From Pseudoflavonifractor sp. An184 (GTDB lineage: Bacteria; Bacillota; Clostridia; Oscillospirales; Oscillospiraceae): a stretch of 64,000 bases of DNA. The notes beneath the pieces were generated by a model. The model saw only the letters and a program-made list of their open reading frames with translations. It was not told where the DNA came from and ran no database searches. The DNA lies in contig NZ_NFKI01000001.1 in NCBI RefSeq assembly GCF_002160305.1, positions 1 through 64,000 on the forward strand. Direction: 5' to 3'. The translations under genes were made by a program, and so were the position numbers. Shown here one piece after another: positions 1-64,000 of this stretch (position 1 is the stretch's first letter; each line of letters begins with the position of its first letter).

Positions 1-209
1 CTGAAGGGTAAAAGGGCAGAGGTAGTCGATGTTGCTGCCCCTGCGACCTCCGTGCTGCGCATCGGGGAACTGGAGCTCCATCATAAGCACCGCCGGGTGC
101 TCATGGCGGACAGGGAAGTGGAACTCAATCATGGGGAGTATGCCATGCTCTACTGCATGGCCAGTTCACCAGGGCAGGTGTTCTCCAAAGCGCAGCTCTA
201 TGAGGCCGC
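1..209 (+). repeat. Direct repeat, left copy (pairs with 3274-3482)
   Basis: Bases 1-209 match 3274-3482 with a single difference (position 110, A versus G). Similarity drops sharply from position 210 to the end of the gene. The repeat lies inside the winged-helix genes and brackets the methyltransferase/TetR/MATE block. The true left edge cannot be seen. Confidence 0.9.
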
Positions 210-354
210 TTGGGGCGAGGAATATCTACGCGGGACAAACTCCGTGGAGAATACCATCTGGCGGCTGAGAAGAAAACTGGAGGAGGACCCCAGGCATCCG
301 GCGTACATCAAAACAGTGGTGGGGACAGGGTATCGTCTGGATTATCCGCATTGA
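1..354 (+). CDS. Orphan OmpR/PhoB-type winged-helix protein, copy 1 (5' end outside window)
   Basis: Reading frame 1 is open from the first base to a TGA at 352-354. The visible 117 residues match the C-terminal four fifths of the full-length copy at 3205-3648. They form an OmpR/PhoB-type effector domain: a beta strand (SVLRIGELELHHK), an HTH core around VFSKAQLYEAAW, a recognition helix around SVENTIWRLRRKLEEDP, and the C-terminal wing ending in GTGYRLDYP. The phospho-receiver domain of a normal response regulator is absent in the full-length copies, so this is probably not a two-component regulator. The first 209 bases are almost identical to 3274-3482. The DNA target is unknown. The start codon lies upstream of the window. 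Confidence 0.85.
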   Translation: MKGKRAEVVDVAAPATSVLRIGELELHHKHRRVLMADREVELNHGEYAMLYCMASSPGQVFSKAQLYEAAWGEEYLRGTNSVENTIWRLRRKLEEDPRHPAYIKTVVGTGYRLDYPH

Positions 355-402
355 AGAAGAGGGGAGAAGCGATAGTTAATCTTTTACTTGTAATTAGCAA
401 AA

Positions 403-449
403 AATGAATGAACATTATTCATTGACATTTCAAAAAAGGGTGCTATACT
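403..449 (+). promoter_or_regulatory. Promoter and TetR-type operator of the methyltransferase gene
   Basis: An inverted repeat AATGAAT (403-409) / ATTCATT (417-423) overlaps the -35 element TTGACA (422-427), which is spaced 16 bp from a TATACT -10 (444-449). Related palindromes precede the TetR gene (1078-1098) and the MATE gene (1753-1769), so all three are probably repressed by the TetR protein encoded at 1148. Confidence 0.75.
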
Positions 450-473
450 AATTGGTGGAAAGGAGGTCAAACC

Positions 474-1082
474 ATGAACACCATAAAAGAAAACTCGAAA
501 GCTGCATTTAATCAGCAGGCTGCCACCTATGATAAAGATATTAAGGGCCAGCACGCCCGCTCTCTTTATCCCGTCCTGCTGGAAAAGCTGTCGCACATTC
601 CGTTTCAATCTGCCCTCGATTTGGGATGCGGGACTGGTGAAGTGCTAAAGCTCATTTTGCAGAAAGATCCCCATAAAGAATTGTGCGGCATTGATCTATC
701 AGAGGAAATGCTTGCTGTTGCGAAATCGAAACTACCGGAACAAGTCAAGCTATTGTTGGGGGACAGCGAGGCACTCCCTTTCCCGGACAACGCCTTTGAT
801 GTTGTGTATTGCAACGACTCTTTTCATCATTATCCTGCACCGAAAGATGTATTAAGAGAGATAAACCGAGTATTGAAGCCGGGCGGCACTTTCCTGATGG
901 GAGATTGCTGGCAACCTTTTGTAGGTCGCGTGATCATGAATTTTTATGTGCGTCATAGTAAAGAAGGAGATGTGAAGATTTACTCTGAAGCCGAACTCGT
1001 CTCCATGCTTTCAGCATTTTTTCATAATGTATCATGGGAAAAGGTTGGTAACACGGCGTGTATTGCTATGGGTGAAAAATGA
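474..1082 (+). CDS. Class I SAM-dependent methyltransferase (UbiE-like fold)
   Basis: This 202-residue protein has the SAM-binding motif I LDLGCGTGE at residues 49-57, an acidic ribose-binding position in GIDLS (72-76), a DSEALPFPDNAFDVV motif (97-111) and the LKPGG loop (134-138). These are standard for the UbiE/Methyltransf_11 group of small-molecule methyltransferases. The methyl acceptor cannot be read from the sequence. The ATG at 474 follows a good AGGAGGT ribosome site. It is the first gene of a three-gene block with a TetR regulator and a MATE pump, and it shares their palindromic operator. That suggests a role in modifying or resisting a toxic small molecule. Its base composition is AT-richer than the transporter genes downstream, consistent with separate acquisition. 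Confidence 0.85.
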   Translation: MNTIKENSKAAFNQQAATYDKDIKGQHARSLYPVLLEKLSHIPFQSALDLGCGTGEVLKLILQKDPHKELCGIDLSEEMLAVAKSKLPEQVKLLLGDSEALPFPDNAFDVVYCNDSFHHYPAPKDVLREINRVLKPGGTFLMGDCWQPFVGRVIMNFYVRHSKEGDVKIYSEAELVSMLSAFFHNVSWEKVGNTACIAMGEK

Positions 1083-1125
1083 TTGATATTCACTCATTGA
1101 TTTTTTAGAAAGGGAGTGCTATCAT
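1078..1125 (+). promoter_or_regulatory. Promoter/operator of the TetR gene
   Basis: A 21-bp palindrome-like site (1078-1098, arms AATGA/TCATT) aligns with the operator at 403-423 and overlaps the methyltransferase stop codon. It is followed by TTGATT (1097-1102), a 17-bp spacer and TATCAT (1120-1125). The site position implies autorepression. Confidence 0.7.
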
Positions 1126-1147
1126 AGAAAGAAAGGAGGCTCAGACT

Positions 1148-1708
1148 ATGCGGGTTACAAAGGAGCCGGAAATACGCAAGCAGGAGATTTTAGATACTGC
1201 CCTCAAATTGTTCGGGGAAAATGGATATGAAAAGACCTCGATTACGGATATAGCAAAAGCAATCGGTGTGGCACAGGGTCTATGCTATCGCTATTTTCCG
1301 TCTAAAGAGGCGCTGTTTGACAGCGCGATTGAACAATATGCGGATGTCCTGGTGGAGCAGTTTATCGGTGCTGAAAAGGACGATCACAAGACCTTACGGC
1401 AGATCATTGAAGATATGCCTGCCACTATGGAAGAACGGGACACAAAATATTATTCAGTCTTTCACGGCGCAGAAAACAAGAAATTCCACGATCAGCTTTC
1501 TCTCAAAGTCTGTGAGAAGTTGGTTCCGCTTGTAGAAAAATTGTTGCTACGCGCTCGGCAAAAGGGTGAAATCCAGTTTGATGATATTCAGGCCGCTGCG
1601 ATGTTCTGTGTATATGGGCAGCTTGGTATCCTGCTGGCAGACGATTTGACACAAGATGATAAGTCAAAAAGGATCCGTGAATTTCTTATATTTGCATTAC
1701 ACCTTTGA
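1148..1708 (+). CDS. TetR/AcrR-family repressor
   Basis: The protein has 186 residues. Its N-terminal HTH (about residues 15-60: ILDTALKLFGENGYEKTSITDIAKAIGVAQGLCYRYFPSKEALF) is the typical TetR pattern with the conserved YRYFPSKEAL segment. The C-terminal two thirds would be the helical ligand pocket, and the ligand is unknown. The ATG has an AAAGGAGG site. Its own promoter and the promoters of the flanking methyltransferase and MATE genes carry related AATGAAT/ATTCATT palindromes, so it most likely controls all three. It does not resemble the four TetR genes that precede the ABC pairs beyond the family fold, and its codon use is AT-richer. Confidence 0.88.
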   Translation: MRVTKEPEIRKQEILDTALKLFGENGYEKTSITDIAKAIGVAQGLCYRYFPSKEALFDSAIEQYADVLVEQFIGAEKDDHKTLRQIIEDMPATMEERDTKYYSVFHGAENKKFHDQLSLKVCEKLVPLVEKLLLRARQKGEIQFDDIQAAAMFCVYGQLGILLADDLTQDDKSKRIREFLIFALHL

Positions 1709-1710
1709 AA

Positions 1711-1741
1711 CTGATCCCCCGCTCTGGGGCGGGGGATTTTT
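1711..1741 (+). terminator. Intrinsic terminator after the TetR gene
   Basis: A GC-rich hairpin (ATCCCCC ... GGGGGAT, about 1714-1737) is followed directly by a T run. It lies just before the MATE operator, separating the two transcription units. Confidence 0.8.
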
Positions 1742-1752
1742 AAGGACCTGTT

Positions 1753-1769
1753 AATGAATGTTATTCATT
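1753..1769 (+). promoter_or_regulatory. TetR-type operator upstream of the MATE gene
   Basis: A perfect inverted repeat AATGAAT-GTT-ATTCATT sits 24 bp upstream of the MATE start. It has the same half sites as the 403-423 operator but a 3-bp instead of 7-bp spacer. I could not assign a clear -35/-10 pair. Confidence 0.65.
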
Positions 1770-1793
1770 CAATTATTAAGAAAGGTGATTATC

Positions 1794-3128
1794 ATGCCAA
1801 CTAAAATCGACTTTATAGGCGGGAACACAAAGCGTTGCCTTATGGCGATGGCGCTCCCGATGATTGCCGCCATGTTCCTCAATATGATGTATAACCTTGT
1901 AGACAGCCTGTGGATCGGAAATTTGCTCGGAGAAACGGCTTATGCCGCTTTGACAAACTCCACTCCTATCATTCTGATCTTAACCTCTGTTGCGATGGGG
2001 GCGACTAATGGTGTGTCGATCCTGATCTCCCAGGCGATTGGCGCAAAGGATAAGAAAAAGACAGAAAGTTTGATTGCCACATCATTCAGCGTTGCGGTAG
2101 CTTTCTCCTTTCTCGTGACGATTTTGCTTGAGGCTTTGCTTCCGGGAATTTTGAAGGTTTTGAACACCCCAGCTGAAACTTATGATATGGCATACAGCTA
2201 CTTGGCGATCTATATCCTCGGATATTTGGCGGTTTACCTTTACCTTTATTTTACCGCTGTATTGAGGAGCTTCGGCAATTCTATGTTTCAAGCAGTAGCC
2301 ATGCTGGTGTCAACAATTTTGAACGCGATCCTCGATCCTATTTTTATCCACTTCATCGGATTTCACGGCGCGGCGATTGCTACACTACTTTCTCAGGTAA
2401 TTTGCTTACTGTTCATGCTGGCCTATCTGAAAAAGAAGAATCTGTTTGCGTTCAAAATCTCTGCATTTGATAAGAGTGATATATTGCCACTTATTCAGAA
2501 GGCAATTCCTTCTGTCATTCAGCAAAGCATCCCGGCCATCAGCACAACTTCTCTCACCGCACTTGTCAGCACATATAGCGTCACTGCAATAGCGGCTTAT
2601 GGGGTAACAGGAAAATTGGAAACCATACTTTTCTACCCGGCGATGGCGCTAAACATGGTCTTAACTACCATCATCGGGCAGTGCGTTGGCGGAAGTCGAT
2701 ACGACAGGGCTAAAGACTATCTGAAATGTGCATTGGGTTACGGCTGTGGTTTGCTTGTAATTCTTTCTGTTTTGGTGGTCGGGTTTTCAAGACGGCTTTC
2801 CGTTCTATTTGTTCGCAGTGAGGATGTGGCCACTATCGTTGGAACATATTTTTTGATTGTCAGCATTGGATATGTTCTTAATACCGTCACAAATTGCTAT
2901 TTAGGTGCCCTCAATGGTATGGGAAAGCCATCAAAGAGTATGTTTTTGATGATTTTCTATTACATTGCAGTCCGGATTCCTCTGGCCTATTTACTTTCCT
3001 ATCTGGGCTTTGGCCTAAATGGAATTTGGGTTGCGGTTCTGGTCAGTCATGTGGTGGCCAGTGTCACCGCATTTACAATGAATCATCTAAATCAGAGTCA
3101 TTTTGGAGCCACCCCGACAAGGATGTAA
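1794..3128 (+). CDS. MATE-family multidrug/metabolite efflux transporter
   Basis: This is a 444-residue polytopic membrane protein with about 12 hydrophobic segments. The N-terminal region (GNTKRCLMAMALPMIAAMF, then MMYNLVDSLWIGNLLG) is characteristic of the MATE family, which exports drugs or metabolites in exchange for Na+ or H+. An upstream ATG at 1758 would extend the frame by 12 residues, but that codon lies inside the operator palindrome. The ATG at 1794 has the AAAGGTG ribosome site and is preferred. The gene shares operator sequences with the TetR and methyltransferase genes, so export may be induced by the TetR ligand. It is AT-richer than the transporter genes downstream. Confidence 0.9.
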   Translation: MPTKIDFIGGNTKRCLMAMALPMIAAMFLNMMYNLVDSLWIGNLLGETAYAALTNSTPIILILTSVAMGATNGVSILISQAIGAKDKKKTESLIATSFSVAVAFSFLVTILLEALLPGILKVLNTPAETYDMAYSYLAIYILGYLAVYLYLYFTAVLRSFGNSMFQAVAMLVSTILNAILDPIFIHFIGFHGAAIATLLSQVICLLFMLAYLKKKNLFAFKISAFDKSDILPLIQKAIPSVIQQSIPAISTTSLTALVSTYSVTAIAAYGVTGKLETILFYPAMALNMVLTTIIGQCVGGSRYDRAKDYLKCALGYGCGLLVILSVLVVGFSRRLSVLFVRSEDVATIVGTYFLIVSIGYVLNTVTNCYLGALNGMGKPSKSMFLMIFYYIAVRIPLAYLLSYLGFGLNGIWVAVLVSHVVASVTAFTMNHLNQSHFGATPTRM

Positions 3129-3204
3129 TCACTTCATTTTGAATCATAATCTTTATTGTATTGAATTGAGATATCCAGATAACGAAACAATAGAGGTGAG
3201 CAGC

Positions 3205-3648
3205 ATGGAGAAGATTATCGTCATCCGGGCCACTGACCCGGACGGCAGCGTGTTCCAGGCCGTCATGGACTCGCTGAAGGGTAAAAGGGCAGAGGTAGTC
3301 GATGTTGCTGCCCCTGCGACCTCCGTGCTGCGCATCGGGGAACTGGAGCTCCATCATAAGCACCGCCGGGTGCTCATGGCGGGCAGGGAAGTGGAACTCA
3401 ATCATGGGGAGTATGCCATGCTCTACTGCATGGCCAGTTCACCAGGGCAGGTGTTCTCCAAAGCGCAGCTCTATGAGGCCGCCTGGGGGGAGGCATATCT
3501 CCACGGAACAAACTCCGTGGAAAATATCATTTGGCGTCTGAGAAGAAAGTTGGAGGAGGATCCCAAACATCCGGGTTACATCAAGACGGTAGTGGGTGCA
3601 GGCTATAAAATAGATATTCATAACAGGCAATCGGGAATGGAAGATTGA
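3205..3648 (+). CDS. Orphan OmpR/PhoB-type winged-helix protein, copy 2
   Basis: The protein has 147 residues. The first ~40 (MEKIIVIRATDPDGSVFQAVMDSLKG...) are only a stub where a response regulator would carry its ~120-residue receiver, and no phospho-acceptor Asp pocket is present. Residues ~42-137 are a complete OmpR/PhoB winged-helix domain (LNHGEYAMLYCMA, FSKAQLYEAAW, SVENIIWRLRRKLEEDPKHPGYIKTVVGAGYKI). The ATG at 3205 follows GAGGTG; an in-frame GTG at 3196 is an alternative. Paralogues lie at 1-354, 11770-12219 and 63080-63529. In the last two cases the gene follows dtxR, whereas here a MATE gene precedes it, as expected if the block at about 370-3180 is an insertion. Target DNA and signal are unknown. 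Confidence 0.85.
   Translation: MEKIIVIRATDPDGSVFQAVMDSLKGKRAEVVDVAAPATSVLRIGELELHHKHRRVLMAGREVELNHGEYAMLYCMASSPGQVFSKAQLYEAAWGEAYLHGTNSVENIIWRLRRKLEEDPKHPGYIKTVVGAGYKIDIHNRQSGMED
3274..3482 (+). repeat. Direct repeat, right copy (pairs with 1-209)
   Basis: This stretch matches bases 1-209 with one difference. The rest of this gene (3483-3648) is instead closer to the third winged-helix copy near 12046-12190. The gene is therefore a mosaic of its paralogues. Confidence 0.9.
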
Positions 3649-3650
3649 AA

Positions 3651-3695
3651 GGAACTGGATGCCACCCATTAAAGGGCGGTATCCAGTTCCTTTTT
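3651..3695 (+). terminator. Intrinsic terminator after winged-helix copy 2
   Basis: A perfect 10-bp stem GGAACTGGAT (3651-3660) / ATCCAGTTCC (3681-3690) is followed by TTTTT. It begins two bases after the stop codon. Confidence 0.9.
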
Positions 3696-3724
3696 GCTAT
3701 GCAAAAGCATAGCAAAAGCGCCCT

Positions 3725-3858
3725 GTGCCGTCTCTGACGGCACGGCATGGAATTTCAGCGCGTGGGCCGGAGACGGCCCACATGCGCGAAACTTCATGTG
3801 CCGCTTACTTTTGCCTGTTATCGTGGTGCGCCCACGGCGCATGAAGTTTCATGCCCTA
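3725..3858. repeat. Cluster of inverted repeats between convergent genes
   Basis: A perfect 8-bp hairpin GTGCCGTC-TCT-GACGGCAC (3725-3743) is followed by a long imperfect hairpin (about 3744-3802) closing on TGGGCCG-GAGA-CGGCCCA (3763-3780). A short palindrome GCATGAAGTTTCATGC lies around 3839-3854 and partly repeats the outer arm of the long hairpin. No open frame covers it. It resembles a dispersed palindromic element more than a simple terminator, although it also lies downstream of the AraC gene on the minus strand. Confidence 0.5.
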
Positions 3859-4821
3859 TTACCGGCTTCCCACTTTCCGGAACTCTCCCGGCAGCAGCCC
3901 GGTGCTCTTCCGGAACAGCTCCGCAAAGCGGCTGGAGGTGGAGTAGCCAACGGTCTGAGCGATCTGGCCGATGGATAAGTCTGTGTTGGTCAGCAGGTAC
4001 TCCGCCTGGCTCATGCGGCGCTGCTGGATGTACTCTGTGATGGTGCAGTCGTAAACCTTTTTGAAACTGCTCTTGAGTTTCGTGGTTCCCATGCAGGCGA
4101 TCTGCGTCAGCCGCTCCATGGGGATCTCCGCGGCATAGTGGTCGCTTAGATAGGCGGCTACGGTCTGGATACGCTCCAGATCCGACTGGGATAACTTGCT
4201 GGGGGTTGCCGGCCTTTTCTTCTGATACTCAACCACAAGGGACAGGGCCTCCGCCACCTTGCTCTCATAGAACAGCTTGGCGGCGATCCCATCCCCGCGA
4301 TAGTTCTGGACTTCAGAAAGCAGTCTGGACATCTCCGGGAAATCAGTGGTCTGGTCGATTTTGCGGAACGCCTCCACTGGGTTTCGGTATTCTTCCGGGT
4401 ATTGCTTCTTGAGGTAGTCCTCATAGTAGGCCGGCATGATCTCGATGCCGATGGAGTGGATGGGGATGTTCTTGTGGATCAGAACCTGATACGGTTCATA
4501 CCCGCCGATATAGGTCTTGATGCACCCGGCGGACAGCCGGCGGTAGGGCGACAGCTCTTCCCCGGAGATGGAGTCATAGCGAGTAATGCTCAGGCACTCC
4601 GGCAGGGAGAACTCCAGCAGGGAGTCCTTATGGAAGAAAAAGTTGTGGATCTTAATGTCGTAGAGGTCCTTCTGTCCATAGGTCCAGTAGGAACCCTCCC
4701 CGATTTCCTGGGAGATTTTCCAGCAGAGGCCCAAGGCCCCATACTGGTGATCGTCGGGGTCGGGGGTAAAACCGTGGCCCTTCAGCATGGATACATAGTA
4801 TGGCTCCGTCATTTCGGGCAT
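3859..4821 (-). CDS. AraC-family transcriptional regulator (PchR-like layout)
   Basis: The protein has 320 residues: an N-terminal ~220-residue ligand/dimer region, a linker, and a C-terminal double HTH of the AraC/XylS type (about residues 225-318). The second HTH reads LSIGQIAQTVGYSTSSRFAELFRKSTGLLPGEFRK, which fits the family signature. AraC proteins of this layout, such as PchR, often sense siderophores or haem and activate the adjacent uptake operon. It diverges from the ECF/ABC operon starting at 5009, and its start lies 188 bp from that operon. Two GACGAAC direct repeats spaced 21 bp in that gap are plausible binding sites. The inducer is unknown. AraC paralogues next to transporters in this window are at 48398 and 56510. 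Confidence 0.88.
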   Translation of the reverse strand: MPEMTEPYYVSMLKGHGFTPDPDDHQYGALGLCWKISQEIGEGSYWTYGQKDLYDIKIHNFFFHKDSLLEFSLPECLSITRYDSISGEELSPYRRLSAGCIKTYIGGYEPYQVLIHKNIPIHSIGIEIMPAYYEDYLKKQYPEEYRNPVEAFRKIDQTTDFPEMSRLLSEVQNYRGDGIAAKLFYESKVAEALSLVVEYQKKRPATPSKLSQSDLERIQTVAAYLSDHYAAEIPMERLTQIACMGTTKLKSSFKKVYDCTITEYIQQRRMSQAEYLLTNTDLSIGQIAQTVGYSTSSRFAELFRKSTGLLPGEFRKVGSR

Positions 4822-4854
4822 AACAAAAGACTCGCCTCCTCTTTACAACGGTTG

Positions 4855-4882
4855 GACGAACTTTTGCAACGAAGAGACGAAC
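4855..4882 (+). promoter_or_regulatory. Direct repeats, candidate AraC-binding sites
   Basis: GACGAAC occurs at 4855-4861 and 4876-4882, exactly 21 bp apart (two helical turns) and just upstream of the putative -35 at 4897. That is the usual arrangement for an AraC-type activator. Assignment to the divergent AraC gene is inference. Confidence 0.5.
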
Positions 4883-4896
4883 CTCGTCTCAAACCC

Positions 4897-4973
4897 TTGC
4901 AAGATGTCCAGACCACGTGTAGTGTATAGGCGATGGTTAGCGACATCTAACCGAATGGTAGCACATCGCCTAT
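4897..4973 (+). promoter_or_regulatory. Box 1: promoter and DtxR-type box of the first ECF/ABC operon
   Basis: A weak promoter (TTGCAA 4897-4902, 17-bp spacer, TAGTGT 4920-4925) is followed after 9 bp by GGTTAG-CGACAT-CTAACC (4935-4952). The box is nested in a second perfect inverted repeat, ATAGGCGATG (4926-4935) / CATCGCCTAT (4964-4973). This is the only box in the window with such an outer repeat. Confidence 0.8.
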
Positions 4974-5008
4974 GAAAAGTCAACACGTTATGAAACAGGA
5001 GGAAAACT

Positions 5009-5620
5009 ATGAGCAGCCAAGCCAATTCACTGAAGAAGGGCCTTACGGTCAAGGACCTTGTGACCACCGGCATTTTCAGCGCCATCTTTTTTGTCTTTAC
5101 GTTGATTGGCGGTCTGCCCTTTGCGCCAAACCCGGTTCTGACCTTTTACATGCCCATGGGTGCGGCGCTGCTGTGCGGCCCCATCTATTTGCTGATGGTC
5201 GCTAAGGTGCAGAAACGCTGGAGCGTCACCATCCTCGGCATCATCATGGGAATCATCTGGTTTGCCACGGGGATGCACTGGGCGTTCTCCCTGGGGTACA
5301 TCGGCATGGGGATCATTGCGGACCTTGTGGCCGGCGCCGGTCACTACCGCAACAAGGCCATCAACCTGCTGTCCTACATGCTGATCTCCCTGGGCGGCAT
5401 CTACACCTATGTGGTATTCTTTATCGACCCGGAGGGCTGGGCCAGCACTATGCTGGATAACGGCACGGAGCAGTCCTACATTGACACCATGAGCGCCTCC
5501 GCGCCCTCCTGGCTGCTGGCGGTCATCGTCGTCGGCACGCTGGTCATCGCGGCCTTCAGCGGGTGGATCGGCGGCAAGATGCTGAAGAAACAGTTCGAGA
5601 AGGCTGGGATCACCGCATGA
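5009..5620 (+). CDS. ECF transporter substrate-binding S component (MptD/Trep_Strep family)
   Basis: This 203-residue integral membrane protein has about six hydrophobic segments. A short polar N-terminus is followed by LTVKDLVTTGIFSAIFFVFTLIGG, the start typical of the MptD/Trep_Strep S-component family. S components bind the substrate and are energised by the T and A subunits, which follow directly with overlapping codons. The ATG at 5009 has a strong CAGGAGG site. Family members in Firmicutes sit in metal/haem-regulated loci; from memory, the streptococcal siaFGH haem importer has a similar gene set. Iron-type regulation is supported here by box 1 upstream. The substrate itself (haem, siderophore or other chelate) cannot be read. 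A second paralogous system lies at 49547-52217. Confidence 0.85.
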   Translation: MSSQANSLKKGLTVKDLVTTGIFSAIFFVFTLIGGLPFAPNPVLTFYMPMGAALLCGPIYLLMVAKVQKRWSVTILGIIMGIIWFATGMHWAFSLGYIGMGIIADLVAGAGHYRNKAINLLSYMLISLGGIYTYVVFFIDPEGWASTMLDNGTEQSYIDTMSASAPSWLLAVIVVGTLVIAAFSGWIGGKMLKKQFEKAGITA

Positions 5621-6342
5621 ACGGCGGAACATCCCCACGGCAAAGACTCTGGCTGGATCCAAGGACGAAAATCCTGCTGCTCCTGCTCTGCATCCTCTCC
5701 GCCATGATGGCCCTGTCCCTGTACTATGAGCTGGGACTCGTGGTGCTGATTGGGCTGTTTGGCGCCTGCTGCGGAAAGTGGAAGTACGCCTGGAAGGGCG
5801 CGGCGTTCTACGGGCTGATCGTCCTGCTCACCTTCTGGATCATGGATACCATGACCGGGACCTGGCGCACCATGTTCATCACATTCCTCGGCCTGTTCCA
5901 CAAGGTGTACCCCTGCGGGATGCTGTCAGGCATCGTCATCTCCACCACTAAGGTCAGCGAGTTTTTGTCAGCCATGAACCGTGTCCATGCGCCGAAAAAT
6001 CTGGTGATCCCGCTGGCGGTCATGCTCCGCTATATCCCCACCATTCAGGAGGACTGGCGGTTCATCAAGGACGCTATGCGGCTGCGGGATGTGTCGCCGT
6101 CCCTGAAAGGACTACTGACCCATCCCGGCATGACCGTAGAGTGCATCTACGTCCCGCTGATGATGGCGGCATCCAAGGCGGCGGATGAACTGTCCATCGC
6201 CTCCATCACCCGGGGAATCGAGAACCCAAAACCAAGGACCTGCCTGGTGCAGATCCGCATGGGGCCGGCGGATGCGGCGGCAATTCTCTGTTTTGGCGCC
6301 TTTTTCGCGGCGGGCCTCTATGGGAAGGGGGTATTTGGATGA
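5617..6342 (+). CDS. ECF transporter transmembrane T component
   Basis: The protein has 241 residues. The N-terminal RLWLDPRTKILLLLLCILSAM is the hallmark start of CbiQ/EcfT proteins (a DPRTK motif before the first helix). About five membrane segments follow, with a cytoplasmic coupling region containing VMLRYIPTIQEDWRFIKDAMRLRD and an ITRGIE motif equivalent to the family's Ala-Arg-Gly coupling motif. The ATG at 5617 overlaps the S-component stop as ATGA. An in-frame ATG at 5563 lies deep in the S gene and is not needed. The protein couples ATP hydrolysis by the following ATPase to tumbling of the S component. Confidence 0.87.
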   Translation: MNGGTSPRQRLWLDPRTKILLLLLCILSAMMALSLYYELGLVVLIGLFGACCGKWKYAWKGAAFYGLIVLLTFWIMDTMTGTWRTMFITFLGLFHKVYPCGMLSGIVISTTKVSEFLSAMNRVHAPKNLVIPLAVMLRYIPTIQEDWRFIKDAMRLRDVSPSLKGLLTHPGMTVECIYVPLMMAASKAADELSIASITRGIENPKPRTCLVQIRMGPADAAAILCFGAFFAAGLYGKGVFG

Positions 6343-7817
6343 TCGAACTGAAACAGGTATCCTTTACCTATCAGGGGCAGGAGCATGACGGCCTCCGGGA
6401 CATTGACCTGACCATCGCGGATGGGGAGTGCGTCCTGCTCTGTGGGCGCAGCGGATGCGGCAAGACTACCATCACAAGGCTGGTGAACGGACTGATCCCT
6501 CAATTTTACCAGGGAGAACTTCAGGGCCGTGTGCTGGTAGACGGGCAGGAGATCAGCAGCCTCCCCATGTACCAGATCGCCGCCAAGGTGGGGTCAGTGT
6601 TCCAGAATCCCAGAACGCAGTTTTTTAACGTGGACACGGACAGCGAGATCGCCTTCGGCATCGAGAATGAGGCCCGGCCGCCCTGGGAACTGGCGGAGCG
6701 CGTGGAACAGACGACGGAGGACCTGCACATCCAGAGTCTCCGCGGCCGCAATATCTTCGAACTGTCCGGCGGGGAAAAGCAGAAGATCGCTTTCGCATCC
6801 GTCTACGCCATGAACCCAGAGATCTACCTGCTGGATGAACCATCTTCTAACCTGGATATGACCTCCATCCAAGAACTACGGGAGCATCTGCGGCTGATCA
6901 AAGGGCAGGGAAAGACCATTTTGATTGCGGAGCACCGGCTCTACTACCTGATGGACATAGCAGACCGGATCGTGTATCTGGACCGAGGAGAGATCAAAGG
7001 GATATTCACACCGGAAGAGCTCCGTCGGCTGTCCCAGGCACAGCGGGAACAGATGGGGCTGCGGGCAACGGATCTGATGGACGTCCTCCCGCCGCCCGGC
7101 CATGCCCCGGTCCGGGGATCGGTGCTGTCGTTGAACGATGTCTCCCTGCGCTATAAGAGGCGCACCATCCTTCACGGGATCGGCCTTTCCGCCGGAAGGG
7201 GAGAGGTCATCGGCGTGGTGGGCCACAGTGGGGCCGGAAAGACCACATTCTCTCGGGCCCTGTGCGGGCTCCACAAGGACTGTGACGGTCAGTTCCAGTG
7301 GGACGGCAGGCCTATGGAGCGCAGGGATCGGCTCAAGCAGTCCTACATGGTGATGCAGGACGTAAACTACGAGCTGTTCGCCGAGAGCGTGGAGGCGGAG
7401 TGCTCCTTCGGCATCCGGAACCCGGACAAGGTTTTGGTAGACGCCACCCTGAAGGAGCTGGGGCTGGCTCAGTGCCGGGAGCGCCATCCCAATACCCTGT
7501 CCGGCGGACAGAAACAGCGGGTGGCCGTGGCCGTCAGCATGATCTGCGGAAAAGACCTGCTGGTATTCGATGAACCCACCAGCGGCCTGGACTTTGACAG
7601 CATGGCTCAGGTGGCGGCGCTGATCCGCCGCCTATCCGACATGGGAAAAGTCATCTTCATCGTCACCCACGACTTTGAATTTATCTGCCGCACCTGCTCC
7701 CGGGTCCTGCACTTTGACGAGGGCGAGATGCCCGATGATGTCCCTGTTGCCATGGAAGCCCTCCCGAAATTGAGAGAGCTGTTCTCTGTTTCAGTTTCAA
7801 ATGGAAAGGAGAGATGA
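6339..7817 (+). CDS. ECF transporter ATPase, two ABC domains fused in one chain
   Basis: The protein has 492 residues with two complete ABC ATPase domains in tandem. Domain 1 has Walker A GRSGCGKTT (36-44), signature LSGGEKQ, Walker B YLLDEPSSNLD and an AEHRL switch. Domain 2 has GHSGAGKTT, LSGGQKQRVAVAVS, LLVFDEPTSGLD and VTHDF. Most ECF modules use two separate ATPase genes (EcfA and EcfA'); here one polypeptide supplies both. The ATG overlaps the T-component stop. Both ATP sites look intact. The fused arrangement recurs at 50835. The gene is followed after 3 bp by the ABC exporter-fold pair, suggesting one transcript. Confidence 0.9.
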   Translation: MIELKQVSFTYQGQEHDGLRDIDLTIADGECVLLCGRSGCGKTTITRLVNGLIPQFYQGELQGRVLVDGQEISSLPMYQIAAKVGSVFQNPRTQFFNVDTDSEIAFGIENEARPPWELAERVEQTTEDLHIQSLRGRNIFELSGGEKQKIAFASVYAMNPEIYLLDEPSSNLDMTSIQELREHLRLIKGQGKTILIAEHRLYYLMDIADRIVYLDRGEIKGIFTPEELRRLSQAQREQMGLRATDLMDVLPPPGHAPVRGSVLSLNDVSLRYKRRTILHGIGLSAGRGEVIGVVGHSGAGKTTFSRALCGLHKDCDGQFQWDGRPMERRDRLKQSYMVMQDVNYELFAESVEAECSFGIRNPDKVLVDATLKELGLAQCRERHPNTLSGGQKQRVAVAVSMICGKDLLVFDEPTSGLDFDSMAQVAALIRRLSDMGKVIFIVTHDFEFICRTCSRVLHFDEGEMPDDVPVAMEALPKLRELFSVSVSNGKER

Positions 7818-7820
7818 CCG

Positions 7821-9584
7821 ATGAAACAGAAAAAGGTCAACCGCGTGGCCCTGCTGCTCCACTGGGCGGGGGAGCAGAAAGCCTGGCTGTTTCTGGCAGT
7901 CTTTTTGTCAGCGGCCGGAGGGCTGTGCATTGTTGTCCCCTATATGGGGATCTATCAGCTGATGGATGCCGCCTTCAGCGGGACCTGTACCACCGAATTG
8001 GTGGTACGGATCGCGGCGATGATCGCTGTGGCCGTGGCCTTGCGTTTTGTGCTGTTTGGCGGCTCCGGGGTAGCCGCCCACAAAGGCGCCTACGGGGCGC
8101 TGTTCAAGGTGCGCTGCATGGTGGCGGAGCACATGGCCCGGGCGCCCCTGGGCGCTCTGAATGAGCGGCGCACCGGGGACATCAAGACGGTGCTGAACGA
8201 GGATATTGAGAAACTGGAACTGTTCCTGGCCCACAACCTGCCGGATCTGGTGTGCTATCTGGTAGGACCGGTGGTGGTCTTTGCCTACCTGATGACCGTC
8301 AATATCCCCCTGGCGCTGGTCTCTCTGGTGCCGCTGATCCTGGCCGTCGCTGTGATGGGGGTCATGTTCCGCAATACGGATGACCTGATGGACCGGGCCA
8401 ACCGCTCCATCAGCACCTTGAACTCCGTCATGATCGAGTACATCAACGGCATGAAACTGATCAAGGCCTACAACATGGGGAGCAAGTCCTTTCAAAAATT
8501 CTCCGATGCCATCCGCGAGGAAAACGCCATGTGGAATGAAACTTCCCGGCGGATGGGGCCGCCTTATGCGGCCTTTGTGGTCATTATCGAGTGCGGCATG
8601 CTGCTGATGGTGCCTCTTGGCGGGATGTTTTTCCTGAGAGGCTCCCTAACGGCCAGCGCCTTTCTGCTGTTCCTCTATGTGGGTTCCCTGTACCTGACCG
8701 AGATTCGGCCCCTGCAAGAGCTGGGAACCAACTTCGCCAATGTGCTGGGCGCTGTCACCAAGGCAAAGGAGATCCTGGACATCCCTGTCTATCAGGGCGG
8801 GAGCGACTTCCCCGAAAGCCACGACATTGAACTGCGGAACGTGCGGTTTTCCTATGACGGCAAGACCGACGTGCTGCAGGGCGTCAACCTGAAAATCAGA
8901 GACGGGGAGCGTATGGCCCTGGTGGGGCAGTCCGGCGCCGGCAAGAGCACCATTATTGAACTGGTCTCCCGGTTCTATGATGTGCAGGAGGGCGAGGTGC
9001 TGATCGGCGGGAAAAATGTGCAGGAGCTGGACTACGACACCATTCTAAAAAACGTGGCCATTGTGTTCCAGAAGACCTTCCTGACCCGGGACAGCGTTTT
9101 GGAAAACATCCGCATGGGGAGCAGCGCCAGTCTGGAGGAGGTGCGGGCGGCCGCGAAAGAGGCACAGATCGACGACTTTATCATGTCCCTGCCGGATGGC
9201 TACGACACCAAGGTGGGCAGCTTCGGCTCCCGCTTCTCCGGCGGCGAAAAGCAGCGCATCGCTATCGCCCGGGCCATCCTGAAAAATGCCCCGATCCTGA
9301 TTTTGGACGAGGCCACCAGTGCCTCCGACCCGGAAAATCAAATGGAGATCGACAAAGCCATCCAAAATCTCTGCAAGGGCAAGACCGTCATTGTGGTGGC
9401 CCACCGGCTCAGTGCCCTGAAACTGTGCGACCGGGTGGCCGTGGTGGAAAACCGCACGATTACCAGCGTGGGCACCCATGAGGAGGTTCGTCGAAAGAAC
9501 GCCTACTACCGGAAAGCATGGGAGGACTATGAAAAGGCCCGGAACATCACCTATCAGCTGGAAGGGGGCGAGGACAATGGGTGA
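7821..9584 (+). CDS. ABC transporter, fused membrane and ATPase domains (pair 1, subunit A)
   Basis: The protein has 587 residues: six membrane segments in the first ~310, then an ATPase domain with Walker A GQSGAGKST, signature FSGGEKQRIAIARAIL, Walker B ILILDEATSASDPE and the VAHRLS switch. This exporter fold in heterodimeric pairs is shared by drug exporters and by the siderophore/haem importers YbtPQ, IrtAB and the streptococcal SiaDE. Position directly behind an ECF operon, under a DtxR-type box, favours import or processing of a metal chelate. The D-loop Ser (SASD) is unusual, but the catalytic Glu is present. It overlaps the partner gene by 8 bp. Confidence 0.85.
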   Translation: MKQKKVNRVALLLHWAGEQKAWLFLAVFLSAAGGLCIVVPYMGIYQLMDAAFSGTCTTELVVRIAAMIAVAVALRFVLFGGSGVAAHKGAYGALFKVRCMVAEHMARAPLGALNERRTGDIKTVLNEDIEKLELFLAHNLPDLVCYLVGPVVVFAYLMTVNIPLALVSLVPLILAVAVMGVMFRNTDDLMDRANRSISTLNSVMIEYINGMKLIKAYNMGSKSFQKFSDAIREENAMWNETSRRMGPPYAAFVVIIECGMLLMVPLGGMFFLRGSLTASAFLLFLYVGSLYLTEIRPLQELGTNFANVLGAVTKAKEILDIPVYQGGSDFPESHDIELRNVRFSYDGKTDVLQGVNLKIRDGERMALVGQSGAGKSTIIELVSRFYDVQEGEVLIGGKNVQELDYDTILKNVAIVFQKTFLTRDSVLENIRMGSSASLEEVRAAAKEAQIDDFIMSLPDGYDTKVGSFGSRFSGGEKQRIAIARAILKNAPILILDEATSASDPENQMEIDKAIQNLCKGKTVIVVAHRLSALKLCDRVAVVENRTITSVGTHEEVRRKNAYYRKAWEDYEKARNITYQLEGGEDNG

Positions 9585-11331
9585 GCACAAGGTGAATAGC
9601 TCCGAAGGAGCCAGAGAGAGCGGCGTGGGCCATGAGGTTTTGAAGAAGAACCGAAACTTCTATATCGGCGTTGCGGGGACCGTGCTGGAGGGCATGCTCT
9701 CCGGCAGCCTCTTCATGCTGCTCTATGCGGTGATGCAATTCTTGTGGTCTGGTCGGTTCGACATGGATCAGGCCCTGGTGCTGACCGGTGTGATTGCCGG
9801 GATCTTCCTGCTCCGTATCCTGATTTACAGTTATGGCTATACCAAGGCCCAAATCGGCGGTGCGGAGGTCAGCCGGAACATCCGCCTCTTCATGGGGGAC
9901 CATCTCAAACGCATCCCGTTATCCCGGTTTACCCAGGGGCAGACCGGCGACTACATCAACACTATCACCAGCGACGTCAATAACTATGAAAAGATTTTGA
10001 CCCATAAGATCGGGGACCTGGCGAAGAGCTTCGCCCTGTCCCTCATGCTGATCGTGTTTGTCATGACTGTCTACGTCCCCGCCGGGCTGATCCTGCTGGC
10101 GGCGGATCTGCTGCTGATCCCCGGCCTGTGGCTATCCTTCCGCATGGTCCGGAAATACGGCCAGGAGAAGAACGACATCTGCGCGGAGAACGTCAGCAGC
10201 ATTGTGGAGTATGTATCCGGTATTCAGACCTTCCGGGCCTACGGTGTGGGCGGTCTGAAGAATAAAACCGTCATTGACGCCATGCGGGCATTCTGCCGCA
10301 TCAGCTATGTGTATGAGGCCAAGGTGCTCCCGGTGGGGGCGGGACTGAGCATCCTGACCTGGCTGGCCTGCCCGCTGGTCATCTGGGCAGCGTATGCGCC
10401 ATGGGCGGCCGGGACACTGGATACCGTGTCCTACCTGCTGATCTGTATGCTGCCCCTGTTCTGCGCGAAGCTGGCCAACACCATTTTTGTGGATCTCACC
10501 AGTTATAAAAACCTGATGATCTCCAAAAACAAAATCCTGGGCGTCATGGAGGAGCCGGAGGAGAGCGGCAGTATGGAACCGTTCCAGACGGATACCCATG
10601 AGATCACCTTTGACCATGTGGATTTTGCGTATGTCCCCGGAGAGCCTGTGCTGAAGCAGGCCACATTTACAGTACCGGACCAGAAGCTCACCGCCATCGT
10701 GGGGGACTCCGGCTCCGGCAAGTCCACTATCCTGAACCTGATTGCCAAATACTATGAACCCACCGGCGGCACTATTGCGATTGGCGGTAGGCCCACGGGC
10801 CATGTGGCGGCGGAGCGGGTGCTGGAGCAGATCTCCATGGTGGATCAGGATGTGTTCCTCTTTGATGACACCATCCGTGACAATATCCACCACGCACGCC
10901 CTGATGCCACCGATGGGGAAATCGAGGCGGCTTGCCGGGAGGCCAACTGCGACGGCTTTATCCGCAGCATGGAGAAGGGCTATGATACCCCCACAGGGGA
11001 GAATGGCAATCTGCTCTCCGGCGGTGAGCGCCAGCGCATCTCCATTGCCCGGGCCATTTTGAAGAACAGTCCCATTCTGCTGCTGGACGAGGCCACGGCG
11101 TCCCTGGACATCGAGAACGAGCTGGCGGTGAAACAGGCCATTGCCAATCTGCTCAAGGAGAAAAAGACCGTGGTGATGATTGCCCATACCCTGTCCATTG
11201 TCAAGAATGCGGACCAGATCCTGGTGGTAGCAGACGGGAAGATCGCAGAGGCCGGTACCCATGAGGAGCTGCTGGCCAAGAACGGGAAGTACGCGGCCAT
11301 GTGGCAGGCAGAGCAAAAAATATCCGCCTGA
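9577..11331 (+). CDS. ABC transporter, fused membrane and ATPase domains (pair 1, subunit B)
   Basis: The protein has 584 residues from the ATG at 9577, which overlaps the stop of subunit A. An upstream in-frame ATG at 9478 would add 33 residues from inside subunit A and is unlikely. Six membrane helices are followed by an ATPase domain with GDSGSGKST, LLSGGERQRISIARAIL, LLLDEATASLDIEN and an IAHTLS switch. It presumably forms a heterodimer with the previous product in the cytoplasmic membrane. The paralogue at 46610 is similar in length and motifs. Direction of transport and substrate are inferred only from context. Confidence 0.85.
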   Translation: MGEHKVNSSEGARESGVGHEVLKKNRNFYIGVAGTVLEGMLSGSLFMLLYAVMQFLWSGRFDMDQALVLTGVIAGIFLLRILIYSYGYTKAQIGGAEVSRNIRLFMGDHLKRIPLSRFTQGQTGDYINTITSDVNNYEKILTHKIGDLAKSFALSLMLIVFVMTVYVPAGLILLAADLLLIPGLWLSFRMVRKYGQEKNDICAENVSSIVEYVSGIQTFRAYGVGGLKNKTVIDAMRAFCRISYVYEAKVLPVGAGLSILTWLACPLVIWAAYAPWAAGTLDTVSYLLICMLPLFCAKLANTIFVDLTSYKNLMISKNKILGVMEEPEESGSMEPFQTDTHEITFDHVDFAYVPGEPVLKQATFTVPDQKLTAIVGDSGSGKSTILNLIAKYYEPTGGTIAIGGRPTGHVAAERVLEQISMVDQDVFLFDDTIRDNIHHARPDATDGEIEAACREANCDGFIRSMEKGYDTPTGENGNLLSGGERQRISIARAILKNSPILLLDEATASLDIENELAVKQAIANLLKEKKTVVMIAHTLSIVKNADQILVVADGKIAEAGTHEELLAKNGKYAAMWQAEQKISA

Positions 11332-11343
11332 GGGGAGGACGCC

Positions 11344-11712
11344 ATGAAACTCCACGCATCTGGAGAGGATTACCTGGAGGCCATTCTGGTGCTCCAAAGG
11401 CAGAAAGGCATGGTGCGCTCTGTAGATGTGGCCCGGCACCTGGAGGTCACAAAGCCCAGCGTCTGCAATGCGGTGGCGACCCTGCGGGACGGAGGCTTTC
11501 TCACGATGGACGAGGACTATTCCCTGCATCTCACCGATGTGGGCCGGGAAGTGGCAGAGCAGACCTATGAGAAGCACCGCTTCTTTACCGACCGGCTCAT
11601 TGAGGCGGGCGTAGACCCGGACACAGCTGAGCGGGACGCCTGCCGAATCGAGCACGTCATCAGCGACGAGAGTTTCCGGTGCTTGAAAGCCGCGGCAAAG
11701 TTAAAATCTTGA
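11344..11712 (+). CDS. DtxR-family metal-dependent repressor, short form, copy 1
   Basis: The protein has 122 residues: an N-terminal winged HTH (SVDVARHLEVTKPSVCNAVATLRDGGF, about 26-52) and a dimerisation/metal domain, with no SH3-like third domain. Aligned by eye with MntR and IdeR, likely metal ligands are D9, E12, H78, C100, E103 and H104. The Cys in DACRIEH is the DtxR/IdeR (iron) pattern, where MntR has Glu. It is last but one in the ECF/ABC operon, so the operon encodes its own candidate repressor. The paralogue at 62649-63017 is nearly identical in length and sequence. It is the best candidate to bind the 13 GGTTAG-N6-CTAACC boxes, although binding is untested. Confidence 0.87.
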   Translation: MKLHASGEDYLEAILVLQRQKGMVRSVDVARHLEVTKPSVCNAVATLRDGGFLTMDEDYSLHLTDVGREVAEQTYEKHRFFTDRLIEAGVDPDTAERDACRIEHVISDESFRCLKAAAKLKS

Positions 11713-11720
11713 GCATAGCA

Positions 11721-11766
11721 GGGAGGAGGCCATTCGCTCGGCCTCCTCCGTCTTGCGGAGGGGGAG
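11721..11766 (+). promoter_or_regulatory. Hairpin with alternative pairing to the next ribosome site
   Basis: GGAGGAGGCC (11722-11731) and GGCCTCCTCC (11740-11749) form a perfect stem. The right arm could instead pair with CGGAGGGG, part of the purine-rich ribosome site (11756-11766) of the winged-helix gene. The two foldings exclude each other. No T run follows. A comparable layout exists at 63025-63073. Confidence 0.5.
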
Positions 11767-11769
11767 AGA

Positions 11770-12219
11770 TTGGCAGAGATCATCGTCATCTATGCGCAGG
11801 ATCCGGACGGCAGCGTGTTCCAGGCCGTCATGGACGCGCTGAAGGGTAAAAGGGCAGAGGTGGTCGATGTATCCAATCTGTCCGCCTCCGTGCTGCACAT
11901 CGGGGATCTGGAGATCCATCACGAGCAACGCCGGGTGCTCATGGCAGGCAGGGAAGTGGAGCTCAATCATGGGGAGTATGCCATGCTCTACTGCATGGCC
12001 AGTTCACCAGGGCAGTTGTTCTCCAAAGCGCAGCTCTATGAGGCCGCTTGGGGGGAGGAATATCTCCACGGAACAAACTCCGTGGAAAATATCATTTGGC
12101 GGCTGAGAAGAAAACTGGAGGAGGACCCCAAACATCCGGGATACATCAAGACGGTGGTGGGGATGGACTATAAAATAGACATTGATGGCGAAGAGCAGGA
12201 AATTAAAAATGGAATATAG
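11770..12219 (+). CDS. Orphan OmpR/PhoB-type winged-helix protein, copy 3
   Basis: The protein has 149 residues. A TTG at 11770 is the only start that reproduces the N-terminus of the other copies (AEIIVIYAQDPDGSVFQAVMDALKG) and it follows GGAGGGGGAGA. There is a short receiver-like stub, then an OmpR/PhoB winged helix (about 43-138) with SVENIIWRLRRKLEEDPKHPGYIKTVVG as recognition helix and wing. It lies 57 bp after dtxR copy 1 in the same direction, so the two are probably co-transcribed and separated only by the hairpin. Its first half differs from copies 1 and 2 (SNLSASVLHIGDLEIHHEQ) while the second half is close to copy 2. Function unknown. Confidence 0.85.
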   Translation: MAEIIVIYAQDPDGSVFQAVMDALKGKRAEVVDVSNLSASVLHIGDLEIHHEQRRVLMAGREVELNHGEYAMLYCMASSPGQLFSKAQLYEAAWGEEYLHGTNSVENIIWRLRRKLEEDPKHPGYIKTVVGMDYKIDIDGEEQEIKNGI

Positions 12220-12300
12220 CAGATGGCTGATGCAGAGGCTGAAGGATGTTCCGGTCATCCGGCTTATGTGAAAACAGCGGCTCGCATCACAATAACTGGA

Positions 12301-12346
12301 TCAGCGCCAGGCTGCGCAAGATTGTTGCAGCCTGGCGCTGATTTTT
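12301..12346 (+). terminator. Strong terminator between convergent operons
   Basis: A perfect 15-bp stem TCAGCGCCAGGCTGC (12301-12315) / GCAGCCTGGCGCTGA (12327-12341) is followed by TTTTT. It ends the long plus-strand operon starting at 5009. The gap 12220-12300 holds nothing else recognisable. Confidence 0.92.
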
Positions 12347-12355
12347 CATAAAGAT

Positions 12356-14086
12356 TTACAGCGACCACTTGCCGGCCTCGGCCCTTTGAGTTACAAAGTT
12401 CCGGTAGATGCCCTCCTGGCCGATCAGGTCCTCATGGGTGCCCCGCTGGACGATGCGGCCCTGATCCAGCACCAGGATCTGGTCGGCGTTGCGAACGGTC
12501 TTCAGCCGGTGGGCGATCATCAGCACGGTCTTTTCCCGGGTCAAAGCCTCCATGGCCTTTTGAAGCTGGTCCTCGTTCTCCGGGTCCACGTTGGCGGTGG
12601 CCTCGTCGAAGATGACGATGGGAGCATCCTTCAGCAGACACCGGGCAATGGAGATCCGCTGCTTCTCACCACCAGACAGGGTAGCCCCGCTCTCACCGAT
12701 GACCGTGTCATACCCTTCCGGCAGGGCGGAGATGAAGTCATGGCAGCAGGCCTTCTTCGCCGCATCCATCACCTGCTCGTGGGTAGCGTTGGGACAGCCG
12801 AACTTGATGTTGTTCTCAATGGTGTCATGGAAGAGGTACACCCGCTGGAACACCATGCTCACCTGTTTCATCAGGGATTCTAACGTGTATTCCCGCACAT
12901 CCCGGCCGCCGATGGCGACCCGGCCGCCCTCCACGTCCCAAAACCGGGTGATCAGGTTGCAGAGGGTGGTCTTGCCGGAGCCGGAGGGCCCCACGATAGC
13001 GGTGGTGGTCCTGTCCGGGATGGTGAGGGACACATCCTTCAAGATGGGCCGGCTGCCGTAGGAGAAGTTTACATGGTCGAACACGATGTCGTGGGAGTCC
13101 GGATGGAGCGCCGCGCCGTCCTGGTCCATCTCCGGAATTTGGTCCGCCTGGTTGGCGTGGTCGATGGAACTGCCCACCAGCCGCAGGGCGGACACACCGC
13201 TGCCGGCGGACTGAATCTGAGAGAAGATCAGGAAGGAGATGATCACCGCCATCAGAGCGTTGGCCAGAGTCAGGCTGCCATTCAGGTACAGCCACACGGC
13301 GGCAGCCAAAATCACCACACTGAACAGGTGGAGGGCCATCTCCTGGGCCCAGATGTAGGGGGTGAACAGCTTTTCCACCGCCAGATTGTTGACGCGGCTG
13401 TCCTCCAGGGCCTGACGGATCCGTTTGTCCCCCTTGCCGGTGAGGTTGAAGGACTTGATGACGCTCATTCCCTGGAGCTGCTCCAGAACCGCCTCTACCA
13501 GCCGGGCCTCGTCCCGCTGCCGCTTGGGCGCGATTTTGGCGGACTGTTTCTCCATGCGGGAGAGGAGCAGCAGGTACAGCGCCATCCCGGCCAGAGCCAG
13601 CAGGCCGATGCGCCAGTCCCAGAACAGCACGCACAGCAGCATGACGGCGGAGTTGATGAGCCCGCCCAGGATGGTGACCAGCACCATGGCCCCGGCGCTC
13701 TCCACCTCGTCCAGGACGGTGGTGGCGATGCCGGTGAGTTCCCCTAAACTCTGGTCATTGAAGTAGCCCATGGGGATGCGCTTGAGCTTATCGCCCATGC
13801 TTAGGCGCTTGTTGGCCGCCATGAAATACCCGGCGTGGGTCTGCTGGAGCTGACTGAACCGATTCATGATCGCCCGCCCCAGAATACTGACCAGCAGCAA
13901 GGCCAGGGCCTCCCAGGCCGGGGCGACAGAAGTGGAACCGTCCACCAGAGCCAGGACCACTACATAGATGGCGGCGATCTGGAACATGTGGAAGATGGCA
14001 TAAAAGAACCCCAGCACCATAGACTTGCGGATATTGCCTTGCTCTTCACCGGCAAAGCGCCAGATCTTTCTCAAAACCTCGATCAT
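12356..14086 (-). CDS. ABC transporter, fused membrane and ATPase domains (pair 2, subunit B)
   Basis: The protein has 576 residues from the ATG at 14086, which overlaps the stop of the upstream subunit as ATGA and follows AAAGGAGGGAG. The longer frame to 14125 starts inside the neighbour and is rejected. Six N-terminal membrane segments (MIEVLRKIWRFAGEEQ... start) are followed by Walker A GPSGSGKTT, signature LSGGEKQRISIARCLL, Walker B IVIFDEATANVDPEN and an IAHRLKT switch. It closely parallels the 54764 protein (the second subunit of pair 5) in motifs and in its position after a partner subunit. It should form the second half of a YbtPQ-like heterodimer. Confidence 0.85.
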   Translation of the reverse strand: MIEVLRKIWRFAGEEQGNIRKSMVLGFFYAIFHMFQIAAIYVVVLALVDGSTSVAPAWEALALLLVSILGRAIMNRFSQLQQTHAGYFMAANKRLSMGDKLKRIPMGYFNDQSLGELTGIATTVLDEVESAGAMVLVTILGGLINSAVMLLCVLFWDWRIGLLALAGMALYLLLLSRMEKQSAKIAPKRQRDEARLVEAVLEQLQGMSVIKSFNLTGKGDKRIRQALEDSRVNNLAVEKLFTPYIWAQEMALHLFSVVILAAAVWLYLNGSLTLANALMAVIISFLIFSQIQSAGSGVSALRLVGSSIDHANQADQIPEMDQDGAALHPDSHDIVFDHVNFSYGSRPILKDVSLTIPDRTTTAIVGPSGSGKTTLCNLITRFWDVEGGRVAIGGRDVREYTLESLMKQVSMVFQRVYLFHDTIENNIKFGCPNATHEQVMDAAKKACCHDFISALPEGYDTVIGESGATLSGGEKQRISIARCLLKDAPIVIFDEATANVDPENEDQLQKAMEALTREKTVLMIAHRLKTVRNADQILVLDQGRIVQRGTHEDLIGQEGIYRNFVTQRAEAGKWSL

Positions 14087-15825
14087 GCCTGCTCTCCCTC
14101 CTTTACACCCATGTGAGCCTGCCACATCTCACGATAGAGGGGGCAGGTTTCCAAAAGATTCTCATGCTTGCCGGCGGCCTCGATGCGTCCGCCGTTCACC
14201 ACTACGATCTGGTCCGCGCCGGTGATGGTGCTCAGGCGGTGGGCGATGACCAGCACCGTCCTGCCCGCAACCAGCTTGCCCACTGCACGCTGGACCAGGG
14301 CCTCGTTTTCTGGGTCAATGTAGGCTGTGGCCTCATCCAGCACCACGATGGGGGCATCCTTCAGCATGGCCCGGGCGATGGCAATGCGCTGCCGCTCCCC
14401 GCCGGAGAGGTGGGCGCCGCCTCCGCCCACGATGGTGTCATAGCCCTGTTCCAGGGCCCGAATGAAATCGTCGCACCCGGCGGCCTTCGCCACAGCCTCC
14501 ACCTCCTGGTCGGCGGCATTGGGGCGGCCCATGCGGATGTTCTCCCGGACGCTCTCGTCAAAGAGGTAGTTGTCCTGGGACACAAAGGCCACCTGGTCAT
14601 AGAGCTGGGGAAGCGGGATTTTCTTCAGATCCTGCCCGTCCAGGGTGATGGCGCCGGCGGACACATCCCAGAACCCGGCGATCAGTTTGGCGATGGTGGA
14701 CTTGCCGGAGCCGGAGGGGCCCACAAAGGCAGTCATGGTGCCGGCGGGGATGGTGAGGGACACGTCGTGGAGGACCTCCTTGTCCGCGTGGTAGCCGAAG
14801 GACACATGGGAGAGGGCGATGTCCCGCCCCTGGAACTGCACCGGGGCGTTCCCGTGGTCCTGCTCCTGACCGTTCAAAATCTCGTCCACTGAGCCCACGA
14901 TAGTTCCCACCTTGGCCAGGCTGTCCACAAAGTCCATGGCGGACAGCAGCGGTCCGGCGATGCCCAGGGACAGCACGATGGTGGTGATGAAGGTCTCCAC
15001 CGGCAGGCTCCCGCCGGCATACAGGAGCCAGCCCACCGGCAAAATGGTGATCATGGTGGTGGGGGAGATGGCCTTGGACAGGGAGATGGGCAGCTGGCAG
15101 CTTTTCATCCAGTGGTAGAAGTAGGAGGCGTTGGCCTTTACGCTGTCGGAAAACCGGGCGTAGGACTGCTTCCCCTGATTGAAGGCCTTGATGACCTCAA
15201 TGCCGCCGATGTACTCCACGATGGCGCTGTTCATGGCCTGGGTGGTCTTGACGGAGCCCTCGTACTGCTTGCCGTAGCCCGCCATCACCGCCATCATGAA
15301 GGCCATGCCCACCGGGATGGACACCAGGCTCAGCAGGGCCATCCGCCAATCCAGCACGAAGAGGTAGATCAGGATGCAAACCGGCCCCAGCACGTTGGCG
15401 GTCATCTCCGGCAGCAGGTGGGCCAGGGGCCGCTCCATGCTCTCCACCTGGTCAACGATGACCTGCTTCATCTGGCCGCTGGAGGTATCCAGGATGGTGC
15501 CGAGAGGCATTCTGGGGAGTTTCTCCAAAATTTTCTCCCGGATGGACTTCAGAATGGAGAAGGTAGCCTTATGGGAGATGGACAGGGCCAGGGAATACAG
15601 GCTGGCCCGCAGTAGGAACCCTGCCAGGGCCACGGCGCACCAGGTCAGGTAGAACGAGAATTCCTGTCTGCCGGACAGCAGGCCGAGAATGATCTGGGCG
15701 GCGGCGAAGTAGGGGGCCATGCCGCACAGCACCCCCACCACGGCGGACAGGATGGCCTGAATCAGGCTGCCGTGCTGTGCCTTACCCAGTTCCCATAGCC
15801 GAAGCATGGGATTTTGTTGCTTCAT
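14083..15825 (-). CDS. ABC transporter, fused membrane and ATPase domains (pair 2, subunit A)
   Basis: The protein has 580 residues. The start MKQQNPMLRLWELGKAQHGSL is preceded by AAGGAGGAATTC. Six membrane segments lie in residues ~15-300, followed by an ATPase with GPSGSGKST, LSGGERQRIAIARAML, IVVLDEATAYIDPEN and IAHRLS. It is the first gene after box 2 and is translationally coupled to subunit B. It is paralogous to the 53009 protein: the two share phrases such as RLWELG/LWGWADG, LPRMPLGTILDT versus LSRVPMGTILDT, and VDQVESMERPLAHLLPEM versus VDRVEGMEPTLAHLLPEM. A tetR gene lies immediately upstream in the same direction. Confidence 0.87.
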   Translation of the reverse strand: MKQQNPMLRLWELGKAQHGSLIQAILSAVVGVLCGMAPYFAAAQIILGLLSGRQEFSFYLTWCAVALAGFLLRASLYSLALSISHKATFSILKSIREKILEKLPRMPLGTILDTSSGQMKQVIVDQVESMERPLAHLLPEMTANVLGPVCILIYLFVLDWRMALLSLVSIPVGMAFMMAVMAGYGKQYEGSVKTTQAMNSAIVEYIGGIEVIKAFNQGKQSYARFSDSVKANASYFYHWMKSCQLPISLSKAISPTTMITILPVGWLLYAGGSLPVETFITTIVLSLGIAGPLLSAMDFVDSLAKVGTIVGSVDEILNGQEQDHGNAPVQFQGRDIALSHVSFGYHADKEVLHDVSLTIPAGTMTAFVGPSGSGKSTIAKLIAGFWDVSAGAITLDGQDLKKIPLPQLYDQVAFVSQDNYLFDESVRENIRMGRPNAADQEVEAVAKAAGCDDFIRALEQGYDTIVGGGGAHLSGGERQRIAIARAMLKDAPIVVLDEATAYIDPENEALVQRAVGKLVAGRTVLVIAHRLSTITGADQIVVVNGGRIEAAGKHENLLETCPLYREMWQAHMGVKEGEQA

Positions 15826-15843
15826 CGTGAATTCCTCCTTAAT

Positions 15844-15861
15844 GGTTAGTGATTGCTAACT
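15844..15861 (-). promoter_or_regulatory. Box 2: DtxR-type box upstream of ABC pair 2
   Basis: GGTTAG-TGATTG-CTAACT lies 18 bp upstream of the subunit A start. I cannot see a convincing -35/-10, so the promoter may be weak or overlap the tetR terminator. Confidence 0.8.
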
Positions 15862-15869
15862 TTCTGTGA

Positions 15870-15904
15870 AATCAAAAGGCTGCACCCAGAAGGGGGGACA
15901 GCCT
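15870..15904 (-). terminator. Terminator of the tetR gene (minus strand)
   Basis: Read on the minus strand, AGGCTGTCCCCC pairs imperfectly with GGGTGCAGCCT and is followed by TTTTGATTT. It separates tetR from the box-controlled ABC pair. Confidence 0.65.
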
Positions 15905-15911
15905 GCTTGAT

Positions 15912-16535
15912 TCAGGGCTGGGGATCGAACACCGTGCTGAAGCCCGCCATATGGTAGTCGTTGAGCATCTTCACATAGCGATGGGCGGCGGCCCGGTCCA
16001 TGTTGTGGCGCACCACCTCGAACATGCCGTTGAAATAGGCGGTGACGATGATGTGGATGAACTCCTCCGTCACCTGGCCGGACTTCACGCTCTCACAGCC
16101 GATGACCTCCATGTACCGGTAGGTATACTCCACCTCGATGTCCACCAACTCGTCCAGAAAACAGGCAAACCGGGTGCCGTGCGCCCCATCCAGCAGGAGG
16201 CGGAATAAGTCGAAGTGGTCATAGATGTAGTCCAGCAGGTCCATCTGGTGGCGGGCGGTGTACCGGCCCATCTCCGCCTGCTGGGTCTCGCCGTCCAGCT
16301 GATGGAAACTCTCCTGAATCTCCCGGAACATGGCCCGGAACTCGTACACCACCGGCTCCACAATGGCCCGGAACAGGCCCTCTTTATCCCCAAAGCGGGT
16401 GTAGATGGACCCGGTGCTGGTGCCCGCCTCCTGGGCAATGGTCCGCAGGGATGCGTCCAGAAACCCCTTGGACAGGAACTCCTCCTTGGCGCACTCCAGA
16501 ACACGATCATAGACGCCGGGCTTCTGCTTCGCCAT
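15912..16535 (-). CDS. TetR/AcrR-family regulator of ABC pair 2
   Basis: The protein has 207 residues from the ATG at 16535 (MAKQKPGVYDRVLECAKEEF), which follows a GAAGGTGA ribosome site. The frame is open for 73 more codons upstream, but that stretch contains the promoter and a terminator. The HTH is ASLRTIAQEAGTSTGSIYTRFGDKEGLF (about 30-58). The C-terminal segment YFNGMFEVVRHNM...AHRYVKMLNDYHMAGFSTVFDP matches the other three TetR proteins that precede ABC pairs (44123, 52326 and, less closely, 20260). It therefore belongs to a lineage-specific set dedicated to these transporters. It probably senses the cargo of pair 2. Confidence 0.87.
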   Translation of the reverse strand: MAKQKPGVYDRVLECAKEEFLSKGFLDASLRTIAQEAGTSTGSIYTRFGDKEGLFRAIVEPVVYEFRAMFREIQESFHQLDGETQQAEMGRYTARHQMDLLDYIYDHFDLFRLLLDGAHGTRFACFLDELVDIEVEYTYRYMEVIGCESVKSGQVTEEFIHIIVTAYFNGMFEVVRHNMDRAAAHRYVKMLNDYHMAGFSTVFDPQP

Positions 16536-16555
16536 ACGGTCACCTTCTTTCAAAC

Positions 16556-16595
16556 TATATTCATAACAATGTTTTATAACGATGTTTTGAATATA
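16556..16595 (-). promoter_or_regulatory. Operator-like inverted repeat upstream of tetR
   Basis: Perfect arms TATATTCA (16556-16563) and TGAATATA (16588-16595) enclose a tandem repeat, ATAACAATGTTTT then ATAACGATGTTTT. The AT-rich block is the only possible promoter region for the tetR gene at 16535, so autoregulation is likely. Confidence 0.6.
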
Positions 16596-16630
16596 CCACG
16601 CGACATTCCCTTTGTCAAGCCCTGTGCAGG

Positions 16631-16665
16631 AAAAAAGGACGCAGTGTCCTTTCGACACTGCGTCC
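16631..16665 (-). terminator. Terminator of ABC pair 3 (minus strand)
   Basis: A stem GGACGCAGTGTC (16637-16648) / GACACTGCGTCC (16654-16665) is followed on the minus strand by TTTTTT. It lies just after the stop codon of the 16684 gene. Confidence 0.9.
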
Positions 16666-16683
16666 CGGGAATATGTTCTTTTG

Positions 16684-18435
16684 CTATGCGCCGGCTTTGC
16701 GGTTCCACCCCCGGCTCTGCTGTCGCACCGTGACGAAGTTCCGGTAAATGCCATCCTCCTCCATCAGCGACTGGTGGGTGCCCCGCTGGGCAATCTCTCC
16801 ATCCGAGATGGCCAGGATCTGATCCGCGCCCCGGATGGTGTTCAGCCGGTGGGCGATGACCAGCAGGGTCTTGCCCTGCACCAGTTCCGAGATGGCCTGC
16901 TGGATGTAGCTCTCGTTGTCCGCGTCCACGCTGGCGGTTGCCTCGTCCAAGATGACGATAGGGGCGTCCTTCAGGATGCAGCGGGCGATGGAGATCCGCT
17001 GCCGCTCCCCGCCGGAGAGGCTTGCCCCGCCCTCGCCGATCACCGTGTCAAACCCATCGGGCAGAGCCATCACAAAGTCGTAGCACCGGGCCTTGCGGGC
17101 CGCCTCCAGCACCTCCTCCCGAGTGGCGTCTGGTCGGCCCATGGCGATGTTGTTGTAGATGGTATCCTGGAAGAGATAAACCCGCTGGAACACCATACTG
17201 ATGTGGTCCATCAGGTCGGCCAGTTTCACCTCCCGCACGTCCTTCCCCCGGACCAGCACCCGTCCGTCCTTCACGTCCCAAAAACGGGTGAGCAGGTTGG
17301 CGATGGTGGATTTGCCCCCGCCGGAGGGCCCCACCAGGGCCAGCATCTGGTGCCGGGGCAGGGAGAAGGAGATGTCGTGCAATACCTCTTTCTCCCCGTA
17401 GGCAAAGCGCACATGCTGGAACTCCACCTCCGGGGCTTCGCCGGTCTCCGGGATGGAGTCCCGGCCGTCGTCCGGCAGCTCCGGCTCGTGAAAGACCTCC
17501 TCGATCCGGTCCATGCAGCTGTTCATGACGGTCAGCCGGGTGGCCTGGGTATACAGGGCCTTGATGGGGCCGAACAGGTCAAAGACGAAGAGCATGATGC
17601 CCACCAGGTAGGGGACGCTCATGAGTCCGGCGCTCTCCAGCGCCAGGGCGATGGCTGCGATGGCCGCCGCCCCCAGGCCGTAGGCCAGGTTCAGCCGCAG
17701 CTGCCAGGGGGAGTGGTCCTCTTCAAACTGGAGATTGGTGTCGCAGCTCCTCTGGAAGTTGTCCGTCAACTCCCGGGACTTTTCTCCCAGCAGGTTGTAG
17801 GTCTTGATGATCCCAATGCCCTCCACAAAGTCCAGCACCGCCTCGGTGAGGTTCTCGTTCTGCTCCTGCCGCGCCACGGAGTCCTGAAGGGCCTCCCGCT
17901 TCATGCCCCGGGCAATGAGCAGCACGACGCCGATGATCACCAGTGCAGCCAGGCCGATCCAGACATTGAAGCAGAGTAAAAACACAATCAGGATGGCCTG
18001 GGCGAAGATATAGCTCATCATGTCCGCCAGCACGGTCATGCAGTTCTCCTCGATGAATACCATGTCGGAGGAGAGGACGGAGCTGATCTTGCCGATGTTC
18101 CCCTCGGTGAAGTATCCCATGGGCATCCGCCGCAGGTGGGCGCCCAGCTCCATGCGCATGTCGGAGAACACCAGGAAACCTGCCGCGGATTGGAGACGGT
18201 CGGCGATGTGGTGGAAGAGGACCTGCAGCAAAACGCAGACTGCCATGGCGACCCCGTACCGGAGACAGTCGCCGGCGGTGATGGTCCCCTTGTAAAAACC
18301 GGCCAGCGCCAGGAATGCCAGCATAATGGGCGCCTTGGCCAGCAGGGATTTCAGGAACGAAAAGATAAAGGCAATTTGGATCCGCCCCTTGTACCGGCCG
18401 GATACCGCCAGAATCCGTTTCATCAGCTGGATCAT
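16684..18435 (-). CDS. ABC transporter, fused membrane and ATPase domains (pair 3, subunit B)
   Basis: The protein has 583 residues. The ATG at 18435 overlaps the subunit A stop (ATGA) and follows AGGAGG; the longer frame to 18468 is rejected. An exporter-fold membrane domain is followed by GPSGGGKST, LSGGERQRISIARCIL, IVILDEATASVDADN and IAHRLN. The C-terminus ends NFVTVRQQSRGWNRKAGA, like the NFVTQRAEAGKWSL end of the pair 2 B subunit, which supports shared ancestry of all B subunits. Substrate unknown. Confidence 0.85.
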   Translation of the reverse strand: MIQLMKRILAVSGRYKGRIQIAFIFSFLKSLLAKAPIMLAFLALAGFYKGTITAGDCLRYGVAMAVCVLLQVLFHHIADRLQSAAGFLVFSDMRMELGAHLRRMPMGYFTEGNIGKISSVLSSDMVFIEENCMTVLADMMSYIFAQAILIVFLLCFNVWIGLAALVIIGVVLLIARGMKREALQDSVARQEQNENLTEAVLDFVEGIGIIKTYNLLGEKSRELTDNFQRSCDTNLQFEEDHSPWQLRLNLAYGLGAAAIAAIALALESAGLMSVPYLVGIMLFVFDLFGPIKALYTQATRLTVMNSCMDRIEEVFHEPELPDDGRDSIPETGEAPEVEFQHVRFAYGEKEVLHDISFSLPRHQMLALVGPSGGGKSTIANLLTRFWDVKDGRVLVRGKDVREVKLADLMDHISMVFQRVYLFQDTIYNNIAMGRPDATREEVLEAARKARCYDFVMALPDGFDTVIGEGGASLSGGERQRISIARCILKDAPIVILDEATASVDADNESYIQQAISELVQGKTLLVIAHRLNTIRGADQILAISDGEIAQRGTHQSLMEEDGIYRNFVTVRQQSRGWNRKAGA

Positions 18436-20180
18436 TGTGCCGCGCCTCCTCTCTGATTCACACCCCACTGGGCGCTGTCCTCCGCCGCCTGCCAGAGCTT
18501 TTGATACGCCGGGCAGCGGCCCAGCAGCTCCTCGTGGGTGCCCGCATCGGCCACCGTCCCTCGGTCCAGCACGCAGATCTGGTCTGCATTCACAATGGAG
18601 TGGAGCCGGTGGGCGATGACGAGGACTGTCTTACCCCGGATCACTTCGGCAATGGCCTCGTTCATCTTCTCCTCATTCTCCGGATCCATGAAGGCGGTGG
18701 CCTCGTCCAGCACCACGATAGGGGCGTTTTTCAAGATCGCCCGGGCCAGAGAGATGCGCTGCCGCTCCCCGCCGGAGAGCATCTTGCCCCCGTCCCCGGC
18801 CATGGTGTGGATGCCGTGCTCCAGCCGGGCGAGGAACTCCCCGCACTGGGCCTTCTCCGCCGCGGCCAGCACTTCCTGGTCCGTGGCCTCCGGGCGGCCC
18901 AGGCGGATGTTCTCCAGCAGGCTCATGTTGAACAGGAACTGTTCCTGGGCCACATAGGAGATCTGGTCGTTGAGGGCCTCCACGCTCATCTCCCGGATGT
19001 CCTGGCCGCCCACGCGGATGCTCCCGCCGGCCACATCATAGTAGTGGACCAGGAGCTTGGCCAGGGTGGACTTGCCGCTGCCCGACTCCCCCACCAGGGC
19101 GGTGAGGCTCCCCTCCGGTGCGGTGAGGGAGACGCCGTGGAGCACCTCGTCCTCCTGATAGGCAAAGCGGACGTCCTCAAAGGAAACGGAGTGATCCTCA
19201 CCGGAGAAGGCCCTATCCGTCTGCACCAGAGCAGGCGCGCCCATCAGCTGCTCCAACGCGGTGATCTTGTAGTTGATCTGGGGCAGGGTGGACATGAAAC
19301 CCAGCGCCCGCAGCAGGGGCGCCCCCACGCCGAAGGACATGCACAGCACCAGGGCGAAGTCCGGCAGGGTTGAATACCCTTGTAAAACCAGGTACGCCCC
19401 GATGGGCAGGGTGAACAGGGCCACGCAGGGCAGGATGCTGTTGTAGAGGGCCATCCAGGGCCAGCAGACCCTGTACCAGGCCAGGGTGAAGTCCCGGTAG
19501 CCCCGCACATCCTGCTCGAAACGCTGGTAGGACTCCCCGTCCCGGTTGAAGACCTTCACCACCTCCATGCCGTTGATGTACTCCACGATGGTGTTGTTCA
19601 TCTTCTGGGCCGAGGCGTAGTAGGCCCCCATCTTGCTGGTGCCCGCACGGTACATGGCCATCATGGCCACCAACCCTAAGGGCAGTGCGCACAGGGAGAG
19701 CAGCGCCAGCTTCCAGTCCACGAAGAACATGGCGAGAAAGACGAAGGCGGGCACCGCCAGATTGGCCAGCCCCTCCGGCAGGGCGTGGGCCAGCAGCAGT
19801 TCAATGGAGTCGATGTCGTCAATGAACATCTTCTTCAGGGCGCCCACGCCCTTCTCCTGAATCACGCCCAGGGGCTGCCACTCCAGTTTTCCTTGCAGAG
19901 AGATCCGCAGATTTTTCAGCGTGTTGTAGGCTGCCCGGTGGGAGAGGGACAGACCTTTCACATACAAAACGGCATACAGGATCCCACAGACGGCAATGGC
20001 GGCCACCCGCCACGCCGCGTATCCGAGTTCCAGCGATCCCCCCAGAAGCAGGGGGCGGATCAGTTGGTAGATGAACAGGAAAGGGAGCACGTTCATCACA
20101 ATGCCGATCAGCATCACCACCATGGAGAGATAGGTGGTCTTTCGGTACTCGCCCGCATACTCCAAGACTTTTTGAAACAC
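18432..20180 (-). CDS. ABC transporter, fused membrane and ATPase domains (pair 3, subunit A)
   Basis: The protein has 582 residues and a GTG start at 20180 behind AAAGGAGGTT. Six membrane segments are followed by an ATPase with GESGSGKST, LSGGERQRISLARAIL, IVVLDEATAFMDPEN and IAHRLH. All catalytic motifs are intact. It is the first gene after box 3, overlaps subunit B by 4 bp, and is preceded by a tetR gene in the same direction. This repeats the organisation seen at 12356-16535. Confidence 0.86.
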   Translation of the reverse strand: MFQKVLEYAGEYRKTTYLSMVVMLIGIVMNVLPFLFIYQLIRPLLLGGSLELGYAAWRVAAIAVCGILYAVLYVKGLSLSHRAAYNTLKNLRISLQGKLEWQPLGVIQEKGVGALKKMFIDDIDSIELLLAHALPEGLANLAVPAFVFLAMFFVDWKLALLSLCALPLGLVAMMAMYRAGTSKMGAYYASAQKMNNTIVEYINGMEVVKVFNRDGESYQRFEQDVRGYRDFTLAWYRVCWPWMALYNSILPCVALFTLPIGAYLVLQGYSTLPDFALVLCMSFGVGAPLLRALGFMSTLPQINYKITALEQLMGAPALVQTDRAFSGEDHSVSFEDVRFAYQEDEVLHGVSLTAPEGSLTALVGESGSGKSTLAKLLVHYYDVAGGSIRVGGQDIREMSVEALNDQISYVAQEQFLFNMSLLENIRLGRPEATDQEVLAAAEKAQCGEFLARLEHGIHTMAGDGGKMLSGGERQRISLARAILKNAPIVVLDEATAFMDPENEEKMNEAIAEVIRGKTVLVIAHRLHSIVNADQICVLDRGTVADAGTHEELLGRCPAYQKLWQAAEDSAQWGVNQRGGAAQ

Positions 20181-20201
20181 AGCTGAACCTCCTTTTTTGA
20201 T

Positions 20202-20219
20202 AATTAGTTATTGCTAACT
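20202..20219 (-). promoter_or_regulatory. Box 3: DtxR-type box upstream of ABC pair 3
   Basis: AATTAG-TTATTG-CTAACT lies 21 bp upstream of the GTG start. The left arm has one change from the consensus half site. The -35/-10 elements are not clear. Confidence 0.75.
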
Positions 20220-20227
20220 CATAGCCG

Positions 20228-20255
20228 GTGAAAAACCTCTCCGCCCGGAGAGGCT
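20228..20255 (-). terminator. Terminator of the tetR gene (minus strand)
   Basis: On the minus strand GCCTCTCC-GGGC-GGAGAGG is followed by TTTTTC. It lies between the tetR stop at 20260 and box 3. Confidence 0.85.
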
Positions 20256-20259
20256 TTCC

Positions 20260-20877
20260 CTATTTCTGAAAATGCAGCGCTCCATGCCAGTTAAACAGGC
20301 CGCAGACGATCCGGCAGTGGGCCTCGATCTGCTCCCAGGTAAAGTGGTGGATGAAGGGTTCGTAGATCGTGGTCCAGAAGGCGGACAGCAGGATGTGCAG
20401 CTCTGCCGGCTCCACATCGTTCCGGCACAGGCCCCGCCGCTGGGCCTCCGCTAAATAGGCGCTGGTGGCTTTCGTCAGAAGCTCCACCCAGTCGTGGGGG
20501 AAGTTGGCGTACCGGGTTCCCTGGGAGCAGGAGAGCAGCAGATAGAAGTCGTCCCGCCGGTCGTAGAGGAAACGGAACCACCACATCATGTCCGCTCCGT
20601 CCATATCCCATGCCTTGATCAACTCCTGGTCGGACATGGCGGCGGGGTCTTTATCCCCCCGGGCATGGGCCACCTCATACAGGTCCGCCACGGTCTGCTC
20701 CACCACGGCGCAAAACAGATCCTCTTTCCCCTTGTACCGCTTATACAGCGCCCCGGTGGTGACGCCGGCTCCCTCGCAGATGGTTTTGAGAGACGCCTTT
20801 TCAAAGCCGCTTGCAAGGAATTCCGTTCGGGCGCTGTCCAGGATCCGGGGATCAATGGAGCGGTCCGCCACTGCCAT
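20260..20877 (-). CDS. TetR/AcrR-family regulator of ABC pair 3
   Basis: The protein has 205 residues. The HTH ASLKTICEGAGVTTGALYKRYKGKEDLF (about 28-56) is a standard TetR DNA-binding domain. The C-terminal domain (WWFRFLYDRRDDFYLLLSCSQGTRYANFPHDWVELL...) parallels the IYDHFDLFRLLLDGAHGTRFACF segment of the 15912 protein, placing it in the same expanded group. The ATG follows AAGGAGG. It probably regulates the ABC pair downstream and itself through the inverted repeat at 20911-20925. Confidence 0.86.
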   Translation of the reverse strand: MAVADRSIDPRILDSARTEFLASGFEKASLKTICEGAGVTTGALYKRYKGKEDLFCAVVEQTVADLYEVAHARGDKDPAAMSDQELIKAWDMDGADMMWWFRFLYDRRDDFYLLLSCSQGTRYANFPHDWVELLTKATSAYLAEAQRRGLCRNDVEPAELHILLSAFWTTIYEPFIHHFTWEQIEAHCRIVCGLFNWHGALHFQK

Positions 20878-20910
20878 TTGATCGCCTCCTTGTTCAATAA
20901 TTCGATTACC

Positions 20911-20925
20911 GATAATCTGATTATC
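20911..20925 (-). promoter_or_regulatory. Operator-like palindrome upstream of tetR
   Basis: GATAATC-T-GATTATC is a perfect 7-1-7 inverted repeat 34 bp upstream of the tetR start, in an AT-rich block between divergent genes. Confidence 0.6.
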
Positions 20926-21023
20926 AATATAGCATGGAGGGTGGAACCTGTCAAGGGGAAACTGCGGAAAGAGCTGTTTCCATTTTTCCGCGTTTCTGGT
21001 ATGATAGCCCTGAGGTGATGCTT

Positions 21024-21311
21024 ATGCAGCTAAACTTTGAGGGGATCGCCGTCGGTGCGGCGTCCCTGCTGATTATCGGTGCATTCCATCCGCTGGTAAT
21101 CTGGTGCGAATACCACTTCACCCAGCGGGTCTGGCCGGTTTTTCTGATTGCAGGTCTGCTCTTTCTCTGTGGGGCCTTGTTCGTTCAGGGACTGATCTCC
21201 ATTGTTTTGGGGCTTTTGGGGGCAGGCTGCCTGTGGAGCATCCGGGAGCTGAAAGAACAGGCCCATCGCGTAGAGCGTGGATGGTTTCCCAAAAATCCTA
21301 AAAGAAAATAA
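21024..21311 (+). CDS. DUF4491-family small membrane protein
   Basis: The protein has 95 residues from the ATG at 21024; an ATG two codons earlier (21018) sits too close to the GAGGTG ribosome site. MQLNFEGIAVGAASLLIIGAFHPLVIWCEYHF is followed by a second and a third hydrophobic segment and ends RVERGWFPKNPKRK. This end, together with the NFEG start, matches the DUF4491 family as I remember it. Function is unknown. It stands alone, has its own terminator, and lies between the divergent tetR gene and box 4. Confidence 0.8.
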   Translation: MQLNFEGIAVGAASLLIIGAFHPLVIWCEYHFTQRVWPVFLIAGLLFLCGALFVQGLISIVLGLLGAGCLWSIRELKEQAHRVERGWFPKNPKRK

Positions 21312-21313
21312 CC

Positions 21314-21350
21314 GACTGCCGCAGGAACAATTTTCCGTCCTGCGGCAGTC
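21314..21350 (+). terminator. Terminator after DUF4491
   Basis: GACTGCCGCAGGA and TCCTGCGGCAGTC form a 13-bp stem followed by TGTTTCTT. It ends just before the consensus-like promoter of the next operon. Confidence 0.85.
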
Positions 21351-21356
21351 TGTTTC

Positions 21357-21411
21357 TTGACAGCGGGGGTGCAATTTTATATAATTGCCCTATGGTTAGC
21401 AATAACTAACC
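21357..21411 (+). promoter_or_regulatory. Box 4: consensus promoter with perfect DtxR-type box
   Basis: TTGACA (21357-21362), a 17-bp spacer and TATAAT (21380-21385) give a full consensus promoter. GGTTAG-CAATAA-CTAACC (21394-21411), a perfect palindrome in its arms, begins 8 bp after the -10. This is the strongest promoter I can read in the window, so expression should be high when the repressor is off. Confidence 0.9.
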
Positions 21412-21461
21412 AAAAGAAAATACAATGCTTACCAATAAAAAGTTCCGAAGGAGTCATTGCT

Positions 21462-21644
21462 ATGATGGATCACTTGAATCAGATGGATACCCAAGAGCAT
21501 GTTGTCAAGGTCGATCTTCTGCACCTGAACCCTGCCGACCCGGATGGAGGCTGCTGCTGTCATCACGAAGGGCACCCTTGCTGTGGGCGGCACTGCCATG
21601 GACAGGAGAACCAACCTATCGCGGAAGAGCGAGAAAAAGTGTGA
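21462..21644 (+). CDS. Cys/His-rich small protein, putative metal-binding peptide
   Basis: The protein has 60 residues. The ATG at 21462 follows AAGGAG at 21448-21453; the frame is open further upstream but would run through box 4. Residues 31-42 (CCCHHEGHPCCG), followed by RHCHG, hold six Cys and five His within about 17 positions, flanked by an acidic C-terminus (EEREKV). There is no signal peptide or membrane segment, so it should be cytosolic. I do not recognise the family. Such a cluster could bind Zn, Fe, Ni or Cu as a chaperone, buffer or sensor. It is the first gene after the strongest box-controlled promoter and is followed by a lipoprotein and two methyltransferases. Confidence 0.72.
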   Translation: MMDHLNQMDTQEHVVKVDLLHLNPADPDGGCCCHHEGHPCCGRHCHGQENQPIAEEREKV

Positions 21645-21673
21645 TTGCATAATTTAGTACAGGGGAGATTGGC

Positions 21674-22051
21674 ATGAAAAAATCGTTGTTGGCTGCAGTT
21701 TTTGCAGTTTTGATCCTTTCCTTAGCGGGCTGCTTACCGCAGCAGGACTCTTCCGCTACATCAGATGCAGGGTTTCAGACTGCATTTGACAACAGTGTTG
21801 CCGCCAGTGATTTCACGGATGAATTATTGGAGGATATGCTGGGGCAAAAGGGGATCAACAACTATGAGATCGAATTGACCTCCGGCGGCTTCATTACGGA
21901 TGATCCTGTCACTTATCTTGTTGGCTATCGGTATCGCTGTAATGACGAAATTGAGGTCTATGGATATAAGCTGAGGCAGACAGAAGATGGATTTACCGTA
22001 CTGGATGAGGGCCCCGAAGTGGGGGCATTTATTGTTGGGAATGGTGACTGA
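21674..22051 (+). CDS. Small secreted lipoprotein, unknown function
   Basis: The protein has 125 residues. A signal peptide (MKKSLLAAVFAVLILSLAGC) ends in the lipobox LAGC, so the mature protein is anchored to the outer face of the membrane at C20. The exposed ~105 residues are acidic, with no catalytic motif that I recognise. The ATG follows GGGGAGA. It lies between the Cys/His peptide and the membrane-anchored methyltransferase, in the box 4 operon. It is too short to be an ABC solute receptor. A role in binding the imported compound is possible but speculative. Confidence 0.75.
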   Translation: MKKSLLAAVFAVLILSLAGCLPQQDSSATSDAGFQTAFDNSVAASDFTDELLEDMLGQKGINNYEIELTSGGFITDDPVTYLVGYRYRCNDEIEVYGYKLRQTEDGFTVLDEGPEVGAFIVGNGD

Positions 22052-22120
22052 GCGATTTGTGAAATGAGATCAGATTATCGGAAATGGATACTGAAGATGA
22101 ATCCAGAAGGGGAGATGACC

Positions 22121-22912
22121 ATGAAGCCAGATTATCGGAATTGGATGCCCAGGGGCATGATCGTGGGGCTGGGAACCGCCACCGGCGTACTGGCGGCGGG
22201 AAGCGCGGCTGCAGTCAGATCACGGCTGCCCATGGGCCGGACGGCAAAGCATCTTGCCGGAGCAGTCCTGGGCCTGGGCGCTGTGGGATGTCTGGCGGGG
22301 GCGGCGTGGAGCCTGTACGCCCGGGCGATGTTTTCCTACGAGGGCGGGCGGCAGTTGTCCCGGCAGATCATCGAGGGCGTCGCCTCATACATTGAACTTC
22401 CGGAGGGCGGCGTGGGCCTGGATGTGGGGGGCGGCAGCGGGGCGCTGACCATCGCCTGTGCCAAACGGAACCCCCAGGGCCGCATGGTGGGCATCGACCG
22501 CTGGGGCGTGGAATACGCCTCCTACAGCCGGAAACTCTGTGAGCGGAACGCTCAAGCCGAGGGGGTGGACAATGCTGCCTTTCAGAAGGGCGACGCCCGC
22601 CATCTGGATTTCCCGGATGAGACCTTCGACGCAGTGACCAGCAACTACGTCTACCACAACGTCATGGGCGCGGACAAGCGGGTGTTGCTTCTGGAGACCC
22701 TGCGGGTGCTGAAGAAGGGCGGTATCTTTGCCATTCATGACCTGATGGAGCCCTCCCGGTATGGGGATATGGACGATTTTCTCCGCAAACTGCGGGAGGA
22801 GGGCTTCCAAGAGGCGCGGCTGCTCCCTACGGCAGACGGGACCTTCATGACCCGCGGGGAGGGAAAGCGCCTGTTCCTCTCCGGCTCCACCCTGCTGGTT
22901 GGCAGGAAGTGA
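22121..22912 (+). CDS. Membrane-anchored class I SAM methyltransferase
   Basis: The protein has 263 residues from the ATG at 22121 (MKPDYRNWMPRGMIVGL), behind AAGGGGAG. Two N-terminal hydrophobic segments (about 12-30 and 46-65) precede the catalytic domain, which has GLDVGGGSGALTIACAK as motif I, GIDRWG, GDARHLDFPDETFDAV and LKKGG. The substrate is unknown. A paralogue at 39249-40064 has the same anchor plus catalytic layout and shares FDAV-SNYVYHNVMGADK with it. The 57 bp upstream would encode MRSDYRKWILK, an echo of the true start, and contain a direct repeat CAGATTATCGGAA. A frame from 22064 is therefore possible but less likely. Confidence 0.82.
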   Translation: MKPDYRNWMPRGMIVGLGTATGVLAAGSAAAVRSRLPMGRTAKHLAGAVLGLGAVGCLAGAAWSLYARAMFSYEGGRQLSRQIIEGVASYIELPEGGVGLDVGGGSGALTIACAKRNPQGRMVGIDRWGVEYASYSRKLCERNAQAEGVDNAAFQKGDARHLDFPDETFDAVTSNYVYHNVMGADKRVLLLETLRVLKKGGIFAIHDLMEPSRYGDMDDFLRKLREEGFQEARLLPTADGTFMTRGEGKRLFLSGSTLLVGRK

Positions 22913-22918
22913 GAGGCC

Positions 22919-23779
22919 ATGCGGTATCCCATTCAAAAGAACTCCATCCAGGAGACGCTGGTGATCCCCCTGTATGGCCGGGCACTGTGTTCCCGGAAGT
23001 TTCCCCAGCTGTTTGCCGACCAGACGGCGTCGGAGCTGTTGGAGAGGATTGACTACGATTTTTCCGCTTTGGAGAGGAAATCCGACAGCCTCATGCAGAT
23101 CTTCGGCGCTCTGGAGGTGGCCATGCGCCAGGGCGACCTGGCCTTTGAGGTGCGGGACTACCTGAGCACCCATCCCAAGGCCGCCGTGGTCAATCTGGGC
23201 TGCGGCTTGGACCAGACAGGCCGGGCTTGTGACAACGGGCAGTGCTACATCTATAACATCGACCTGCCCGACGTCATGGTGGTGCGGGAGGCGCTGCTCC
23301 CCGCTGAGGAACGGGAGAAGAACCTTGCCGCCGACCTGAACGACTTCTCCTGGTTCGATGCCATCGACACGCCGGCAGAGGACGGGGCGGTGTTCTTTGC
23401 CGCCGGCGTGTTTTACTACTTTCGGACAGAGCAGGTGCGCGCCCTCTGCGCGGCCATGGCAGAGCGATTTCCGGGTGGGCGACTGGTATTTGACGCCGCT
23501 GGGCCGACAGCGGTAAAACTGATGCTGAAAACCTGGGTCAAGCAGGCAGGCATCCGGGATGTGGGGGCGTATTTCTCCGTCCGGGATGCGGAGAAGGAAT
23601 TGACGTCCTGGTCGAACCGCATCTCCATATCTAGTCGGGGTTATATGCTGGGCTATCAGGATTTGCGGGGTCCGGGAATCCGTAATATCCATCGTTTGTT
23701 GGCCGGGATCGCCGACGGGCCGATGAAGCTGCAAATCGTGCGGATGGAGTTTCAAGCCAGAAACGGGGTGAGTTCCTGA
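22919..23779 (+). CDS. Class I SAM methyltransferase of the leucine carboxyl methyltransferase (LCM/TcmP) family
   Basis: The protein has 286 residues. NSIQETLVIPLYGRALCSRKFP and AAVVNLGCGLDQTGRAC match the LCM-type fold (PF04072), used by protein phosphatase carboxyl methyltransferase and by polyketide O-methyltransferases of the TcmP type. A NIDLPDVMVVRE segment follows with the acidic ribose-binding residue. In bacteria these enzymes usually O-methylate small molecules. It starts 6 bp after the previous methyltransferase and overlaps the AraC gene by one base, so it is clearly part of the box 4 operon. The acceptor is unknown. Confidence 0.82.
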   Translation: MRYPIQKNSIQETLVIPLYGRALCSRKFPQLFADQTASELLERIDYDFSALERKSDSLMQIFGALEVAMRQGDLAFEVRDYLSTHPKAAVVNLGCGLDQTGRACDNGQCYIYNIDLPDVMVVREALLPAEEREKNLAADLNDFSWFDAIDTPAEDGAVFFAAGVFYYFRTEQVRALCAAMAERFPGGRLVFDAAGPTAVKLMLKTWVKQAGIRDVGAYFSVRDAEKELTSWSNRISISSRGYMLGYQDLRGPGIRNIHRLLAGIADGPMKLQIVRMEFQARNGVSS

Positions 23780-24555
23780 TGAACGAACCCTTTATTTTCC
23801 GTGTCAGTGACTGCTACTACATCCAGGCAAGCTATCCCTCTCCGGCGGAGCACCGGCATTTCGCCGCCCATTTGGTGTTTGCCATGGAGCGGCCCTTCAC
23901 CGCCCTGGTGAATGGCGTATCCGTGGAGGCGGCGGGCATCGCTATCGGCTCTGATGTCCCCCACACGATTTTGAGCGAGGCCCCGACTCTGGTGGTGTTC
24001 ATCGACGAGCTGACGCCTATGAGCCGCTGTGTGAAGCACACCCTTTTGCGGGGCGCTCCCTGGCGGACACTGGATACGTCTGTTTCCTCCGAGGTAGGGG
24101 AGCGGTGGCGGGATGTGCGCACGGAGGCGGATGCGGCCGCCGCCGCTGCCGAAACCGAGCGGCTGCTCGGATTGCAGGAGCAACGTACCTCTGCGGAGGA
24201 TCCGCGGATACTGGAGGCGGCCGCCTACATGAAAGCAACCCCCGCCCTGGAGCAGCTGACCATCCGGGAAGTGGCCCGGGCCGTCCACCTGTCTCCCAGC
24301 CGCCTGACCCATCTGTTCCGGCGGGATACGGGAATCTCTCCCCATCTCTATCTGGCAAACCTGAAGCTGGAACGGGCCTTCTATCTGCTGGAGACGGGAC
24401 GCTCCCTCACCCAGGTCTGCATGGATGCGGGCTTTGCCACTCCCTCCCACATGGCGGACACCAGCCGGAAGTTGTACGGTATGTCCATGACAGAGGTGAA
24501 GCAGATTTTCCTGGCCGGCCTGGGCCGGACCAAAACAGCAGATGAACAGAAGTAA
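23779..24555 (+). CDS. AraC-family transcriptional regulator
   Basis: The protein has 258 residues: a compact N-terminal sensor (about 1-145, with HRHFAAHLVFAMERP resembling a cupin start) and a C-terminal double HTH (LTIREVARAVHLSPSRLTHLFRRDTGISPHLYLANLKLERAFYLLETGRSLTQVCMDAGFATPSHMADTSRKLYGMSMTEVK). The start overlaps the LCM methyltransferase stop. It probably regulates the hydrolase gene just downstream and perhaps the operon. It is unlike the PchR-type AraC genes beside the transporters, being shorter with a different sensor half. Confidence 0.85.
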   Translation: MNEPFIFRVSDCYYIQASYPSPAEHRHFAAHLVFAMERPFTALVNGVSVEAAGIAIGSDVPHTILSEAPTLVVFIDELTPMSRCVKHTLLRGAPWRTLDTSVSSEVGERWRDVRTEADAAAAAAETERLLGLQEQRTSAEDPRILEAAAYMKATPALEQLTIREVARAVHLSPSRLTHLFRRDTGISPHLYLANLKLERAFYLLETGRSLTQVCMDAGFATPSHMADTSRKLYGMSMTEVKQIFLAGLGRTKTADEQK

Positions 24556-24612
24556 ATGAGACAGGCCCCTGTTACAATGCCCCTATCTTACAAGAAGAAA
24601 GGGGCATTTGCC

Positions 24613-25779
24613 ATGTCTGTCATTACTTTTCCTGAGGGGACTTATCACTTCAACGACCATCCGCTCTTTGACTTCCAGCTCAATCGAGTGGTCATGTGGA
24701 ACCATGGCGATCCGGCAGAGGTCCAGGCCCGGGGCGGGGAGATCACGGACTTCCCCTCCTGGGAGCGGGTCTTAAAGGAGCTCTCCGCCCAGGCGGAGGC
24801 CCGGGCGGACTGGGCGGCCGCCGCCGGGTATCTCCGAATGGCGGAGTTCTTCATGGTGCCGGACACCCCGGAGTGCCATGCCGTCTATGACCGGGCCAGG
24901 GAGATCTTCTATACACACTTCGCCCATTTGTTTGCGGAGAAGGGTGGTCCCATCTATCGGGAGGAGGTGCCCTATGAGGGCGGCGTTCTGCCCTGCTGGC
25001 GCGTTCTTCCCGACGGCGCCTCCAAGGGCACCATCCTGTTCCATGGCGGCAACGACTCCCTGCTGGAGGAGTTCACCGACGCCCTGCTGTATTTGGCCCA
25101 AGGCGGCTATACAGTGCTGGCCTTTGAGGGTCCCGGCCAGGGAGCGGCCCTGCGGAAATCCGGCCTGACCTTCACGCCGGAGTGGGAGAAGCCGGTGGGT
25201 GCGGTGCTGAACCACTATGGGGCAGACAATGTGACCATCATCGGCGTCTCTCTGGGCGGGGAGCTTTGCATGCGGGCGGCGGCCATGGAACCGCGTATCC
25301 GGCGTGTGGTGTCCTGGAGCGTGCTGCCCAGCATCTATGGCGCGTTGATGGCGGACAAGCCGGCGGAGATCCGGGCGAAGCTGGAGCACTGGCTGGACGA
25401 GAACAACCGGGACGCCATCTTGGACCTCTACGCCGGCCTGGCGGAGCGGGAGCCGCTGTTCCGCTGGTCCATCCAGCACTCCAACTACGCCTACGGCACC
25501 TCCGATGTGTACGAGTATCTGCAAAAAGCCCGGGCCTTCACCATTGAGCCGGTAGCGGAGCGGATCACCCAGGATGTGCTGCTTCTCAGTGCCCGGGAGG
25601 ACCTGCTGATGGACTTCGGCCTTTACAAGCAGGAGATCGACCTGTTGAAAAATACCCGTTCCTTGGAGTTTGTGGTGCCTGGCTGGGCGCTGAACGGCCA
25701 GGCCCACTGCAACATGGGCAACACTAAATATATGCTGGACTTGATTCTGAACTGGAACGACCGGATGCTGGAACGATAA
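24613..25779 (+). CDS. Alpha/beta hydrolase (FrsA-like layout), putative esterase
   Basis: The protein has 388 residues from the ATG at 24613; the frame continues to 24556, but only the later start has the AAGAAAGGGG site. An N-terminal helical region (~1-120) precedes an alpha/beta hydrolase core with nucleophile S213 in GVSLGG, an acid in SAREDLLMD and a His in GQAHCNMG. FrsA-type and 2,6-dihydroxypseudooxynicotine-hydrolase-type enzymes share this layout. In an iron-uptake setting it could hydrolyse an imported chelate in the cytosol, but this is inference. AATGCCCC (24576-24583) can pair with GGGGCATT (24601-24608) across the ribosome site. Confidence 0.8.
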   Translation: MSVITFPEGTYHFNDHPLFDFQLNRVVMWNHGDPAEVQARGGEITDFPSWERVLKELSAQAEARADWAAAAGYLRMAEFFMVPDTPECHAVYDRAREIFYTHFAHLFAEKGGPIYREEVPYEGGVLPCWRVLPDGASKGTILFHGGNDSLLEEFTDALLYLAQGGYTVLAFEGPGQGAALRKSGLTFTPEWEKPVGAVLNHYGADNVTIIGVSLGGELCMRAAAMEPRIRRVVSWSVLPSIYGALMADKPAEIRAKLEHWLDENNRDAILDLYAGLAEREPLFRWSIQHSNYAYGTSDVYEYLQKARAFTIEPVAERITQDVLLLSAREDLLMDFGLYKQEIDLLKNTRSLEFVVPGWALNGQAHCNMGNTKYMLDLILNWNDRMLER

Positions 25780-25832
25780 CAGCGGCAGGCCCCTATAAAA
25801 TCGAAACCGACTTGCAAGAGGAAGGGCACAGC

Positions 25833-25990
25833 TCATTCGAGCCGTGCCCTTCTGTGATGCTCCAGTGGCGGACAGCCGAACTGCTTGATAAGGACTGCCG
25901 CCAATTTGCTCAGGTTTTTATAGCCTACCTTCTCCGCGGTTTCCGCCATCCGTAAGTCCGTGTTCCACTCGGCGCACAGGATATTCCGGG
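25833..25990 (-). pseudogene. Remnant of an AraC-family C-terminal HTH
   Basis: Translated on the minus strand, this stretch gives TDLRMAETAEKVGYKN, then LSKLAAVLIKQFGCPPLEH and a stop. It aligns with the end of the 48398 AraC protein (TDLRVAEIAEQVGYEN, SKFAAVFTKQFGCPPLEYRRRARLD). Upstream the similarity ends and there is no start. The hairpin AAGGGCAC...GTGCCCTT found at the 48398 gene end is also kept here (about 25821-25850). It is a decayed fragment, probably left by deletion of another transporter/AraC module. The rest of the 25780-26080 gap holds nothing else recognisable. Confidence 0.75.
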
Positions 25991-26038
25991 TTTCCTAGGC
26001 AGTGGCCACCTGGGAGCGGTTGAAGTGAAGTAAAGAGC

Positions 26039-26071
26039 AGGAGCTTCCCAACCATAAACGGGAAGCTCCTT
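26039..26071. terminator. Hairpin at the end of the 26081-28445 operon
   Basis: AGGAGCTTCCC and GGGAAGCTCCT form an 11-bp stem. The T-rich flank is better on the plus strand (TCTGTTTCTG), but the position fits the minus-strand operon ending at 26081. Confidence 0.6.
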
Positions 26072-26080
26072 CTGTTTCTG

Positions 26081-27004
26081 TCAGGCGTAGGCAAACTCGA
26101 TTGCGGAAGGCAGTTTGGTGCAATAGAGCCGGTAGAAATCCACATGAGAAAGATGTTCCAGCCATGCAGCGGATGGACAGAGGGCGTAATCGGCCTCCTG
26201 TCCGCTGCGCCGCCCGGTGCAGGCGGGGTAGACGATCAGATCCCCGTTTGCCGCATAGAAATCGCAAAGCTCACGGGAGAGAATGCGCTCTGCCACCCGG
26301 CGGGCCGCCCACTCCGGCGCAGAAGCGCGGGCACAGAGATAAGAGGGGATCAGGACCGGCCCCTCCTGGGGGACGCGGAGAAAGGTCTCCCGGCCGTCCG
26401 CTCGGAGGGCATAGAGGGAGGGAACCAGGGCGGTGCTGGTCTGCCCCTGACGCACCGCCTGAAAGGCCCCGATTGGCATATCGGCCACCAGACTCTCCCC
26501 CAGGAGCTTGGCGGCGGCCACCTGGCCCCACCGCTCCCACACGGACTTTACCACCGTTTTTGCCGCGGAATTGTTGATGCCCCCGAAAGCTAGCCCGCGC
26601 CAATCCGGCAGAGAGGTCTTGGCACAGGCCTCCGGCTCCCGGGTATAGTACACCAGCGGGATGGAGACAAAGGGCAGAAGACAGGGGCCCCGCTGTACCG
26701 CATTCAGCATGGGGCTCTGCCGCAGCGGGACCCAGTCAGCCGCCGGATAGAGATTCGACTTGAATTTGGAGAAGATCCGCAGATCCTCAAACACCTCCAG
26801 ATCGGCGGAAACGATGAGGTCCGGAAGTATGGCGTCCGGCCGGGCCAGGTACTCGGACATACGCTCCGGATATCCCAGACCGAAATAGCGCACCTCCAGC
26901 CGGATGCCGTCCCCCCGCAGCCGTTGGGCCAGGTCCTCCAGGAAAGCCTTCTCCTGGCGGTGCAGGACGCAGATGTGGTTCCAATAGAGCAAAATAGACG
27001 TCAT
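26081..27004 (-). CDS. Cytosolic periplasmic-binding-protein-like protein
   Basis: The protein has 307 residues with no signal peptide or lipobox (MTSILLYWNHICVLHRQEKAFLEDL). Alternating strands and helices, such as RLEVRYFGLGYPERMSEYLARPDAILPDLIVSADLEVFEDL and LPFVSIPLVYYTREP, resemble iron/thiamine-type class II solute receptors, but without export it must act in the cytoplasm. Its start overlaps the stop of the ABC ATPase gene as ATGA, and a G3E GTPase gene precedes both. I know of no characterised role for this trio. It could hold or present a metal or cofactor to the GTPase/ATPase pair. Several Cys residues (C12, C106, and others near the C-terminus) are visible. Confidence 0.65.
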   Translation of the reverse strand: MTSILLYWNHICVLHRQEKAFLEDLAQRLRGDGIRLEVRYFGLGYPERMSEYLARPDAILPDLIVSADLEVFEDLRIFSKFKSNLYPAADWVPLRQSPMLNAVQRGPCLLPFVSIPLVYYTREPEACAKTSLPDWRGLAFGGINNSAAKTVVKSVWERWGQVAAAKLLGESLVADMPIGAFQAVRQGQTSTALVPSLYALRADGRETFLRVPQEGPVLIPSYLCARASAPEWAARRVAERILSRELCDFYAANGDLIVYPACTGRRSGQEADYALCPSAAWLEHLSHVDFYRLYCTKLPSAIEFAYA

Positions 27005-27744
27005 GCCAGGTAGGCTCCTTTCCGCAGCTGGGTTTGATAGCGTCGCTGTTCCCGATAAGCCCTGCCCAGCGCTTCATAGAGGGCAGCCTCTCCGGCGGTG
27101 CGCTCTACCACGGCGGTCACCGCGCCGCCGGCCAGAACGATGCGCCGCCGGGCCATCAGGGCTGTGTGGGGATCGTGGGTGACAACCAGCACCAGCTTGT
27201 CGCTCTTCTGAAGCAGGCCCAGCGCCCGCTCCTTGTCGATGCCCGCGTTTTCAATCTCGTCAATGAGGACGATAGGGCTGTCACAGATCAGGGCGATATC
27301 CGCAATCATCAGCGCACGGGACTGGCCGCCGCTGAGCTGGTTCAGCCCCTGCCGGAGAGCCACCGGTTCTGGGGTGATTTCATTGGCAAGGGCCAGAACT
27401 TCTGCCGGGGCTGCCCTCCGGTCACGGCAGCGGGCGTGGAGTTGAAGAAACTCCTCCACACTGACATCCAGCACAAAGCGCATATTCTGGCCCAAATGGG
27501 CCACCAGATGGGCGGATGTGCTCTGCCGCTCTGCCAGTGGGACCGGCACTCCGTCCAGCAGGACCCGGCGGCCTGTGATGGAGTCTCCGCAGGCCAGTTG
27601 CTCGATGTCCTTGATGAACCGGGACTTTCCGGAGCCGGTGTTGCCAACAATGGTGTATAGCCCCCCGCGTTCCAGGGATATGGAGTCAAAGGGCTCCGGT
27701 CGGCCGTCTTTCCCGCAGCCGGCCAGGATGGTCACACTCCGCAT
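27001..27744 (-). CDS. Soluble ABC-type ATPase without a permease partner
   Basis: The protein has 247 residues with Walker A VGNTGSGKSRF (about 33-43), signature LSGGQSRALMIADIAL, Walker B PIVLIDEIENAGID and switch VVTHDPHTA. The D-loop region (DEIENAGID) differs from transporter ATPases (DEPTSGLD). No membrane component lies in the operon, which contains only the binding-protein-like and G3E GTPase genes. The 13-bp overlap with the GTPase gene and the 4-bp overlap downstream mean tight co-translation. It may power metal or cofactor insertion rather than transport, but this is inference. Confidence 0.75.
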   Translation of the reverse strand: MRSVTILAGCGKDGRPEPFDSISLERGGLYTIVGNTGSGKSRFIKDIEQLACGDSITGRRVLLDGVPVPLAERQSTSAHLVAHLGQNMRFVLDVSVEEFLQLHARCRDRRAAPAEVLALANEITPEPVALRQGLNQLSGGQSRALMIADIALICDSPIVLIDEIENAGIDKERALGLLQKSDKLVLVVTHDPHTALMARRRIVLAGGAVTAVVERTAGEAALYEALGRAYREQRRYQTQLRKGAYLA

Positions 27745-28445
27745 ACCGGCGCCTCCTCAAAGGAAATTTTGCCCACCACGCCCTGCTGGAACGCGCTGCC
27801 CACCCGCCGCTCGCCTACGCAGTAGGAGCATACGCCGCTGGGCATGGTGTGTCGGAGGGCGTCCCTCTCGAAACCGGTGCATACCGGCCGGGCCAGCAGC
27901 CACTGTGCCAGCAGATCCGTGCCGTAACCGGCCAGCCCGTCCACTGGGAACAGTGCCGCGGACGGGTTGAGGATGCGGATCTGCCAGGAGATGATCTCCA
28001 GCTCCGCCTGGGACACCATGTCGATCTTGGTGAGCACCACAAAGTCCGCCTGAGTGAGCATGGGACCCAGCTGCCCCGGCGCCCTGCAGCTGGCGGTGCA
28101 GTCCAGCACACAGCCAGCGGCCATGTGCTCCGTAGCCGGGGAGCAGCGGTGGCACAGTCCGGCCGTTTCAATGACCAGGGCGTCCCGCCCCAGGCGGTCC
28201 GCCCACCCCCACAGCTCCGACAGATTAGAGACAAGGAAATGGTCAGGGCAGATATCCCCGCTCAAACCGGTGACACAGGGAAGCCCCAGGCTTTGAAAGA
28301 CATCCGCGTCCCCGGTTTTCAGACAGTCGATCTTGCACACGCAGGGCGCCATGCCGCCGTGGGCCAGCAGCGGGAGCAGGCTTTTCAGAACAGAAGTCTT
28401 TCCCACGGCGGAAGCGCCGGAGAAAAGGAGCACTTGACGCGGCAT
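27732..28445 (-). CDS. G3E-type (CobW/HypB/UreG) GTPase, putative metal chaperone
   Basis: The protein has 237 residues. The P-loop is FSGASAVGKTSVL (about 8-20), the switch region has VIETAGLCHRCSP, and the base-recognition motif is LTKIDMVS, all typical of the SIMIBI G3E family that loads Ni, Co or Zn into enzymes. It is unusually Cys-rich: CVCKIDCLKTGD, AGLCHRC, CVLDCTASC and SGVCSYCVG give several close pairs that could bind metal. It is the first gene of the minus-strand trio, preceded by a degenerate DtxR-type box (28474-28491). The client enzyme is not in the window. Confidence 0.8.
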   Translation of the reverse strand: MPRQVLLFSGASAVGKTSVLKSLLPLLAHGGMAPCVCKIDCLKTGDADVFQSLGLPCVTGLSGDICPDHFLVSNLSELWGWADRLGRDALVIETAGLCHRCSPATEHMAAGCVLDCTASCRAPGQLGPMLTQADFVVLTKIDMVSQAELEIISWQIRILNPSAALFPVDGLAGYGTDLLAQWLLARPVCTGFERDALRHTMPSGVCSYCVGERRVGSAFQQGVVGKISFEEAPVCGV

Positions 28446-28473
28446 CGTGAACCTCCAATCTTGGAATTCGATT

Positions 28474-28491
28474 GATTAGCCATAGCTTACC
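28474..28491 (-). promoter_or_regulatory. Box 5: degenerate DtxR-type box upstream of the G3E operon
   Basis: GATTAG-CCATAG-CTTACC keeps the N6 spacing with one change in each arm. It lies 29 bp upstream of the GTPase start. It is weaker than the other boxes, so its assignment is tentative. Confidence 0.5.
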
Positions 28492-28546
28492 ACAGGAGAT
28501 GCAGGATTGTCAGTATCAAATGAGACTGGCCGGCAAGCTTTTTTTC

Positions 28547-28603
28547 TTGACTTACGGCGGGGTTTCAGAGTAGAATATAGCAGTAGGTTAGCGATGGCTA
28601 ACC
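28547..28603 (+). promoter_or_regulatory. Box 6: promoter and DtxR-type box of the Crp/ABC operon
   Basis: TTGACT (28547-28552), an 18-bp spacer and TAGAAT (28571-28576) are followed after 9 bp by a perfect-arm box GGTTAG-CGATGG-CTAACC (28586-28603). Confidence 0.88.
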
Positions 28604-28627
28604 AAGGGGGGGCGTGATCTGGAGCGA

Positions 28628-29269
28628 ATGATCATACAGGAAAAACTGGCATCGTCACCCTTTTTGGCGGGCGCATCCCTACCGCTGGAGCAGGTGACCT
28701 CAAAGAGGTTCCGTGCGGGCCAGATCATCAGCGACAAGCCGAGCGGCGTTTCATCCGTGGGGATGATCGTGTCCGGACGGGTGGAGGTCTATTCCGTGGC
28801 ACTGGATGGAAAGGATGTGCAGCTCAATGCCCTGACTGCGGGGGAGTGTTTTGGCGTCTGTAATCTGATGGCCAGCGCCGAGCTGGAAACGGTCTTGCGA
28901 TGCGGGGAAGAGACAGAAGTCCTATATATTCCTAAGGCGGTCCTACTCTCCTGTATGGAGCAGGATGCAGGACTTGCCATGCGCTATGCGGCCCTGTGCA
29001 ACCGGAAGCTCCAGTTTCTGCTCCGGCGCATCGAGCTGCTTACGATGCAGTCCTGCCGAGGCCGGCTCATTGCCCATCTCCTGGAGCAGCAGGATGAGAA
29101 GGGCGTGGTAAGGCTCGCCGGGTCCCGGGAGGATCTGGCCCGCCGTCTGGGGGTCAGCCGGGCCGCCCTTTTCCGGGAGCTGTCCGCGCTCCAGTCCATG
29201 GGAGCGGCCGCAGTGGACGGAAATTCCATTCGGATCCAGGACCGCCCGTTGCTGGAAGAACTGCTCTAG
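28628..29269 (+). CDS. Crp/Fnr-family transcriptional regulator
   Basis: The protein has 213 residues. An N-terminal cyclic-nucleotide-binding-like beta barrel (IISDKPSGVSSVGMIVSGRVEVYSVALDGKDVQLNALTAGECFGV) and a long dimer helix are followed by a C-terminal winged HTH (SREDLARRLGVSRAALFRELSALQSMGA, about 165-192). The Cys residues do not form the N-terminal Fnr Fe-S pattern, so it is not an obvious oxygen sensor. It is the first gene under box 6 and precedes a taurine/nitrate-type ABC importer, which it may control. A weak site GGGGGGGCG precedes the ATG; an earlier CTG or TTG start cannot be excluded. Confidence 0.83.
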   Translation: MIIQEKLASSPFLAGASLPLEQVTSKRFRAGQIISDKPSGVSSVGMIVSGRVEVYSVALDGKDVQLNALTAGECFGVCNLMASAELETVLRCGEETEVLYIPKAVLLSCMEQDAGLAMRYAALCNRKLQFLLRRIELLTMQSCRGRLIAHLLEQQDEKGVVRLAGSREDLARRLGVSRAALFRELSALQSMGAAAVDGNSIRIQDRPLLEELL

Positions 29270-29315
29270 CACCCCTCCGACACAAAATGATGAACATTTA
29301 GAAAGGAACAACGGT

Positions 29316-30362
29316 ATGAAAAAATTGCTCTCTCTGCTCTGTGTCCTGTCCCTGTCTGCCGCGCTGCTGGCAGGCTGCTCCACCGCCGGGGATGCCGGCA
29401 CCTCGGAAACGCCCGGTTCGAGCAGCACGCCATCCGACGTGACAGAGATGGCCGATCCGATCGACGTCAACGTGATGGCCCTGAAGGGCCCCACCGCAAT
29501 GGGCATGGTGGAGTTCATGAATGAAGCGGACAGTGGAACGATCACAGACAACAACTATCACTTTAATATCACCGCCGCCACCGATGAGGTGTCTGCCGCC
29601 CTGGCGCAGGGGACCACGGATATCGCCGCCGTCCCCGCCAACCTGGCTTCTGTCCTTTACAACAACACCGAGGGCGGCGTGCAGGTGCTGGCCATCAATA
29701 CGCTGGGCGTGCTTTACATTGTGGAGAGCGGAGACACGGTACACTCCGTGGAGGACCTCCGGGGCAAGACCATTTACGCCAGCGGCAAGGGAAACACACC
29801 GGAGGCCGCCCTGAATTATGTGCTGACCCAGAACGGTATCGACCCCTCCGCGGATGTGACCATTGAGTGGAAAAGCGAGCAGGCCGAGTGCCTTTCCGCC
29901 CTGATGGCGGAGGAGAACGCCATCGCCATGCTGCCCCAGCCCTTCGTCACCACCGCCCAGGCCCAGAGCGAGAGCCTGCGGGTGGCGCTGGATCTGACGG
30001 AGGAGTGGGATGCCCTTCAGGCTGACAGCGAGACGCCCTCCACCCTGGTCACTGGCGTGGTGGTGGCCCGGACCACCTTTGTAGAGGAGCATCCGGAGGT
30101 GGTATCTGCCTTCCTGGACCACTATCAGGAGTCGGTGGACTATGTCAACTCCAATGTGGAGGAGGCCGCCCAGCTGGTGGGCCAGTATGAGATCGTCACC
30201 GCCGAAGTGGCACAGAAGGCCCTGCCGGAGTGCAACATTGTTTTCATTGAGGGAGCCGAGATGAAGGAGAAGCTGTCCGGCTATCTGTCGGTTTTGTTCG
30301 AGCAGAATCCTCAGTCCGTGGGCGGCGCCCTGCCTGACGACGCCTTTTACTTCAGCCGCTGA
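29316..30362 (+). CDS. ABC importer solute-binding lipoprotein (NrtA/SsuA/TauA-like)
   Basis: The protein has 348 residues. The signal peptide ends LLAGC (lipobox Cys at about 20) and is followed by a Ser/Thr-rich linker. The receptor part has PIDVNVMALKGPTAMGMVEFMNEAD, DEVSAALAQGTTDIAAVPANLASVLYNNT and VEDLRGKTIYASGKGNTPEAALNYVL, features of the nitrate/sulfonate/taurine receptor group. It is translated from a good AAAGGAACAACGGT site 46 bp after the Crp gene. The cargo could be a sulfonate-like compound or, given the iron-type box, a metal-linked molecule. Confidence 0.85.
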   Translation: MKKLLSLLCVLSLSAALLAGCSTAGDAGTSETPGSSSTPSDVTEMADPIDVNVMALKGPTAMGMVEFMNEADSGTITDNNYHFNITAATDEVSAALAQGTTDIAAVPANLASVLYNNTEGGVQVLAINTLGVLYIVESGDTVHSVEDLRGKTIYASGKGNTPEAALNYVLTQNGIDPSADVTIEWKSEQAECLSALMAEENAIAMLPQPFVTTAQAQSESLRVALDLTEEWDALQADSETPSTLVTGVVVARTTFVEEHPEVVSAFLDHYQESVDYVNSNVEEAAQLVGQYEIVTAEVAQKALPECNIVFIEGAEMKEKLSGYLSVLFEQNPQSVGGALPDDAFYFSR

Positions 30363-30367
30363 CTTTC

Positions 30368-31117
30368 ATGAAAGGCCGCCGAACCATACGGGCCTGGGCT
30401 GTAATCTTTTGGTTGCTCCTGTGGCAGGCAGGCGCCATGGCCATCGATCAGCGCATCATCCTGGTCTCTCCCCTCCGTGTGCTGGCGCGGCTGACGGAAC
30501 TGATCCCCACGCTGGATTTTTGGGGCGCCATCTGGTATTCCCTGGTGCGCATCACAGCGGGTTTCCTGCTTGGAACAGCGGCCGGAGTTGTGCTGGCGGC
30601 TCTGTCCGCCCGGTTCCGCCGGGTGGAGGAGCTGCTGGCGCCAGCCCTCCTGGCCATCAAGTCCATTCCGGTGGCCTCCTTTATCATTCTGGCGCTGATC
30701 CTGTTTTCCTCCAGGAATCTGGCGGTGCTGATCTCCTTCCTGATCGTCCTGCCGGTCCTCTATACCAATCTGTTGAGCGGCATCCGGGCCGCAGATCCGC
30801 AGCTGCTGGAGATGGCTCGGGTGTTCCGGATCCCCACACTCCGCAGTATCCGCTATGTGTATCTGCCACAGGTGCTCCCTTACTTTCGGTCGGCCTGCGG
30901 CTCCGCTCTGGGCCTGTGCTGGAAGTCCGGCATCGCTGCCGAGGTCATCGGTATGCCAGACGGCTCCATCGGCGAACAGCTCCAGCAGGCCAAGATCTAC
31001 TTGAACACGCCGGATCTGTTCGCCTGGACGCTGGTGATCGTGCTGGTGAGTCTGGTCTTTGAAAAGGTATTCCTGATCCTTCTGAAGTGGGGAGAACGCG
31101 CCCTGGAGAGGATGTGA
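30368..31117 (+). CDS. ABC importer permease (SsuC/TauC-like)
   Basis: The protein has 249 residues with about six membrane segments. The EAA-like coupling loop reads LLSGIRAADPQLLEMARVFRIPTLRSIRYVYLPQVLPYF, typical of BPD_transp_1 permeases of the nitrate/taurine group. It starts 5 bp after the binding protein gene without a strong ribosome site of its own, so translation is probably coupled. The ATPase gene follows after 3 bp. Confidence 0.87.
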   Translation: MKGRRTIRAWAVIFWLLLWQAGAMAIDQRIILVSPLRVLARLTELIPTLDFWGAIWYSLVRITAGFLLGTAAGVVLAALSARFRRVEELLAPALLAIKSIPVASFIILALILFSSRNLAVLISFLIVLPVLYTNLLSGIRAADPQLLEMARVFRIPTLRSIRYVYLPQVLPYFRSACGSALGLCWKSGIAAEVIGMPDGSIGEQLQQAKIYLNTPDLFAWTLVIVLVSLVFEKVFLILLKWGERALERM

Positions 31118-31120
31118 GCC

Positions 31121-31699
31121 ATGCAGGATATTGTGATCCGGGGCCTGTGCAAGGCCTTTGACGGGAAACAGGTCCTCCGGGACTTTTCCGCCGCTCTGCC
31201 GGCGGGACAGGTCACCGGACTCATGGCCCCCTCCGGTGCGGGCAAGACCACCCTGCTGCGGATCCTCATGGGACTGGAGACGCCGGACCGGGGGACCATC
31301 ACGGGCTTGGAGGGCCTGCGCCTGAGCGCGGTGTTCCAGGAGGACCGGCTGTGCGAGAACCTGAATCCGGTCTCCAATCTCCGCCTGGTGACCCCGGCTT
31401 TGAGCCGGACGGCGGCTGCAGAGGCTCTGGCGGCCGTGGGACTGACGGACTGTCAGCGCCAGCCCGCCCGGGAGCTGTCCGGCGGGATGCGCCGCCGGGT
31501 GGCCATTCTCCGGGCCCTGTTGGCAGAGTACGACCTGCTGTTCCTGGACGAACCCTTTAAGGGCCTGGATCAGGAGACCAAGGAGATCGTTATGGCGGAT
31601 ACCCGCCGCCGGTGCGCCGGAAGGACGGTGCTGTTCGTCACCCACGACCCGGCGGAGCTGGAGGCCTTGGGCGCTGTGCAGCGGCTGGAGCTGTCCTGA
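31121..31699 (+). CDS. ABC importer ATPase (SsuB/TauB-like), short
   Basis: The protein has 192 residues, shorter than the ~240-260 usual for this group. Walker A is APSGAGKTT (about 37-45), the Q-loop lies in VFQEDRL, the signature is LSGGMRRRVAILRALL, Walker B is LLFLDEPFKGLD and the switch is VTHDPAE. All core motifs are present; the missing part is C-terminal. It ends the operon, with a terminator 46 bp downstream. Confidence 0.87.
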   Translation: MQDIVIRGLCKAFDGKQVLRDFSAALPAGQVTGLMAPSGAGKTTLLRILMGLETPDRGTITGLEGLRLSAVFQEDRLCENLNPVSNLRLVTPALSRTAAAEALAAVGLTDCQRQPARELSGGMRRRVAILRALLAEYDLLFLDEPFKGLDQETKEIVMADTRRRCAGRTVLFVTHDPAELEALGAVQRLELS

Positions 31700-31744
31700 A
31701 CCCCCGACGTGCCGGCAAGGGTACAACAAAAGCAGAAAAGCAGA

Positions 31745-31776
31745 AAAAGTGGATGCCGGAAGGGCATCCACTTTTT
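31745..31776. terminator. Bidirectional terminator between convergent operons
   Basis: AAAAGTGGATGCC-GGAA-GGGCATCCACTTTTTT can terminate in both directions. It lies between the ABC ATPase end (31699) and the minus-strand gene end (31789). Confidence 0.9.
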
Positions 31777-31788
31777 TCATGACGCGGC

Positions 31789-32475
31789 TCAAAGAACCGT
31801 TACCTCCGCGTTCTTCTCACCGAATTTTTCACGCAGCATCTGGCAGATCCGGGGCCGCTCCGCCCCCTGTTTTTCCTGCTGCTTGATCAGCTTATAGGCT
31901 TGGAACAGAGTGGAGGGACCGATCTCCGAACTGAAATAACCGATCCCCTGGTTCCAGGCCAGCAGCTCAAACACATCGTCCAGGGCCGCTGACTCCACCC
32001 CGCAGGCATAGGCTTTGATCAGCTCTCTTGTGGCCTGCCGCATCCGTCCGGCGCCCACGGCGTTGGCCAGGGAGAGGAGCAGCCGCATTTCATAAGGCAG
32101 CGTCCGCTTTTCGCTCTGCCAGGTCAGCGACCAGAAGTCCGCCGCGATCCGGCCCAGCTCCTCGTCGATCATGGGATAGTTGAGCAGGGCCAGGGGCTTG
32201 AAGGGCGTATCCTCCCCGCCGTCCTTTTTCTCCACACGGCAGAACGAAACATGAAATTCAGCCGGCCCGGCCTGCTCGGTATGGTGTTCAAACCCAAGGG
32301 CCTCCATGGCGGCATAGAGCGGGTGGGGCTCAAAGGTCTGGATGACGGTGAAGCCCTCGCCTACTTCCAGTCCCATTGCTTTCTGCTTCAGGCCCGGGAA
32401 AAAGTTCCCCTGCAGATGGCGTACATCGACGACCTGGAAGTTGGGCGCCTGATCTTTCCAATTTTCGTAACTCAT
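31789..32475 (-). CDS. DUF2249 domain protein with a helical CMD-like C-terminal half
   Basis: The protein has 228 residues. Residues ~14-85 (VVDVRHL...LEVGEGFTVIQTFEPHPLYAAMEALGFEHH...GPAEFHVSFCR) fit DUF2249, a TusA-like fold. The C-terminal half (LPYEMRLLLSLANAVGAGRMRQATRELIKAYACGVESAALDDVFELLAWNQGIGYFSSEIGP) looks like the helical carboxymuconolactone-decarboxylase/AhpD fold but lacks its CxxC. DUF2249 proteins often occur beside anaerobic redox or NO/haem genes. The function here is unknown. It overlaps the GNAT stop (ATGA) and is last in the box 7 operon. Confidence 0.7.
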   Translation of the reverse strand: MSYENWKDQAPNFQVVDVRHLQGNFFPGLKQKAMGLEVGEGFTVIQTFEPHPLYAAMEALGFEHHTEQAGPAEFHVSFCRVEKKDGGEDTPFKPLALLNYPMIDEELGRIAADFWSLTWQSEKRTLPYEMRLLLSLANAVGAGRMRQATRELIKAYACGVESAALDDVFELLAWNQGIGYFSSEIGPSTLFQAYKLIKQQEKQGAERPRICQMLREKFGEKNAEVTVL

Positions 32476-33116
32476 GCGCTGTCTGCCCCCTTGATTCGGT
32501 ATTCATAGATAATGGTCCGGTTTTCGGAGCCATCCCGGAACGGCGTTTCGGCCACCCTCGCAAAGCCGCGCTTCTCATAAAATTCCCATGACGCCAGCGT
32601 ATTGGTCAGCAGACGCACGGTGTCCGCACCGTCAGCCCTGGCTCTGGACAGAAACTGTGTGACCAAGGCCGTCCCAAGCCCTTTCCGATAGGCTGCTTTG
32701 GACGCAAGCGCCACAAGCTCCAGGTCGCAGGCTCCGAAGGTCTTGCTGTCCCGCTCCTGTAATTGGGAGGAGAAATGATCCCATTGTTTCTGAAAACGCT
32801 CCGACATTTTATAACGCTTCAAATAGTATTTGAGAAACATCCTGCACCACAAGCCATAGTGCCTTTTGCACCTATATCGGTTTGCCAAAGTTCGGTCGAA
32901 GGCTTTGTCGTATTTCCCGCAAACGAACCCCACGACCTGCCCATCCTCCGCCTCCGCAACAAAGGTGAAGTTGCATTTTTCAATCAAGACCTGGGCATAA
33001 TCCCGCAACAGGAGCTTGTCGCAATGATCTATAGGGGCCGTAAAAAAGCCTTCATACAGGCACTCACCGCAGGCCGCGGCGTCTCTTTCTGCGTATGGAC
33101 GGATCGTAAACACCAT
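32472..33116 (-). CDS. GNAT-family N-acetyltransferase
   Basis: The protein has 214 residues. The acetyl-CoA motif AYRKGLGTALVTQFLSRARADGADTVRLLTNTLASWEFYEKRGFARVAE (about 138-187) contains the GNAT RxxGxG/A loop and the C-terminal FYEKRGF signature. The N-terminal half starts VFTIRPYAERDAAACGECLYEGFF. The acceptor is unknown. It lies 29 bp after the lipoprotein gene in the box 7 operon. Base composition is slightly AT-richer than its neighbours. Confidence 0.85.
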   Translation of the reverse strand: MVFTIRPYAERDAAACGECLYEGFFTAPIDHCDKLLLRDYAQVLIEKCNFTFVAEAEDGQVVGFVCGKYDKAFDRTLANRYRCKRHYGLWCRMFLKYYLKRYKMSERFQKQWDHFSSQLQERDSKTFGACDLELVALASKAAYRKGLGTALVTQFLSRARADGADTVRLLTNTLASWEFYEKRGFARVAETPFRDGSENRTIIYEYRIKGADSA

Positions 33117-33145
33117 GATCGTGCTCCCCGTATGTGAGTCTTACT

Positions 33146-33466
33146 TCAGTTATTCCGAAACGGTTGCCACTCGAATGTCCACTTCCCGCCCTCTTTCAAG
33201 ACGAGTTGGGGAGACTGTTCTGTCAGCAAGGTGCGGTTAAATTCAGATTGAACATCCGCTGGAAGTTTGGAAAACCCCTCCGGGTCAAAGTGACGGAACA
33301 GGTCTCCCCAGGTGGAGTCTGCTGCCGGCGTGAATCCTTCCGTTGCCGCAGGTCCCTCCAACGGGGACGGTGACTCGCTTTCTGCATCCCCGTGATTCAT
33401 CATCCCGCAGCCGGTTAGCAGGCAAAAGATAGCAAGCGCAGCCAGAACCGTTTTCCACCGTTTCAA
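33146..33466 (-). CDS. Small secreted lipoprotein, unknown function
   Basis: The protein has 106 residues. The TTG start at 33466 behind AGGGGGG gives MKRWKTVLAALAIFCLLTGC, a signal peptide ending in the lipobox LTGC. The mature ~87 residues are acidic (DAESESPSPLEGPAATEGFTP...) with no recognisable domain. It is second in the box 7 operon. Its layout (short lipoprotein beside a methyltransferase) echoes that at 21674, but I see no sequence similarity. Confidence 0.7.
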   Translation of the reverse strand: MKRWKTVLAALAIFCLLTGCGMMNHGDAESESPSPLEGPAATEGFTPAADSTWGDLFRHFDPEGFSKLPADVQSEFNRTLLTEQSPQLVLKEGGKWTFEWQPFRNN

Positions 33467-33477
33467 AACAATCCCCC

Positions 33478-34176
33478 CTATTCAGCGGTTCCCAGTCCTG
33501 TTCCTGGATATCTCCCGTGCAGGCGTCCTTCACTCCTGCTCTGCGCGGTGATCCGTTCCGCCGGTGTCCACCGGCAGGCGGCGCAACAAAGGGGCAGCAC
33601 ACGGCCGCCCAGCAGTGCGTGCTCCACCACCCAGAAATCGTGCATGGACAGATAGGAGACAAACTCTCCAGCGTTCCAGCGGTGGTAAACATGGAAACCG
33701 GTTCGCTCCATACACCAGGTGCGAAGCCTTGCCAGCCGCCCTCCGCCGTGGACAAAGGTAGGGGCAAACAACCATCCGCCCGGCTTCAGAACCCGCTGGA
33801 TCTCCCGGAGCACGCGATCCGGCTCCGGCAGGATGTGCAGGGCATTGGCGATGACCACCGCGTCGAAGGACTCCGGCGCGTAGGGCAGATGGGCGGCATC
33901 CTGGACAGAGAAGTGGAGGCGTGAGGAGCCGATCCGCTTTTTCGCCTCCTGGATCATAGCGGGAGCGGCGTCCGTGGCCTCCCAGAGCCGGACATAGGGC
34001 GAGAGCGGAAAGGACAGCTGCCCCGTGCCGCAGGCCAGCTCCAGCACGTTCATATCCCGGGAGAGATGGGGCCGGATCCGCTCACACACCGCCGCGTACA
34101 GCGGTGCGGAGCGGTCCATGGACCTGGTATAATGCCGGGCAGTCTTCTGCCAAAAAGCCAATTCAGATTCCTTCAT
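33478..34176 (-). CDS. Class I SAM-dependent methyltransferase
   Basis: The protein has 232 residues. Motif I is NVLELACGTGQLSFPLSP (about 40-57), then ATDAAPAMI, QDAAHLPYAPESFDAVVIANALHILPEP and LKPGGWLFAPTFV, the Methyltransf_11 pattern. The C-terminal tail is Cys-rich (LPLCCAACRWTPAERI). The acceptor is unknown. It is the first gene after box 7 and is followed closely by the lipoprotein, GNAT and DUF2249 genes. Confidence 0.85.
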   Translation of the reverse strand: MKESELAFWQKTARHYTRSMDRSAPLYAAVCERIRPHLSRDMNVLELACGTGQLSFPLSPYVRLWEATDAAPAMIQEAKKRIGSSRLHFSVQDAAHLPYAPESFDAVVIANALHILPEPDRVLREIQRVLKPGGWLFAPTFVHGGGRLARLRTWCMERTGFHVYHRWNAGEFVSYLSMHDFWVVEHALLGGRVLPLCCAACRWTPAERITAQSRSEGRLHGRYPGTGLGTAE

Positions 34177-34195
34177 GGTGCGATGCCTCTTTTGT

Positions 34196-34213
34196 GGTTA
34201 GTATCTGCTAACC
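34196..34213 (-). promoter_or_regulatory. Box 7: DtxR-type box upstream of the methyltransferase operon
   Basis: GGTTAG-TATCTG-CTAACC has perfect arms. On the minus strand TTGCAA, a 17-bp spacer and TATCTT can be read just upstream, so here the box nearly abuts the -10. An alternative -10 TAGTAT would leave a 5-bp gap. Confidence 0.82.
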
Positions 34214-34318
34214 ATAAGATACTACAACCCGCAAAAGATTGCAAGTCCCCGCGAGGAGCAAATGTGTTGAGAGAAACGAGTAGATGACCATGAAGGATGC
34301 CGGCGCCTCTCTGTTTTC

Positions 34319-34741
34319 TCAGGCGAGGGCCGCGCCCAGGGCCCGGCAGGCCGACAGGGCCTCCTCATCCGGAGCCTCGTTGCAGATCACGCTGTCACAG
34401 ACGAGGTTTGCCCCGTCGTCGTTGCACCGGGCCTCCCAGCTGCGCATCCATTCGCCGTCGCCCCATCCGTAGGAACCGAACAGGGCGATGCTCTTCCCGC
34501 TCAGCCGGCCCTCACAGGCGGTAAACATGGGCTCAAACTCACTCTCCTCCAGCTGCTCCGACCCCATGGAGGGGCAGCCAAAGGCAATGGCGTCATACTC
34601 GCTGACCTGCTCGGGGGAAAACTCGGAGGCGGTGAGCAGGGACACCTCGGCCCCCTTTTCCTTGGCACCTTCCACGACCGCCGCGGCCATGGCCTCGGTG
34701 TTGCCGGTGCCGCTCCAATAAACAACTGCGATTTTGCTCAT
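34319..34741 (-). CDS. Short-chain flavodoxin
   Basis: The protein has 140 residues from the ATG at 34741 (MSKIAVVYWSGTGNTEAMAAAVVEG). The FMN phosphate loop WSGTGNTEAM (about 9-18), the AFGCPSMGSEQLEESEFEPMF loop and the LFGSYGWGDGEWM loop fit the short-chain flavodoxins of clostridia. Flavodoxin replaces ferredoxin as electron carrier when iron is scarce, which fits the regulon. It follows the DUF3793 gene by 42 bp and is probably the last gene of the box 8 operon. Confidence 0.9.
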   Translation of the reverse strand: MSKIAVVYWSGTGNTEAMAAAVVEGAKEKGAEVSLLTASEFSPEQVSEYDAIAFGCPSMGSEQLEESEFEPMFTACEGRLSGKSIALFGSYGWGDGEWMRSWEARCNDDGANLVCDSVICNEAPDEEALSACRALGAALA

Positions 34742-34783
34742 AAGAATCAACAACCTTTCTGATTTACTTGGATTTGGAAAACA

Positions 34784-35335
34784 TCAGCCAGCTACCGTGA
34801 GCTGCTCGATGGACTTCCCCTGTTCCCACTGCTGGGAATAGATTTTGCTGCATTTTTTGTACCTTCGAAAGATACACTTGGCCGCTTGTTCATCACCGTA
34901 GACCTTCCAGCAGCCAACGCACTTGTGATTGCACGCTTTATTGAGAATGAAACCCAGGACATCCTCCGGCGGATAGCTGAGAAACAGGCCGATCTCATGG
35001 GGGAATTCTCCGTCCGACCGCAGACGTTGGATCAGGTGGATCACACACCGGTTGGAATCTTCCGGCGTATAACCATATTGCAGGAGCAGTCCCCTGGAAC
35101 AGTGATCTGCCAGATCACACTCCAGCGCATTGGGCCGGTAGACATAGATAAGGGCACGGCCTTTCTGAACTCTCAGCGGCAGGGCGCGGATCCCCTTGGG
35201 GACCAGCTTCCTGTTCAAGCGGCATAATTCTTTTGTCAGTGCGGCTTTGCAGGGGCAGGCGCAGGAAAACAGGTTTCCGGTTTTGATCCCTGCCAAAGTC
35301 GGGGCGCAGTGGCGAATGACCAGGTCTTCTGACAT
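34784..35335 (-). CDS. DUF3793-family protein
   Basis: The protein has 183 residues. IRHCAPTLAGIKTGNLFSCACP, then NRKLVPKGIRALPLRVQKGRALIYVYRP, and FPHEIGLFLSYPPEDVLGFILNKACNHKCVGCWKVYGDEQAAKCIFRRYKKC, match DUF3793. The Cys distribution (CACPC near the N-terminus, CVGC) suggests metal or redox chemistry. From general knowledge the family is often encoded beside flavodoxin or ferrous iron transport genes in Clostridia, and here flavodoxin follows directly. The function is not established. Confidence 0.85.
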   Translation of the reverse strand: MSEDLVIRHCAPTLAGIKTGNLFSCACPCKAALTKELCRLNRKLVPKGIRALPLRVQKGRALIYVYRPNALECDLADHCSRGLLLQYGYTPEDSNRCVIHLIQRLRSDGEFPHEIGLFLSYPPEDVLGFILNKACNHKCVGCWKVYGDEQAAKCIFRRYKKCSKIYSQQWEQGKSIEQLTVAG

Positions 35336-35392
35336 AAGCTTTATCCCCCGAAAAGAAATGGACTTTCTGTTTGACGCTGTGCGATATTCACG

Positions 35393-35548
35393 TCAAAGCA
35401 GTTTTTTATGACTGTTATGAGACTGTGGCTTCTCATGGTGTAAGAACCAATATGCGAGCTTTTTAATCATCTGACAGATCGCGCAGATGACAGCACAGAA
35501 CAGCAAAGCGGCCAAGCCATATCCCAAAGACTGTACTGCCTCGTTCAT
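35393..35548 (-). CDS. 51-residue single-pass membrane protein
   Basis: The ATG at 35548 is preceded by AGAGGCGG. The product begins MNEAVQSLGYGLAALLFCAV, continues ICAICQMIKKLAYWFLHH and ends with a polar His/Lys/Ser-rich tail before TGA at 35393-35395. One hydrophobic segment (about 8-27) with two Cys is followed by a basic region, predicting a cytoplasmic tail. No family is recognised. It sits between the thioredoxin-reductase-like gene and DUF3793 in the box 8 operon. Confidence 0.55.
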   Translation of the reverse strand: MNEAVQSLGYGLAALLFCAVICAICQMIKKLAYWFLHHEKPQSHNSHKKLL

Positions 35549-35608
35549 CGTACCGCCTCTTTTCTAATCTTCTCCGCGCAATATTGATGATGGGTACCGC
35601 TGGCTCCG

Positions 35609-37228
35609 TTAAGTCAGCAATTCCAACAGTTGCCGGATGCTCTTCTTGCCAAAGGAGACCTGCTCCCCGCTGTTGACCACCAGGCAGGGGACGCTCATGA
35701 CCTGGTACTTTTCCCGCAGGTCGGGAAAGTGGTTCAGGTCGTAGACCTGGGCGGTGATGTTCGGATTTTCCGCGGCAACACGCTGGGCGGCGGTCACCAG
35801 TTCTGGGCACATGGTGCAGGAGAGGGACACCAACACCTGAAGATCCATTGTTTTTTGAATGGCATGGATGGCGTTCCGGCTCTCTTCGTCCAAAGCCTGT
35901 CCCGGCCCGGCGGCGTTGTAGAGGCCCAGAACGAAGGAGGTGAACTCATGGCCGCCGGGGACGCCGTGGAAGGCAAGGCCCGTCCAGTCGCCGTCCGCCC
36001 GGCAGACCCGGACGCAGGGCAGATGGTCCGCACTGGCGGGGTCACCCACTTCAACAGATAATTTCCCGCTCTGGGCCGCCAGCTCATCCATGTATTGCCG
36101 CAGTTCGGCGGACAGGGGCGTTTCATCCAGAAACAGACGCAGGATCAATGGCGATGCCATCCGGGCGAACACCGTGTGGAGCTGAGAGAGCATATCCCCG
36201 TTAAACAGAGTGCTGCCTGCCTCAGCGGGTGCCGCCGCTTCCTCTGCCCGGCTCACTGGTTGCTGGGGGCGGAGGCCAGTCCTGGCCTGCATGGCGGCGC
36301 ACAGCCGCTCCAGCTCGGTGGCGGCCAAAGCGCCGTCACCCACGGCGGTGACCACCTGCCGCAGGGGCTTGACACATACGTCCCCGGCGGCATACAGGCC
36401 GTCCGCCGTGGTCTTCTGGCTGCGGTCGGTGAGGACATAGCCCTGCTCGTCCAACTCCGCCAGCCCCTGTACCAGTTCCGTGGCTGGCTCATATCCGGCA
36501 AAGACGAAGACGCCGAAGGTCTCCCCATCCGCCGCGTGGTGCTTGGTCACCTGGCCGGTTCTTGTGTTGCGATAGCGGATGAACCGCAGGGCGGTGTCAC
36601 CGGACACCTCTTCCACCACTGTGTTGGTGAGGACGGTGATCTTCTCGTGGTTCCGGGCGGCATCCGCCGTGGCTTGGGCGCAGGTGAATCCGTCGCCCCG
36701 GATCAGAATGGTCACGTGGCGGGCGTACTTGGTAAGGAACACGCTCTCCTCGGCGGCCGCGAAGCCGCCGCCCACCACAAAGACATCCTTGCCGGTAAAG
36801 AACTCCCCATCGCAGGTGGCGCAATAGGCAACTCCCCGCCCCCGGAACTGTGCTTCACCCTGGAACCCCACCATACGGGGATGGGCGCCGGTGGCCAGCA
36901 GGACGCCGAAGCACTTCAAATCGCCACGCCCAGTGCGCACAGTCTTCACATCACCGCTCAGATCCAGTTCGGTGACCTCCGCCAGGAGGAATTCCGCACC
37001 GAAGGACTCGGCCTGTTTCCGCATCGTTTCCGTGAGCGCGGCGCCGCTGGTTCGCTCCACCCCGGGGAAATTGACCACTTCTGCGGTAATGGTGATCTGC
37101 CCGCCGAAGTGGTTCTTTTCCACGACCACGACCCGGTAGCGGGCCCGGGCCAGATAGAGGGCGGCGGTGAGTCCCGCCGGCCCTCCTCCGATGACCACGA
37201 CATCGTAGAGATTTTCCATCCGCTCCAT
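35609..37228 (-). CDS. Thioredoxin-reductase/AhpF-like flavoprotein with C-terminal thioredoxin-like domains
   Basis: The protein has 539 residues. The FAD-binding GGGPAGLTAAL (14-24), the redox pair CATC (136-139), an NADPH-binding GGGFAAAEE and the C-terminal FAD motif TADGLYAAGDV define a thioredoxin-reductase core (1-~310). After a linker there are two thioredoxin-fold segments, the last with CTMC near residue 470. This is the AhpF parts list in reversed order, since AhpF carries the CxxC domain at its N-terminus. The gene begins 3 bp after ahpC, so it is the likely reductase for that peroxiredoxin. A second in-frame ATG at 37219 is possible. Confidence 0.88.
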   Translation of the reverse strand: MERMENLYDVVVIGGGPAGLTAALYLARARYRVVVVEKNHFGGQITITAEVVNFPGVERTSGAALTETMRKQAESFGAEFLLAEVTELDLSGDVKTVRTGRGDLKCFGVLLATGAHPRMVGFQGEAQFRGRGVAYCATCDGEFFTGKDVFVVGGGFAAAEESVFLTKYARHVTILIRGDGFTCAQATADAARNHEKITVLTNTVVEEVSGDTALRFIRYRNTRTGQVTKHHAADGETFGVFVFAGYEPATELVQGLAELDEQGYVLTDRSQKTTADGLYAAGDVCVKPLRQVVTAVGDGALAATELERLCAAMQARTGLRPQQPVSRAEEAAAPAEAGSTLFNGDMLSQLHTVFARMASPLILRLFLDETPLSAELRQYMDELAAQSGKLSVEVGDPASADHLPCVRVCRADGDWTGLAFHGVPGGHEFTSFVLGLYNAAGPGQALDEESRNAIHAIQKTMDLQVLVSLSCTMCPELVTAAQRVAAENPNITAQVYDLNHFPDLREKYQVMSVPCLVVNSGEQVSFGKKSIRQLLELLT

Positions 37229-37231
37229 GGC

Positions 37232-37795
37232 TTACAACTGCCCCACCAGATCCAGGCTGGGCTTCAGGGTCTCGGCGCCAGGCTGCCACTTCGCCGGGCA
37301 CACCTCGTCTCCATGCTCCGCCACGAACTGGCAGGCCTGCACCTTCCGCAGAAGTTCATCGGCATTCCGGCCCACATTGCCGGCGTTGACCTCATAAGCC
37401 ACGATTTTCCCTTCGGGGTTCACGATGAAGCTGCCCCGCTCGGCCACGCCGTCCGCCTCGATATAGACCTCAAAATCTTTGGCCAGACAATGGGTGGGGT
37501 CGGCCAGCATGGGATACTGGATATTCTGGATGCGCTCGGAAGCGTCATGCCACGCCTTATGGACGAAATGGGTATCGCAGGAAACAGAGTAGATTTCGCA
37601 GCCGATGGCCTGGAATTTCTCATAGAGATTGGCCAGATCCTCCAATTCTGTGGGGCACACAAAGGTAAAATCGGCAGGATAGAAGAAAAACACGCTCCAC
37701 TTGCCCAGGATGTCCGCCTTGGAGACAGCTCGGAAAGCGTTGTTCTGGTAGCACTGTACGGTGAAATCGGCAATTTCTTTCTGAATCAGGGACAT
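37232..37795 (-). CDS. ahpC: Alkyl hydroperoxide reductase C-type 2-Cys peroxiredoxin
   Basis: The protein has 187 residues from the ATG at 37795 behind GGAGGTTG; the longer frame to 37813 has no ribosome site. The peroxidatic Cys is C47 in YPADFTFVCPTELEDL and the resolving Cys lies in GDEVCPAKWQPG near the C-terminus, the typical AhpC/Prx1 pattern. It reduces H2O2 and organic peroxides in the cytosol. It is the first gene under box 8, co-transcribed with the flavoprotein reductase. Control by a DtxR-type box links peroxide defence to metal status. Confidence 0.93.
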   Translation of the reverse strand: MSLIQKEIADFTVQCYQNNAFRAVSKADILGKWSVFFFYPADFTFVCPTELEDLANLYEKFQAIGCEIYSVSCDTHFVHKAWHDASERIQNIQYPMLADPTHCLAKDFEVYIEADGVAERGSFIVNPEGKIVAYEVNAGNVGRNADELLRKVQACQFVAEHGDEVCPAKWQPGAETLKPSLDLVGQL

Positions 37796-37826
37796 GGGTG
37801 ATTCAACCTCCATTCATATTTCTTGC

Positions 37827-37882
37827 AGTTAGCTGACGCTAACCGTAAAAGAATTATATAGGGTTTTCTATCTCCTTGTCAA
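37827..37882 (-). promoter_or_regulatory. Box 8: promoter and DtxR-type box of the ahpC operon
   Basis: On the minus strand TTGACA (37882-37877) is followed by TATAAT (37858-37853, 18-bp spacer) or TATATA with a 16-bp spacer. The box AGTTAG-CTGACG-CTAACC (37827-37844, plus-strand reading) begins 8 bp further on, ahead of the ahpC ribosome site. Confidence 0.87.
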
Positions 37883-37954
37883 GAGGGAGTGCGCACGGCT
37901 CTGAATATGTATCGCTCGACTCAATAAAACCGCTTCTATAATAAGTCGGCGGGC

Positions 37955-38008
37955 TTGATTTTTGCGTTAAGCAAGTGTATACTGCTCTTGGGTTAGTTAT
38001 TGCTAACC
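37955..38008 (+). promoter_or_regulatory. Box 9: promoter and DtxR-type box of the divergent methyltransferase operon
   Basis: TTGATT (37955-37960), a 17-bp spacer and TATACT (37978-37983) are followed after 7 bp by GGTTAG-TTATTG-CTAACC (37991-38008). Boxes 8 and 9 thus control back-to-back operons. Confidence 0.88.
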
Positions 38009-38031
38009 TATTTTGAGGGATGAGGGTGCCT

Positions 38032-38682
38032 ATGGAACTTTTTCGATCTTTCCTTCGCAACACACGAAAACCGGAAGGTTTTCTGGGCAAGTGCATGGTA
38101 GCCAGCATGAATTATGCCCATGCCGCCCTGGCGGACTGGGGACTGGGCTGTTTGCCGAAAACAGGTCCCGTCAGGATTGCGGAACTGGGCTGCGGCGGCG
38201 GCCGAAACATCCGGGCCCTTCTGCGAAAATACCCTGCCGCAACTGTCACCGCCCTGGACTATTCGGAAATATCCGTGGAAAAGGCCAGAAATATCAATCA
38301 GGAAGAACTGCAGGCCGGCCGCTGCCGTGTCATACAGGGAGATGTTTCTCGCCTCCCTTTCGAGGATAGGGCATTTGATCTGGCGACTGCCTTTGAAACG
38401 GTATATTTCTGGCCCGGCCCCACGGAGAGTTTCCGGGAGGTGTACCGCATCTTGCGGCCGGGCGGCATCTTTCTGATCGTCAATGAAGTGGACGGAGAAA
38501 ATCCCCGAGACAGCAGGTGGCTTTCTGTCATTGATGGGATGAAGATATTCAACCGGAGCCAGTTTGTCACCTTTCTCACCGAGGCTGGTTTTTCTAAGGT
38601 CATCGTGAAGCGGGATGCGAAAAGACACTGGCTCTGTGTGCTGGCGATCCGGGAGGATGCGGGGTGTTCAGGCAATAAATAA
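38032..38682 (+). CDS. Class I SAM-dependent methyltransferase
   Basis: The protein has 216 residues from the ATG at 38032, spaced correctly from GAGGG; an ATG at 38020 overlaps that site. Motif I is IAELGCGGGRNIRALL (about 49-64), then ALDYSEISVEKA, GDVSRLPFEDRAFDLATAFETVYFW and LRPGG. It starts with ELFRSFLRNTRKPEGFLGKCMVASMNYAH, a helical cap. The acceptor is unknown. It leads the box 9 operon. Confidence 0.85.
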   Translation: MELFRSFLRNTRKPEGFLGKCMVASMNYAHAALADWGLGCLPKTGPVRIAELGCGGGRNIRALLRKYPAATVTALDYSEISVEKARNINQEELQAGRCRVIQGDVSRLPFEDRAFDLATAFETVYFWPGPTESFREVYRILRPGGIFLIVNEVDGENPRDSRWLSVIDGMKIFNRSQFVTFLTEAGFSKVIVKRDAKRHWLCVLAIREDAGCSGNK

Positions 38683-38720
38683 CAAGAGAGATCCCTTATG
38701 AAAAATGCGGGAGGATTTCT

Positions 38721-39236
38721 ATGAACTGGACGCGCAGCATCTTGGACGGGCTCGCTATGGCGGCCTATTTTAACCTGTTCGCCGCAGCGGCTGCACTGTA
38801 TAAGCCCCGGCTGATGTTTCCCTGCTATCCGTCCGCCATCATCAAGGCGGCGAACAGGCCGCCTACCAGAGAGGAAAACCGTTTTTACTGGCTTTGGATC
38901 TGCTTTGGAGAGCTGCTGCCTCTCCTTCTTTATGGTGCGGTCAGCGCTGTGGAGGGCGGGACAACCGGATTCTGGCGTCTATCCCTGATGGGATACATCC
39001 AGTGGATGATGATCAACATAGGCGATCTTCTTTTTCTGGATGTGTGGCTGATCCAGAAAAAAGCGAAAGACCGTTTTGTGATCCCTGGTACAGAGGGACA
39101 TCCCGGCTATGAGTTCACAGACTGGATGAAGGGCTATGCGCTGCCAGAGCACCTGCTCCAATGGCCGCTGCTGCTGTGCCCGCTCATGGCGGCGGCTCAG
39201 GCGGGATTGGGGCTGTTATGGCAAAAGATAGGATAG
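38721..39236 (+). CDS. Multipass membrane protein, unknown family
   Basis: The protein has 171 residues with four probable membrane segments (about 8-26, 58-75, 86-110 and 146-166). A polar loop, KPRLMFPCYPSAIIKAANRPPTREENRFYW, follows the first helix, and FVIPGTEGHPGYEFTDWMKGY precedes the last. The ATG follows GGGAGGAT. No catalytic motif is recognised. It sits between two methyltransferases in the box 9 operon and may form a membrane complex with the anchored enzyme that follows 12 bp later. Confidence 0.7.
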   Translation: MNWTRSILDGLAMAAYFNLFAAAAALYKPRLMFPCYPSAIIKAANRPPTREENRFYWLWICFGELLPLLLYGAVSAVEGGTTGFWRLSLMGYIQWMMINIGDLLFLDVWLIQKKAKDRFVIPGTEGHPGYEFTDWMKGYALPEHLLQWPLLLCPLMAAAQAGLGLLWQKIG

Positions 39237-39248
39237 GAGATGGTTCAA

Positions 39249-40064
39249 ATGAAACAACATCAAAAGCAACAAAAAATAATCCGACTCGGCACCCACGGCG
39301 AGGACTACGGAAGCTGGATGTCTAACCCGGTTTTTTACATGATCGGTGGGCTGTTGACCCTGTCGGCGGTGCTGGCAGCGCTATCCTTTTCCATGTTTCA
39401 TATTGCCGCGCTCGGCATCCTGTTCTCTGTTGCCGCAGCGGCGCTGCTTGCCCTGCTGATCTGGTGTGCATGGATACGGAAACAGTACGCTTTCGGCGGC
39501 GGAGGAATGATGGAGCGGGTCCATCAGGTCGTCCTCTCCCATCTGGATTTTGACGGGCAGGGACAACTTCTGGAGGTTGGATGCGGCTCCGGCGCACTGA
39601 GCATACGGGCGGCTCTCACCTGGCCGGACGCCCAAATCACCGGCATGGACTATTGGGGTGTGGCCTACGGCTATGGTCAGGCCATGTGCGAGAAAAATGC
39701 CGAGAGCGAGGGCGTCGGCTTCAGGTGTGCGTTCCGGCACGGGGATGCCAACAAGCTGGATTTCCCTGATGAGAGTTTCGACGCCGTGGTGAGCAACTAT
39801 GTCTACCACAATGTAATGGGTGCGGACAAGCAGGCTCTGCTGTTGGAGACCCTGCGGGTGCTGAAAAAGGGCGGCGTCTTTGCGCTCAACGATGACATGA
39901 AGCCAAAAATGTACGGGGACATGGATGCCTTTGTCCAAAAGCTGCGGGACATGGGCTATGAGGACGTGCGCCTCATCGACACGGCCACGGAGGTCTTCGG
40001 CTCCCGCCGGCGGGCGGGCATGATGATGCTGGGCGACTCCCGGATGCTGGTGGGGCGGAAGTAA
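39249..40064 (+). CDS. Membrane-anchored class I SAM methyltransferase (paralogue of 22121)
   Basis: The protein has 271 residues from the ATG at 39249, 8 bp after AGGAGA; an ATG at 39240 overlaps that site. Two hydrophobic segments (about 27-50 and 52-72) are followed by LLEVGCGSGALSIRAALTWP, GMDYWG, GDANKLDFPDESFDAVVSNYVYHNVMGADK, LKKGG and a C-terminus ending MLVGRK. The paralogue at 22121 has matching segments and ends LLVGRK. Both anchored enzymes lie in DtxR-box operons, suggesting that they act on the same class of compound near the membrane. Confidence 0.83.
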   Translation: MKQHQKQQKIIRLGTHGEDYGSWMSNPVFYMIGGLLTLSAVLAALSFSMFHIAALGILFSVAAAALLALLIWCAWIRKQYAFGGGGMMERVHQVVLSHLDFDGQGQLLEVGCGSGALSIRAALTWPDAQITGMDYWGVAYGYGQAMCEKNAESEGVGFRCAFRHGDANKLDFPDESFDAVVSNYVYHNVMGADKQALLLETLRVLKKGGVFALNDDMKPKMYGDMDAFVQKLRDMGYEDVRLIDTATEVFGSRRRAGMMMLGDSRMLVGRK

Positions 40065-40078
40065 GACGGAGGTTTGTC

Positions 40079-40738
40079 ATGACCTATACATATTGTGAAA
40101 GGCTGATGTGGGCTGCCATCGCTCCTGCCGCATTTCGGTATCTGGCAAGGCAGGAGTTGGGATGGGATATTTCTGCGTTGAAGCAGCTCTCTAAGCAGAT
40201 TTACCGGCAAATGGTATCCCGTACCCCGGATATTGGCTCCATGATGGAAAACCCGTTGCGGGTCTGCCTGACTGGTGGAATTCTATGGCTGTCTATCTAT
40301 AAGGCGGCAGAAGAAAAAATGAGTGAAAAGCGCTTTGAGGGCATGGTAAGTGCCAGTATGCGTTCTCCTCTGGTTGTGGCTGCCTTCCGGGGCAAAGCCA
40401 AGACTGCATTTACTTTGAAGGCTCAATATAAGCGAGCAGCGACTGCATCTTTGGCGGATGCAGATAGGAACCCCTTTCAGTGGAATACCGAGGTCATCTT
40501 CGGCCGGGATGCAGAGGAATATACGATCCTTTACCACCAGTGCGGTCTGTGTGCCCTGGGCCGACAGGAGGGCCTTCCTCATCTGGTTCCCTATCTATGC
40601 GCTCTGGACACGATGTCCGTCGACTGGATGGGTGGGCGGCTCTACCGTACCAAAACACTGGCTACCGGCGGAGACTGTTGTGACTTTTATATCTGCAAAA
40701 AGGGTTCCCGTTGGGACAAAGAACGGCAGGGAAAATAG
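40079..40738 (+). CDS. L-2-amino-thiazoline-4-carboxylic acid hydrolase-like protein
   Basis: The protein has 219 residues. The C-terminal half (NPFQWNTEVIFGRDAEEYTILYHQCGLCALGRQEGLPHLVPYLCALDTMSVDWMGGRLYRTKTLATGGDCCDFYI) matches the ATC-hydrolase family signature of Cys-containing EY...C.LC, LD, and RT.TLA.GG..CDF motifs. The named enzyme opens a thiazoline ring to give S-carbamoyl-cysteine, but most family members are uncharacterised. Thiazoline rings occur in siderophores such as yersiniabactin and pyochelin, so cleavage of such a ring is an attractive but unproven idea here. GGAGG precedes the ATG. It follows the anchored methyltransferase by 14 bp. Confidence 0.78.
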   Translation: MTYTYCERLMWAAIAPAAFRYLARQELGWDISALKQLSKQIYRQMVSRTPDIGSMMENPLRVCLTGGILWLSIYKAAEEKMSEKRFEGMVSASMRSPLVVAAFRGKAKTAFTLKAQYKRAATASLADADRNPFQWNTEVIFGRDAEEYTILYHQCGLCALGRQEGLPHLVPYLCALDTMSVDWMGGRLYRTKTLATGGDCCDFYICKKGSRWDKERQGK

Positions 40739-40753
40739 AAAGAGGAAGATTTG

Positions 40754-41011
40754 ATGACGCTTGCGGAGTTTCGCCGGGCCTATCTCACCGCCACTACCGT
40801 AAAGGAGGGATTCCGCCGCCTCTACGGTCTGCCGGTCCACACCTGGCTGCGCCAGCGGCGGATGGAACGGGCGGCAGAGTTGCTGCACACGCCCGAACTA
40901 AGTCTGGAAGGCGTGGCCAAAGCGGTAGGTTACAGCAGTGTCAGTCAATTTATCGCTGCTTTCAGGCAGCAATATGGGCTGACACCGGGCCAGTATCGCA
41001 AAAATGTCTAA
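40754..41011 (+). CDS. Stand-alone AraC-type HTH protein (truncated or minimal)
   Basis: The protein has 85 residues from the ATG at 40754. It is only a double-HTH domain: TVKEGFRRLYGLPVHTWLRQRRMERAAELLHTPELSLEGVAKAVGYSSVSQFIAAFRQQYGLTPGQYRKN. The N-terminal ligand domain of AraC regulators is absent and no remnant is visible upstream, where the previous gene ends 15 bp away. It may be a natural minimal regulator (as in MarA/SoxS, which are ~100-130 residues) or a degraded gene. It has a good GAGGAAG ribosome site, which favours expression. Confidence 0.75.
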   Translation: MTLAEFRRAYLTATTVKEGFRRLYGLPVHTWLRQRRMERAAELLHTPELSLEGVAKAVGYSSVSQFIAAFRQQYGLTPGQYRKNV

Positions 41012-41058
41012 ACAGGCAACTATTTGACCGATTCAGAGATGTGCTTGAGAAGGATATC

Positions 41059-41067
41059 TGCTATACT
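41059..41067 (+). promoter_or_regulatory. Extended -10 promoter upstream of the metal ATPase operon
   Basis: TGCTATACT provides an extended -10 with no good -35 at 17 bp. The 103-bp gap 41012-41114 otherwise holds only a loose box-like sequence (TTAAATACGCTAAG), which I did not accept as a DtxR-type box. Confidence 0.5.
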
Positions 41068-41114
41068 ACTTAAATACGCTAAGAGCTAAGCTTGTTTCCG
41101 GGGAGGAGATCTTG

Positions 41115-41195
41115 ATGAAACAGCATCGCTTCTGGGCCTGGGGCGCCGTGATCTGCATGGTCATGGTGATGATCACAGGCTACAAACGCAAATAA
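41115..41195 (+). CDS. 26-residue membrane peptide
   Basis: The ATG at 41115 follows GGGGAGGAGAT. The product starts MKQHRFWAWGAVICMVMVM and ends GYKRK: a single hydrophobic helix with basic ends. Comparable tiny peptides accompany DUF6110/P-type ATPase loci in Clostridia, to my recollection under a DUF name (possibly DUF6219); I am not certain of the number. It may be a small subunit or regulator of the metal ATPase encoded 350 bp downstream. Confidence 0.6.
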   Translation: MKQHRFWAWGAVICMVMVMITGYKRK

Positions 41196-41222
41196 GTACA
41201 TAGCAGAAAGGAAGAAACCCTC

Positions 41223-41486
41223 ATGATGAAACACTATGTCAGACTAGCCTGCTTCGTGGGCGGCGCCCTGTTTGGCTCCGTCGGCGTAAAGCTGCTTGCC
41301 AGCAAGGACGCCAAGAAGGCCTATACCCACATTACCGCCGCCGGCCTGCGGATGAAGGACAGCGTAATGGAGACCGTTACCTCTGTCCAAGAGAACGCCG
41401 CCGACATTCTGGCCGCCGCCAAGGACATCAACGAGGCCCGGGCCGCCAAGGAAGCCGAGGCTCAGGTAGAGGGCCAGGAGGCCTGA
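41223..41486 (+). CDS. DUF6110-family protein
   Basis: The protein has 87 residues. An N-terminal hydrophobic segment (YVRLACFVGGALFGSVGVKLL, about 5-25) is followed by an Ala-rich amphipathic helix (SVQENAADILAAAKDINEARAAKEAEAQ) that could form a coiled coil. It matches DUF6110, which usually lies beside heavy-metal P-type ATPases, as here. The ATG follows AGAAAGGAAG. A terminator separates it from the ATPase gene. Confidence 0.78.
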   Translation: MMKHYVRLACFVGGALFGSVGVKLLASKDAKKAYTHITAAGLRMKDSVMETVTSVQENAADILAAAKDINEARAAKEAEAQVEGQEA

Positions 41487-41498
41487 AAAACTGCGGAA

Positions 41499-41524
41499 GG
41501 GAGCCGGGAACCGGCTCCCTTTTT
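41499..41524 (+). terminator. Terminator or attenuator between DUF6110 and the metal ATPase
   Basis: GGGAGCCGG-GAA-CCGGCTCCC followed by TTTTT is a strong intrinsic terminator only 20 bp before the ATPase start. No separate ATPase promoter is obvious in the remaining bases, so ATPase expression may depend on read-through. Confidence 0.88.
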
Positions 41525-41543
41525 CCATAAGGAGAGATTTTTG

Positions 41544-43652
41544 ATGCGAGCGACCATCGTACACGAGAGCCGGGGCCGGATGCGCCTGCGGCTGAGGCAG
41601 AAAACTATGTCCCTCCGCCAAGCGGACCTGATGGAGACCTGGCTGAAGGCCCAACCCTGGACGAAAGAGGCGGTCGTCCACGAGCGCACCGGCTGCGTCA
41701 TTGTGACCTATGCGGGGGAGCGGGAGACTGTCCTCTCCGCCATCGGCGGCTTCACCTGGGCCTGGGCAGAGGGGGCGGTTACCCTTCCCAGCCACAGCAC
41801 TCGGGCGCTGAACCGGGAATTTCAGGAGAAGCTGGTGGGCAAGGTGCTGATGAAGGGGGCCGCCGCCCTGTTCCTGCCCGCCCCTCTGCGGATCGCCCGG
41901 GTAGTCTGGCACATGGTCCCCTTCCTCCGCAAGGGGCTCCGATGCTTGGGGGGGCGGAAAATCAAGGTGGAACTGCTGGATGCCCTGTCCATCGGCATCT
42001 CCGTCTGCCGCCGGGACTTTGGAACCGCCGGCACCGTTATGTTCCTGCTGGAGATCGGCGAGCTGCTGGAGGACTGGACGAGGAAGAAGTCTGTGGCCGA
42101 CCTGGCTGAGAGCCTGTCCCTCCATGTGGACCGGGTGTGGCTGAAAACAGAGGCCGGGGAGGTGCTTACCCCAATCGGACAAATTAGCCCCGGCGACCGG
42201 GTGGTGATCCGGGCCGGGGGCGTCATCCCCCTGGACGGCGTGGTGGCGGAAGGAGATGTCACCGTCAACCAGGCCTCCCTCACCGGCGAGTCCGTCCCCG
42301 TGGCCAAACACCCAGGCGGCACGGTGTACGCCGGTACCGTGGTAGAGGAGGGCGAGTGTGTTCTGGAGGTGAAACAGGCCTCCGGCCAGGGCCGCTACGA
42401 CCAGATCGTGGAGATGATCCAGCGGTCAGAGCAGATGAAGTCTGGCGCTGAGGCCAAGGCGTCCAGTCTGGCGGATAAGCTGGTTCCCTACACCTTCGCC
42501 GGGAGCCTGCTGAGTCTGGCCCTCACCCGAAACGTGACCCGGGCCCTGTCGGTGCTCATGGTGGACTTCTCCTGCGCCCTGAAGCTGGCCATGCCCCTGG
42601 CGGTGCTCTCCGCCATGCGGGAGGCGGGACGGGAGCACATCACCGTCAAAGGCGGCAAATTCTTGGAGGCGGTGGCCAAAGCGGACACCATCGTCTTTGA
42701 CAAGACCGGCACCCTCACCCACGCCTGCCCCCGGGTGGCGAAGGTCGTCCCCTTCAATGGAAAAGAGGAGGCGGAGATGCTGCGCCTTGCCGCCTGCCTG
42801 GAGGAGCACTTCCCCCACTCCATGGCCAACGCCGTGGTGGAGGAGGCCCGCCGCCGGGGGCTGAACCACGAGGAGCGCCACGCCAAGGTGGAATACCTGG
42901 TGGCCCACGGCATCGCCAGTTCGGTGGACGGGGAGCAGGTGTGCATCGGCAGCGCCCACTTCATCTTTGAGGATGAAAAGGGGACCATCCCGGAGGGCGA
43001 ACAGGCCAAGTTTGATGCCCTGCCCCCGGAGTATTCCCAGCTCTATCTTGCCATCGACGGGGTGCTCTCCGCCGTGCTCTGCATCTCCGATCCCCTGCGG
43101 GAGGAGGCGAAGGATGTGCTCTCCACTCTGCGGGACTTGGGAGTGAAAAACGCTGTTATGCTCACCGGGGACAGCCCCCGCACCGCCGCTGCCATTGCCA
43201 AGGAATTGGGAGTAGACGACTTCCGAGCCGGAGTGCTCCCGGCAGACAAGGCGGATTATGTGGCCGCCCTTCGGCGGGAAGGGCACACCGTCCTCATGGT
43301 GGGGGACGGCATCAACGACTCCCCGGCTCTCTCCGAGGCGGATGCGGGTATCGCAATCAGTGACGGGGCGGCTATCGCCCGGGAGATCGCCGACATCACC
43401 ATCGCCGCCGACAGCCTGTGGGAGCTGGTGCGCCTGCGGCAGCTGGCCATGGCCCTGATGAACCGCATCCAGAACAACTACCGCTTTGTCATCGGCTTCA
43501 ACGGGGCCCTCATCGGCCTGGGCATAGTGGGTATCCTGCCTCCGGCCACCTCCGCCATGCTACATAACCTGTCCACTCTTGGAGTAAGCCTTCACAGCAT
43601 GAGCGCACTACCGGTAGCCGGTCAGGCGACAAAGGTGCTGAAGGATCTGTAA
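41544..43652 (+). CDS. P-type (P1B) heavy-metal-transporting ATPase
   Basis: The protein has 702 residues from the ATG at 41544. The N-terminal ~75 residues look like a degenerate HMA fold without CxxC. The actuator motif TGES is near 247, the phosphorylation motif DKTGT near 386, and the hinge GDGINDSPAL near 588. The membrane motif before the P-domain reads VDFSCALKLAMP, so the usual CPC/CPx is replaced by SCA. This makes Cu+/Zn2+ export less certain and Mn/Fe-type or other specificity possible. It exports (or in rare cases imports) a metal across the cytoplasmic membrane using ATP. It follows the 26-residue peptide and DUF6110. Confidence 0.92.
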   Translation: MRATIVHESRGRMRLRLRQKTMSLRQADLMETWLKAQPWTKEAVVHERTGCVIVTYAGERETVLSAIGGFTWAWAEGAVTLPSHSTRALNREFQEKLVGKVLMKGAAALFLPAPLRIARVVWHMVPFLRKGLRCLGGRKIKVELLDALSIGISVCRRDFGTAGTVMFLLEIGELLEDWTRKKSVADLAESLSLHVDRVWLKTEAGEVLTPIGQISPGDRVVIRAGGVIPLDGVVAEGDVTVNQASLTGESVPVAKHPGGTVYAGTVVEEGECVLEVKQASGQGRYDQIVEMIQRSEQMKSGAEAKASSLADKLVPYTFAGSLLSLALTRNVTRALSVLMVDFSCALKLAMPLAVLSAMREAGREHITVKGGKFLEAVAKADTIVFDKTGTLTHACPRVAKVVPFNGKEEAEMLRLAACLEEHFPHSMANAVVEEARRRGLNHEERHAKVEYLVAHGIASSVDGEQVCIGSAHFIFEDEKGTIPEGEQAKFDALPPEYSQLYLAIDGVLSAVLCISDPLREEAKDVLSTLRDLGVKNAVMLTGDSPRTAAAIAKELGVDDFRAGVLPADKADYVAALRREGHTVLMVGDGINDSPALSEADAGIAISDGAAIAREIADITIAADSLWELVRLRQLAMALMNRIQNNYRFVIGFNGALIGLGIVGILPPATSAMLHNLSTLGVSLHSMSALPVAGQATKVLKDL

Positions 43653-43709
43653 AGTTCGGAAGATCCCGCATGAGTTTATTTCCATCATCGACTGAACGGA
43701 GGGTTGAAT

Positions 43710-43940
43710 ATGAAGAAGGAAATATTCTATCTGATTGGCGCCGTGGCCGGTGCACTGCTGGTGTTGCTGGCAGTACCGCTGGGAAACGCCTATATTGGAA
43801 ATTATCTTTCGGTTTATGGTGGGATGGACACCCAGAGCTATGTACTGCTTATGCAGAGCGCGGTAACGGGCTTTCAGATCCTGGGCGGTGTTCTTCTGGG
43901 ACTCTTCGGCGCGGCGTATCTTTTCCGGCGCAAACCGTAA
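43710..43940 (+). CDS. Small two-helix membrane protein, unknown family
   Basis: The protein has 76 residues. The ATG at 43710 is spaced 6 bp from GGAGGG; a TTG at 43704 touches that site. Two hydrophobic segments (about 5-25 and 46-70) flank a polar loop, YIGNYLSVYGGMDTQSY. It ends LFRRKP. No family is recognised. It lies 57 bp after the ATPase and is followed by a terminator, so it may end that operon. Confidence 0.65.
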   Translation: MKKEIFYLIGAVAGALLVLLAVPLGNAYIGNYLSVYGGMDTQSYVLLMQSAVTGFQILGGVLLGLFGAAYLFRRKP

Positions 43941-43958
43941 GCAACGATTTTATTCTCG

Positions 43959-43992
43959 AATGCCCCGGCGTGCAGTTGTACGCCGGGGCATT
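43959..43992 (+). terminator. Terminator after the small membrane protein
   Basis: AATGCCCCGGCGT and ACGCCGGGGCATT form a long stem followed by TCTC. It ends the metal ATPase region before the next tetR promoter. Confidence 0.85.
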
Positions 43993-44054
43993 TCTCATCG
44001 TGCTCTTTGGGGAATTTCCTTCCATGTGCTCCGTGGAGAATTTCCTTCCACCTC

Positions 44055-44108
44055 TTGACAAATGGATCCGACAGCTATACTATAGCATTGTTATATAACG
44101 CTGCTATA
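44055..44108 (+). promoter_or_regulatory. Promoter and TetR-type operator of the 44123 gene
   Basis: TTGACA (44055-44060), a 17-bp spacer and TACTAT (44078-44083) are followed by an inverted repeat TATAGCA (44081-44087) / TGCTATA (44102-44108) around a central TTATATAA. It overlaps the -10 and the start region, as expected for autorepression. Confidence 0.72.
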
Positions 44109-44122
44109 AGGAGGCTGCCACA

Positions 44123-44740
44123 ATGGAAGAGAACACTCCCACCACATTGGAAAGGATCCAGGAGGCGGCCATGACCGAATTTCTGGACAAGGGCTTTCTG
44201 GGGGCCTCCCTGCGGCAGATCGTGAAGAACGCCGGGGTGACCACAGGAGCGCTCTATGGGTATTTTTCCAGCAAGGAGGCCTTATTCGCCTCCATTGTGG
44301 AGCCCCACGCCGCCGCCCTCATGGGCCGGTTCATGGAAGCCCAGACCTCCTTCGCCGAGCTTCCTGAGGAGGAACAGGCAAACAGCATGGGTGAGAAGTC
44401 CGGGCAATATGTGAATTGGATGGTGGACTACATCTGCCAGCACCGACAGCCGGTCAAGTTGCTTCTCTGCCGGGCGGAGGGTACCAGTTATGAGCACTTC
44501 GTCCACAACATGGTGGAGCAGGAGGTAGACTACACCCTTCGGTATATGGATGTCCTTCGCCATCTGGGGCTGGATGTTCCGGAGCTGAGCCGCTCCCTAT
44601 GCCATATTATTGCCAGCGGGATGTTCAACGGCCTTTTTGAGATCGTGGTCCACGATATGCCCAGGGAGCAGGCACTGCGGGATGTGGAACAGTTCCGAAG
44701 CTTCTACACCGGCGGATGGCTGAAATTGATGGGGGGATGA
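44123..44740 (+). CDS. TetR/AcrR-family regulator of ABC pair 4
   Basis: The protein has 205 residues. The HTH ASLRQIVKNAGVTTGALYGYFSSKEALF (about 29-57) is preceded by EFLDKGFLG, which nearly repeats EFLSKGFLD of the 15912 protein. The C-terminal MFNGLFEIVVHDMPREQALRDVEQFRSFYTGGWLKLM parallels LFNGIFETVRHDMPREKALRYMASLRDFYSAGWFKLL of the 52326 protein. It stands 22 bp before box 10 and the ABC pair, repeating the tetR-box-ABC-ABC order. The ATG follows AAGGAGG. Confidence 0.88.
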   Translation: MEENTPTTLERIQEAAMTEFLDKGFLGASLRQIVKNAGVTTGALYGYFSSKEALFASIVEPHAAALMGRFMEAQTSFAELPEEEQANSMGEKSGQYVNWMVDYICQHRQPVKLLLCRAEGTSYEHFVHNMVEQEVDYTLRYMDVLRHLGLDVPELSRSLCHIIASGMFNGLFEIVVHDMPREQALRDVEQFRSFYTGGWLKLMGG

Positions 44741-44761
44741 TCCCTGTCTTTTTTGATATTG

Positions 44762-44779
44762 AGTTAGCAATAACTAACT
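44762..44779 (+). promoter_or_regulatory. Box 10: DtxR-type box upstream of ABC pair 4
   Basis: AGTTAG-CAATAA-CTAACT has perfect symmetric arms and ends 20 bp before the ABC start. The -35/-10 is not convincing; GATATT (44755-44760) is a possible -10. Confidence 0.85.
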
Positions 44780-44799
44780 TAGAAGGAGGAGGTTTTTCC

Positions 44800-46593
44800 A
44801 TGAAACAGAAGAAAAAGAGCGATGTGGCTGCCCTGCTGGACTACGCGGGGAGCCACAGAGGGCTGACCTTTCTGGGCCTGGCCCTGTCGGGGGTGTCCAT
44901 GGTGCTGAGCATGGCACCATATATCTGCATCTGGCTGGCAGCCAGGGACCTGATCGCCGTGGCGCCGGACTGGACGGCGGCCCAGAGCGTTACCCGGTAC
45001 GGCTGGCTGGCCTTCGGAACTGCGTTCGGAGGGATCGTGCTGTACTTCGGCGGACTCATGTGTACCCACCTGGCGGCTTTCCGCACGGCGGCCAACATCC
45101 GCAAGCAGGGCGTGGCCCATGTGATGAACGCCCCTCTGGGCTGGTTCGACGCCAACGCCTCCGGCCTCATCCGGGGACGGCTGGACGCGGCGGCGGCCGA
45201 CACCGAGACCCTGCTGGCCCACAATCTGGCAGACATCGTGGGTACCATCACCCTGTTTATTGCCATGCTGGTGCTGATGTTCGTCTTTGACTGGCGGATG
45301 GGCTGCGCCTGCCTGCTGGCGGCGGTGATCTCCATCCTCACCATGTTCGCCATGATGGGGGGCAAGAACGCCCAGATCATGGCGGAGTACCAGGCGGCCC
45401 AGGACCGCATGACCAAGGCGGGCACCGAGTATGTCCGGGGCATCCCGGTGGTGAAGATCTTCCAGCAGACGGTGTATTCCTTCAAGGCGTTTCAGCAGGC
45501 CATTGAGGAGTACAGCGCCAAGGCCGAGCACTATCAGGCGGACGTGTGCCGGACGCCCCAGTCCATCAACCTGAGCGTCACCGAGGGGGCCTTCGTGTTC
45601 CTGGTTCCGGCGGCCCTGTTCCTGGCCCCGGGAGCCCTGGCCACCGGGAGCTTTGCCGGGTTCGTGACAGACTTCGCCTTTTACGCGGTGTTCTCCGCCA
45701 TCATCTCCACGGCGCTGGCCCGGATCATGTTCGCCTCCTCCGGCATCATGCTGGCCGGCACCGCCCTGGGCCGCATCCGCATGGTCATGGAGGCCCCGGA
45801 GCTGAAAGCACCAGAGCGCCCCAGGGCGCCTCAGGGCAGCCGGGTAGAGTTCCGGGACGTGAGCTTCACCTACGACGGGGCAGAGACGCCCGCTCTCAGC
45901 CATGTGTCTTTTACAGTAGAGCCGGGACAGACCGTGGCCCTGGTGGGCCCCTCCGGCGGCGGCAAAACCACCGCCGCCAGCCTGATCCCCCGGTTCTGGG
46001 ACGTGTCCTCCGGCGCGGTGCTTGTGGGCGGCGTGGATGTGCGGGACATGGACCCCCACGCGCTCATGGATCAGATTGCCTTTGTGTTCCAGAACAGCCG
46101 GCTGTTCAAGACCTCCATCCTGGAGAACGTCCGGGCCGCAAGGCCAGAGGCCACCCGGGAGCAGGTGCTCGCCGCCCTCATGGCCGCCCAGTGCGGAGAC
46201 ATTCTGGAAAAGCTGCCAAAGGGCATGGACACTGTGATCGGTACAGAGGGCACCTACCTCTCCGGCGGAGAGCAGCAGCGGGTGGCCCTGGCCAGGGCCA
46301 TCTTGAAAGACGCCCCCATCGTGGTGCTGGACGAGGCCACCGCCTTTGCCGACCCGGAGAACGAGGCCCTGATTCAGAAGGCCTTTGCCCAACTGACGAA
46401 GGGCCGCACGGTCATCATGATCGCCCACCGCCTGTCCACCGTGGTGGGGGCGGACAGGATCCTCGTCATGGACCAGGGGCGCATAGTGGAACAGGGCACG
46501 CACGAGGAGTTGACTGCCGCCGGCGGGCTGTATGCCAGGATGTGGGCGGACTACAACCGGGCGGTCCAGTGGAAGATCACCAGCGAACGGTGA
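44800..46593 (+). CDS. ABC transporter, fused membrane and ATPase domains (pair 4, subunit A)
   Basis: The protein has 597 residues from the ATG at 44800 (MKQKKKSDVAALLDYAGSHRG) behind AAGGAGGAGG; the frame to 44716 overlaps tetR and box 10 and is rejected. Six membrane segments are followed by GPSGGGKTT, LSGGEQQRVALARAIL, IVVLDEATAFADPEN and IAHRLS. The start resembles the pair 1 A subunit (MKQKKVNRVALLLHWAGEQKA), so pairs 1 and 4 are the closest relatives among the five. Confidence 0.87.
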   Translation: MKQKKKSDVAALLDYAGSHRGLTFLGLALSGVSMVLSMAPYICIWLAARDLIAVAPDWTAAQSVTRYGWLAFGTAFGGIVLYFGGLMCTHLAAFRTAANIRKQGVAHVMNAPLGWFDANASGLIRGRLDAAAADTETLLAHNLADIVGTITLFIAMLVLMFVFDWRMGCACLLAAVISILTMFAMMGGKNAQIMAEYQAAQDRMTKAGTEYVRGIPVVKIFQQTVYSFKAFQQAIEEYSAKAEHYQADVCRTPQSINLSVTEGAFVFLVPAALFLAPGALATGSFAGFVTDFAFYAVFSAIISTALARIMFASSGIMLAGTALGRIRMVMEAPELKAPERPRAPQGSRVEFRDVSFTYDGAETPALSHVSFTVEPGQTVALVGPSGGGKTTAASLIPRFWDVSSGAVLVGGVDVRDMDPHALMDQIAFVFQNSRLFKTSILENVRAARPEATREQVLAALMAAQCGDILEKLPKGMDTVIGTEGTYLSGGEQQRVALARAILKDAPIVVLDEATAFADPENEALIQKAFAQLTKGRTVIMIAHRLSTVVGADRILVMDQGRIVEQGTHEELTAAGGLYARMWADYNRAVQWKITSER

Positions 46594-46609
46594 GAAAGGG
46601 GGAAGGGAA

Positions 46610-48364
46610 ATGTTCAGCAAAGCGTTTCAGCGCAAATACGCCCTGACCGACCAGGGCCTGAAAAACACCAAAAGCGGCGCGTTCTGGACCGTCGTCACCA
46701 ACCTGGTGGTCATGGGCGGCATGGGCATCCTTTACCTGCTGATGGGGGGCTTTATGGGCACCCTGACGGACGGCGCGCCCCTGCCGGGGGCGGCGCTGCC
46801 GGCAGTCCTGACCGTGGGGTTCGTCCTGCTGTCCTTTGTGACCCACCTGCAACAGTACCGGGCCACCTACGGCCTGGTGTACGGTGAGGTCAAGACCACC
46901 CGCCTGCGCCTGGCGGAGCGGCTGCGGAAGTTGCCCCTGGGCTACTTCGGTAAGCGGGACCTGGCGGACTTAACTGAAACCATCATGGGGGACGTAAACC
47001 GGATGGAGCACGTGTGGAGCCATGTGCTGGGATACCTGTACGGGGCCTACATCTCCACTGCCATCATCGCCCTGTGCCTGCTCTTCTACGACTGGCGGCT
47101 GATGATCGCCTGCCTTTGGGGTGTGCCGGTGGCCTTTGGGCTGCTGTTCGGCAGCCGGAAAATCGCCGCCCAAAACTCCGAAGTGACAAAAAAAGCCGCC
47201 CTTCGGGTCTCAGACGGCATCCAGGAGGCGTTGGAGAACGTCCGGGAGATACGGGCTGCCAACCAGGAGGAGCGGTATCTGGCCGGTCTTTATGAGAAGA
47301 TCGACCAGCACGAAAAAGTCACCATCCGGGGCGAACTCACCACCGGATTGTTTGTCAATGCCGCCAGCGTGATCATGCGCCTGGGCGTAGCGACTACCAT
47401 CCTGACGGGAGCCAGCCTGATTTTGTCCGGACAGATCGACTTCATGGTGCTGTTCCTGTTCCTGCTGGTCATCACCCGGGTGTACGCCCCCTTCGACCAG
47501 AGCCTGGCTCTTATCGCGGAAATGTTCATCTCCCAAGTATCTGCCGACCGCATCAACGAGATCTACGAAACCCCTATCGCCAAAGGGGCGGAGACCTTCC
47601 GGCCTCAGGGCCACGACATTATCTTTGACCATGTGGGATTCGCCTACGATAAGAAACAGGTGCTCCGTGACGTGAGTTTCACCGCAAAAGAGGGAGAAGT
47701 CACAGCTCTGGTGGGGCCATCCGGCTCCGGCAAAAGCACCTGTGCGCGTCTGGCCGCCCGCCTGTGGGATATTACGGCCGGCCGCATTACCGTGGGCGGC
47801 GTGGACATTTCCACGGTGGACCCGGAGGTACTTCTTACCGACTACTCCATGGTGTTCCAGGATGTGGTTCTCTTTGACGACACGGTGATGGAGAACATCC
47901 GCCTGGGCAAGCGTGGCGCTACGGACGAGGAGGTACGCGCCGCTGCCAAGGCCGCCAACTGCGATGAATTTGTGGAGCGGCTCCCCCAGGGTTATGACAC
48001 GCCCATTGGGGAGAATGGCGCCAAACTCTCCGGCGGGGAGCGGCAGCGGATCTCCATCGCCCGGGCACTTCTAAAAGACGCACCCATCGTCCTGCTGGAC
48101 GAGGCAACCGCTTCCCTGGACGTGGAAAACGAGACAAAGGTACAGGGGGCCCTTTCCCGTCTGCTTCAGGGCAAGACGGTGCTGGTCATCGCCCACAGGA
48201 TGCGTACCGTGGCGGGAGCCGACCACATCGTGGTGCTGGATGACGGCCATGTGGCCCAGCAGGGCGCCCCGGCGGAGCTGATGGAACAGGGCGGCCTCTA
48301 CCGCCGCATGGTGGAGCTCCAGAGCGAGAGCGCCCAGTGGCGGCTGAACGGCGCGGAGGCATAA
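46610..48364 (+). CDS. ABC transporter, fused membrane and ATPase domains (pair 4, subunit B)
   Basis: The protein has 584 residues from the ATG at 46610 behind GGGGGAAGGG; the frame to 46532 runs into subunit A. An exporter-fold membrane domain is followed by an ATPase with GPSGSGKST, LSGGERQRISIARALL, IVLLDEATASLDVEN and IAHRMR. It has the same length (584) as the pair 1 B subunit and shares phrases such as YDTPIGENG versus YDTPTGENG before the signature. It is the likely heterodimer partner of the 44800 product. Confidence 0.87.
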   Translation: MFSKAFQRKYALTDQGLKNTKSGAFWTVVTNLVVMGGMGILYLLMGGFMGTLTDGAPLPGAALPAVLTVGFVLLSFVTHLQQYRATYGLVYGEVKTTRLRLAERLRKLPLGYFGKRDLADLTETIMGDVNRMEHVWSHVLGYLYGAYISTAIIALCLLFYDWRLMIACLWGVPVAFGLLFGSRKIAAQNSEVTKKAALRVSDGIQEALENVREIRAANQEERYLAGLYEKIDQHEKVTIRGELTTGLFVNAASVIMRLGVATTILTGASLILSGQIDFMVLFLFLLVITRVYAPFDQSLALIAEMFISQVSADRINEIYETPIAKGAETFRPQGHDIIFDHVGFAYDKKQVLRDVSFTAKEGEVTALVGPSGSGKSTCARLAARLWDITAGRITVGGVDISTVDPEVLLTDYSMVFQDVVLFDDTVMENIRLGKRGATDEEVRAAAKAANCDEFVERLPQGYDTPIGENGAKLSGGERQRISIARALLKDAPIVLLDEATASLDVENETKVQGALSRLLQGKTVLVIAHRMRTVAGADHIVVLDDGHVAQQGAPAELMEQGGLYRRMVELQSESAQWRLNGAEA

Positions 48365-48386
48365 CGCTTTCTGAAACCGGGCAGAA

Positions 48387-48417
48387 AAGGGCACGGCTCA
48401 ATCGAGCCGTGCCCTTC
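48387..48417. terminator. Hairpin overlapping the end of the AraC gene, bidirectional
   Basis: AAGGGCACGGCTC-AATC-GAGCCGTGCCCTT is a perfect 13-bp stem whose loop begins at the AraC stop codon (48398-48400). It can end both the plus-strand ABC operon and the minus-strand AraC gene. A decayed copy is at 25821-25850. Confidence 0.8.
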
Positions 48418-49357
48418 TTCGATATTCCAGCGGCGGACAGCCGAATTGCTTGGTAAAGACCGCCGCAAATTTGCTCTGATTCTCGTAGCCCACCTGTTCC
48501 GCAATCTCCGCCACCCGCAGGTCCGTGTCCCGCAGCAGCTCCGCCGCCCGGCGCATCCGGGCCTCCCGGAGCCAGACGGAGAGATTTTCCCCGAATACGC
48601 CCCGGAAATAGTTCTTCAAGCTGGTCTCCCCGATCTGGAACCGATTTGCCAGTTCCCGTGCTGTGTGATTTTGGCTGAGATCGGATAGGAGAATGGAGCG
48701 TACCTCTTTGGCAATGGTCACCTGGGATAGCGTAAAGTACCGGATGCGGGGATGGGGTACATAGGGCTGCCGCCCTAATTCGAGCAGCAGCCGGGCGGAG
48801 TTAAGTTTCATCTGCCCTATATCCTCGGTATCCCGCAATGCCCACAACTCGGACAATGTCCCCTGTATGGCAGCAGGGGTCTGAGCAAGATAGAGGTTCT
48901 GAGCGGCTTGAAAGTGCCGGATCAGGGCTGTCAAGTCAATACCTGCCTCGAGGAATAGGCAGTAGGGCTCCTGCTCCAGCGCATCCATGTCCAGGAACAA
49001 CTCTACCCCCTCATAGACGCCGCTGGGGTAACGGTATGCTTCTTTGACCTGCTGGGTCCCCAAGGCCATGATCCCCTGGGAAAGAAAGGCGAACTGCCCG
49101 TTGTCCAGATCCACCTCGCACCGGCCATTGAGGCAGAAGTTCAGCAGCAGGATGTTGTCCGTCTCCGTCTGTGCCAGGGGCCAGACCTGGGTATAGATCC
49201 GGTTGAAGGATAGGATCGCACCAGGCCCCAGGGGAAAGAAACGCAGGCTCCCGTGTTCCGCCCCATCCAGCGTCATAGTTGCGCTGAGACCGTCCGTATG
49301 TACTTCTACGCCGCCGGGAAAGCGGGCAGGCTCAAAGAGTTGCATTAGATGGGACAT
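48398..49357 (-). CDS. AraC-family regulator (PchR-like layout) divergent from ECF operon 2
   Basis: The protein has 319 residues from the ATG at 49357 (MSHLMQLFEPARFPGG) behind AAGGGGGGAT; the frame to 49408 lacks such a site. The sensor half has ILLLNFCLNGRCEVDLDNGQFAFLSQGIMALG, as in PchR-type proteins. The C-terminal double HTH is ARELANRFQIGETSLKNYFRGVFGENLSVWLREARMRRAAELLRDTDLRVAEIAEQVGYENQSKFAAVFTKQFGCPPLEYRR. It faces the ECF operon at 49547, the same arrangement as at 3859/5009. An inverted repeat ACCGTCG (49420-49426) / CGACGGT (49456-49462) in the gap is a candidate binding site. Confidence 0.88.
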   Translation of the reverse strand: MSHLMQLFEPARFPGGVEVHTDGLSATMTLDGAEHGSLRFFPLGPGAILSFNRIYTQVWPLAQTETDNILLLNFCLNGRCEVDLDNGQFAFLSQGIMALGTQQVKEAYRYPSGVYEGVELFLDMDALEQEPYCLFLEAGIDLTALIRHFQAAQNLYLAQTPAAIQGTLSELWALRDTEDIGQMKLNSARLLLELGRQPYVPHPRIRYFTLSQVTIAKEVRSILLSDLSQNHTARELANRFQIGETSLKNYFRGVFGENLSVWLREARMRRAAELLRDTDLRVAEIAEQVGYENQSKFAAVFTKQFGCPPLEYRRRARLD

Positions 49358-49469
49358 CAGCAGATCCCCCCTTAATTCATCCTGTTTGGATTGTATCGGA
49401 TGGGGCAATGACCGTCAATACCGTCGGAGCAACTGAGTGCTGTTTGGAGCTAAAACGACGGTACGGAGT

Positions 49470-49523
49470 TTGTGGTATAGGGTGTGCTGTGCTATCCTGT
49501 CAAATGGTTAGCATCGCCTAACG
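49470..49523 (+). promoter_or_regulatory. Box 11: promoter and DtxR-type box of ECF operon 2
   Basis: TTGTGG (49470-49475), a 17-bp spacer and an extended -10 TGCTATCCT (TATCCT at 49493-49498) are followed after 7 bp by GGTTAG-CATCGC-CTAACG (49506-49523). Confidence 0.82.
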
Positions 49524-49546
49524 AGAAAATGATAGGAGGAATTTAA

Positions 49547-50149
49547 ATGACTCAACAAGGAATGGAAGGGAAGCGGAAATTGACGGCAAAGGACGCCATC
49601 ACGGCCGGCGCGCTGGGCGCGGTCTGTATCGCCATCCGCTTTATCTTTATGCTGGTGGGCGGTATCAGCCCCTATGTGTGGTTCGCCACCCACTTCATTG
49701 ACGCCATCCTGATTGGCCCGGTGTTCATGCTGCTGGTGGCTAAGATCCAAAAGAACGGCCCCTTCGTCATTACCAGCCTCGTCACGGGTGTTGTCCTGGT
49801 GGCTGCCACCTGGATGTTCCCCATCACCGGCCTTGTGGGCGGTATCCTGTGTGAGCTGTGCCTGAAGTCTGGGCAGTTTCGGAAGAAGGGCTGGCTGGTG
49901 CTGGGCTTCTTCTGTTTCAACCTGGGGTTCATCGGGGACTTCCTGCCCCTATGGTTCACCAAGGAGAGTTACTTGGAGTACGCCGCCCAGATGATGGACC
50001 CCGGCTATATGGCCACCATGGAGGGCCTGCTCACCTGGCCGGTGTTCGGCGTCATCGTCTTGAGTATCCTGGTGGGCTCCGTGCTGGGCGCCCTGCTGGG
50101 GATGAAGCTGATGCGTAAGCACTTTGTGAAGGCCGGGTTGGCACAATGA
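49547..50149 (+). CDS. ECF transporter substrate-binding S component (MptD/Trep_Strep family), system 2
   Basis: The protein has 200 residues. KRKLTAKDAITAGALGAVCIAIRFIFMLVGGI parallels the start of the 5009 protein (KKGLTVKDLVTTGIFSAIFFVFTLIGGL), and both end MLKKQFEKAGI/LMRKHFVKAGL. About six membrane segments are visible. A central difference (FATHFIDAILIGPVFMLLVAKIQKNGP versus FYMPMGAALLCGPIYLLMVAKVQKRW) suggests a different ligand. AGGAGG precedes the ATG. It is the first gene after box 11. Confidence 0.86.
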   Translation: MTQQGMEGKRKLTAKDAITAGALGAVCIAIRFIFMLVGGISPYVWFATHFIDAILIGPVFMLLVAKIQKNGPFVITSLVTGVVLVAATWMFPITGLVGGILCELCLKSGQFRKKGWLVLGFFCFNLGFIGDFLPLWFTKESYLEYAAQMMDPGYMATMEGLLTWPVFGVIVLSILVGSVLGALLGMKLMRKHFVKAGLAQ

Positions 50150-50838
50150 GGACGCGGACTGCCCGCGGTTCCTTTCTGGACCCACGGACCAAAATCCTGA
50201 TTTGGCTGCTGGCCAATGTGGTGGTGTTCACCTGGGCTCCGGCAGTGTTCCGCATCGCCGTGATGCTGGCCTACTTCGGGCTATTTCTGCTGGAGCGGAA
50301 GGGAAAGATGCTGGCGGGCCTGCTGCTTGTCTACCTGGTCATCGTGGCAGTGCAGTTCTGGCTGCTGCCGCTGCTGCCCGGCTCCCTTGCCACGGTCTTT
50401 GCCACAGTGACCTATTTCCTTCTGGTCTTTCCCTGCATTGCCGGCGGGGCTTACATCATTGCCACTACCAGCGTCAGCCAGTTTATGGCCGCTCTGGAGC
50501 GGTTGGGGGCGCCCCGGAGCTTTTCCATCACTCTGGCGGTGACCCTCCGGTTTCTGCCGGCGCTCCGCCAGGACTTCCGGCATATCCGGGACGCCATGGC
50601 CCTGCGCCAGATCCACGGCCTGGAGGAAAAATTGGAGTGTATTTATGTCCCCATGCTTATGGGGGCGGCCCAGACAGCGGAGGAACTCAGCGAGTCCGCC
50701 ACCGCCCGAGGCATTGAGCACCCGGGAAAAATGTCCTCCTGGCGGCCCATCGGATTCCACATTCAGGATGTGACCGTTGTCCTGCTGTTCCTGGCCCTGT
50801 GCTTGGGTGGGATCTGCTGCAAGGGGGTGCTCCCGTGA
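50146..50838 (+). CDS. ECF transporter transmembrane T component, system 2
   Basis: The protein has 230 residues. The conserved start FLDPRTKILIWLLANVVVF and the coupling region VTLRFLPALRQDFRHIRDAMALRQIHG are present, together with the TARGIE motif. It overlaps the S gene by 4 bp (ATGA) and the ATPase gene by 4 bp (GTGA). Compared with the 5617 protein it is 11 residues shorter but collinear. Confidence 0.87.
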   Translation: MRTRTARGSFLDPRTKILIWLLANVVVFTWAPAVFRIAVMLAYFGLFLLERKGKMLAGLLLVYLVIVAVQFWLLPLLPGSLATVFATVTYFLLVFPCIAGGAYIIATTSVSQFMAALERLGAPRSFSITLAVTLRFLPALRQDFRHIRDAMALRQIHGLEEKLECIYVPMLMGAAQTAEELSESATARGIEHPGKMSSWRPIGFHIQDVTVVLLFLALCLGGICCKGVLP

Positions 50839-52217
50839 TCACCTTCGACCATGTGACGTACACCTATGAGGGGCAGACGGTGCCCAGCCTTCGGGACTGT
50901 TCTTTTACGGTGGAACCGGGAGAACTGATCCTTTTCACCGGCGAGAGCGGGTGCGGCAAGACCACCATCATCAAGCTCATCAACGGGTTGCTCCAGCATG
51001 GCGGAAGCGGGACTTTGGAAGGCACCGTCACAGTGGGCGGCCGGGATGTGGCCGGGGCGCCCCTGTGGGAGCTGGCCCAGACCGTGGGCTCCGTGTTTCA
51101 GAACCCCAAGTCTCAGTTCTTCAATCTGGACACCACCGGTGAGGTGCTCTTTGGCCTGGAGAGCCGGGGCGCCTCTCAGGAGGAAATGTCCCTGGCCCTG
51201 GATTCCGCCGCTCAGGTCTGCGGCGTGGGTCCGCTCCTGGATCGAAATATCTTTGCTCTGTCCGGCGGGGAGAAGCAGCGCATCGCCTGTGCCAGCGCGT
51301 GGGCCATGGGGCCGGAGGTGTTTGTGTTGGATGAGCCCTCCTCCAATTTGGACGGAGAAGGCATCCATCAGCTGCGGGACATTCTAAGGCGGCTGAAAGC
51401 AGCGGGAAAAACCGTCCTGGTGGCGGAGCACCGCCTGTGGTACGCCGCCGACCTCGCAGACCGGGTGTTCTATCTGCGGGAAGGGCAGCTGGAGCGGATC
51501 TACACCGGGGGGGAGTTCCTGGCTTTGCCGGAAGAGAAACGGCGCTCCATGGGTCTGCGGAGTTTGACGGAGGTGCCGCTGCCGGAGCCGCACCCAACAG
51601 CGGAAACGGGCGGTCTGACGGTACGAGGCCTTCGGGTTTCCTACGGCGGCAGAGCAGTCTGGCAGGATGTGTCCTTTACCGCACCCCGGGGGCAGATCAC
51701 AGCCATTACCGGTCACAACGGGGCGGGCAAGACCACTTTGGCCCGGTGCTTGTGCGGTTTGATGAAGGAGCAGGCCGGGACGATCCTGTGGGACGGAAGC
51801 CCCTTGGGCCGAAAAGAAAGACGGCGAAAGGCTTTCCTCATCATGCAGGATGTGAACCTCCAGCTTTTTGGGGACAGCGTGCTGGCGGAAGCGAGGCTGG
51901 GCGGCACAGCCACAGAGCAGGAGGCCCTGGCCGCGCTGGAGCGGATGAATCTGGCCCAGTACGCCCAGGCACACCCCCTGGCCCTTTCCGGCGGGCAGAA
52001 GCAGCGGCTTGCCATCGTGGATGGCTGCCTCAGCGGGAAAGAACTGCTGATTTTCGACGAACCCACCAGCGGGCTGGACCACGCCCACATGCTGGAGGTG
52101 AGCCGCCTGCTCCGGGAGCTGGCGGAGCGGGGCCTGTGCGTGCTGGTCATCACCCACGACGGGGAGTTCCTGCGGGAGAGCGGCGCCCGAGCCGTTTCCT
52201 GGCTGTCGGAGGAATGA
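50835..52217 (+). CDS. ECF transporter ATPase, two fused ABC domains, system 2
   Basis: The protein has 460 residues from a GTG at 50835 that overlaps the T-component stop. Domain 1 has GESGCGKTT, LSGGEKQRIACASAW, VLDEPSSNLD and AEHRL. Domain 2 has GHNGAGKTT, LSGGQKQRLAIVDG, IFDEPTSGLD and ITHDG. It is the second example here of both ECF ATPases in one chain. Unlike system 1, no ABC pair follows directly; a tetR gene and pair 5 follow under their own control. Confidence 0.9.
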   Translation: MITFDHVTYTYEGQTVPSLRDCSFTVEPGELILFTGESGCGKTTIIKLINGLLQHGGSGTLEGTVTVGGRDVAGAPLWELAQTVGSVFQNPKSQFFNLDTTGEVLFGLESRGASQEEMSLALDSAAQVCGVGPLLDRNIFALSGGEKQRIACASAWAMGPEVFVLDEPSSNLDGEGIHQLRDILRRLKAAGKTVLVAEHRLWYAADLADRVFYLREGQLERIYTGGEFLALPEEKRRSMGLRSLTEVPLPEPHPTAETGGLTVRGLRVSYGGRAVWQDVSFTAPRGQITAITGHNGAGKTTLARCLCGLMKEQAGTILWDGSPLGRKERRRKAFLIMQDVNLQLFGDSVLAEARLGGTATEQEALAALERMNLAQYAQAHPLALSGGQKQRLAIVDGCLSGKELLIFDEPTSGLDHAHMLEVSRLLRELAERGLCVLVITHDGEFLRESGARAVSWLSEE

Positions 52218-52254
52218 CACCATGAGCAACGCCGTAAATTTTCCCGGAGAAGGC

Positions 52255-52314
52255 TTGACAAATAGTGTTCAGCAGATTAAAATAACATCGTTATTTAATA
52301 ACGACGTTATTTTA
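52255..52314 (+). promoter_or_regulatory. Promoter and TetR-type operator of the 52326 gene
   Basis: TTGACA (52255-52260), a 17-bp spacer and TAAAAT (52278-52283) overlap a long palindrome, about 52281-52313, built from AATAACATCGTTATT and AATAACGACGTTATT around a shared centre. This is the clearest TetR operator in the window. Confidence 0.78.
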
Positions 52315-52325
52315 AGGAGAAGCCG

Positions 52326-52952
52326 ATGCGCGTTCTGAATGAAAAGCTCTGTGCAGACATACTGGAGACCGGCAGAAAAGAGTTCCTCGCGTTAGGCTAC
52401 CGGGATGCTTCATTGCGGCATATAGCCGCTTCACTGGGAGTAACTACCGGGGCTATCTACCGCTATTATGCGGACAAAGAGGCGCTGTTTGACGCTTTGG
52501 TCGCCCAGCCGGCCCAAGAGCTGGCGGATCGCTACCGGGCGGTACAGCAGACCTTTGCTCAGCAGAGCGTGGAGGAGCAGGTACGAAACCTCCCCGAAGT
52601 GCCTGACGAAGAGGCCGGGTGGATGCTGGACTTCATCTACGACCACTTCGACGCCTTCAAACTGATCGCCTGCTGCGCCGGGGGCACTAAGTATGAGCAC
52701 TATCTGGATACTCTGGCGGAAATCGAGGATAACGCCGGCCGGGCCCTCATTGAAAAGATGGCAGAGGCCGGCTACTCGCTGCCTCAAATCGACGACGAAC
52801 TCATCCACATCATGTCCAGCGCCCTGTTCAACGGCATCTTTGAGACGGTGCGCCACGACATGCCCCGGGAGAAGGCACTTCGCTATATGGCAAGCCTCCG
52901 GGACTTCTATTCTGCCGGTTGGTTCAAACTGCTGGGGATCTCAGACACCTGA
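52326..52952 (+). CDS. TetR/AcrR-family regulator of ABC pair 5
   Basis: The protein has 208 residues. The HTH ASLRHIAASLGVTTGAIYRYYADKEALF (about 28-56) follows EFLALGYRD. The ligand domain contains LDFIYDHFDAFKLIACCAGGTKYEHYLDTLAEIE, closely matching LDYIYDHFDLFRLLLDGAHGTRFACFLDELVDIE of the 15912 protein. It is the fourth member of the tetR set that precedes ABC pairs. Box 12 and pair 5 follow 24 bp later. AAGGAGA precedes the ATG. Confidence 0.88.
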   Translation: MRVLNEKLCADILETGRKEFLALGYRDASLRHIAASLGVTTGAIYRYYADKEALFDALVAQPAQELADRYRAVQQTFAQQSVEEQVRNLPEVPDEEAGWMLDFIYDHFDAFKLIACCAGGTKYEHYLDTLAEIEDNAGRALIEKMAEAGYSLPQIDDELIHIMSSALFNGIFETVRHDMPREKALRYMASLRDFYSAGWFKLLGISDT

Positions 52953-52975
52953 GTTCCCCCAGTTTTTTGATTAAA

Positions 52976-52993
52976 AGTTAGCAAAAACTAACT
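52976..52993 (+). promoter_or_regulatory. Box 12: DtxR-type box upstream of ABC pair 5
   Basis: AGTTAG-CAAAAA-CTAACT has symmetric arms and ends 15 bp before the ABC start. No convincing -35/-10 is seen. Confidence 0.85.
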
Positions 52994-53008
52994 AAAGGAG
53001 ATGCTGAT

Positions 53009-54760
53009 ATGGAATCTAAGAAAGCGCCCTCCCCCTTTGCCGTACTATGGGGCTGGGCGGACGGTGAGCACGGCGGGTTTTACACGTCGGTGGCCTTGGC
53101 GCTGCTGGGGGTGGCCTGCGGGATGGTGCCCTATTTCTGTGTGGCGGCTATGATCGCACGGCTTCTCTCCGGCGGGGGCTTGGTGGAGTGCATGCCCTGG
53201 TGCGCGGGCGCGCTGGTGGGGTATCTGGGGAAAGCCCTGTTCTCCACTTGGTCCACGGCGCTGTCCCATACCGCAACTTATCATATTCTGCGGAAGGTCC
53301 GCAGGGAACTGCTGGCGAAACTAAGCCGGGTGCCCATGGGCACCATTTTGGATACCCCATCCGGCCAGTACAAGACCACCATCGTGGACCGGGTAGAGGG
53401 CATGGAGCCCACCCTGGCCCACCTGCTGCCGGAGATGACCTCCAACCTGTTGGTACCGCTTGCTATCGCGGTCTATATTTTTGTGCTGGATTGGCGGATG
53501 GGGCTTGCATCGCTGGTGACTACGGTAGTGGGTATGCTGGTATCCATGCAGAGTGCCAAGAACTACGGGCCCCGCTGGCAGGGGGCGGTGGAGGTGGGCC
53601 GTCGCATGGCAAACGCCATTGTGGAGTATGTGGGCGGCATCCAGGTGGTGAAGGCCTTCAGCCAGTCCGCCGGTTCCTATAAGCGATACTCCGATGCGGT
53701 AACGGAGAACGCCCAATACTATGTGGACTGGATGGCGGAAAACCAGAAGTTCATGGCCGTCATGCAGACGGTGATCCCCTCGGTGCTGCTGCCGGTGTTG
53801 CCGGTGGGACTGCTGCTGTGGTCCGGTGGCAGCCTGTCCGCCGCCACCTTCCTCACTATTGTAGTGCTGTCCCTGGGTCTCACAGGGCCGCTGATCTCCG
53901 CCATGACCTTTGTGGATGAACTGGCGGTGGTGGGCACCAATGTGGGGGAGATCTCCGCCATCCTGGATGCCCCGGAACTCCAGCGGCCGGAGCGGGAGGC
54001 TGCCCTCAGCGGTATGGCTATCCATCTGGACCACGTCTCTTTCACCTACAAGGCGGAGGACGGTGAGGTGCTCCATGACATCTCCCTGGACATCGCGCCG
54101 GGCACCGTCACCGCCCTGGTGGGTCCCTCCGGCTCCGGCAAGAGCACCATCGCCAAACTGATCGCCGGGTTCTGGGACGTGTCCGGCGGCAGTATCACCC
54201 TGGGCGGGGCCGATTTGAAAGACATTCCCCTGGAGCAGTTGAACCGGCAGATCGCCTACGTGTCCCAGGACAACTACCTCTTTGACCGCACGGTTCGGGA
54301 AAACATCCGCATGGGCCGTCTGGATGCCAGCGACGAGGAAATGGAGCGGGTAGCAAAAGCCGCTGGGTGCGACGAGTTCATCCGGGCGCTGGATCATGGG
54401 TACGACACGATCTGCGGCGGTGGCGGCGGGCACCTGTCCGGCGGGGAGAAGCAGCGGATCTCCATTGCCCGGGCCATTCTGAAGGACGCCCCCATCGTGA
54501 TCCTGGATGAAGCCACCGCAAGTATTGACCCCGAGAACGAGGCGGTAATCCAGCGGGCCATCTCCAACCTGACCCGGGGCAAGACCCTGATCGTCATCGC
54601 CCACCGGCTGGGAACAGTGGCCGACGCGGACAATATCGTGGTCATCGACCATGGTAGGATCGCCGGCCAGGGACGGCAGGAGGAACTGTTGCGGAAGTGC
54701 CCGCTGTACGCCCGGATGTGGAACACCTATCTGGGTACCCGGGACGGGAAGGAGGAATGA
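53009..54760 (+). CDS. ABC transporter, fused membrane and ATPase domains (pair 5, subunit A)
   Basis: The protein has 583 residues. MESKKAPSPFAVLWGWADGEHGGFY starts the membrane domain, followed by an ATPase with GPSGSGKST, LSGGEKQRISIARAIL, IVILDEATASIDPEN and IAHRLG. Segments such as RVPMGTILDTPSGQYKTTIVDRVEGMEPTLAHLLPEMTSNLLVPLAI match the pair 2 A subunit almost residue for residue, so pairs 2 and 5 are recent paralogues although they lie 40 kb apart in opposite orientation. The ATG follows AAAGGAGA. Confidence 0.88.
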   Translation: MESKKAPSPFAVLWGWADGEHGGFYTSVALALLGVACGMVPYFCVAAMIARLLSGGGLVECMPWCAGALVGYLGKALFSTWSTALSHTATYHILRKVRRELLAKLSRVPMGTILDTPSGQYKTTIVDRVEGMEPTLAHLLPEMTSNLLVPLAIAVYIFVLDWRMGLASLVTTVVGMLVSMQSAKNYGPRWQGAVEVGRRMANAIVEYVGGIQVVKAFSQSAGSYKRYSDAVTENAQYYVDWMAENQKFMAVMQTVIPSVLLPVLPVGLLLWSGGSLSAATFLTIVVLSLGLTGPLISAMTFVDELAVVGTNVGEISAILDAPELQRPEREAALSGMAIHLDHVSFTYKAEDGEVLHDISLDIAPGTVTALVGPSGSGKSTIAKLIAGFWDVSGGSITLGGADLKDIPLEQLNRQIAYVSQDNYLFDRTVRENIRMGRLDASDEEMERVAKAAGCDEFIRALDHGYDTICGGGGGHLSGGEKQRISIARAILKDAPIVILDEATASIDPENEAVIQRAISNLTRGKTLIVIAHRLGTVADADNIVVIDHGRIAGQGRQEELLRKCPLYARMWNTYLGTRDGKEE

Positions 54761-54763
54761 GCC

Positions 54764-56494
54764 GTGTTCAGTGTTCTGAAGAAGATCTCCGACTTTGCGG
54801 GGACCCGGCGGGGGCTCTTGAAAAAGTCCATGGCGGTAGCCTTCCTGGGAGCGGTGTTCGCCGCCCTCCAGTTTGCCGCCCTGATGCTCACCTTGGATAT
54901 TCTGGTGGGCGGGGCGGACCTGCGCATTTGGCCGGTCATTGGTGTGATGGTGGTATCTGTGGTAGGCCGGGCGGCATGTTCCTACTGGTCCACCAATGCA
55001 GAAACGGAGACAGGCTACTTCATGGTGGCGGAGAAACGAATTCACATCGGAGACCGGCTGCGATATATCCCCATGGGCTATTTCAACGACAACTCCCTGG
55101 GGAACATCACCGCCGTGGTCACCACGACCCTGTCCGATGTGGAAAACAATGCCGCCCGGTGCCTGGTGAGCGTTATCGGCGGGTTCCTTAACACCTTGGG
55201 CCTGTGCCTGGGGCTCACGGTGGCGGACTGGCGGCTGGGTCTGCTGGCCATCGCGGGTATCCTGGCCTATCTGGGAGTGACGGAGCTCTCCCAGCGAGCC
55301 ATGCTGAAAACCGGCCCTGCCCGGCAGCACGCCCAGATGAACTTGGTGGAGGCGGTGCTGGAGTACATCCAGGGTATGAGCGTGGTAAAGTCCTATGGTC
55401 TGGACAAGGACAGCGGCCAGGCGGTGCAGAGGACTGTGGACGAGAGCTGTGACAAGGCCCTGTCGCTGGAAAAGTCGGTAGTCCCCTGGATGGGGCTCCG
55501 TCAGGTGGTGGTGCGGGTGTTCTCCGTGGCCATCGCTGTGTGTGCCCTGGCCTTCTACTCCGGCGGCACGTTGTCCTTGGCCCGGTGCCTCTTGATGCTG
55601 GTGGCTTCGTTCATGCTCTATGCGGAGCTGGAGAGCGCCGGCAATATGGCGGACAATCTGCAGATGCTGGGGGCCTCCATGGACAAGGCCAACTCCATTG
55701 ACGACACCCCGGTCATGGACATCGACGGGGCGGAGCTGACGCCGGCGGACACCTCTGTGGAATTTCAGGATGTGTCCTTCGCCTATGGGGACCGGACGAT
55801 CCTGGACCACGTGAGCTTGACCGTTCCCTCTGGTAGCATCACCGCCGTGGTGGGACCCTCCGGCGGCGGCAAGACCACCCTCTGCAACCTGATCGCCCGG
55901 TTCTGGGATGTGCAGAGCGGTAAAATCACTGTGGGAGGCTACGATGTGCGGGAGTACAAGCTGGACAGCCTGATGAAGAATATCTCCATGGTGTTCCAGT
56001 CGGTGTACCTCTTCAACGACACAGTGGAGAACAACATCAAGTTTGGCCGCCCGGATGCCACCCACGAGCAGGTGGTGGCCGCCGCTAGGGCCGCCTGCTG
56101 CCACGACTTTATCATGGCACTGCCGGATGGATATGATACAGTCTTGGGTGAGGGAGGCGGTTCACTCTCTGGTGGGGAAAAGCAGCGCATCTCCATTGCC
56201 CGGGCCATGCTGAAGGACGCTCCCATTGTGATTTTGGACGAAGCCACCGCCAGCGTGGACCCGGAGAATGAGGCGGAGCTGCAGGCAGCCATCTCCGCCC
56301 TGACCCGCGGAAAGACGCTCATCATGATCGCCCACCGCCTGAACACGGTGCGGAACGCTGATCAAATTCTGGTCCTCAGCGGCGGGCACATCGTTCAGCG
56401 GGGCACCCATCAGGAACTGATGGCCCAAGGCGGCCTGTATGCTGACTTTGTGGGTGTCCGCCAAGAGGCGCTCAGGTGGAAATTGGATACTTGA
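54764..56494 (+). CDS. ABC transporter, fused membrane and ATPase domains (pair 5, subunit B)
   Basis: The protein has 576 residues, the same length as the pair 2 B subunit. The GTG start at 54764 follows AAGGAGG in the end of subunit A. MFSVLKKISDFAGTRRGLLKKSMAVAFLGAVF parallels MIEVLRKIWRFAGEEQGNIRKSMVLGFFYAIF. The ATPase motifs are GPSGGGKTT, LSGGEKQRISIARAML, IVILDEATASVDPEN and IAHRLN. It is followed 15 bp later by an AraC gene. Confidence 0.87.
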   Translation: MFSVLKKISDFAGTRRGLLKKSMAVAFLGAVFAALQFAALMLTLDILVGGADLRIWPVIGVMVVSVVGRAACSYWSTNAETETGYFMVAEKRIHIGDRLRYIPMGYFNDNSLGNITAVVTTTLSDVENNAARCLVSVIGGFLNTLGLCLGLTVADWRLGLLAIAGILAYLGVTELSQRAMLKTGPARQHAQMNLVEAVLEYIQGMSVVKSYGLDKDSGQAVQRTVDESCDKALSLEKSVVPWMGLRQVVVRVFSVAIAVCALAFYSGGTLSLARCLLMLVASFMLYAELESAGNMADNLQMLGASMDKANSIDDTPVMDIDGAELTPADTSVEFQDVSFAYGDRTILDHVSLTVPSGSITAVVGPSGGGKTTLCNLIARFWDVQSGKITVGGYDVREYKLDSLMKNISMVFQSVYLFNDTVENNIKFGRPDATHEQVVAAARAACCHDFIMALPDGYDTVLGEGGGSLSGGEKQRISIARAMLKDAPIVILDEATASVDPENEAELQAAISALTRGKTLIMIAHRLNTVRNADQILVLSGGHIVQRGTHQELMAQGGLYADFVGVRQEALRWKLDT

Positions 56495-56509
56495 GGAGAA
56501 ATCGGCACA

Positions 56510-57556
56510 ATGACCGGATTGGAGCATGTCCGCTTTGCGGACGAGGAACTGATCAAAACCCAAGTCCTCAAGGGCGAGGCGGCTCAGACTATCATTCGGG
56601 GGGAGAATTGTTCTGTCTATAAGATGGAAAATGAAACCGGAGAGGGTGTCATCACCCGATACCCGGTGTTCCCCGGAATTGAACTGCTCTATGACGATAT
56701 TCATATGTCCTGCGGGGTGGCGCACCGAGAGGACCCACGGGCCGATCTGCTGGAGATCAATCACTGCCGGACAGGGCGATTTGAGTGTGAGTTTTCGGAT
56801 GGAAGGGCTGTCTATCTGGGGGAAGGCGATCTGGCAGTCAATGTCATGACCAACCGGACTCGTGAGACCTGGTTCCCCCTGTCCCACTACCACGGCATCA
56901 CCATCGCAGTGGATATTCCGGTGGCGGACAGGGTTTTGCGTCAGGTGTCGGAGGCGCTGGGCGAAGGGCTGTACTGCGACCTTTTTGCCATGCGGGACCG
57001 GCTGTGTGCCCACAACTCCTGCTTCGTTATGCGGGCGGCTGACTCCATTCAGCATATATTCTCTGAGCTATACCATGCGCCGGAGGATCTGCGGGCCGGT
57101 TATTTCAAACTCAAGGTGATGGAATTGTTCCTCTTCCTTGGCTCCCCAGAGATCACAGCGCAGGGAGAAGACCGTCTGTATGTAGACCGATCCCAGGCAG
57201 AACAGATCAAATCTGTCCGGCAGTACTTGATAGAGCATTTGGACCGCCGGATCACTCTGCAAACTCTCTCACAGACTTTTTCCTTTCCGCTGACTTCTAT
57301 GAAAAAGTGCTTCAAGGAAGTTTATGGAACTACCATCAATGCGTATCTGCAGGCCTACCGTATGCATACAGCAGCGGGACTTTTGCGAGAGACCAGATTG
57401 GATGTGACTGAAATCGCTGGAAAGGTGGGGTACCAGAATGCCAGCAAGTTTTCCGAAGTGTTCCGCCAGCATACAGGGCATACCCCAACAGAGTACCGCA
57501 AAACTTTTTGTCTTATAGGAGCAGACAGCGTCCTGCGGGAGTGGCGAGACAAGTGA
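56510..57556 (+). CDS. AraC-family regulator at the end of the ABC pair 5 operon
   Basis: The protein has 348 residues. The sensor half has LLEINHCRTGRFECEFSDGRAVYLGEGDLAVNVMTN and WFPLSHYHGITIAVDI, a PchR-like pattern. The C-terminal double HTH is ITLQTLSQTFSFPLTSMKKCFKEVYGTTINAYLQAYRMHTAAGLLRETRLDVTEIAGKVGYQNASKFSEVFRQHTGHTPTEYRK. Unlike the other two transporter-linked AraC genes it is codirectional, downstream of its transporter. It could regulate pair 5 or the importer operon that follows at 57672. GAGGAGAA precedes the ATG. Confidence 0.87.
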   Translation: MTGLEHVRFADEELIKTQVLKGEAAQTIIRGENCSVYKMENETGEGVITRYPVFPGIELLYDDIHMSCGVAHREDPRADLLEINHCRTGRFECEFSDGRAVYLGEGDLAVNVMTNRTRETWFPLSHYHGITIAVDIPVADRVLRQVSEALGEGLYCDLFAMRDRLCAHNSCFVMRAADSIQHIFSELYHAPEDLRAGYFKLKVMELFLFLGSPEITAQGEDRLYVDRSQAEQIKSVRQYLIEHLDRRITLQTLSQTFSFPLTSMKKCFKEVYGTTINAYLQAYRMHTAAGLLRETRLDVTEIAGKVGYQNASKFSEVFRQHTGHTPTEYRKTFCLIGADSVLREWRDK

Positions 57557-57594
57557 AAATCCGCTAAAATGTCTTTGTACGCAAGGGCATCTGC

Positions 57595-57630
57595 CAAAAA
57601 AGCGCATCGAGTCCGGTGCGCTTTCTCTTT
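57595..57630 (+). terminator. Terminator after the AraC gene
   Basis: AAAAAAGCGCA and TGCGCTTTCTCTTT form a stem with T-rich tail. It ends the box 12 operon just before box 13. Confidence 0.82.
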
Positions 57631-57637
57631 GATATGA

Positions 57638-57655
57638 GGTTAGCATTATCTAACT
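57638..57655 (+). promoter_or_regulatory. Box 13: DtxR-type box upstream of the nickel/peptide-type ABC operon
   Basis: GGTTAG-CATTAT-CTAACT ends 16 bp before the first permease gene. No clear -35/-10 can be assigned; GATATG (57631-57636) is a weak possibility. Confidence 0.82.
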
Positions 57656-57671
57656 ATTTGGAGGTGGTCTT

Positions 57672-58625
57672 ATGGCACAGCGGACCAGGCGGTATCTCAT
57701 TCGGCGAGTCACCGTCGTTCTGCTGACTTTGTTTGTCGTCACGCTTCTCTCTTTCCTGCTGATGCGGCTCTCTCCCGTTGATCCGGCCACAGCGTATGTG
57801 AAGCGCAATTCTGCGGTCGTCACCCAGGAGCAGATCGACGAGGCCCGGGTCATACTGGGTCTGGACAAGCCATTGCCGGTGCAGTATTTCGATTGGGTGG
57901 TGGACGCGCTCCACATGGACTTCGGGATTTCTCTGGGAACGGGAAATCCGGTGACGGAGGAATTGGCCAAAACGGTGCCCGTTACCCTGACGGTGGTGGC
58001 CTATTCCGCTGTGATTATGTCCTTGGGCGTTCTGGGAGTAGGGATGCTGGGGTACCTTTGGCGGCAGAAAGCCGGCGGCATGATCCTCTCCTTTCTGACC
58101 ATGATCGGCATTTCCGTGCCTGGCTTCTATCTGGGTACCGCTTTTATCGACTTGTTCGCGGTGCGGCTGGGCTGGATCAGCGTGTCGGGAAACAGCGGTT
58201 TTGCCCGGTATTTCCCGGTGGCGCTCTGCCTGTCGGTCTTGGGGATCTGTTTTTATGGACAGATGCTCGCAGCCTCACTGGAGCGGGAGATGGAGCAGGA
58301 TTATGCCATGTACTTACGGTGCCGCGGGCTGCAGGATGGGCGCATCCTCCTATTCCATGCGTTTCCTCACGCTGTGGTGGACCTTCTGCCCAGTTTTGCC
58401 CAGATGCTGGGGCTGTGCCTCGCCAATGCGGCCATTGTGGAGCGGGTGTTCTCCCTGTCCGGCTTGGGCTACCTGATCATTGACGCAGTGGTGAAACGGG
58501 ACTCGCCGGTGATCCACGCCGCTGTTCTGGTGCTGGCGCTGACACTGGTGCTTTTAGATACAGTCGCGGAACTTTTACAATATGCCCTGAGAAGTGATAT
58601 GCGGGCTGCGGGAGGCCGGGCATGA
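57672..58625 (+). CDS. ABC importer permease 1 (DppB/NikB-like)
   Basis: The protein has 317 residues. It starts TRRYLIRRVTVVLLTLFVVTLLSFLLMRLSPVDPA, the typical DppB/NikB first helix, and has six membrane segments and the coupling loop MEQDYAMYLRCRGLQDGRILLFHAFPHAVVDLLP. The ATG follows TTGGAGGTGG. Members carry oligopeptides, nickel or metallophores. With box 13 upstream, a metal or metallophore cargo is favoured here. It overlaps the second permease gene by 4 bp. Confidence 0.88.
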   Translation: MAQRTRRYLIRRVTVVLLTLFVVTLLSFLLMRLSPVDPATAYVKRNSAVVTQEQIDEARVILGLDKPLPVQYFDWVVDALHMDFGISLGTGNPVTEELAKTVPVTLTVVAYSAVIMSLGVLGVGMLGYLWRQKAGGMILSFLTMIGISVPGFYLGTAFIDLFAVRLGWISVSGNSGFARYFPVALCLSVLGICFYGQMLAASLEREMEQDYAMYLRCRGLQDGRILLFHAFPHAVVDLLPSFAQMLGLCLANAAIVERVFSLSGLGYLIIDAVVKRDSPVIHAAVLVLALTLVLLDTVAELLQYALRSDMRAAGGRA

Positions 58626-59428
58626 GAAAACATTATTTTGCATCAAAGGCGGGAATGGTCCTGCCGCTACTAGTCCTCTGTGTCTGTGCATTCGGATTTG
58701 TGTTCGCCCCTAATGACCCGGAACTGGTGGACCTGACCAAGAAGTTCCTGGCACCTTGCCCGGAGTTCCCCTTAGGCGCGGACAACCTGGGGCGCTGTGT
58801 GCTGTCCCGCCTGCTCTACGGCGGGCGGACGACCCTGGGTATCGTCTTAGTGGGCTCTGTTACGGTTTCCGTTTTTGGGACGCTGATCGGACTGCTCATG
58901 GGCAGTGGGAAGAACGGCAAAAACCTAATTTTAGAGGGCGTGCTGAACGCGGTTACCGCCATCCCGCCCATCGCCTACCTGATCATCTTCATTGCGGCTT
59001 GGGGCAACAGTGTGTTCACCATGGTAGTGGCAGTGTCGGCTTCCCTGATGCTTCGGGTCATCAAACTAGTTCAAACACGGACCGAAATCGAACAGGGGAA
59101 GGCCTATGTGATGTGCGCGGTGGCCTCCGGTGCAAAGCCGAGCCGTATCTTGTTTGTCCACATCCTCCCGAACCTCATCTGGGATGTTCTCCACTTCATC
59201 TGCCTCTCCTGTGCGGATATGACGCTGTCCATCGTCAGCTTTTCGTTTATCGGCCTGGGCATGGGAGACAATGTGGTGGACTGGGGCAGCATGGTGTCGG
59301 AGACACACCACTATCTGCTCTCCTATCCCGGTCTTACGCTGTATCCGGTCTTGATGATCGTGCTGTGTACCATGGCATTCCATATGCTGGGACGCTGGAT
59401 CGAAAGGAGGGTGTCCGCCCGTGCTTGA
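58622..59428 (+). CDS. ABC importer permease 2 (DppC/NikC-like)
   Basis: The protein has 268 residues. The motif PEFPLGADNLGRCVLSRLLYGGRTTLGIVLVGSV is characteristic of DppC/NikC permeases, and the coupling loop reads GKAYVMCAVASGAKPSRILFVHILPNL. About six membrane segments are present. ATGA overlap with the first permease and an 8-bp overlap with the following ATPase gene show one translational unit. Confidence 0.88.
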   Translation: MRKHYFASKAGMVLPLLVLCVCAFGFVFAPNDPELVDLTKKFLAPCPEFPLGADNLGRCVLSRLLYGGRTTLGIVLVGSVTVSVFGTLIGLLMGSGKNGKNLILEGVLNAVTAIPPIAYLIIFIAAWGNSVFTMVVAVSASLMLRVIKLVQTRTEIEQGKAYVMCAVASGAKPSRILFVHILPNLIWDVLHFICLSCADMTLSIVSFSFIGLGMGDNVVDWGSMVSETHHYLLSYPGLTLYPVLMIVLCTMAFHMLGRWIERRVSARA

Positions 59429-60209
59429 GGTAAACAATTTGTCCGTGACCGCCCGGAGCGGCGCTCAACTTCTTAATCAAATCTCCTTTCAGATCGAGAT
59501 TGGCGAGGCGATAGGGTTGACTGGACAGAGCGGGGCGGGCAAAACCACGCTGCTCAAGGCACTGCTCGGTATTTTGAGCGGCGGCTGTCAGGTCAGCGGC
59601 GGCACGATCCAGGTGGACGGCCAATCTCTATGGACCCTGCCTCCGCGGAAACGGCGGGAGCTGTGCGGAACGACTCTGGGTTTTATCCCGCAAAACCCGA
59701 TGACTGCATTTGACCCCAGGCTCAAGATGGGGCGTCAAATGGAAGAGACTCTGCGGCTGAGAACGGGCGTTTTCGGGAAAGAGGCGGTGGAGCGGGCAGA
59801 AACGCTTCTGGCGGAACTGGGCCTGTCCCAGCCCCGGCGGGTGCTGGACAGCTATCCCGCCCAGCTCTCCGGCGGGATGCTCCAGCGGGCAGCGGCCGCA
59901 TTACTGCTGGCCCTGCATCCCAGATATATTTTGGCCGACGAGCCCACCTCCGCGCTGGACGCGGAAAATCGGACACTTTTGCTGGAGCTGCTGGAGAAGC
60001 AGAGGGAAACCGCAGGCATCCTGTTTATCTCCCACGATGTTGCCGCACTCCGCACCCTCTGCGGAACGGTCCATGTGATGGAGCATGGAATGCTGACCGA
60101 ACAGGGGACGATTCAGGAACTTCTGGAACACCCCAAACAGGCGTGGACCAAGGAATATGCCGCGGCAAATCACCCGGTGAGCAGGGAGGGATGGACATGG
60201 ACGGACTAA
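59421..60209 (+). CDS. ABC importer ATPase 1 (DppD/NikD-like)
   Basis: The protein has 262 residues and a GTG start at 59421 behind GGAGGGTG. Walker A is GQSGAGKTT (about 36-44), then GFIPQNPMTAFDP, signature LSGGMLQRAAAALLLAL, Walker B ILADEPTSALD and switch ISHDVAAL. The GFIPQNPMTAFDP segment after the Q-loop is typical of DppD/NikD ATPases. It overlaps the second ATPase gene by 13 bp. Confidence 0.89.
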   Translation: MLEVNNLSVTARSGAQLLNQISFQIEIGEAIGLTGQSGAGKTTLLKALLGILSGGCQVSGGTIQVDGQSLWTLPPRKRRELCGTTLGFIPQNPMTAFDPRLKMGRQMEETLRLRTGVFGKEAVERAETLLAELGLSQPRRVLDSYPAQLSGGMLQRAAAALLLALHPRYILADEPTSALDAENRTLLLELLEKQRETAGILFISHDVAALRTLCGTVHVMEHGMLTEQGTIQELLEHPKQAWTKEYAAANHPVSREGWTWTD

Positions 60210-60898
60210 TTGCCGAGCACATCAGCAAAACCTACGCCGGCACGCACGGACTCTCCTTTGCTGCGCTTCGGGATGTGTCCATTCGTCTGGAACCCGGCTC
60301 CTTCACCTCTCTGGTAGGAGAGTCCGGCTCTGGGAAAAGTACCCTGGCACGCCTGTTGGTTGGCCTGGAGGCCCCGGATCAGGGGGCAATCTTCCTTGAT
60401 GGAGAGGATACCTCCGGTTGGAGCACCGAGGACTGGCGAAAACGGCGCACAAAGCTCCAGGCGGTTTTTCAGGATGCCAGCGGGACACTGAACCCCATGC
60501 GCTCTGTCCGCAGTAATGTGGAGGAGGCGATGGTCAACCTTACCTCCCTCTCAAAGCGGCAGCGCCGCGAGCGCGTTGGCGAACTCATGGAACTGACCCA
60601 TATGGAAGAACGGCTATTGGAGATCCCCGCCCGGCAGCTATCTGGCGGAGAGCAACGGAGGCTCTCCCTGGTGCGGGCCATGTCGATCCGGCCCAAGTAC
60701 CTCATTCTGGATGAGGTGCTCAGCGGTCTGGATCTGATCTCCGCCGATGCCGTCATGCGTGTCCTGGAACAATATCATCGGGAATTTGACTGCGCTTTTC
60801 TGCTTATCACCCATGATATGGACAGCGCCTACCGCCTGTCCGACACCATTCTCACGATGCAAGCCGGGCAAATCGTCCGTGTTGGCATAAAACAGTAA
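60197..60898 (+). CDS. ABC importer ATPase 2 (DppF/NikE-like)
   Basis: The protein has 233 residues from the ATG at 60197, correctly spaced from GGGAGGG; ATGs at 60191 and 60143 are less suitable. Walker A is GESGSGKST, the segment VFQDASGTLNPMRSV is typical of DppF/NikE, the signature is LSGGEQRRLSLVRAMS, and Walker B is LILDEVLSGLD, where most relatives have DEPTSALD. The Pro-to-Val change does not remove the catalytic Glu. It pairs with the 59421 product. Confidence 0.88.
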   Translation: MDGLIAEHISKTYAGTHGLSFAALRDVSIRLEPGSFTSLVGESGSGKSTLARLLVGLEAPDQGAIFLDGEDTSGWSTEDWRKRRTKLQAVFQDASGTLNPMRSVRSNVEEAMVNLTSLSKRQRRERVGELMELTHMEERLLEIPARQLSGGEQRRLSLVRAMSIRPKYLILDEVLSGLDLISADAVMRVLEQYHREFDCAFLLITHDMDSAYRLSDTILTMQAGQIVRVGIKQ

Positions 60899-60914
60899 CG
60901 AAAGGAAGTAAACC

Positions 60915-62531
60915 ATGAAAAAGAGACTGCTTTCTCTTGCCCTCTGCGGCGCTCTGCTCTGCGGCGCGCTGGCAGGCTGCGGTGGAAATGAAACACCTTC
61001 CACTTCGCAGGAACCGTCCTCTGGCCAGACGGAGGACGAACCCAAGATCCTGACCACGGCGGTCAGTGCGGAGCTGAACACCCTTTATCCCCTCAACATG
61101 GATGTGCAGAACAATATCGGCACAAAGCTCTGTTATGAGGGCCTTGTCAACTATGAAAACGGGGAGGTCGTCCCCTGCCTGGCGGAGAGCTGGGAGTTTT
61201 CCGATGACGGAACTGCTCTGACCTTCCATCTGAAAGAGGGCGTCACGTTCCACGATGGGACGCCGTTCAATGCAGAGGCAGTCAAGACAGATTTTGAGTT
61301 TGCACACCCCAATCCCAATTTCAGCAACATCTCCGCCGTGGCCAAGGTGGAGAGCATTGAGGTCGTGGATGAGTACACAGTGACATTCCATTATCCCAAT
61401 GCCTATTTCGCCTATCTAATGGACTTCTGCTATCCAGAAACCATGGTCCTGGTATCTCCCGCCGTATTGGAGGAGGGAAACTACCAGTCCATGAACGGCG
61501 TGGTGGGCACCGGCCCCTATGTGTATGAGGAGATTGTGGACGGCGATTATGTCCGCTTTGTCCGCAACGAGAACTACTGGGGAGAGCAGCCCTATTATGA
61601 TGAAGTCATTGTCAAGTACATCCCCGACGCCTCTGCTCGGCTCCAGGCGCTCCAGAGCGGCGAGATCGACCTGATCTACGGCAGCGCGCTTCTGACCTGG
61701 GACGACTATCAGCAGGCCCTCTCTCTTCCCAATATTGCCGGCGCGGTGGCGGAGAGCGATTCCAAGACCCGAAACCTGGTGCTCAACGCCTCCGGCGTTT
61801 TGTCTGATTTGAAAGTGCGCGAGGCCGTGGCCTACGCTATCGACAAGGAGACTCTCTCCGAAGGGCTGACCTACGGCGAGGAGACTCCCGCCGACCACCT
61901 GTTCCCTGATGGCATCCCCTATACGGATGTGGAACTGAATGTCGTCCGTACCTACGACCCCGAAAAAGCCAACGCGCTTCTGGATGAAGCCGGATGGGTG
62001 CTGAATGAGTCCACCGGCATCCGGGAGAAGGACGGACAGGCGCTATCCCTGAAATACACCTACGATTCCGGAGATGCACTGAACAAGTCGCTGGCCACAG
62101 CGGTCAAGAGCCAACTGGCGGCGGTGGGTATCGATGTGGAGACGGAAGGCCAGGAGATGATGACCTGGTGGCAGGAAGGCGTTGCTGGTAACTACGACCT
62201 CATCATGTGGAACACGGAGCAGCCCTATACCAGCCCCCACAATTACTTCATCCCCATGCTGTCTCGCTCTCCCCATGTGCCCAGCCTCACCGCTGTGGAG
62301 GGCAGCGACAAGTTCCTGGCTCTGATTGAGGAGTTTCAGACCACTGATGATCCTACCAGAGTTCAGGAAATCTTTGATCAGCTGCTGAACTTTGATAACG
62401 ACAATGTGCTGGATCTGCCCCTGCTGTTCGTCAAGGATATGATTGTCTACAACACGGACAAGGTTGCGGGCTACGATTTCTCCAGCACGCCCATGTTCTT
62501 TGATGTGCGGTTGATTCAGCCGGCAGAGTGA
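60915..62531 (+). CDS. ABC importer solute-binding lipoprotein, family 5 (DppA/NikA-like)
   Basis: The protein has 538 residues. The signal peptide ends GALAGC (lipobox) and is followed by a Gly/Ser/Thr-rich linker. LNTLYPLNMDVQNNIGTKLCYEGLVNYENGEVVPCLAESWEFSDDGTALTFHLKEGVTFHDGTPFNAEAVKTDFEF is the family 5 signature region, and GTGPYVYEEIVDGDYVRFVRNENYWGEQPYYDEVIVKYIPDASARLQALQSGEIDLIYG follows. NikA-like proteins in this branch bind nickel or metallophore complexes. AAAGGAAGT precedes the ATG. It is last in the box 13 operon. Confidence 0.9.
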   Translation: MKKRLLSLALCGALLCGALAGCGGNETPSTSQEPSSGQTEDEPKILTTAVSAELNTLYPLNMDVQNNIGTKLCYEGLVNYENGEVVPCLAESWEFSDDGTALTFHLKEGVTFHDGTPFNAEAVKTDFEFAHPNPNFSNISAVAKVESIEVVDEYTVTFHYPNAYFAYLMDFCYPETMVLVSPAVLEEGNYQSMNGVVGTGPYVYEEIVDGDYVRFVRNENYWGEQPYYDEVIVKYIPDASARLQALQSGEIDLIYGSALLTWDDYQQALSLPNIAGAVAESDSKTRNLVLNASGVLSDLKVREAVAYAIDKETLSEGLTYGEETPADHLFPDGIPYTDVELNVVRTYDPEKANALLDEAGWVLNESTGIREKDGQALSLKYTYDSGDALNKSLATAVKSQLAAVGIDVETEGQEMMTWWQEGVAGNYDLIMWNTEQPYTSPHNYFIPMLSRSPHVPSLTAVEGSDKFLALIEEFQTTDDPTRVQEIFDQLLNFDNDNVLDLPLLFVKDMIVYNTDKVAGYDFSSTPMFFDVRLIQPAE

Positions 62532-62578
62532 TGAAGCACTGCATTTGCATCCGGCTTTTGAACAATTGAACCCGTGAC

Positions 62579-62608
62579 AAGGAGCCGACCTTAGTAGGCC
62601 GGCTCCTT
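62579..62608 (+). terminator. Terminator after the binding protein gene
   Basis: AAGGAGCCG and CGGCTCCTT form a 9-bp stem followed by GTTAC. It ends the box 13 operon before dtxR copy 2. Confidence 0.8.
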
Positions 62609-62648
62609 GTTACAGGAAACACTTCCAAAGGGAAGGGGGCAAAATGAT

Positions 62649-63017
62649 TTGGCGCTACACCAGTCTGGCGAGGACTACTTGGAGGCTATTTTGGTCCTAC
62701 AAAAGCAGAGGGGCATGGTACGCTCCGTGGATGTGGCCCGGCACATGGAGGTGTCCAAGCCCAGCGTGTGCCATGCTGTGGCGACCCTGCGGGACGGAGG
62801 CTTTCTCACGATGGACAGCGACTATTTCCTGCATCTGACTGATGTGGGCCGGGAAGTTGCGGAACAGATCTACGAAAAGCACCGTTTCTTTACCGACCGG
62901 CTGATCGAGGCCGGCGTAGACCCGGCAACAGCCGAGCGGGATGCCTGCCGGATCGAGCATGTCATCAGCGACGAGAGTTTCCGACGACTAAAGGCAGTTG
63001 TGGAAGCAGAGTCATAA
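62649..63017 (+). CDS. DtxR-family metal-dependent repressor, short form, copy 2
   Basis: The protein has 122 residues from the TTG at 62649 (reading MALHQSGEDYLEAILVLQ), which gives exactly the length of copy 1. The nearby ATG at 62644 is in another frame, and the frame to 62607 runs into the terminator. GGGAAGGGGG is the ribosome site. It is nearly identical to copy 1, with the HTH SVDVARHMEVSKPSVCHAVATLRDGGF and metal ligands corresponding to D9, E12, H78, C100, E103 and H104. The Cys in DACRIEH points to an iron-type site. I see no DtxR-type box in front of it, so it may be made constitutively or by read-through. Confidence 0.87.
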   Translation: MALHQSGEDYLEAILVLQKQRGMVRSVDVARHMEVSKPSVCHAVATLRDGGFLTMDSDYFLHLTDVGREVAEQIYEKHRFFTDRLIEAGVDPATAERDACRIEHVISDESFRRLKAVVEAES

Positions 63018-63024
63018 GTACAGC

Positions 63025-63073
63025 AAAAGGAGGGGGCCGTCTACACGGCCCCCTCCTTTTGCCAGCGGGAGGT
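63025..63073 (+). terminator. Perfect 16-bp hairpin between dtxR copy 2 and the winged-helix gene
   Basis: AAAAGGAGGGGGCCGT (63025-63040) pairs perfectly with ACGGCCCCCTCCTTTT (63045-63060) around CTAC, forming a canonical terminator. Its right arm (CCCTCC) could also pair with GGGAGG (63067-63072), the ribosome site of the next gene. This mirrors the alternative pairing at 11721-11766. Confidence 0.8.
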
Positions 63074-63079
63074 AATATA

Positions 63080-63529
63080 GTGGACGAAATCATCGTCATC
63101 CGAGCTGCCGACCCGGACGGCAGTATATTTAAGGCAATCGTGAATGCGCTGAAGGGCAAGCGGGCGGAAGTGGTCCATATCAACGCCCCGGCCTCCTCCG
63201 TGCTGCGCATCGGGGAGTTGGAGATCCATCACGGGCACCGCCGGGTGTTTGTGGCCGGCAGGGAAGTGCGTCTCAACCACGGGGAATACGCCATGCTCTA
63301 CTGCATGGCCAGCGCCCCCGGGCAGGTATTTTCCAAGGTGCAGCTCTATGCAGCGGCTTGGGGAGAGGGGTATCTGCATAGGACTACATCGGTAGAGAAT
63401 ATCATCTGGCGGCTGAGACGGAAATTGGAATCTGATCCGAAACATCCAGACTATATTAAGACAGTGCTCAGAGCAGGATACAAGATGAACAATCCAATGA
63501 ATAAGGTGGTTAATCTTCGTTCTGATTAG
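63080..63529 (+). CDS. Orphan OmpR/PhoB-type winged-helix protein, copy 4
   Basis: The protein has 149 residues from the GTG at 63080 behind GGGAGGT. The stub VDEIIVIRAADPDGSIFKAIVNALKGKRAEVVHINAPASSVLRIGELEIHH is followed by the winged helix (FSKVQLYAAAW, TSVENIIWRLRRKLESDPKHPDYIKTVLRAGYKM). It is the most divergent of the four copies, ending with an extra basic tail, NNPMNKVVNLRSD. It follows dtxR copy 2 as copy 3 follows dtxR copy 1, so dtxR plus winged helix is a repeated unit. Confidence 0.85.
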   Translation: MDEIIVIRAADPDGSIFKAIVNALKGKRAEVVHINAPASSVLRIGELEIHHGHRRVFVAGREVRLNHGEYAMLYCMASAPGQVFSKVQLYAAAWGEGYLHRTTSVENIIWRLRRKLESDPKHPDYIKTVLRAGYKMNNPMNKVVNLRSD

Positions 63530-63720
63530 AACAGTTGCGATAATTTTATCAAAAAAGAACAGTTTTATGAAAAGGTCAACCGACGTTGGGAATATGGTAT
63601 GGCAACGCAGAAAAGAACTGGAGGCCGCTCCTCCTTATTCAATCTTTATAAAACTGAGATCGGGAGCGGCTATAAAAATCGCTGCGGAGTGGACTCGATA
63701 AACTGAGACGATGACCATAA

Positions 63721-63818
63721 GCGAATAAAATTATTATTATAGTCGCAAAGTGATTGACAGACGCACAGCTGTGTGCTATTATTCTTTTGCGACTAAAATT
63801 AAAATAATAGTCGCAAAA
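63721..63818 (+). promoter_or_regulatory. Promoter flanked by two operators of the last TetR gene
   Basis: TTGACA (63754-63759), a 17-bp spacer and TATTAT (63777-63782) lie between two related palindromic sites. GCGA...TCGC at 63721-63746 and 63789-63814 have identical spacing. The downstream copy extends to perfect 11-bp arms TTTTGCGACTA (63785-63795) / TAGTCGCAAAA (63808-63818). In the rest of the 300-bp gap (63530-63720) I see no gene. Confidence 0.78.
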
Positions 63819-63829
63819 GGAGGACGCCT

Positions 63830-64000
63830 ATGTCGCCAAGGATTTTTTCTACCACCCAGCGTGAGGAGCTGCGGATCAAGATGCTGGACGCAGGCTTTGA
63901 ACTGATCAAACAGCACGGCATGACCCATGCCTCTGTGGAGAAGATCACCCAAGCCGCCGGCCTGGGTAAGAGCACCTTTTACAACTTTTTCTCCTCCAAG
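63830..64000 (+). CDS. TetR-family regulator, N-terminal part (runs off the window)
   Basis: The ATG at 63830 follows AAAGGAGG. The visible 57 residues begin MSPRIFSTTQREELRIKMLD and contain a TetR-type HTH: ASVEKITQAAGLGKSTFYNFFSSK. The KSTFYNFFSSK ending is the family recognition-helix pattern. The ligand domain is outside the window. The sequence differs from the tetR set linked to ABC pairs (MTHASVEKITQAAGLGKSTFY versus ASLR.I....GVTTGA.Y), so it is probably a separate regulator. Confidence 0.85.
   Translation, partial: MSPRIFSTTQREELRIKMLDAGFELIKQHGMTHASVEKITQAAGLGKSTFYNFFSSK

Follow-up and report, generated by a model that had tools for sequence, protein, structure and literature searches.

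DtxR-type complexes with DNA were first described with two dimers on 19 bp, and the accessible part of a later study gives a one-dimer consensus for IdeR and DtxR, TTAGG-N4-CCTAA, with the DNA contacted by Ser37 and Pro39 of IdeR (PMC8464063). Termination caused by a repressor of this type has been described, in the literature surveyed and in the accessible text of the main source, for a single operon (PMC6504234): at trpRBA of Chlamydia trachomatis the DtxR-like, iron-dependent YtgR binds an intergenic region and promotes the termination of read-through transcripts (PMC6504234, PMC7755916). The accessible parts of work on CodY, CcpA and LacI describe a more general roadblock, in which the DNA-bound regulator halts the elongating polymerase and Mfd aids termination (PMC4132739, PMC10310618).

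The DNA analysed here is a window of 64,000 nucleotides (the whole stretch) from Pseudoflavonifractor sp. An184, in which an 18-bp palindrome, GGTTAG-N6-CTAACC, stands ahead of thirteen operons. We consider, with a probability of roughly 0.85, that this palindrome is a one-dimer operator for a short, MntR-sized regulator of the DtxR family, with both a promoter mode and a terminator mode of control. Judged against the accessible part of the IdeR study, the boxes share the TTAG-N6-CTAA spacing of the one-dimer site, with an inner base that is mostly C/G instead of G/C, and the proteins of this genome, aligned by eye, apparently carry S/T-K-P-S at the place of Ser37 and Pro39 (PMC8464063). Unlike IdeR and DtxR, these proteins, of 122–136 amino acids, have no space for an SH3 domain. 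Their best solved relatives are the MntR proteins from E. coli and B. subtilis, which they resemble in size and in an Asp near the start (in SGEDY, aligned with DDY/EDY); they differ from MntR in having, within DACRIEH, a Cys that stands opposite Glu in the alignment, and in their targets, which are iron genes. The inner part of the E. coli MntR box reads TAGC-N4-GCTA, and the commonest inner form of the boxes here is TTAGC-N4-GCTAA.

The likeness to YtgR would lie in an intergenic iron repressor that acts on read-through from an upstream gene. The Chlamydia case concerns a single operon, for which the accessible text gives no fixed spacing and does not contain the word “terminator” (PMC6504234), whereas the arrangement described here is repeated across many operons and in several families, with a hairpin and T-run at 7–12 nt. 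Likewise, the accessible text of a 2023 review of the CodY, CcpA and LacI roadblock never uses the term “intrinsic terminator”, and the candidate roadblock here lies right behind such an element. A search of the literature, mostly of papers outside subscription, returned no title or abstract describing an element made of a terminator and a DtxR box, and nothing on DtxR with Faecalibacterium and feoB.

The palindromic box and the extent of the regulon

All 13 boxes listed by the sequence-only reading of the window were recovered at the same positions. Five of them have 12 of the 12 fixed bases and eight have one to three mismatches. With three mismatches allowed, the window gives 14 matches against a shuffled expectation of 15.7, so counts at this tolerance were dropped as evidence in favour of exact matches to a strict core, GTTAG-N6-CTAAC. 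Of these the window has 11 and the whole 3.59-Mb genome 20, where a reversed-pattern control occurs once.

The degenerate boxes are 20202 (AATTAG..CTAACT) and 28474 (GATTAG..CTTACC); the latter (28474..28491, reverse strand) lies ahead of an operon of a CobW-like gene, an ABC ATPase and a 307-aa ORF and has no readable promoter. The box at 34196..34213 (reverse strand), ahead of a methyltransferase/GNAT/DUF2249 operon, was assigned to no class. The same window scan (up to three mismatches) gave one additional match, at 8682, which falls within coding sequence.

Contrary to the first reading, the regulon is not confined to this region: boxes extend to 84.4 kb on contig C1 and are also found on C24, C57, C80 and C97, and the further targets include feoA-feoB, a ZIP transporter and additional ECF and ABC operons. 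Overall, the target types comprise feoA-feoB, ZIP, ECF, ABC pairs and flavodoxin. In 120 genomes of the family, exact boxes number 472 and matches to the control pattern 113; the latter is a chance background of about one match per genome, and low box counts therefore mean little.

Boxes at promoters

The six boxes for which a promoter had been read do start 7–9 nt after the −10 element, the gaps being taken from the best-scoring hexamer, a score with no shuffled control. Two of these boxes head ECF operons: 4935..4952 (forward strand), ahead of an ECF-S/CbiQ/ABC/ABC/ABC/DtxR operon, with TTGCAA-17-TAGTGT and a gap of 9 nt, and 49506..49523 (forward), with a gap of 7 nt. The box at 21394..21411 (forward; TTGACA-17-TATAAT, gap 8 nt) precedes a Cys/His-rich ORF of 60 aa (21462..21644, forward) followed by methyltransferases, that at 28586..28603 (forward, gap 9 nt) precedes a Crp-like/SBP/permease/ATPase operon, and that at 37991..38008 (forward, gap 7 nt) a methyltransferase operon. 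The box at 37827..37844 (reverse; TTGACA-18-TATAAT, gap 8 nt) lies ahead of ahpC and an ahpF-like gene, and farther downstream, past these genes, there are DUF3793 and flavodoxin genes.

Boxes behind terminators

The geometry is not uniform, contrary to what the sequence-only reading had proposed, and a second class of boxes stands behind intrinsic terminators, without a clear promoter of its own. At least four and probably five boxes of the window lie 7–12 nt behind a hairpin and T-run and just before the Shine-Dalgarno sequence of the next gene. On the reverse strand, box 15844..15861 precedes an ABC pair (14083-15825 / 12356-14125); the hairpin and T-run directly upstream (15874..15903, coordinates by eye; RNAfold −16.1) end 12 nt before it. 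The degenerate box at 20202..20219 (reverse), which is outside the exact-box set scored for terminators and was assigned to this class by eye, precedes the ABC pair 18432-20180 / 16684-18468, and a hairpin with T5, also read by eye, lies 11 nt upstream (20231..20253, reverse).

The other three are on the forward strand, each with its T-run 7 nt before the box. Box 44762..44779 lies between a TetR-family gene (44123..44740, forward, with a promoter-like TTGACA-17-TACTAT in front at 44055) and an ABC pair, behind a terminator hairpin at 44728-44748 with T6 (44728..44754, forward). Box 52976..52993 likewise separates a TetR-family gene (52326..52952, forward, with TTGACA-17-TAAAAT in front at 52255) from an ABC pair; its hairpin with T6 (52932..52968, forward, coordinates by eye; RNAfold −17.1) is absent from the terminator-scan list for 44–58 kb. 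That scan gave 14 sites against 11.0 in shuffles, so a single match in it is weak. Box 57638..57655 stands between an AraC gene and a Nik/Cnt-like importer operon, behind a hairpin at 57599-57624 with a T-rich tail (57599..57630, forward).

In the larger set of boxes, with limits of −6 kcal (hairpin) and 16 nt that were chosen after the window cases were known, the composite of hairpin and T-run is found at 35 of 92 single boxes close to a Shine-Dalgarno sequence (23 of 61 clusters) and at 46 of 989 control gene starts, that is, eight times more commonly at boxes. A single box is one with no second box within 60 nt; an earlier count of 42/123 had taken in neighbouring boxes as “hairpins”, and 35/92 is the filtered set. 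In 22 of the 23 terminator-class clusters the T-run ends 6–12 nt from the box, and on the opposite side of the box the same composite occurs once in 114 cases. About one third of the boxes is at a fixed short distance behind terminators and not at promoters; 34 of the 92 fall in neither class by the thresholds used.

A forecast fixed in advance, covering 30 loci of one scan (28 of them new), set the composite at 20% or more and the opposite side at 5% or less, and the named loci gave 4/17 and 0/17. When further fresh loci are added (34 family and 26 class regions, picked by hand with their flanks unseen), the composite is found in 14 of 44, always at 7–12 nt, and on the opposite side in 0 of 43; this fresh set shares some genomes with the first, since removal was limited to boxes whose 60-nt upstream flanks were identical. 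A family scan with the T-run pattern gave a match in 153 of 300 genomes, a figure that counts the strands unevenly for overlaps and is not taken as evidence.

Upstream of the 35 terminator-class boxes, a co-directional ORF stops within 150 nt in 22, a divergent gene is found in 1 and none in 12. A co-directional gene is also present at 16 of the 23 boxes of the promoter class and at 20 of the 34 without a class, so that it is no mark of the terminator class.

DtxR-family proteins and the link to feoB

The two DtxR proteins noticed at first are part of a larger set: seven genes of the genome, five of them on this contig, exceed the Pfam cut-offs, and all seven proteins do so for both PF01325 (DNA binding) and PF02742 (dimerisation). 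In the window, the gene for a 122-aa protein (11344..11712, forward) is the last of the transport operon behind box 4935, and that for a 136-aa protein (62607..63017, forward) follows the importer genes of box 57638. By gene order, box-headed operons end in a DtxR gene at 11344, 62607 and C1:82536. This does not extend to every such gene of the contig, since none was found immediately upstream of the C1:74225 and C1:92916 operons; for the dtxR gene of C13, no box with up to two mismatches was found in C13:46000-60000.

At 122–136 aa the seven proteins leave no room for the C-terminal SH3-like domain of iron-type DtxR/IdeR proteins. D9, C100, E103 and H104 are invariant in all seven and presumably represent a mix of MntR-like Asp and DtxR-like Cys metal ligands. 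One of the seven (L054 DtxR) falls below the NCBIfam cut-offs for MntR and DtxR equivalogs, scoring 98 bits where 153 are required and 81 where 138 are.

The boxes accompany dtxR throughout the clade. In 26 divergent dtxR-feoB intergenic regions of relatives, chosen by eye among the matches listed, 23 contain an exact box and 25 a box with at most one mismatch; exact boxes number 44, against a mean of 0.01 in mononucleotide shuffles. Loci fetched solely because they hold a relative of the window DtxR contain a box in 65 of 78 (named genomes), and their 1.31 Mb hold 106 exact boxes (87 distinct by context, as loci overlap) against 1 in the control. Genomes with a DtxR match average 4.2 boxes (n=110) and those without 0.9 (n=10; Mann-Whitney p=0.0002), 7 of these ten being less than 90% complete; a DtxR match with zero exact boxes occurs in 14 of the 120 family genomes. 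Of 30 FeoB loci taken by best Pfam score, 4 have exact boxes; it was mainly at the feoB gene adjoining dtxR that boxes were found.

The dtxR-feoB link, together with the one-dimer DtxR/IdeR spacing, makes a DtxR-type metal repressor the likely reader of the box, as judged from sequence comparison. Of the first interpretation, a common metal (iron) regulon under a DtxR-family repressor has gained strong comparative-genomic support; local extent and uniform geometry have been given up.

Proposed mechanism and alternative explanations

The regulator most likely senses iron, and its metal-bound form on the box would silence iron-acquisition and iron-sparing operons. In the promoter class, a box 7–9 nt past the −10 element would overlap the start point and initiation would be blocked; in the terminator class, the repressor beyond the U-tract would halt polymerase that runs on past the end of a co-directional gene upstream. 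The upstream genes gated in this way would be those for TetR, AraC or wHTH regulators or feoA, with the terminator as an iron-dependent gate, and TetR and AraC modules could form an AND gate, in which a substrate-responsive promoter upstream is combined with an iron-starvation gate midway. The chances seem evenly balanced that the clade-wide series of terminator, 7–10 nt, DtxR box and Shine-Dalgarno sequence is an iron-gated terminator, at whose hairpin the metal-loaded repressor stalls the polymerase. A roadblock very near the U-tract could hinder RNA release instead of helping it.

A possible, though rather unlikely, alternative keeps the DtxR regulon and regards the terminator-class boxes as ordinary operators, each of a weak promoter sharing its place with the terminator of the upstream gene, the T-run being a poor −10 element. 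The T-run and the −10 hexamer do lie at equal distance from the box, a promoter-like score (≥4.8) is reached by 4 of the 35 terminator-class boxes, and the depletion of A at −14 to −10 in this class is partly built in by selection for T-runs; it is the equal distance and this depletion that keep a weak promoter over the terminator under consideration. Against it stand the eightfold excess of the composite over control gene starts, a −35 signal that was sought across the 23 terminator-class clusters and found in none, and the FeoA genes that lie between promoter boxes and feoB in two operons (one in this genome, one in L153), where feoB therefore needs no promoter of its own.

The remaining alternatives assign the box to another regulator. 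A CRP/FNR-type protein is very improbable: a Crp-like gene (28628-29269) lies directly behind box 28586, and 5-N6-5 is the geometry of CRP sites too, but in relatives the boxes follow dtxR and feoB and their half-sites are of the DtxR/IdeR type. Operators of local TetR or AraC regulators are slightly less probable still; a gene of one or the other adjoins many boxes, yet operons that lie beside regulators of two unrelated families share one and the same box, and the feoAB and ahpC boxes have no such gene seen alongside. Compared with the TetR protein at 44123, four of five others are 36–80% identical over most of their length and the fifth matches only over a 37-aa stretch. Least probable of all is control by Fur, of which the genome has one strong homologue: the sequence of the box is not that of a Fur box, and the locus (L137) of the feoB gene situated close to fur on C95 contains no exact box.

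Biological significance

The DtxR reading provides an iron regulon, with its operator and likely regulator, for a large and little-studied group of gut Clostridia, represented among the fetched loci by Flavonifractor, Intestinimonas, Faecalibacterium, Blautia and relatives, and accounts for one off-switch common to many iron-piracy operons. The spacing between terminator and box suggests an unusual iron-controlled stop sign within operons, and the terminator-linked boxes offer a directly testable case in which a DNA-bound repressor would form part of an intrinsic terminator, at a set distance from it. If this is true, scans restricted to promoters would misread operators of the terminator class, a single factor would control both initiation (at promoter boxes) and elongation (at terminator boxes), and feoB and the ABC importers would be expressed only under iron shortage and with the promoter upstream active.

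The boxes and their two geometries

When the palindrome GGTTAG-N6-CTAACC is searched with up to three mismatches, the window yields 14 matches, that is, all 13 boxes listed by the sequence-only reading plus a coding match at 8682; since shuffled sequences are expected to give 15.7, this loose count has no evidential value. Unlike it, the strict core GTTAG-N6-CTAAC without mismatch (an exact box) carries the evidence, occurring 11 times in the window and 20 times in the 3.59-Mb genome, with one match to the reversed control. Of the 20 exact boxes, 14 fall in the opening 85 kb of C1, the contig that carries the window; C57 has two, C80 one and C97 three. The form RGTTAG-N6-CTAACY with one mismatch allowed adds sites on C1, C24, C46, C57 and C75; with two mismatches the reversed control exceeds the pattern in the genome (198 vs 69).

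The sequence-only reading put the box 7–9 nt after the -10 hexamer in the six cases with a readable promoter and took the geometry to be uniform. The spacing stands for these six window boxes, and the same geometry (6–9 nt) recurs at C24:7128, C57:15841, C80:11760 and C1:78973, but uniformity gives way to a second, terminator-linked class. At boxes 15844, 44762, 52976 and 57638, and by eye at 20202, no convincing promoter was found, and the box lies 7–12 nt behind a hairpin and T-run, themselves 3' of a co-directional TetR or AraC gene, and immediately ahead of the next Shine-Dalgarno. A separate consensus scan of 44–58 kb placed one terminator at 44728-44748 and another at 57599-57624, and listed promoter-like sites at 44055 and 52255, ahead of TetR genes; the hairpin at 52932-52962 was absent from its list, and its totals were near those of shuffles (14 vs 11.0 terminators, 7 vs 4.4 promoters).

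Recurrence of the terminator-class element

Pooling the window with further loci from its own genome, from relatives and from named genomes gave 123 exact boxes that lie within 45 nt of a Shine-Dalgarno start; 92 of them are single, the 60 nt upstream being free of another box. A hairpin and T-run occur within 16 nt of 35 of these 92 (23 of 61 clusters), as against 46 of 989 gene starts without a box, where distances are scattered (Fisher p 3e-19, for sequences that are not fully independent). The T-run ends 6–12 nt before the box in 22 of the 23 terminator-class clusters, and on the opposite side of the boxes the element appears in 1 of 114. A prediction for fresh loci was set beforehand: the element at no fewer than 20% of boxes, and at no more than 5% when the opposite side is scored. 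The loci named in the prediction gave 4/17 and 0/17, further family regions 6/14 and 0/14, and all fresh loci pooled 14/44 and 0/43, all 14 at 7–12 nt. The element is also found outside the family.

A probable DtxR-like regulator

Seven DtxR-like genes in the genome exceed the Pfam cut-off, five of them on C1, where the other four copies share 77–87% identity with the protein encoded at 11344; Fur has one strong homologue, elsewhere in the genome. The DtxR proteins are MntR-sized and closest, among solved structures, to E. coli MntR, yet the one checked against equivalog models falls below the cut-offs of both MntR and DtxR, so that the metal has to be deduced from the target genes. Structural work on IdeR describes a two-dimer site, TTAGGTTAGSCTAACCTAA, and a one-dimer site, TTAGG-N4-CCTAA (PMC8464063); compared with the latter, our boxes have the same spacing and most commonly the form TTAGC-N4-GCTAA.

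The relatives frequently carry dtxR and feoB side by side in divergent orientation. Among 26 such pairs (25 genomes), hand-picked among the matches listed, 23 have one or more exact boxes in the intergenic region, and 25 have a box there once a single mismatch is allowed; these intergenic regions hold 44 exact boxes vs 0.01 after mononucleotide shuffling. Many of them (L145-L170) contain two or three boxes spaced by about 25 or 33–35 bp, which suggests side-by-side dimers. An independent set of 78 loci from named genomes, chosen solely because each encodes a protein related to the window's DtxR, gave 106 exact boxes in 65 loci (control, 1); as some loci overlap, 87 of these boxes are distinct by context. 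Across 120 family genomes there are 472 exact boxes vs 113 control matches, with a mean of 4.2 per genome with a DtxR match vs 0.9 in the 10 genomes without one, seven of which are under 90% complete. Counting against the link, 14 of the 120 have a DtxR match and no exact box.

Genes behind the boxes

In the window, boxes head two ECF operons (Trep_Strep/MptD-type S component, CbiQ, ATPases), four ABC pairs, a Nik/Cnt-like importer, a Crp-like/NMT1-type ABC operon, ahpC-ahpF followed by flavodoxin and DUF3793 genes, a CobW/ATPase operon (with a degenerate box) and methyltransferase operons. Elsewhere in the genome they precede feoA-feoB (C24), a ZIP transporter and an HMA protein (C97), an ECF operon (C80) and, on C1 beyond the window, further ABC and ECF operons. 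Overall, the targets form an iron or metal starvation set; the poor fits are one-mismatch sites on C46 and C75, adjoining ORFs without a Pfam match, a cupin and an integrase.

The binding protein of the Nik/Cnt-like importer (57672-62531) matches the NikA and staphylopine CntA models below their cut-offs, and metallophore uptake is possible. A 60-aa Cys/His-rich peptide, GGCCCHHEGHPCCGRHCHGQ (21462-21644), possibly metal-binding, is encoded immediately 3' of a strong promoter with a box; a small ORF and then methyltransferases follow. The genome has two FeoB genes, one linked to feoA and boxes (C24:7216-9591) and one at C95:11967, in whose locus no exact box was found and where the strong Fur gene begins about 3.4 kb past the FeoB_N match. 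At locus L053 (C85, 6447-11815), two large ORFs resembling an ABC pair, as judged from ORF size and order alone, a MATE gene and a DtxR gene stand one after another, and upstream, at C85:11924, there is a box with two mismatches.

Proposed repression and read-through control

Taken together, we favour a DtxR regulon with two box geometries, with a probability of about 0.85. At promoter boxes, the repressor would occlude initiation. At terminator boxes, repressor loaded with metal and sitting right past the U-tract would block read-through, either unaided or by keeping polymerase at the point of hairpin formation; Mfd may assist, as in roadblock repression (PMC4132739, PMC10310618). The chances of such a read-through gate are about even. 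A precedent is offered by YtgR, a DtxR-like iron repressor of Chlamydia, which causes iron-dependent termination between trpR and trpBA (PMC6504234).

The main rival to this gate holds that terminator-class boxes are operators on a weak promoter overlapping the terminator. No -35 signal was seen in terminator-class clusters, and the frequency of A does not exceed 0.09 between -14 and -10, a scarcity that speaks against a -10 there, while being partly built in by selection for the T-run. A co-directional upstream gene does not mark the class (22/35, vs 16/23 in the promoter class). As regards the read-through gate, the arrangement seems to recur inside individual feoA-feoB operons: in our genome and in L153, a relative's locus, FeoA genes (Pfam) separate the promoter boxes from feoB, and an additional box stands immediately ahead of feoB, which is presumably reached by read-through. 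A box with at most two mismatches lies near feoB in 16 of the 26 dtxR-feoB pairs, several with an upstream hairpin and T-run.

Operons that end in a dtxR gene

Several box-headed transporter operons end in a dtxR gene. An orphan OmpR-type winged-helix gene lies 3' of dtxR at all five C1 copies (window 11344-12219 and 62607-63529; C1:74225-75114, 82536-83409 and 92916-93771) and, among the 74 named-genome copies that leave enough sequence downstream, at 28; additional winged-helix copies lie at 52-354 and 3205-3648. The C1 genes beside dtxR are Trans_reg_C, with no receiver domain found, and five winged-helix proteins compared share 61–84% identity with the protein at 11770. Loci named Blautia, Eisenbergiella, Faecalibacterium and Amedibacillus likewise have box-headed transporter genes followed by dtxR, and this gene order suggests that self-regulated iron islands may have been exchanged.
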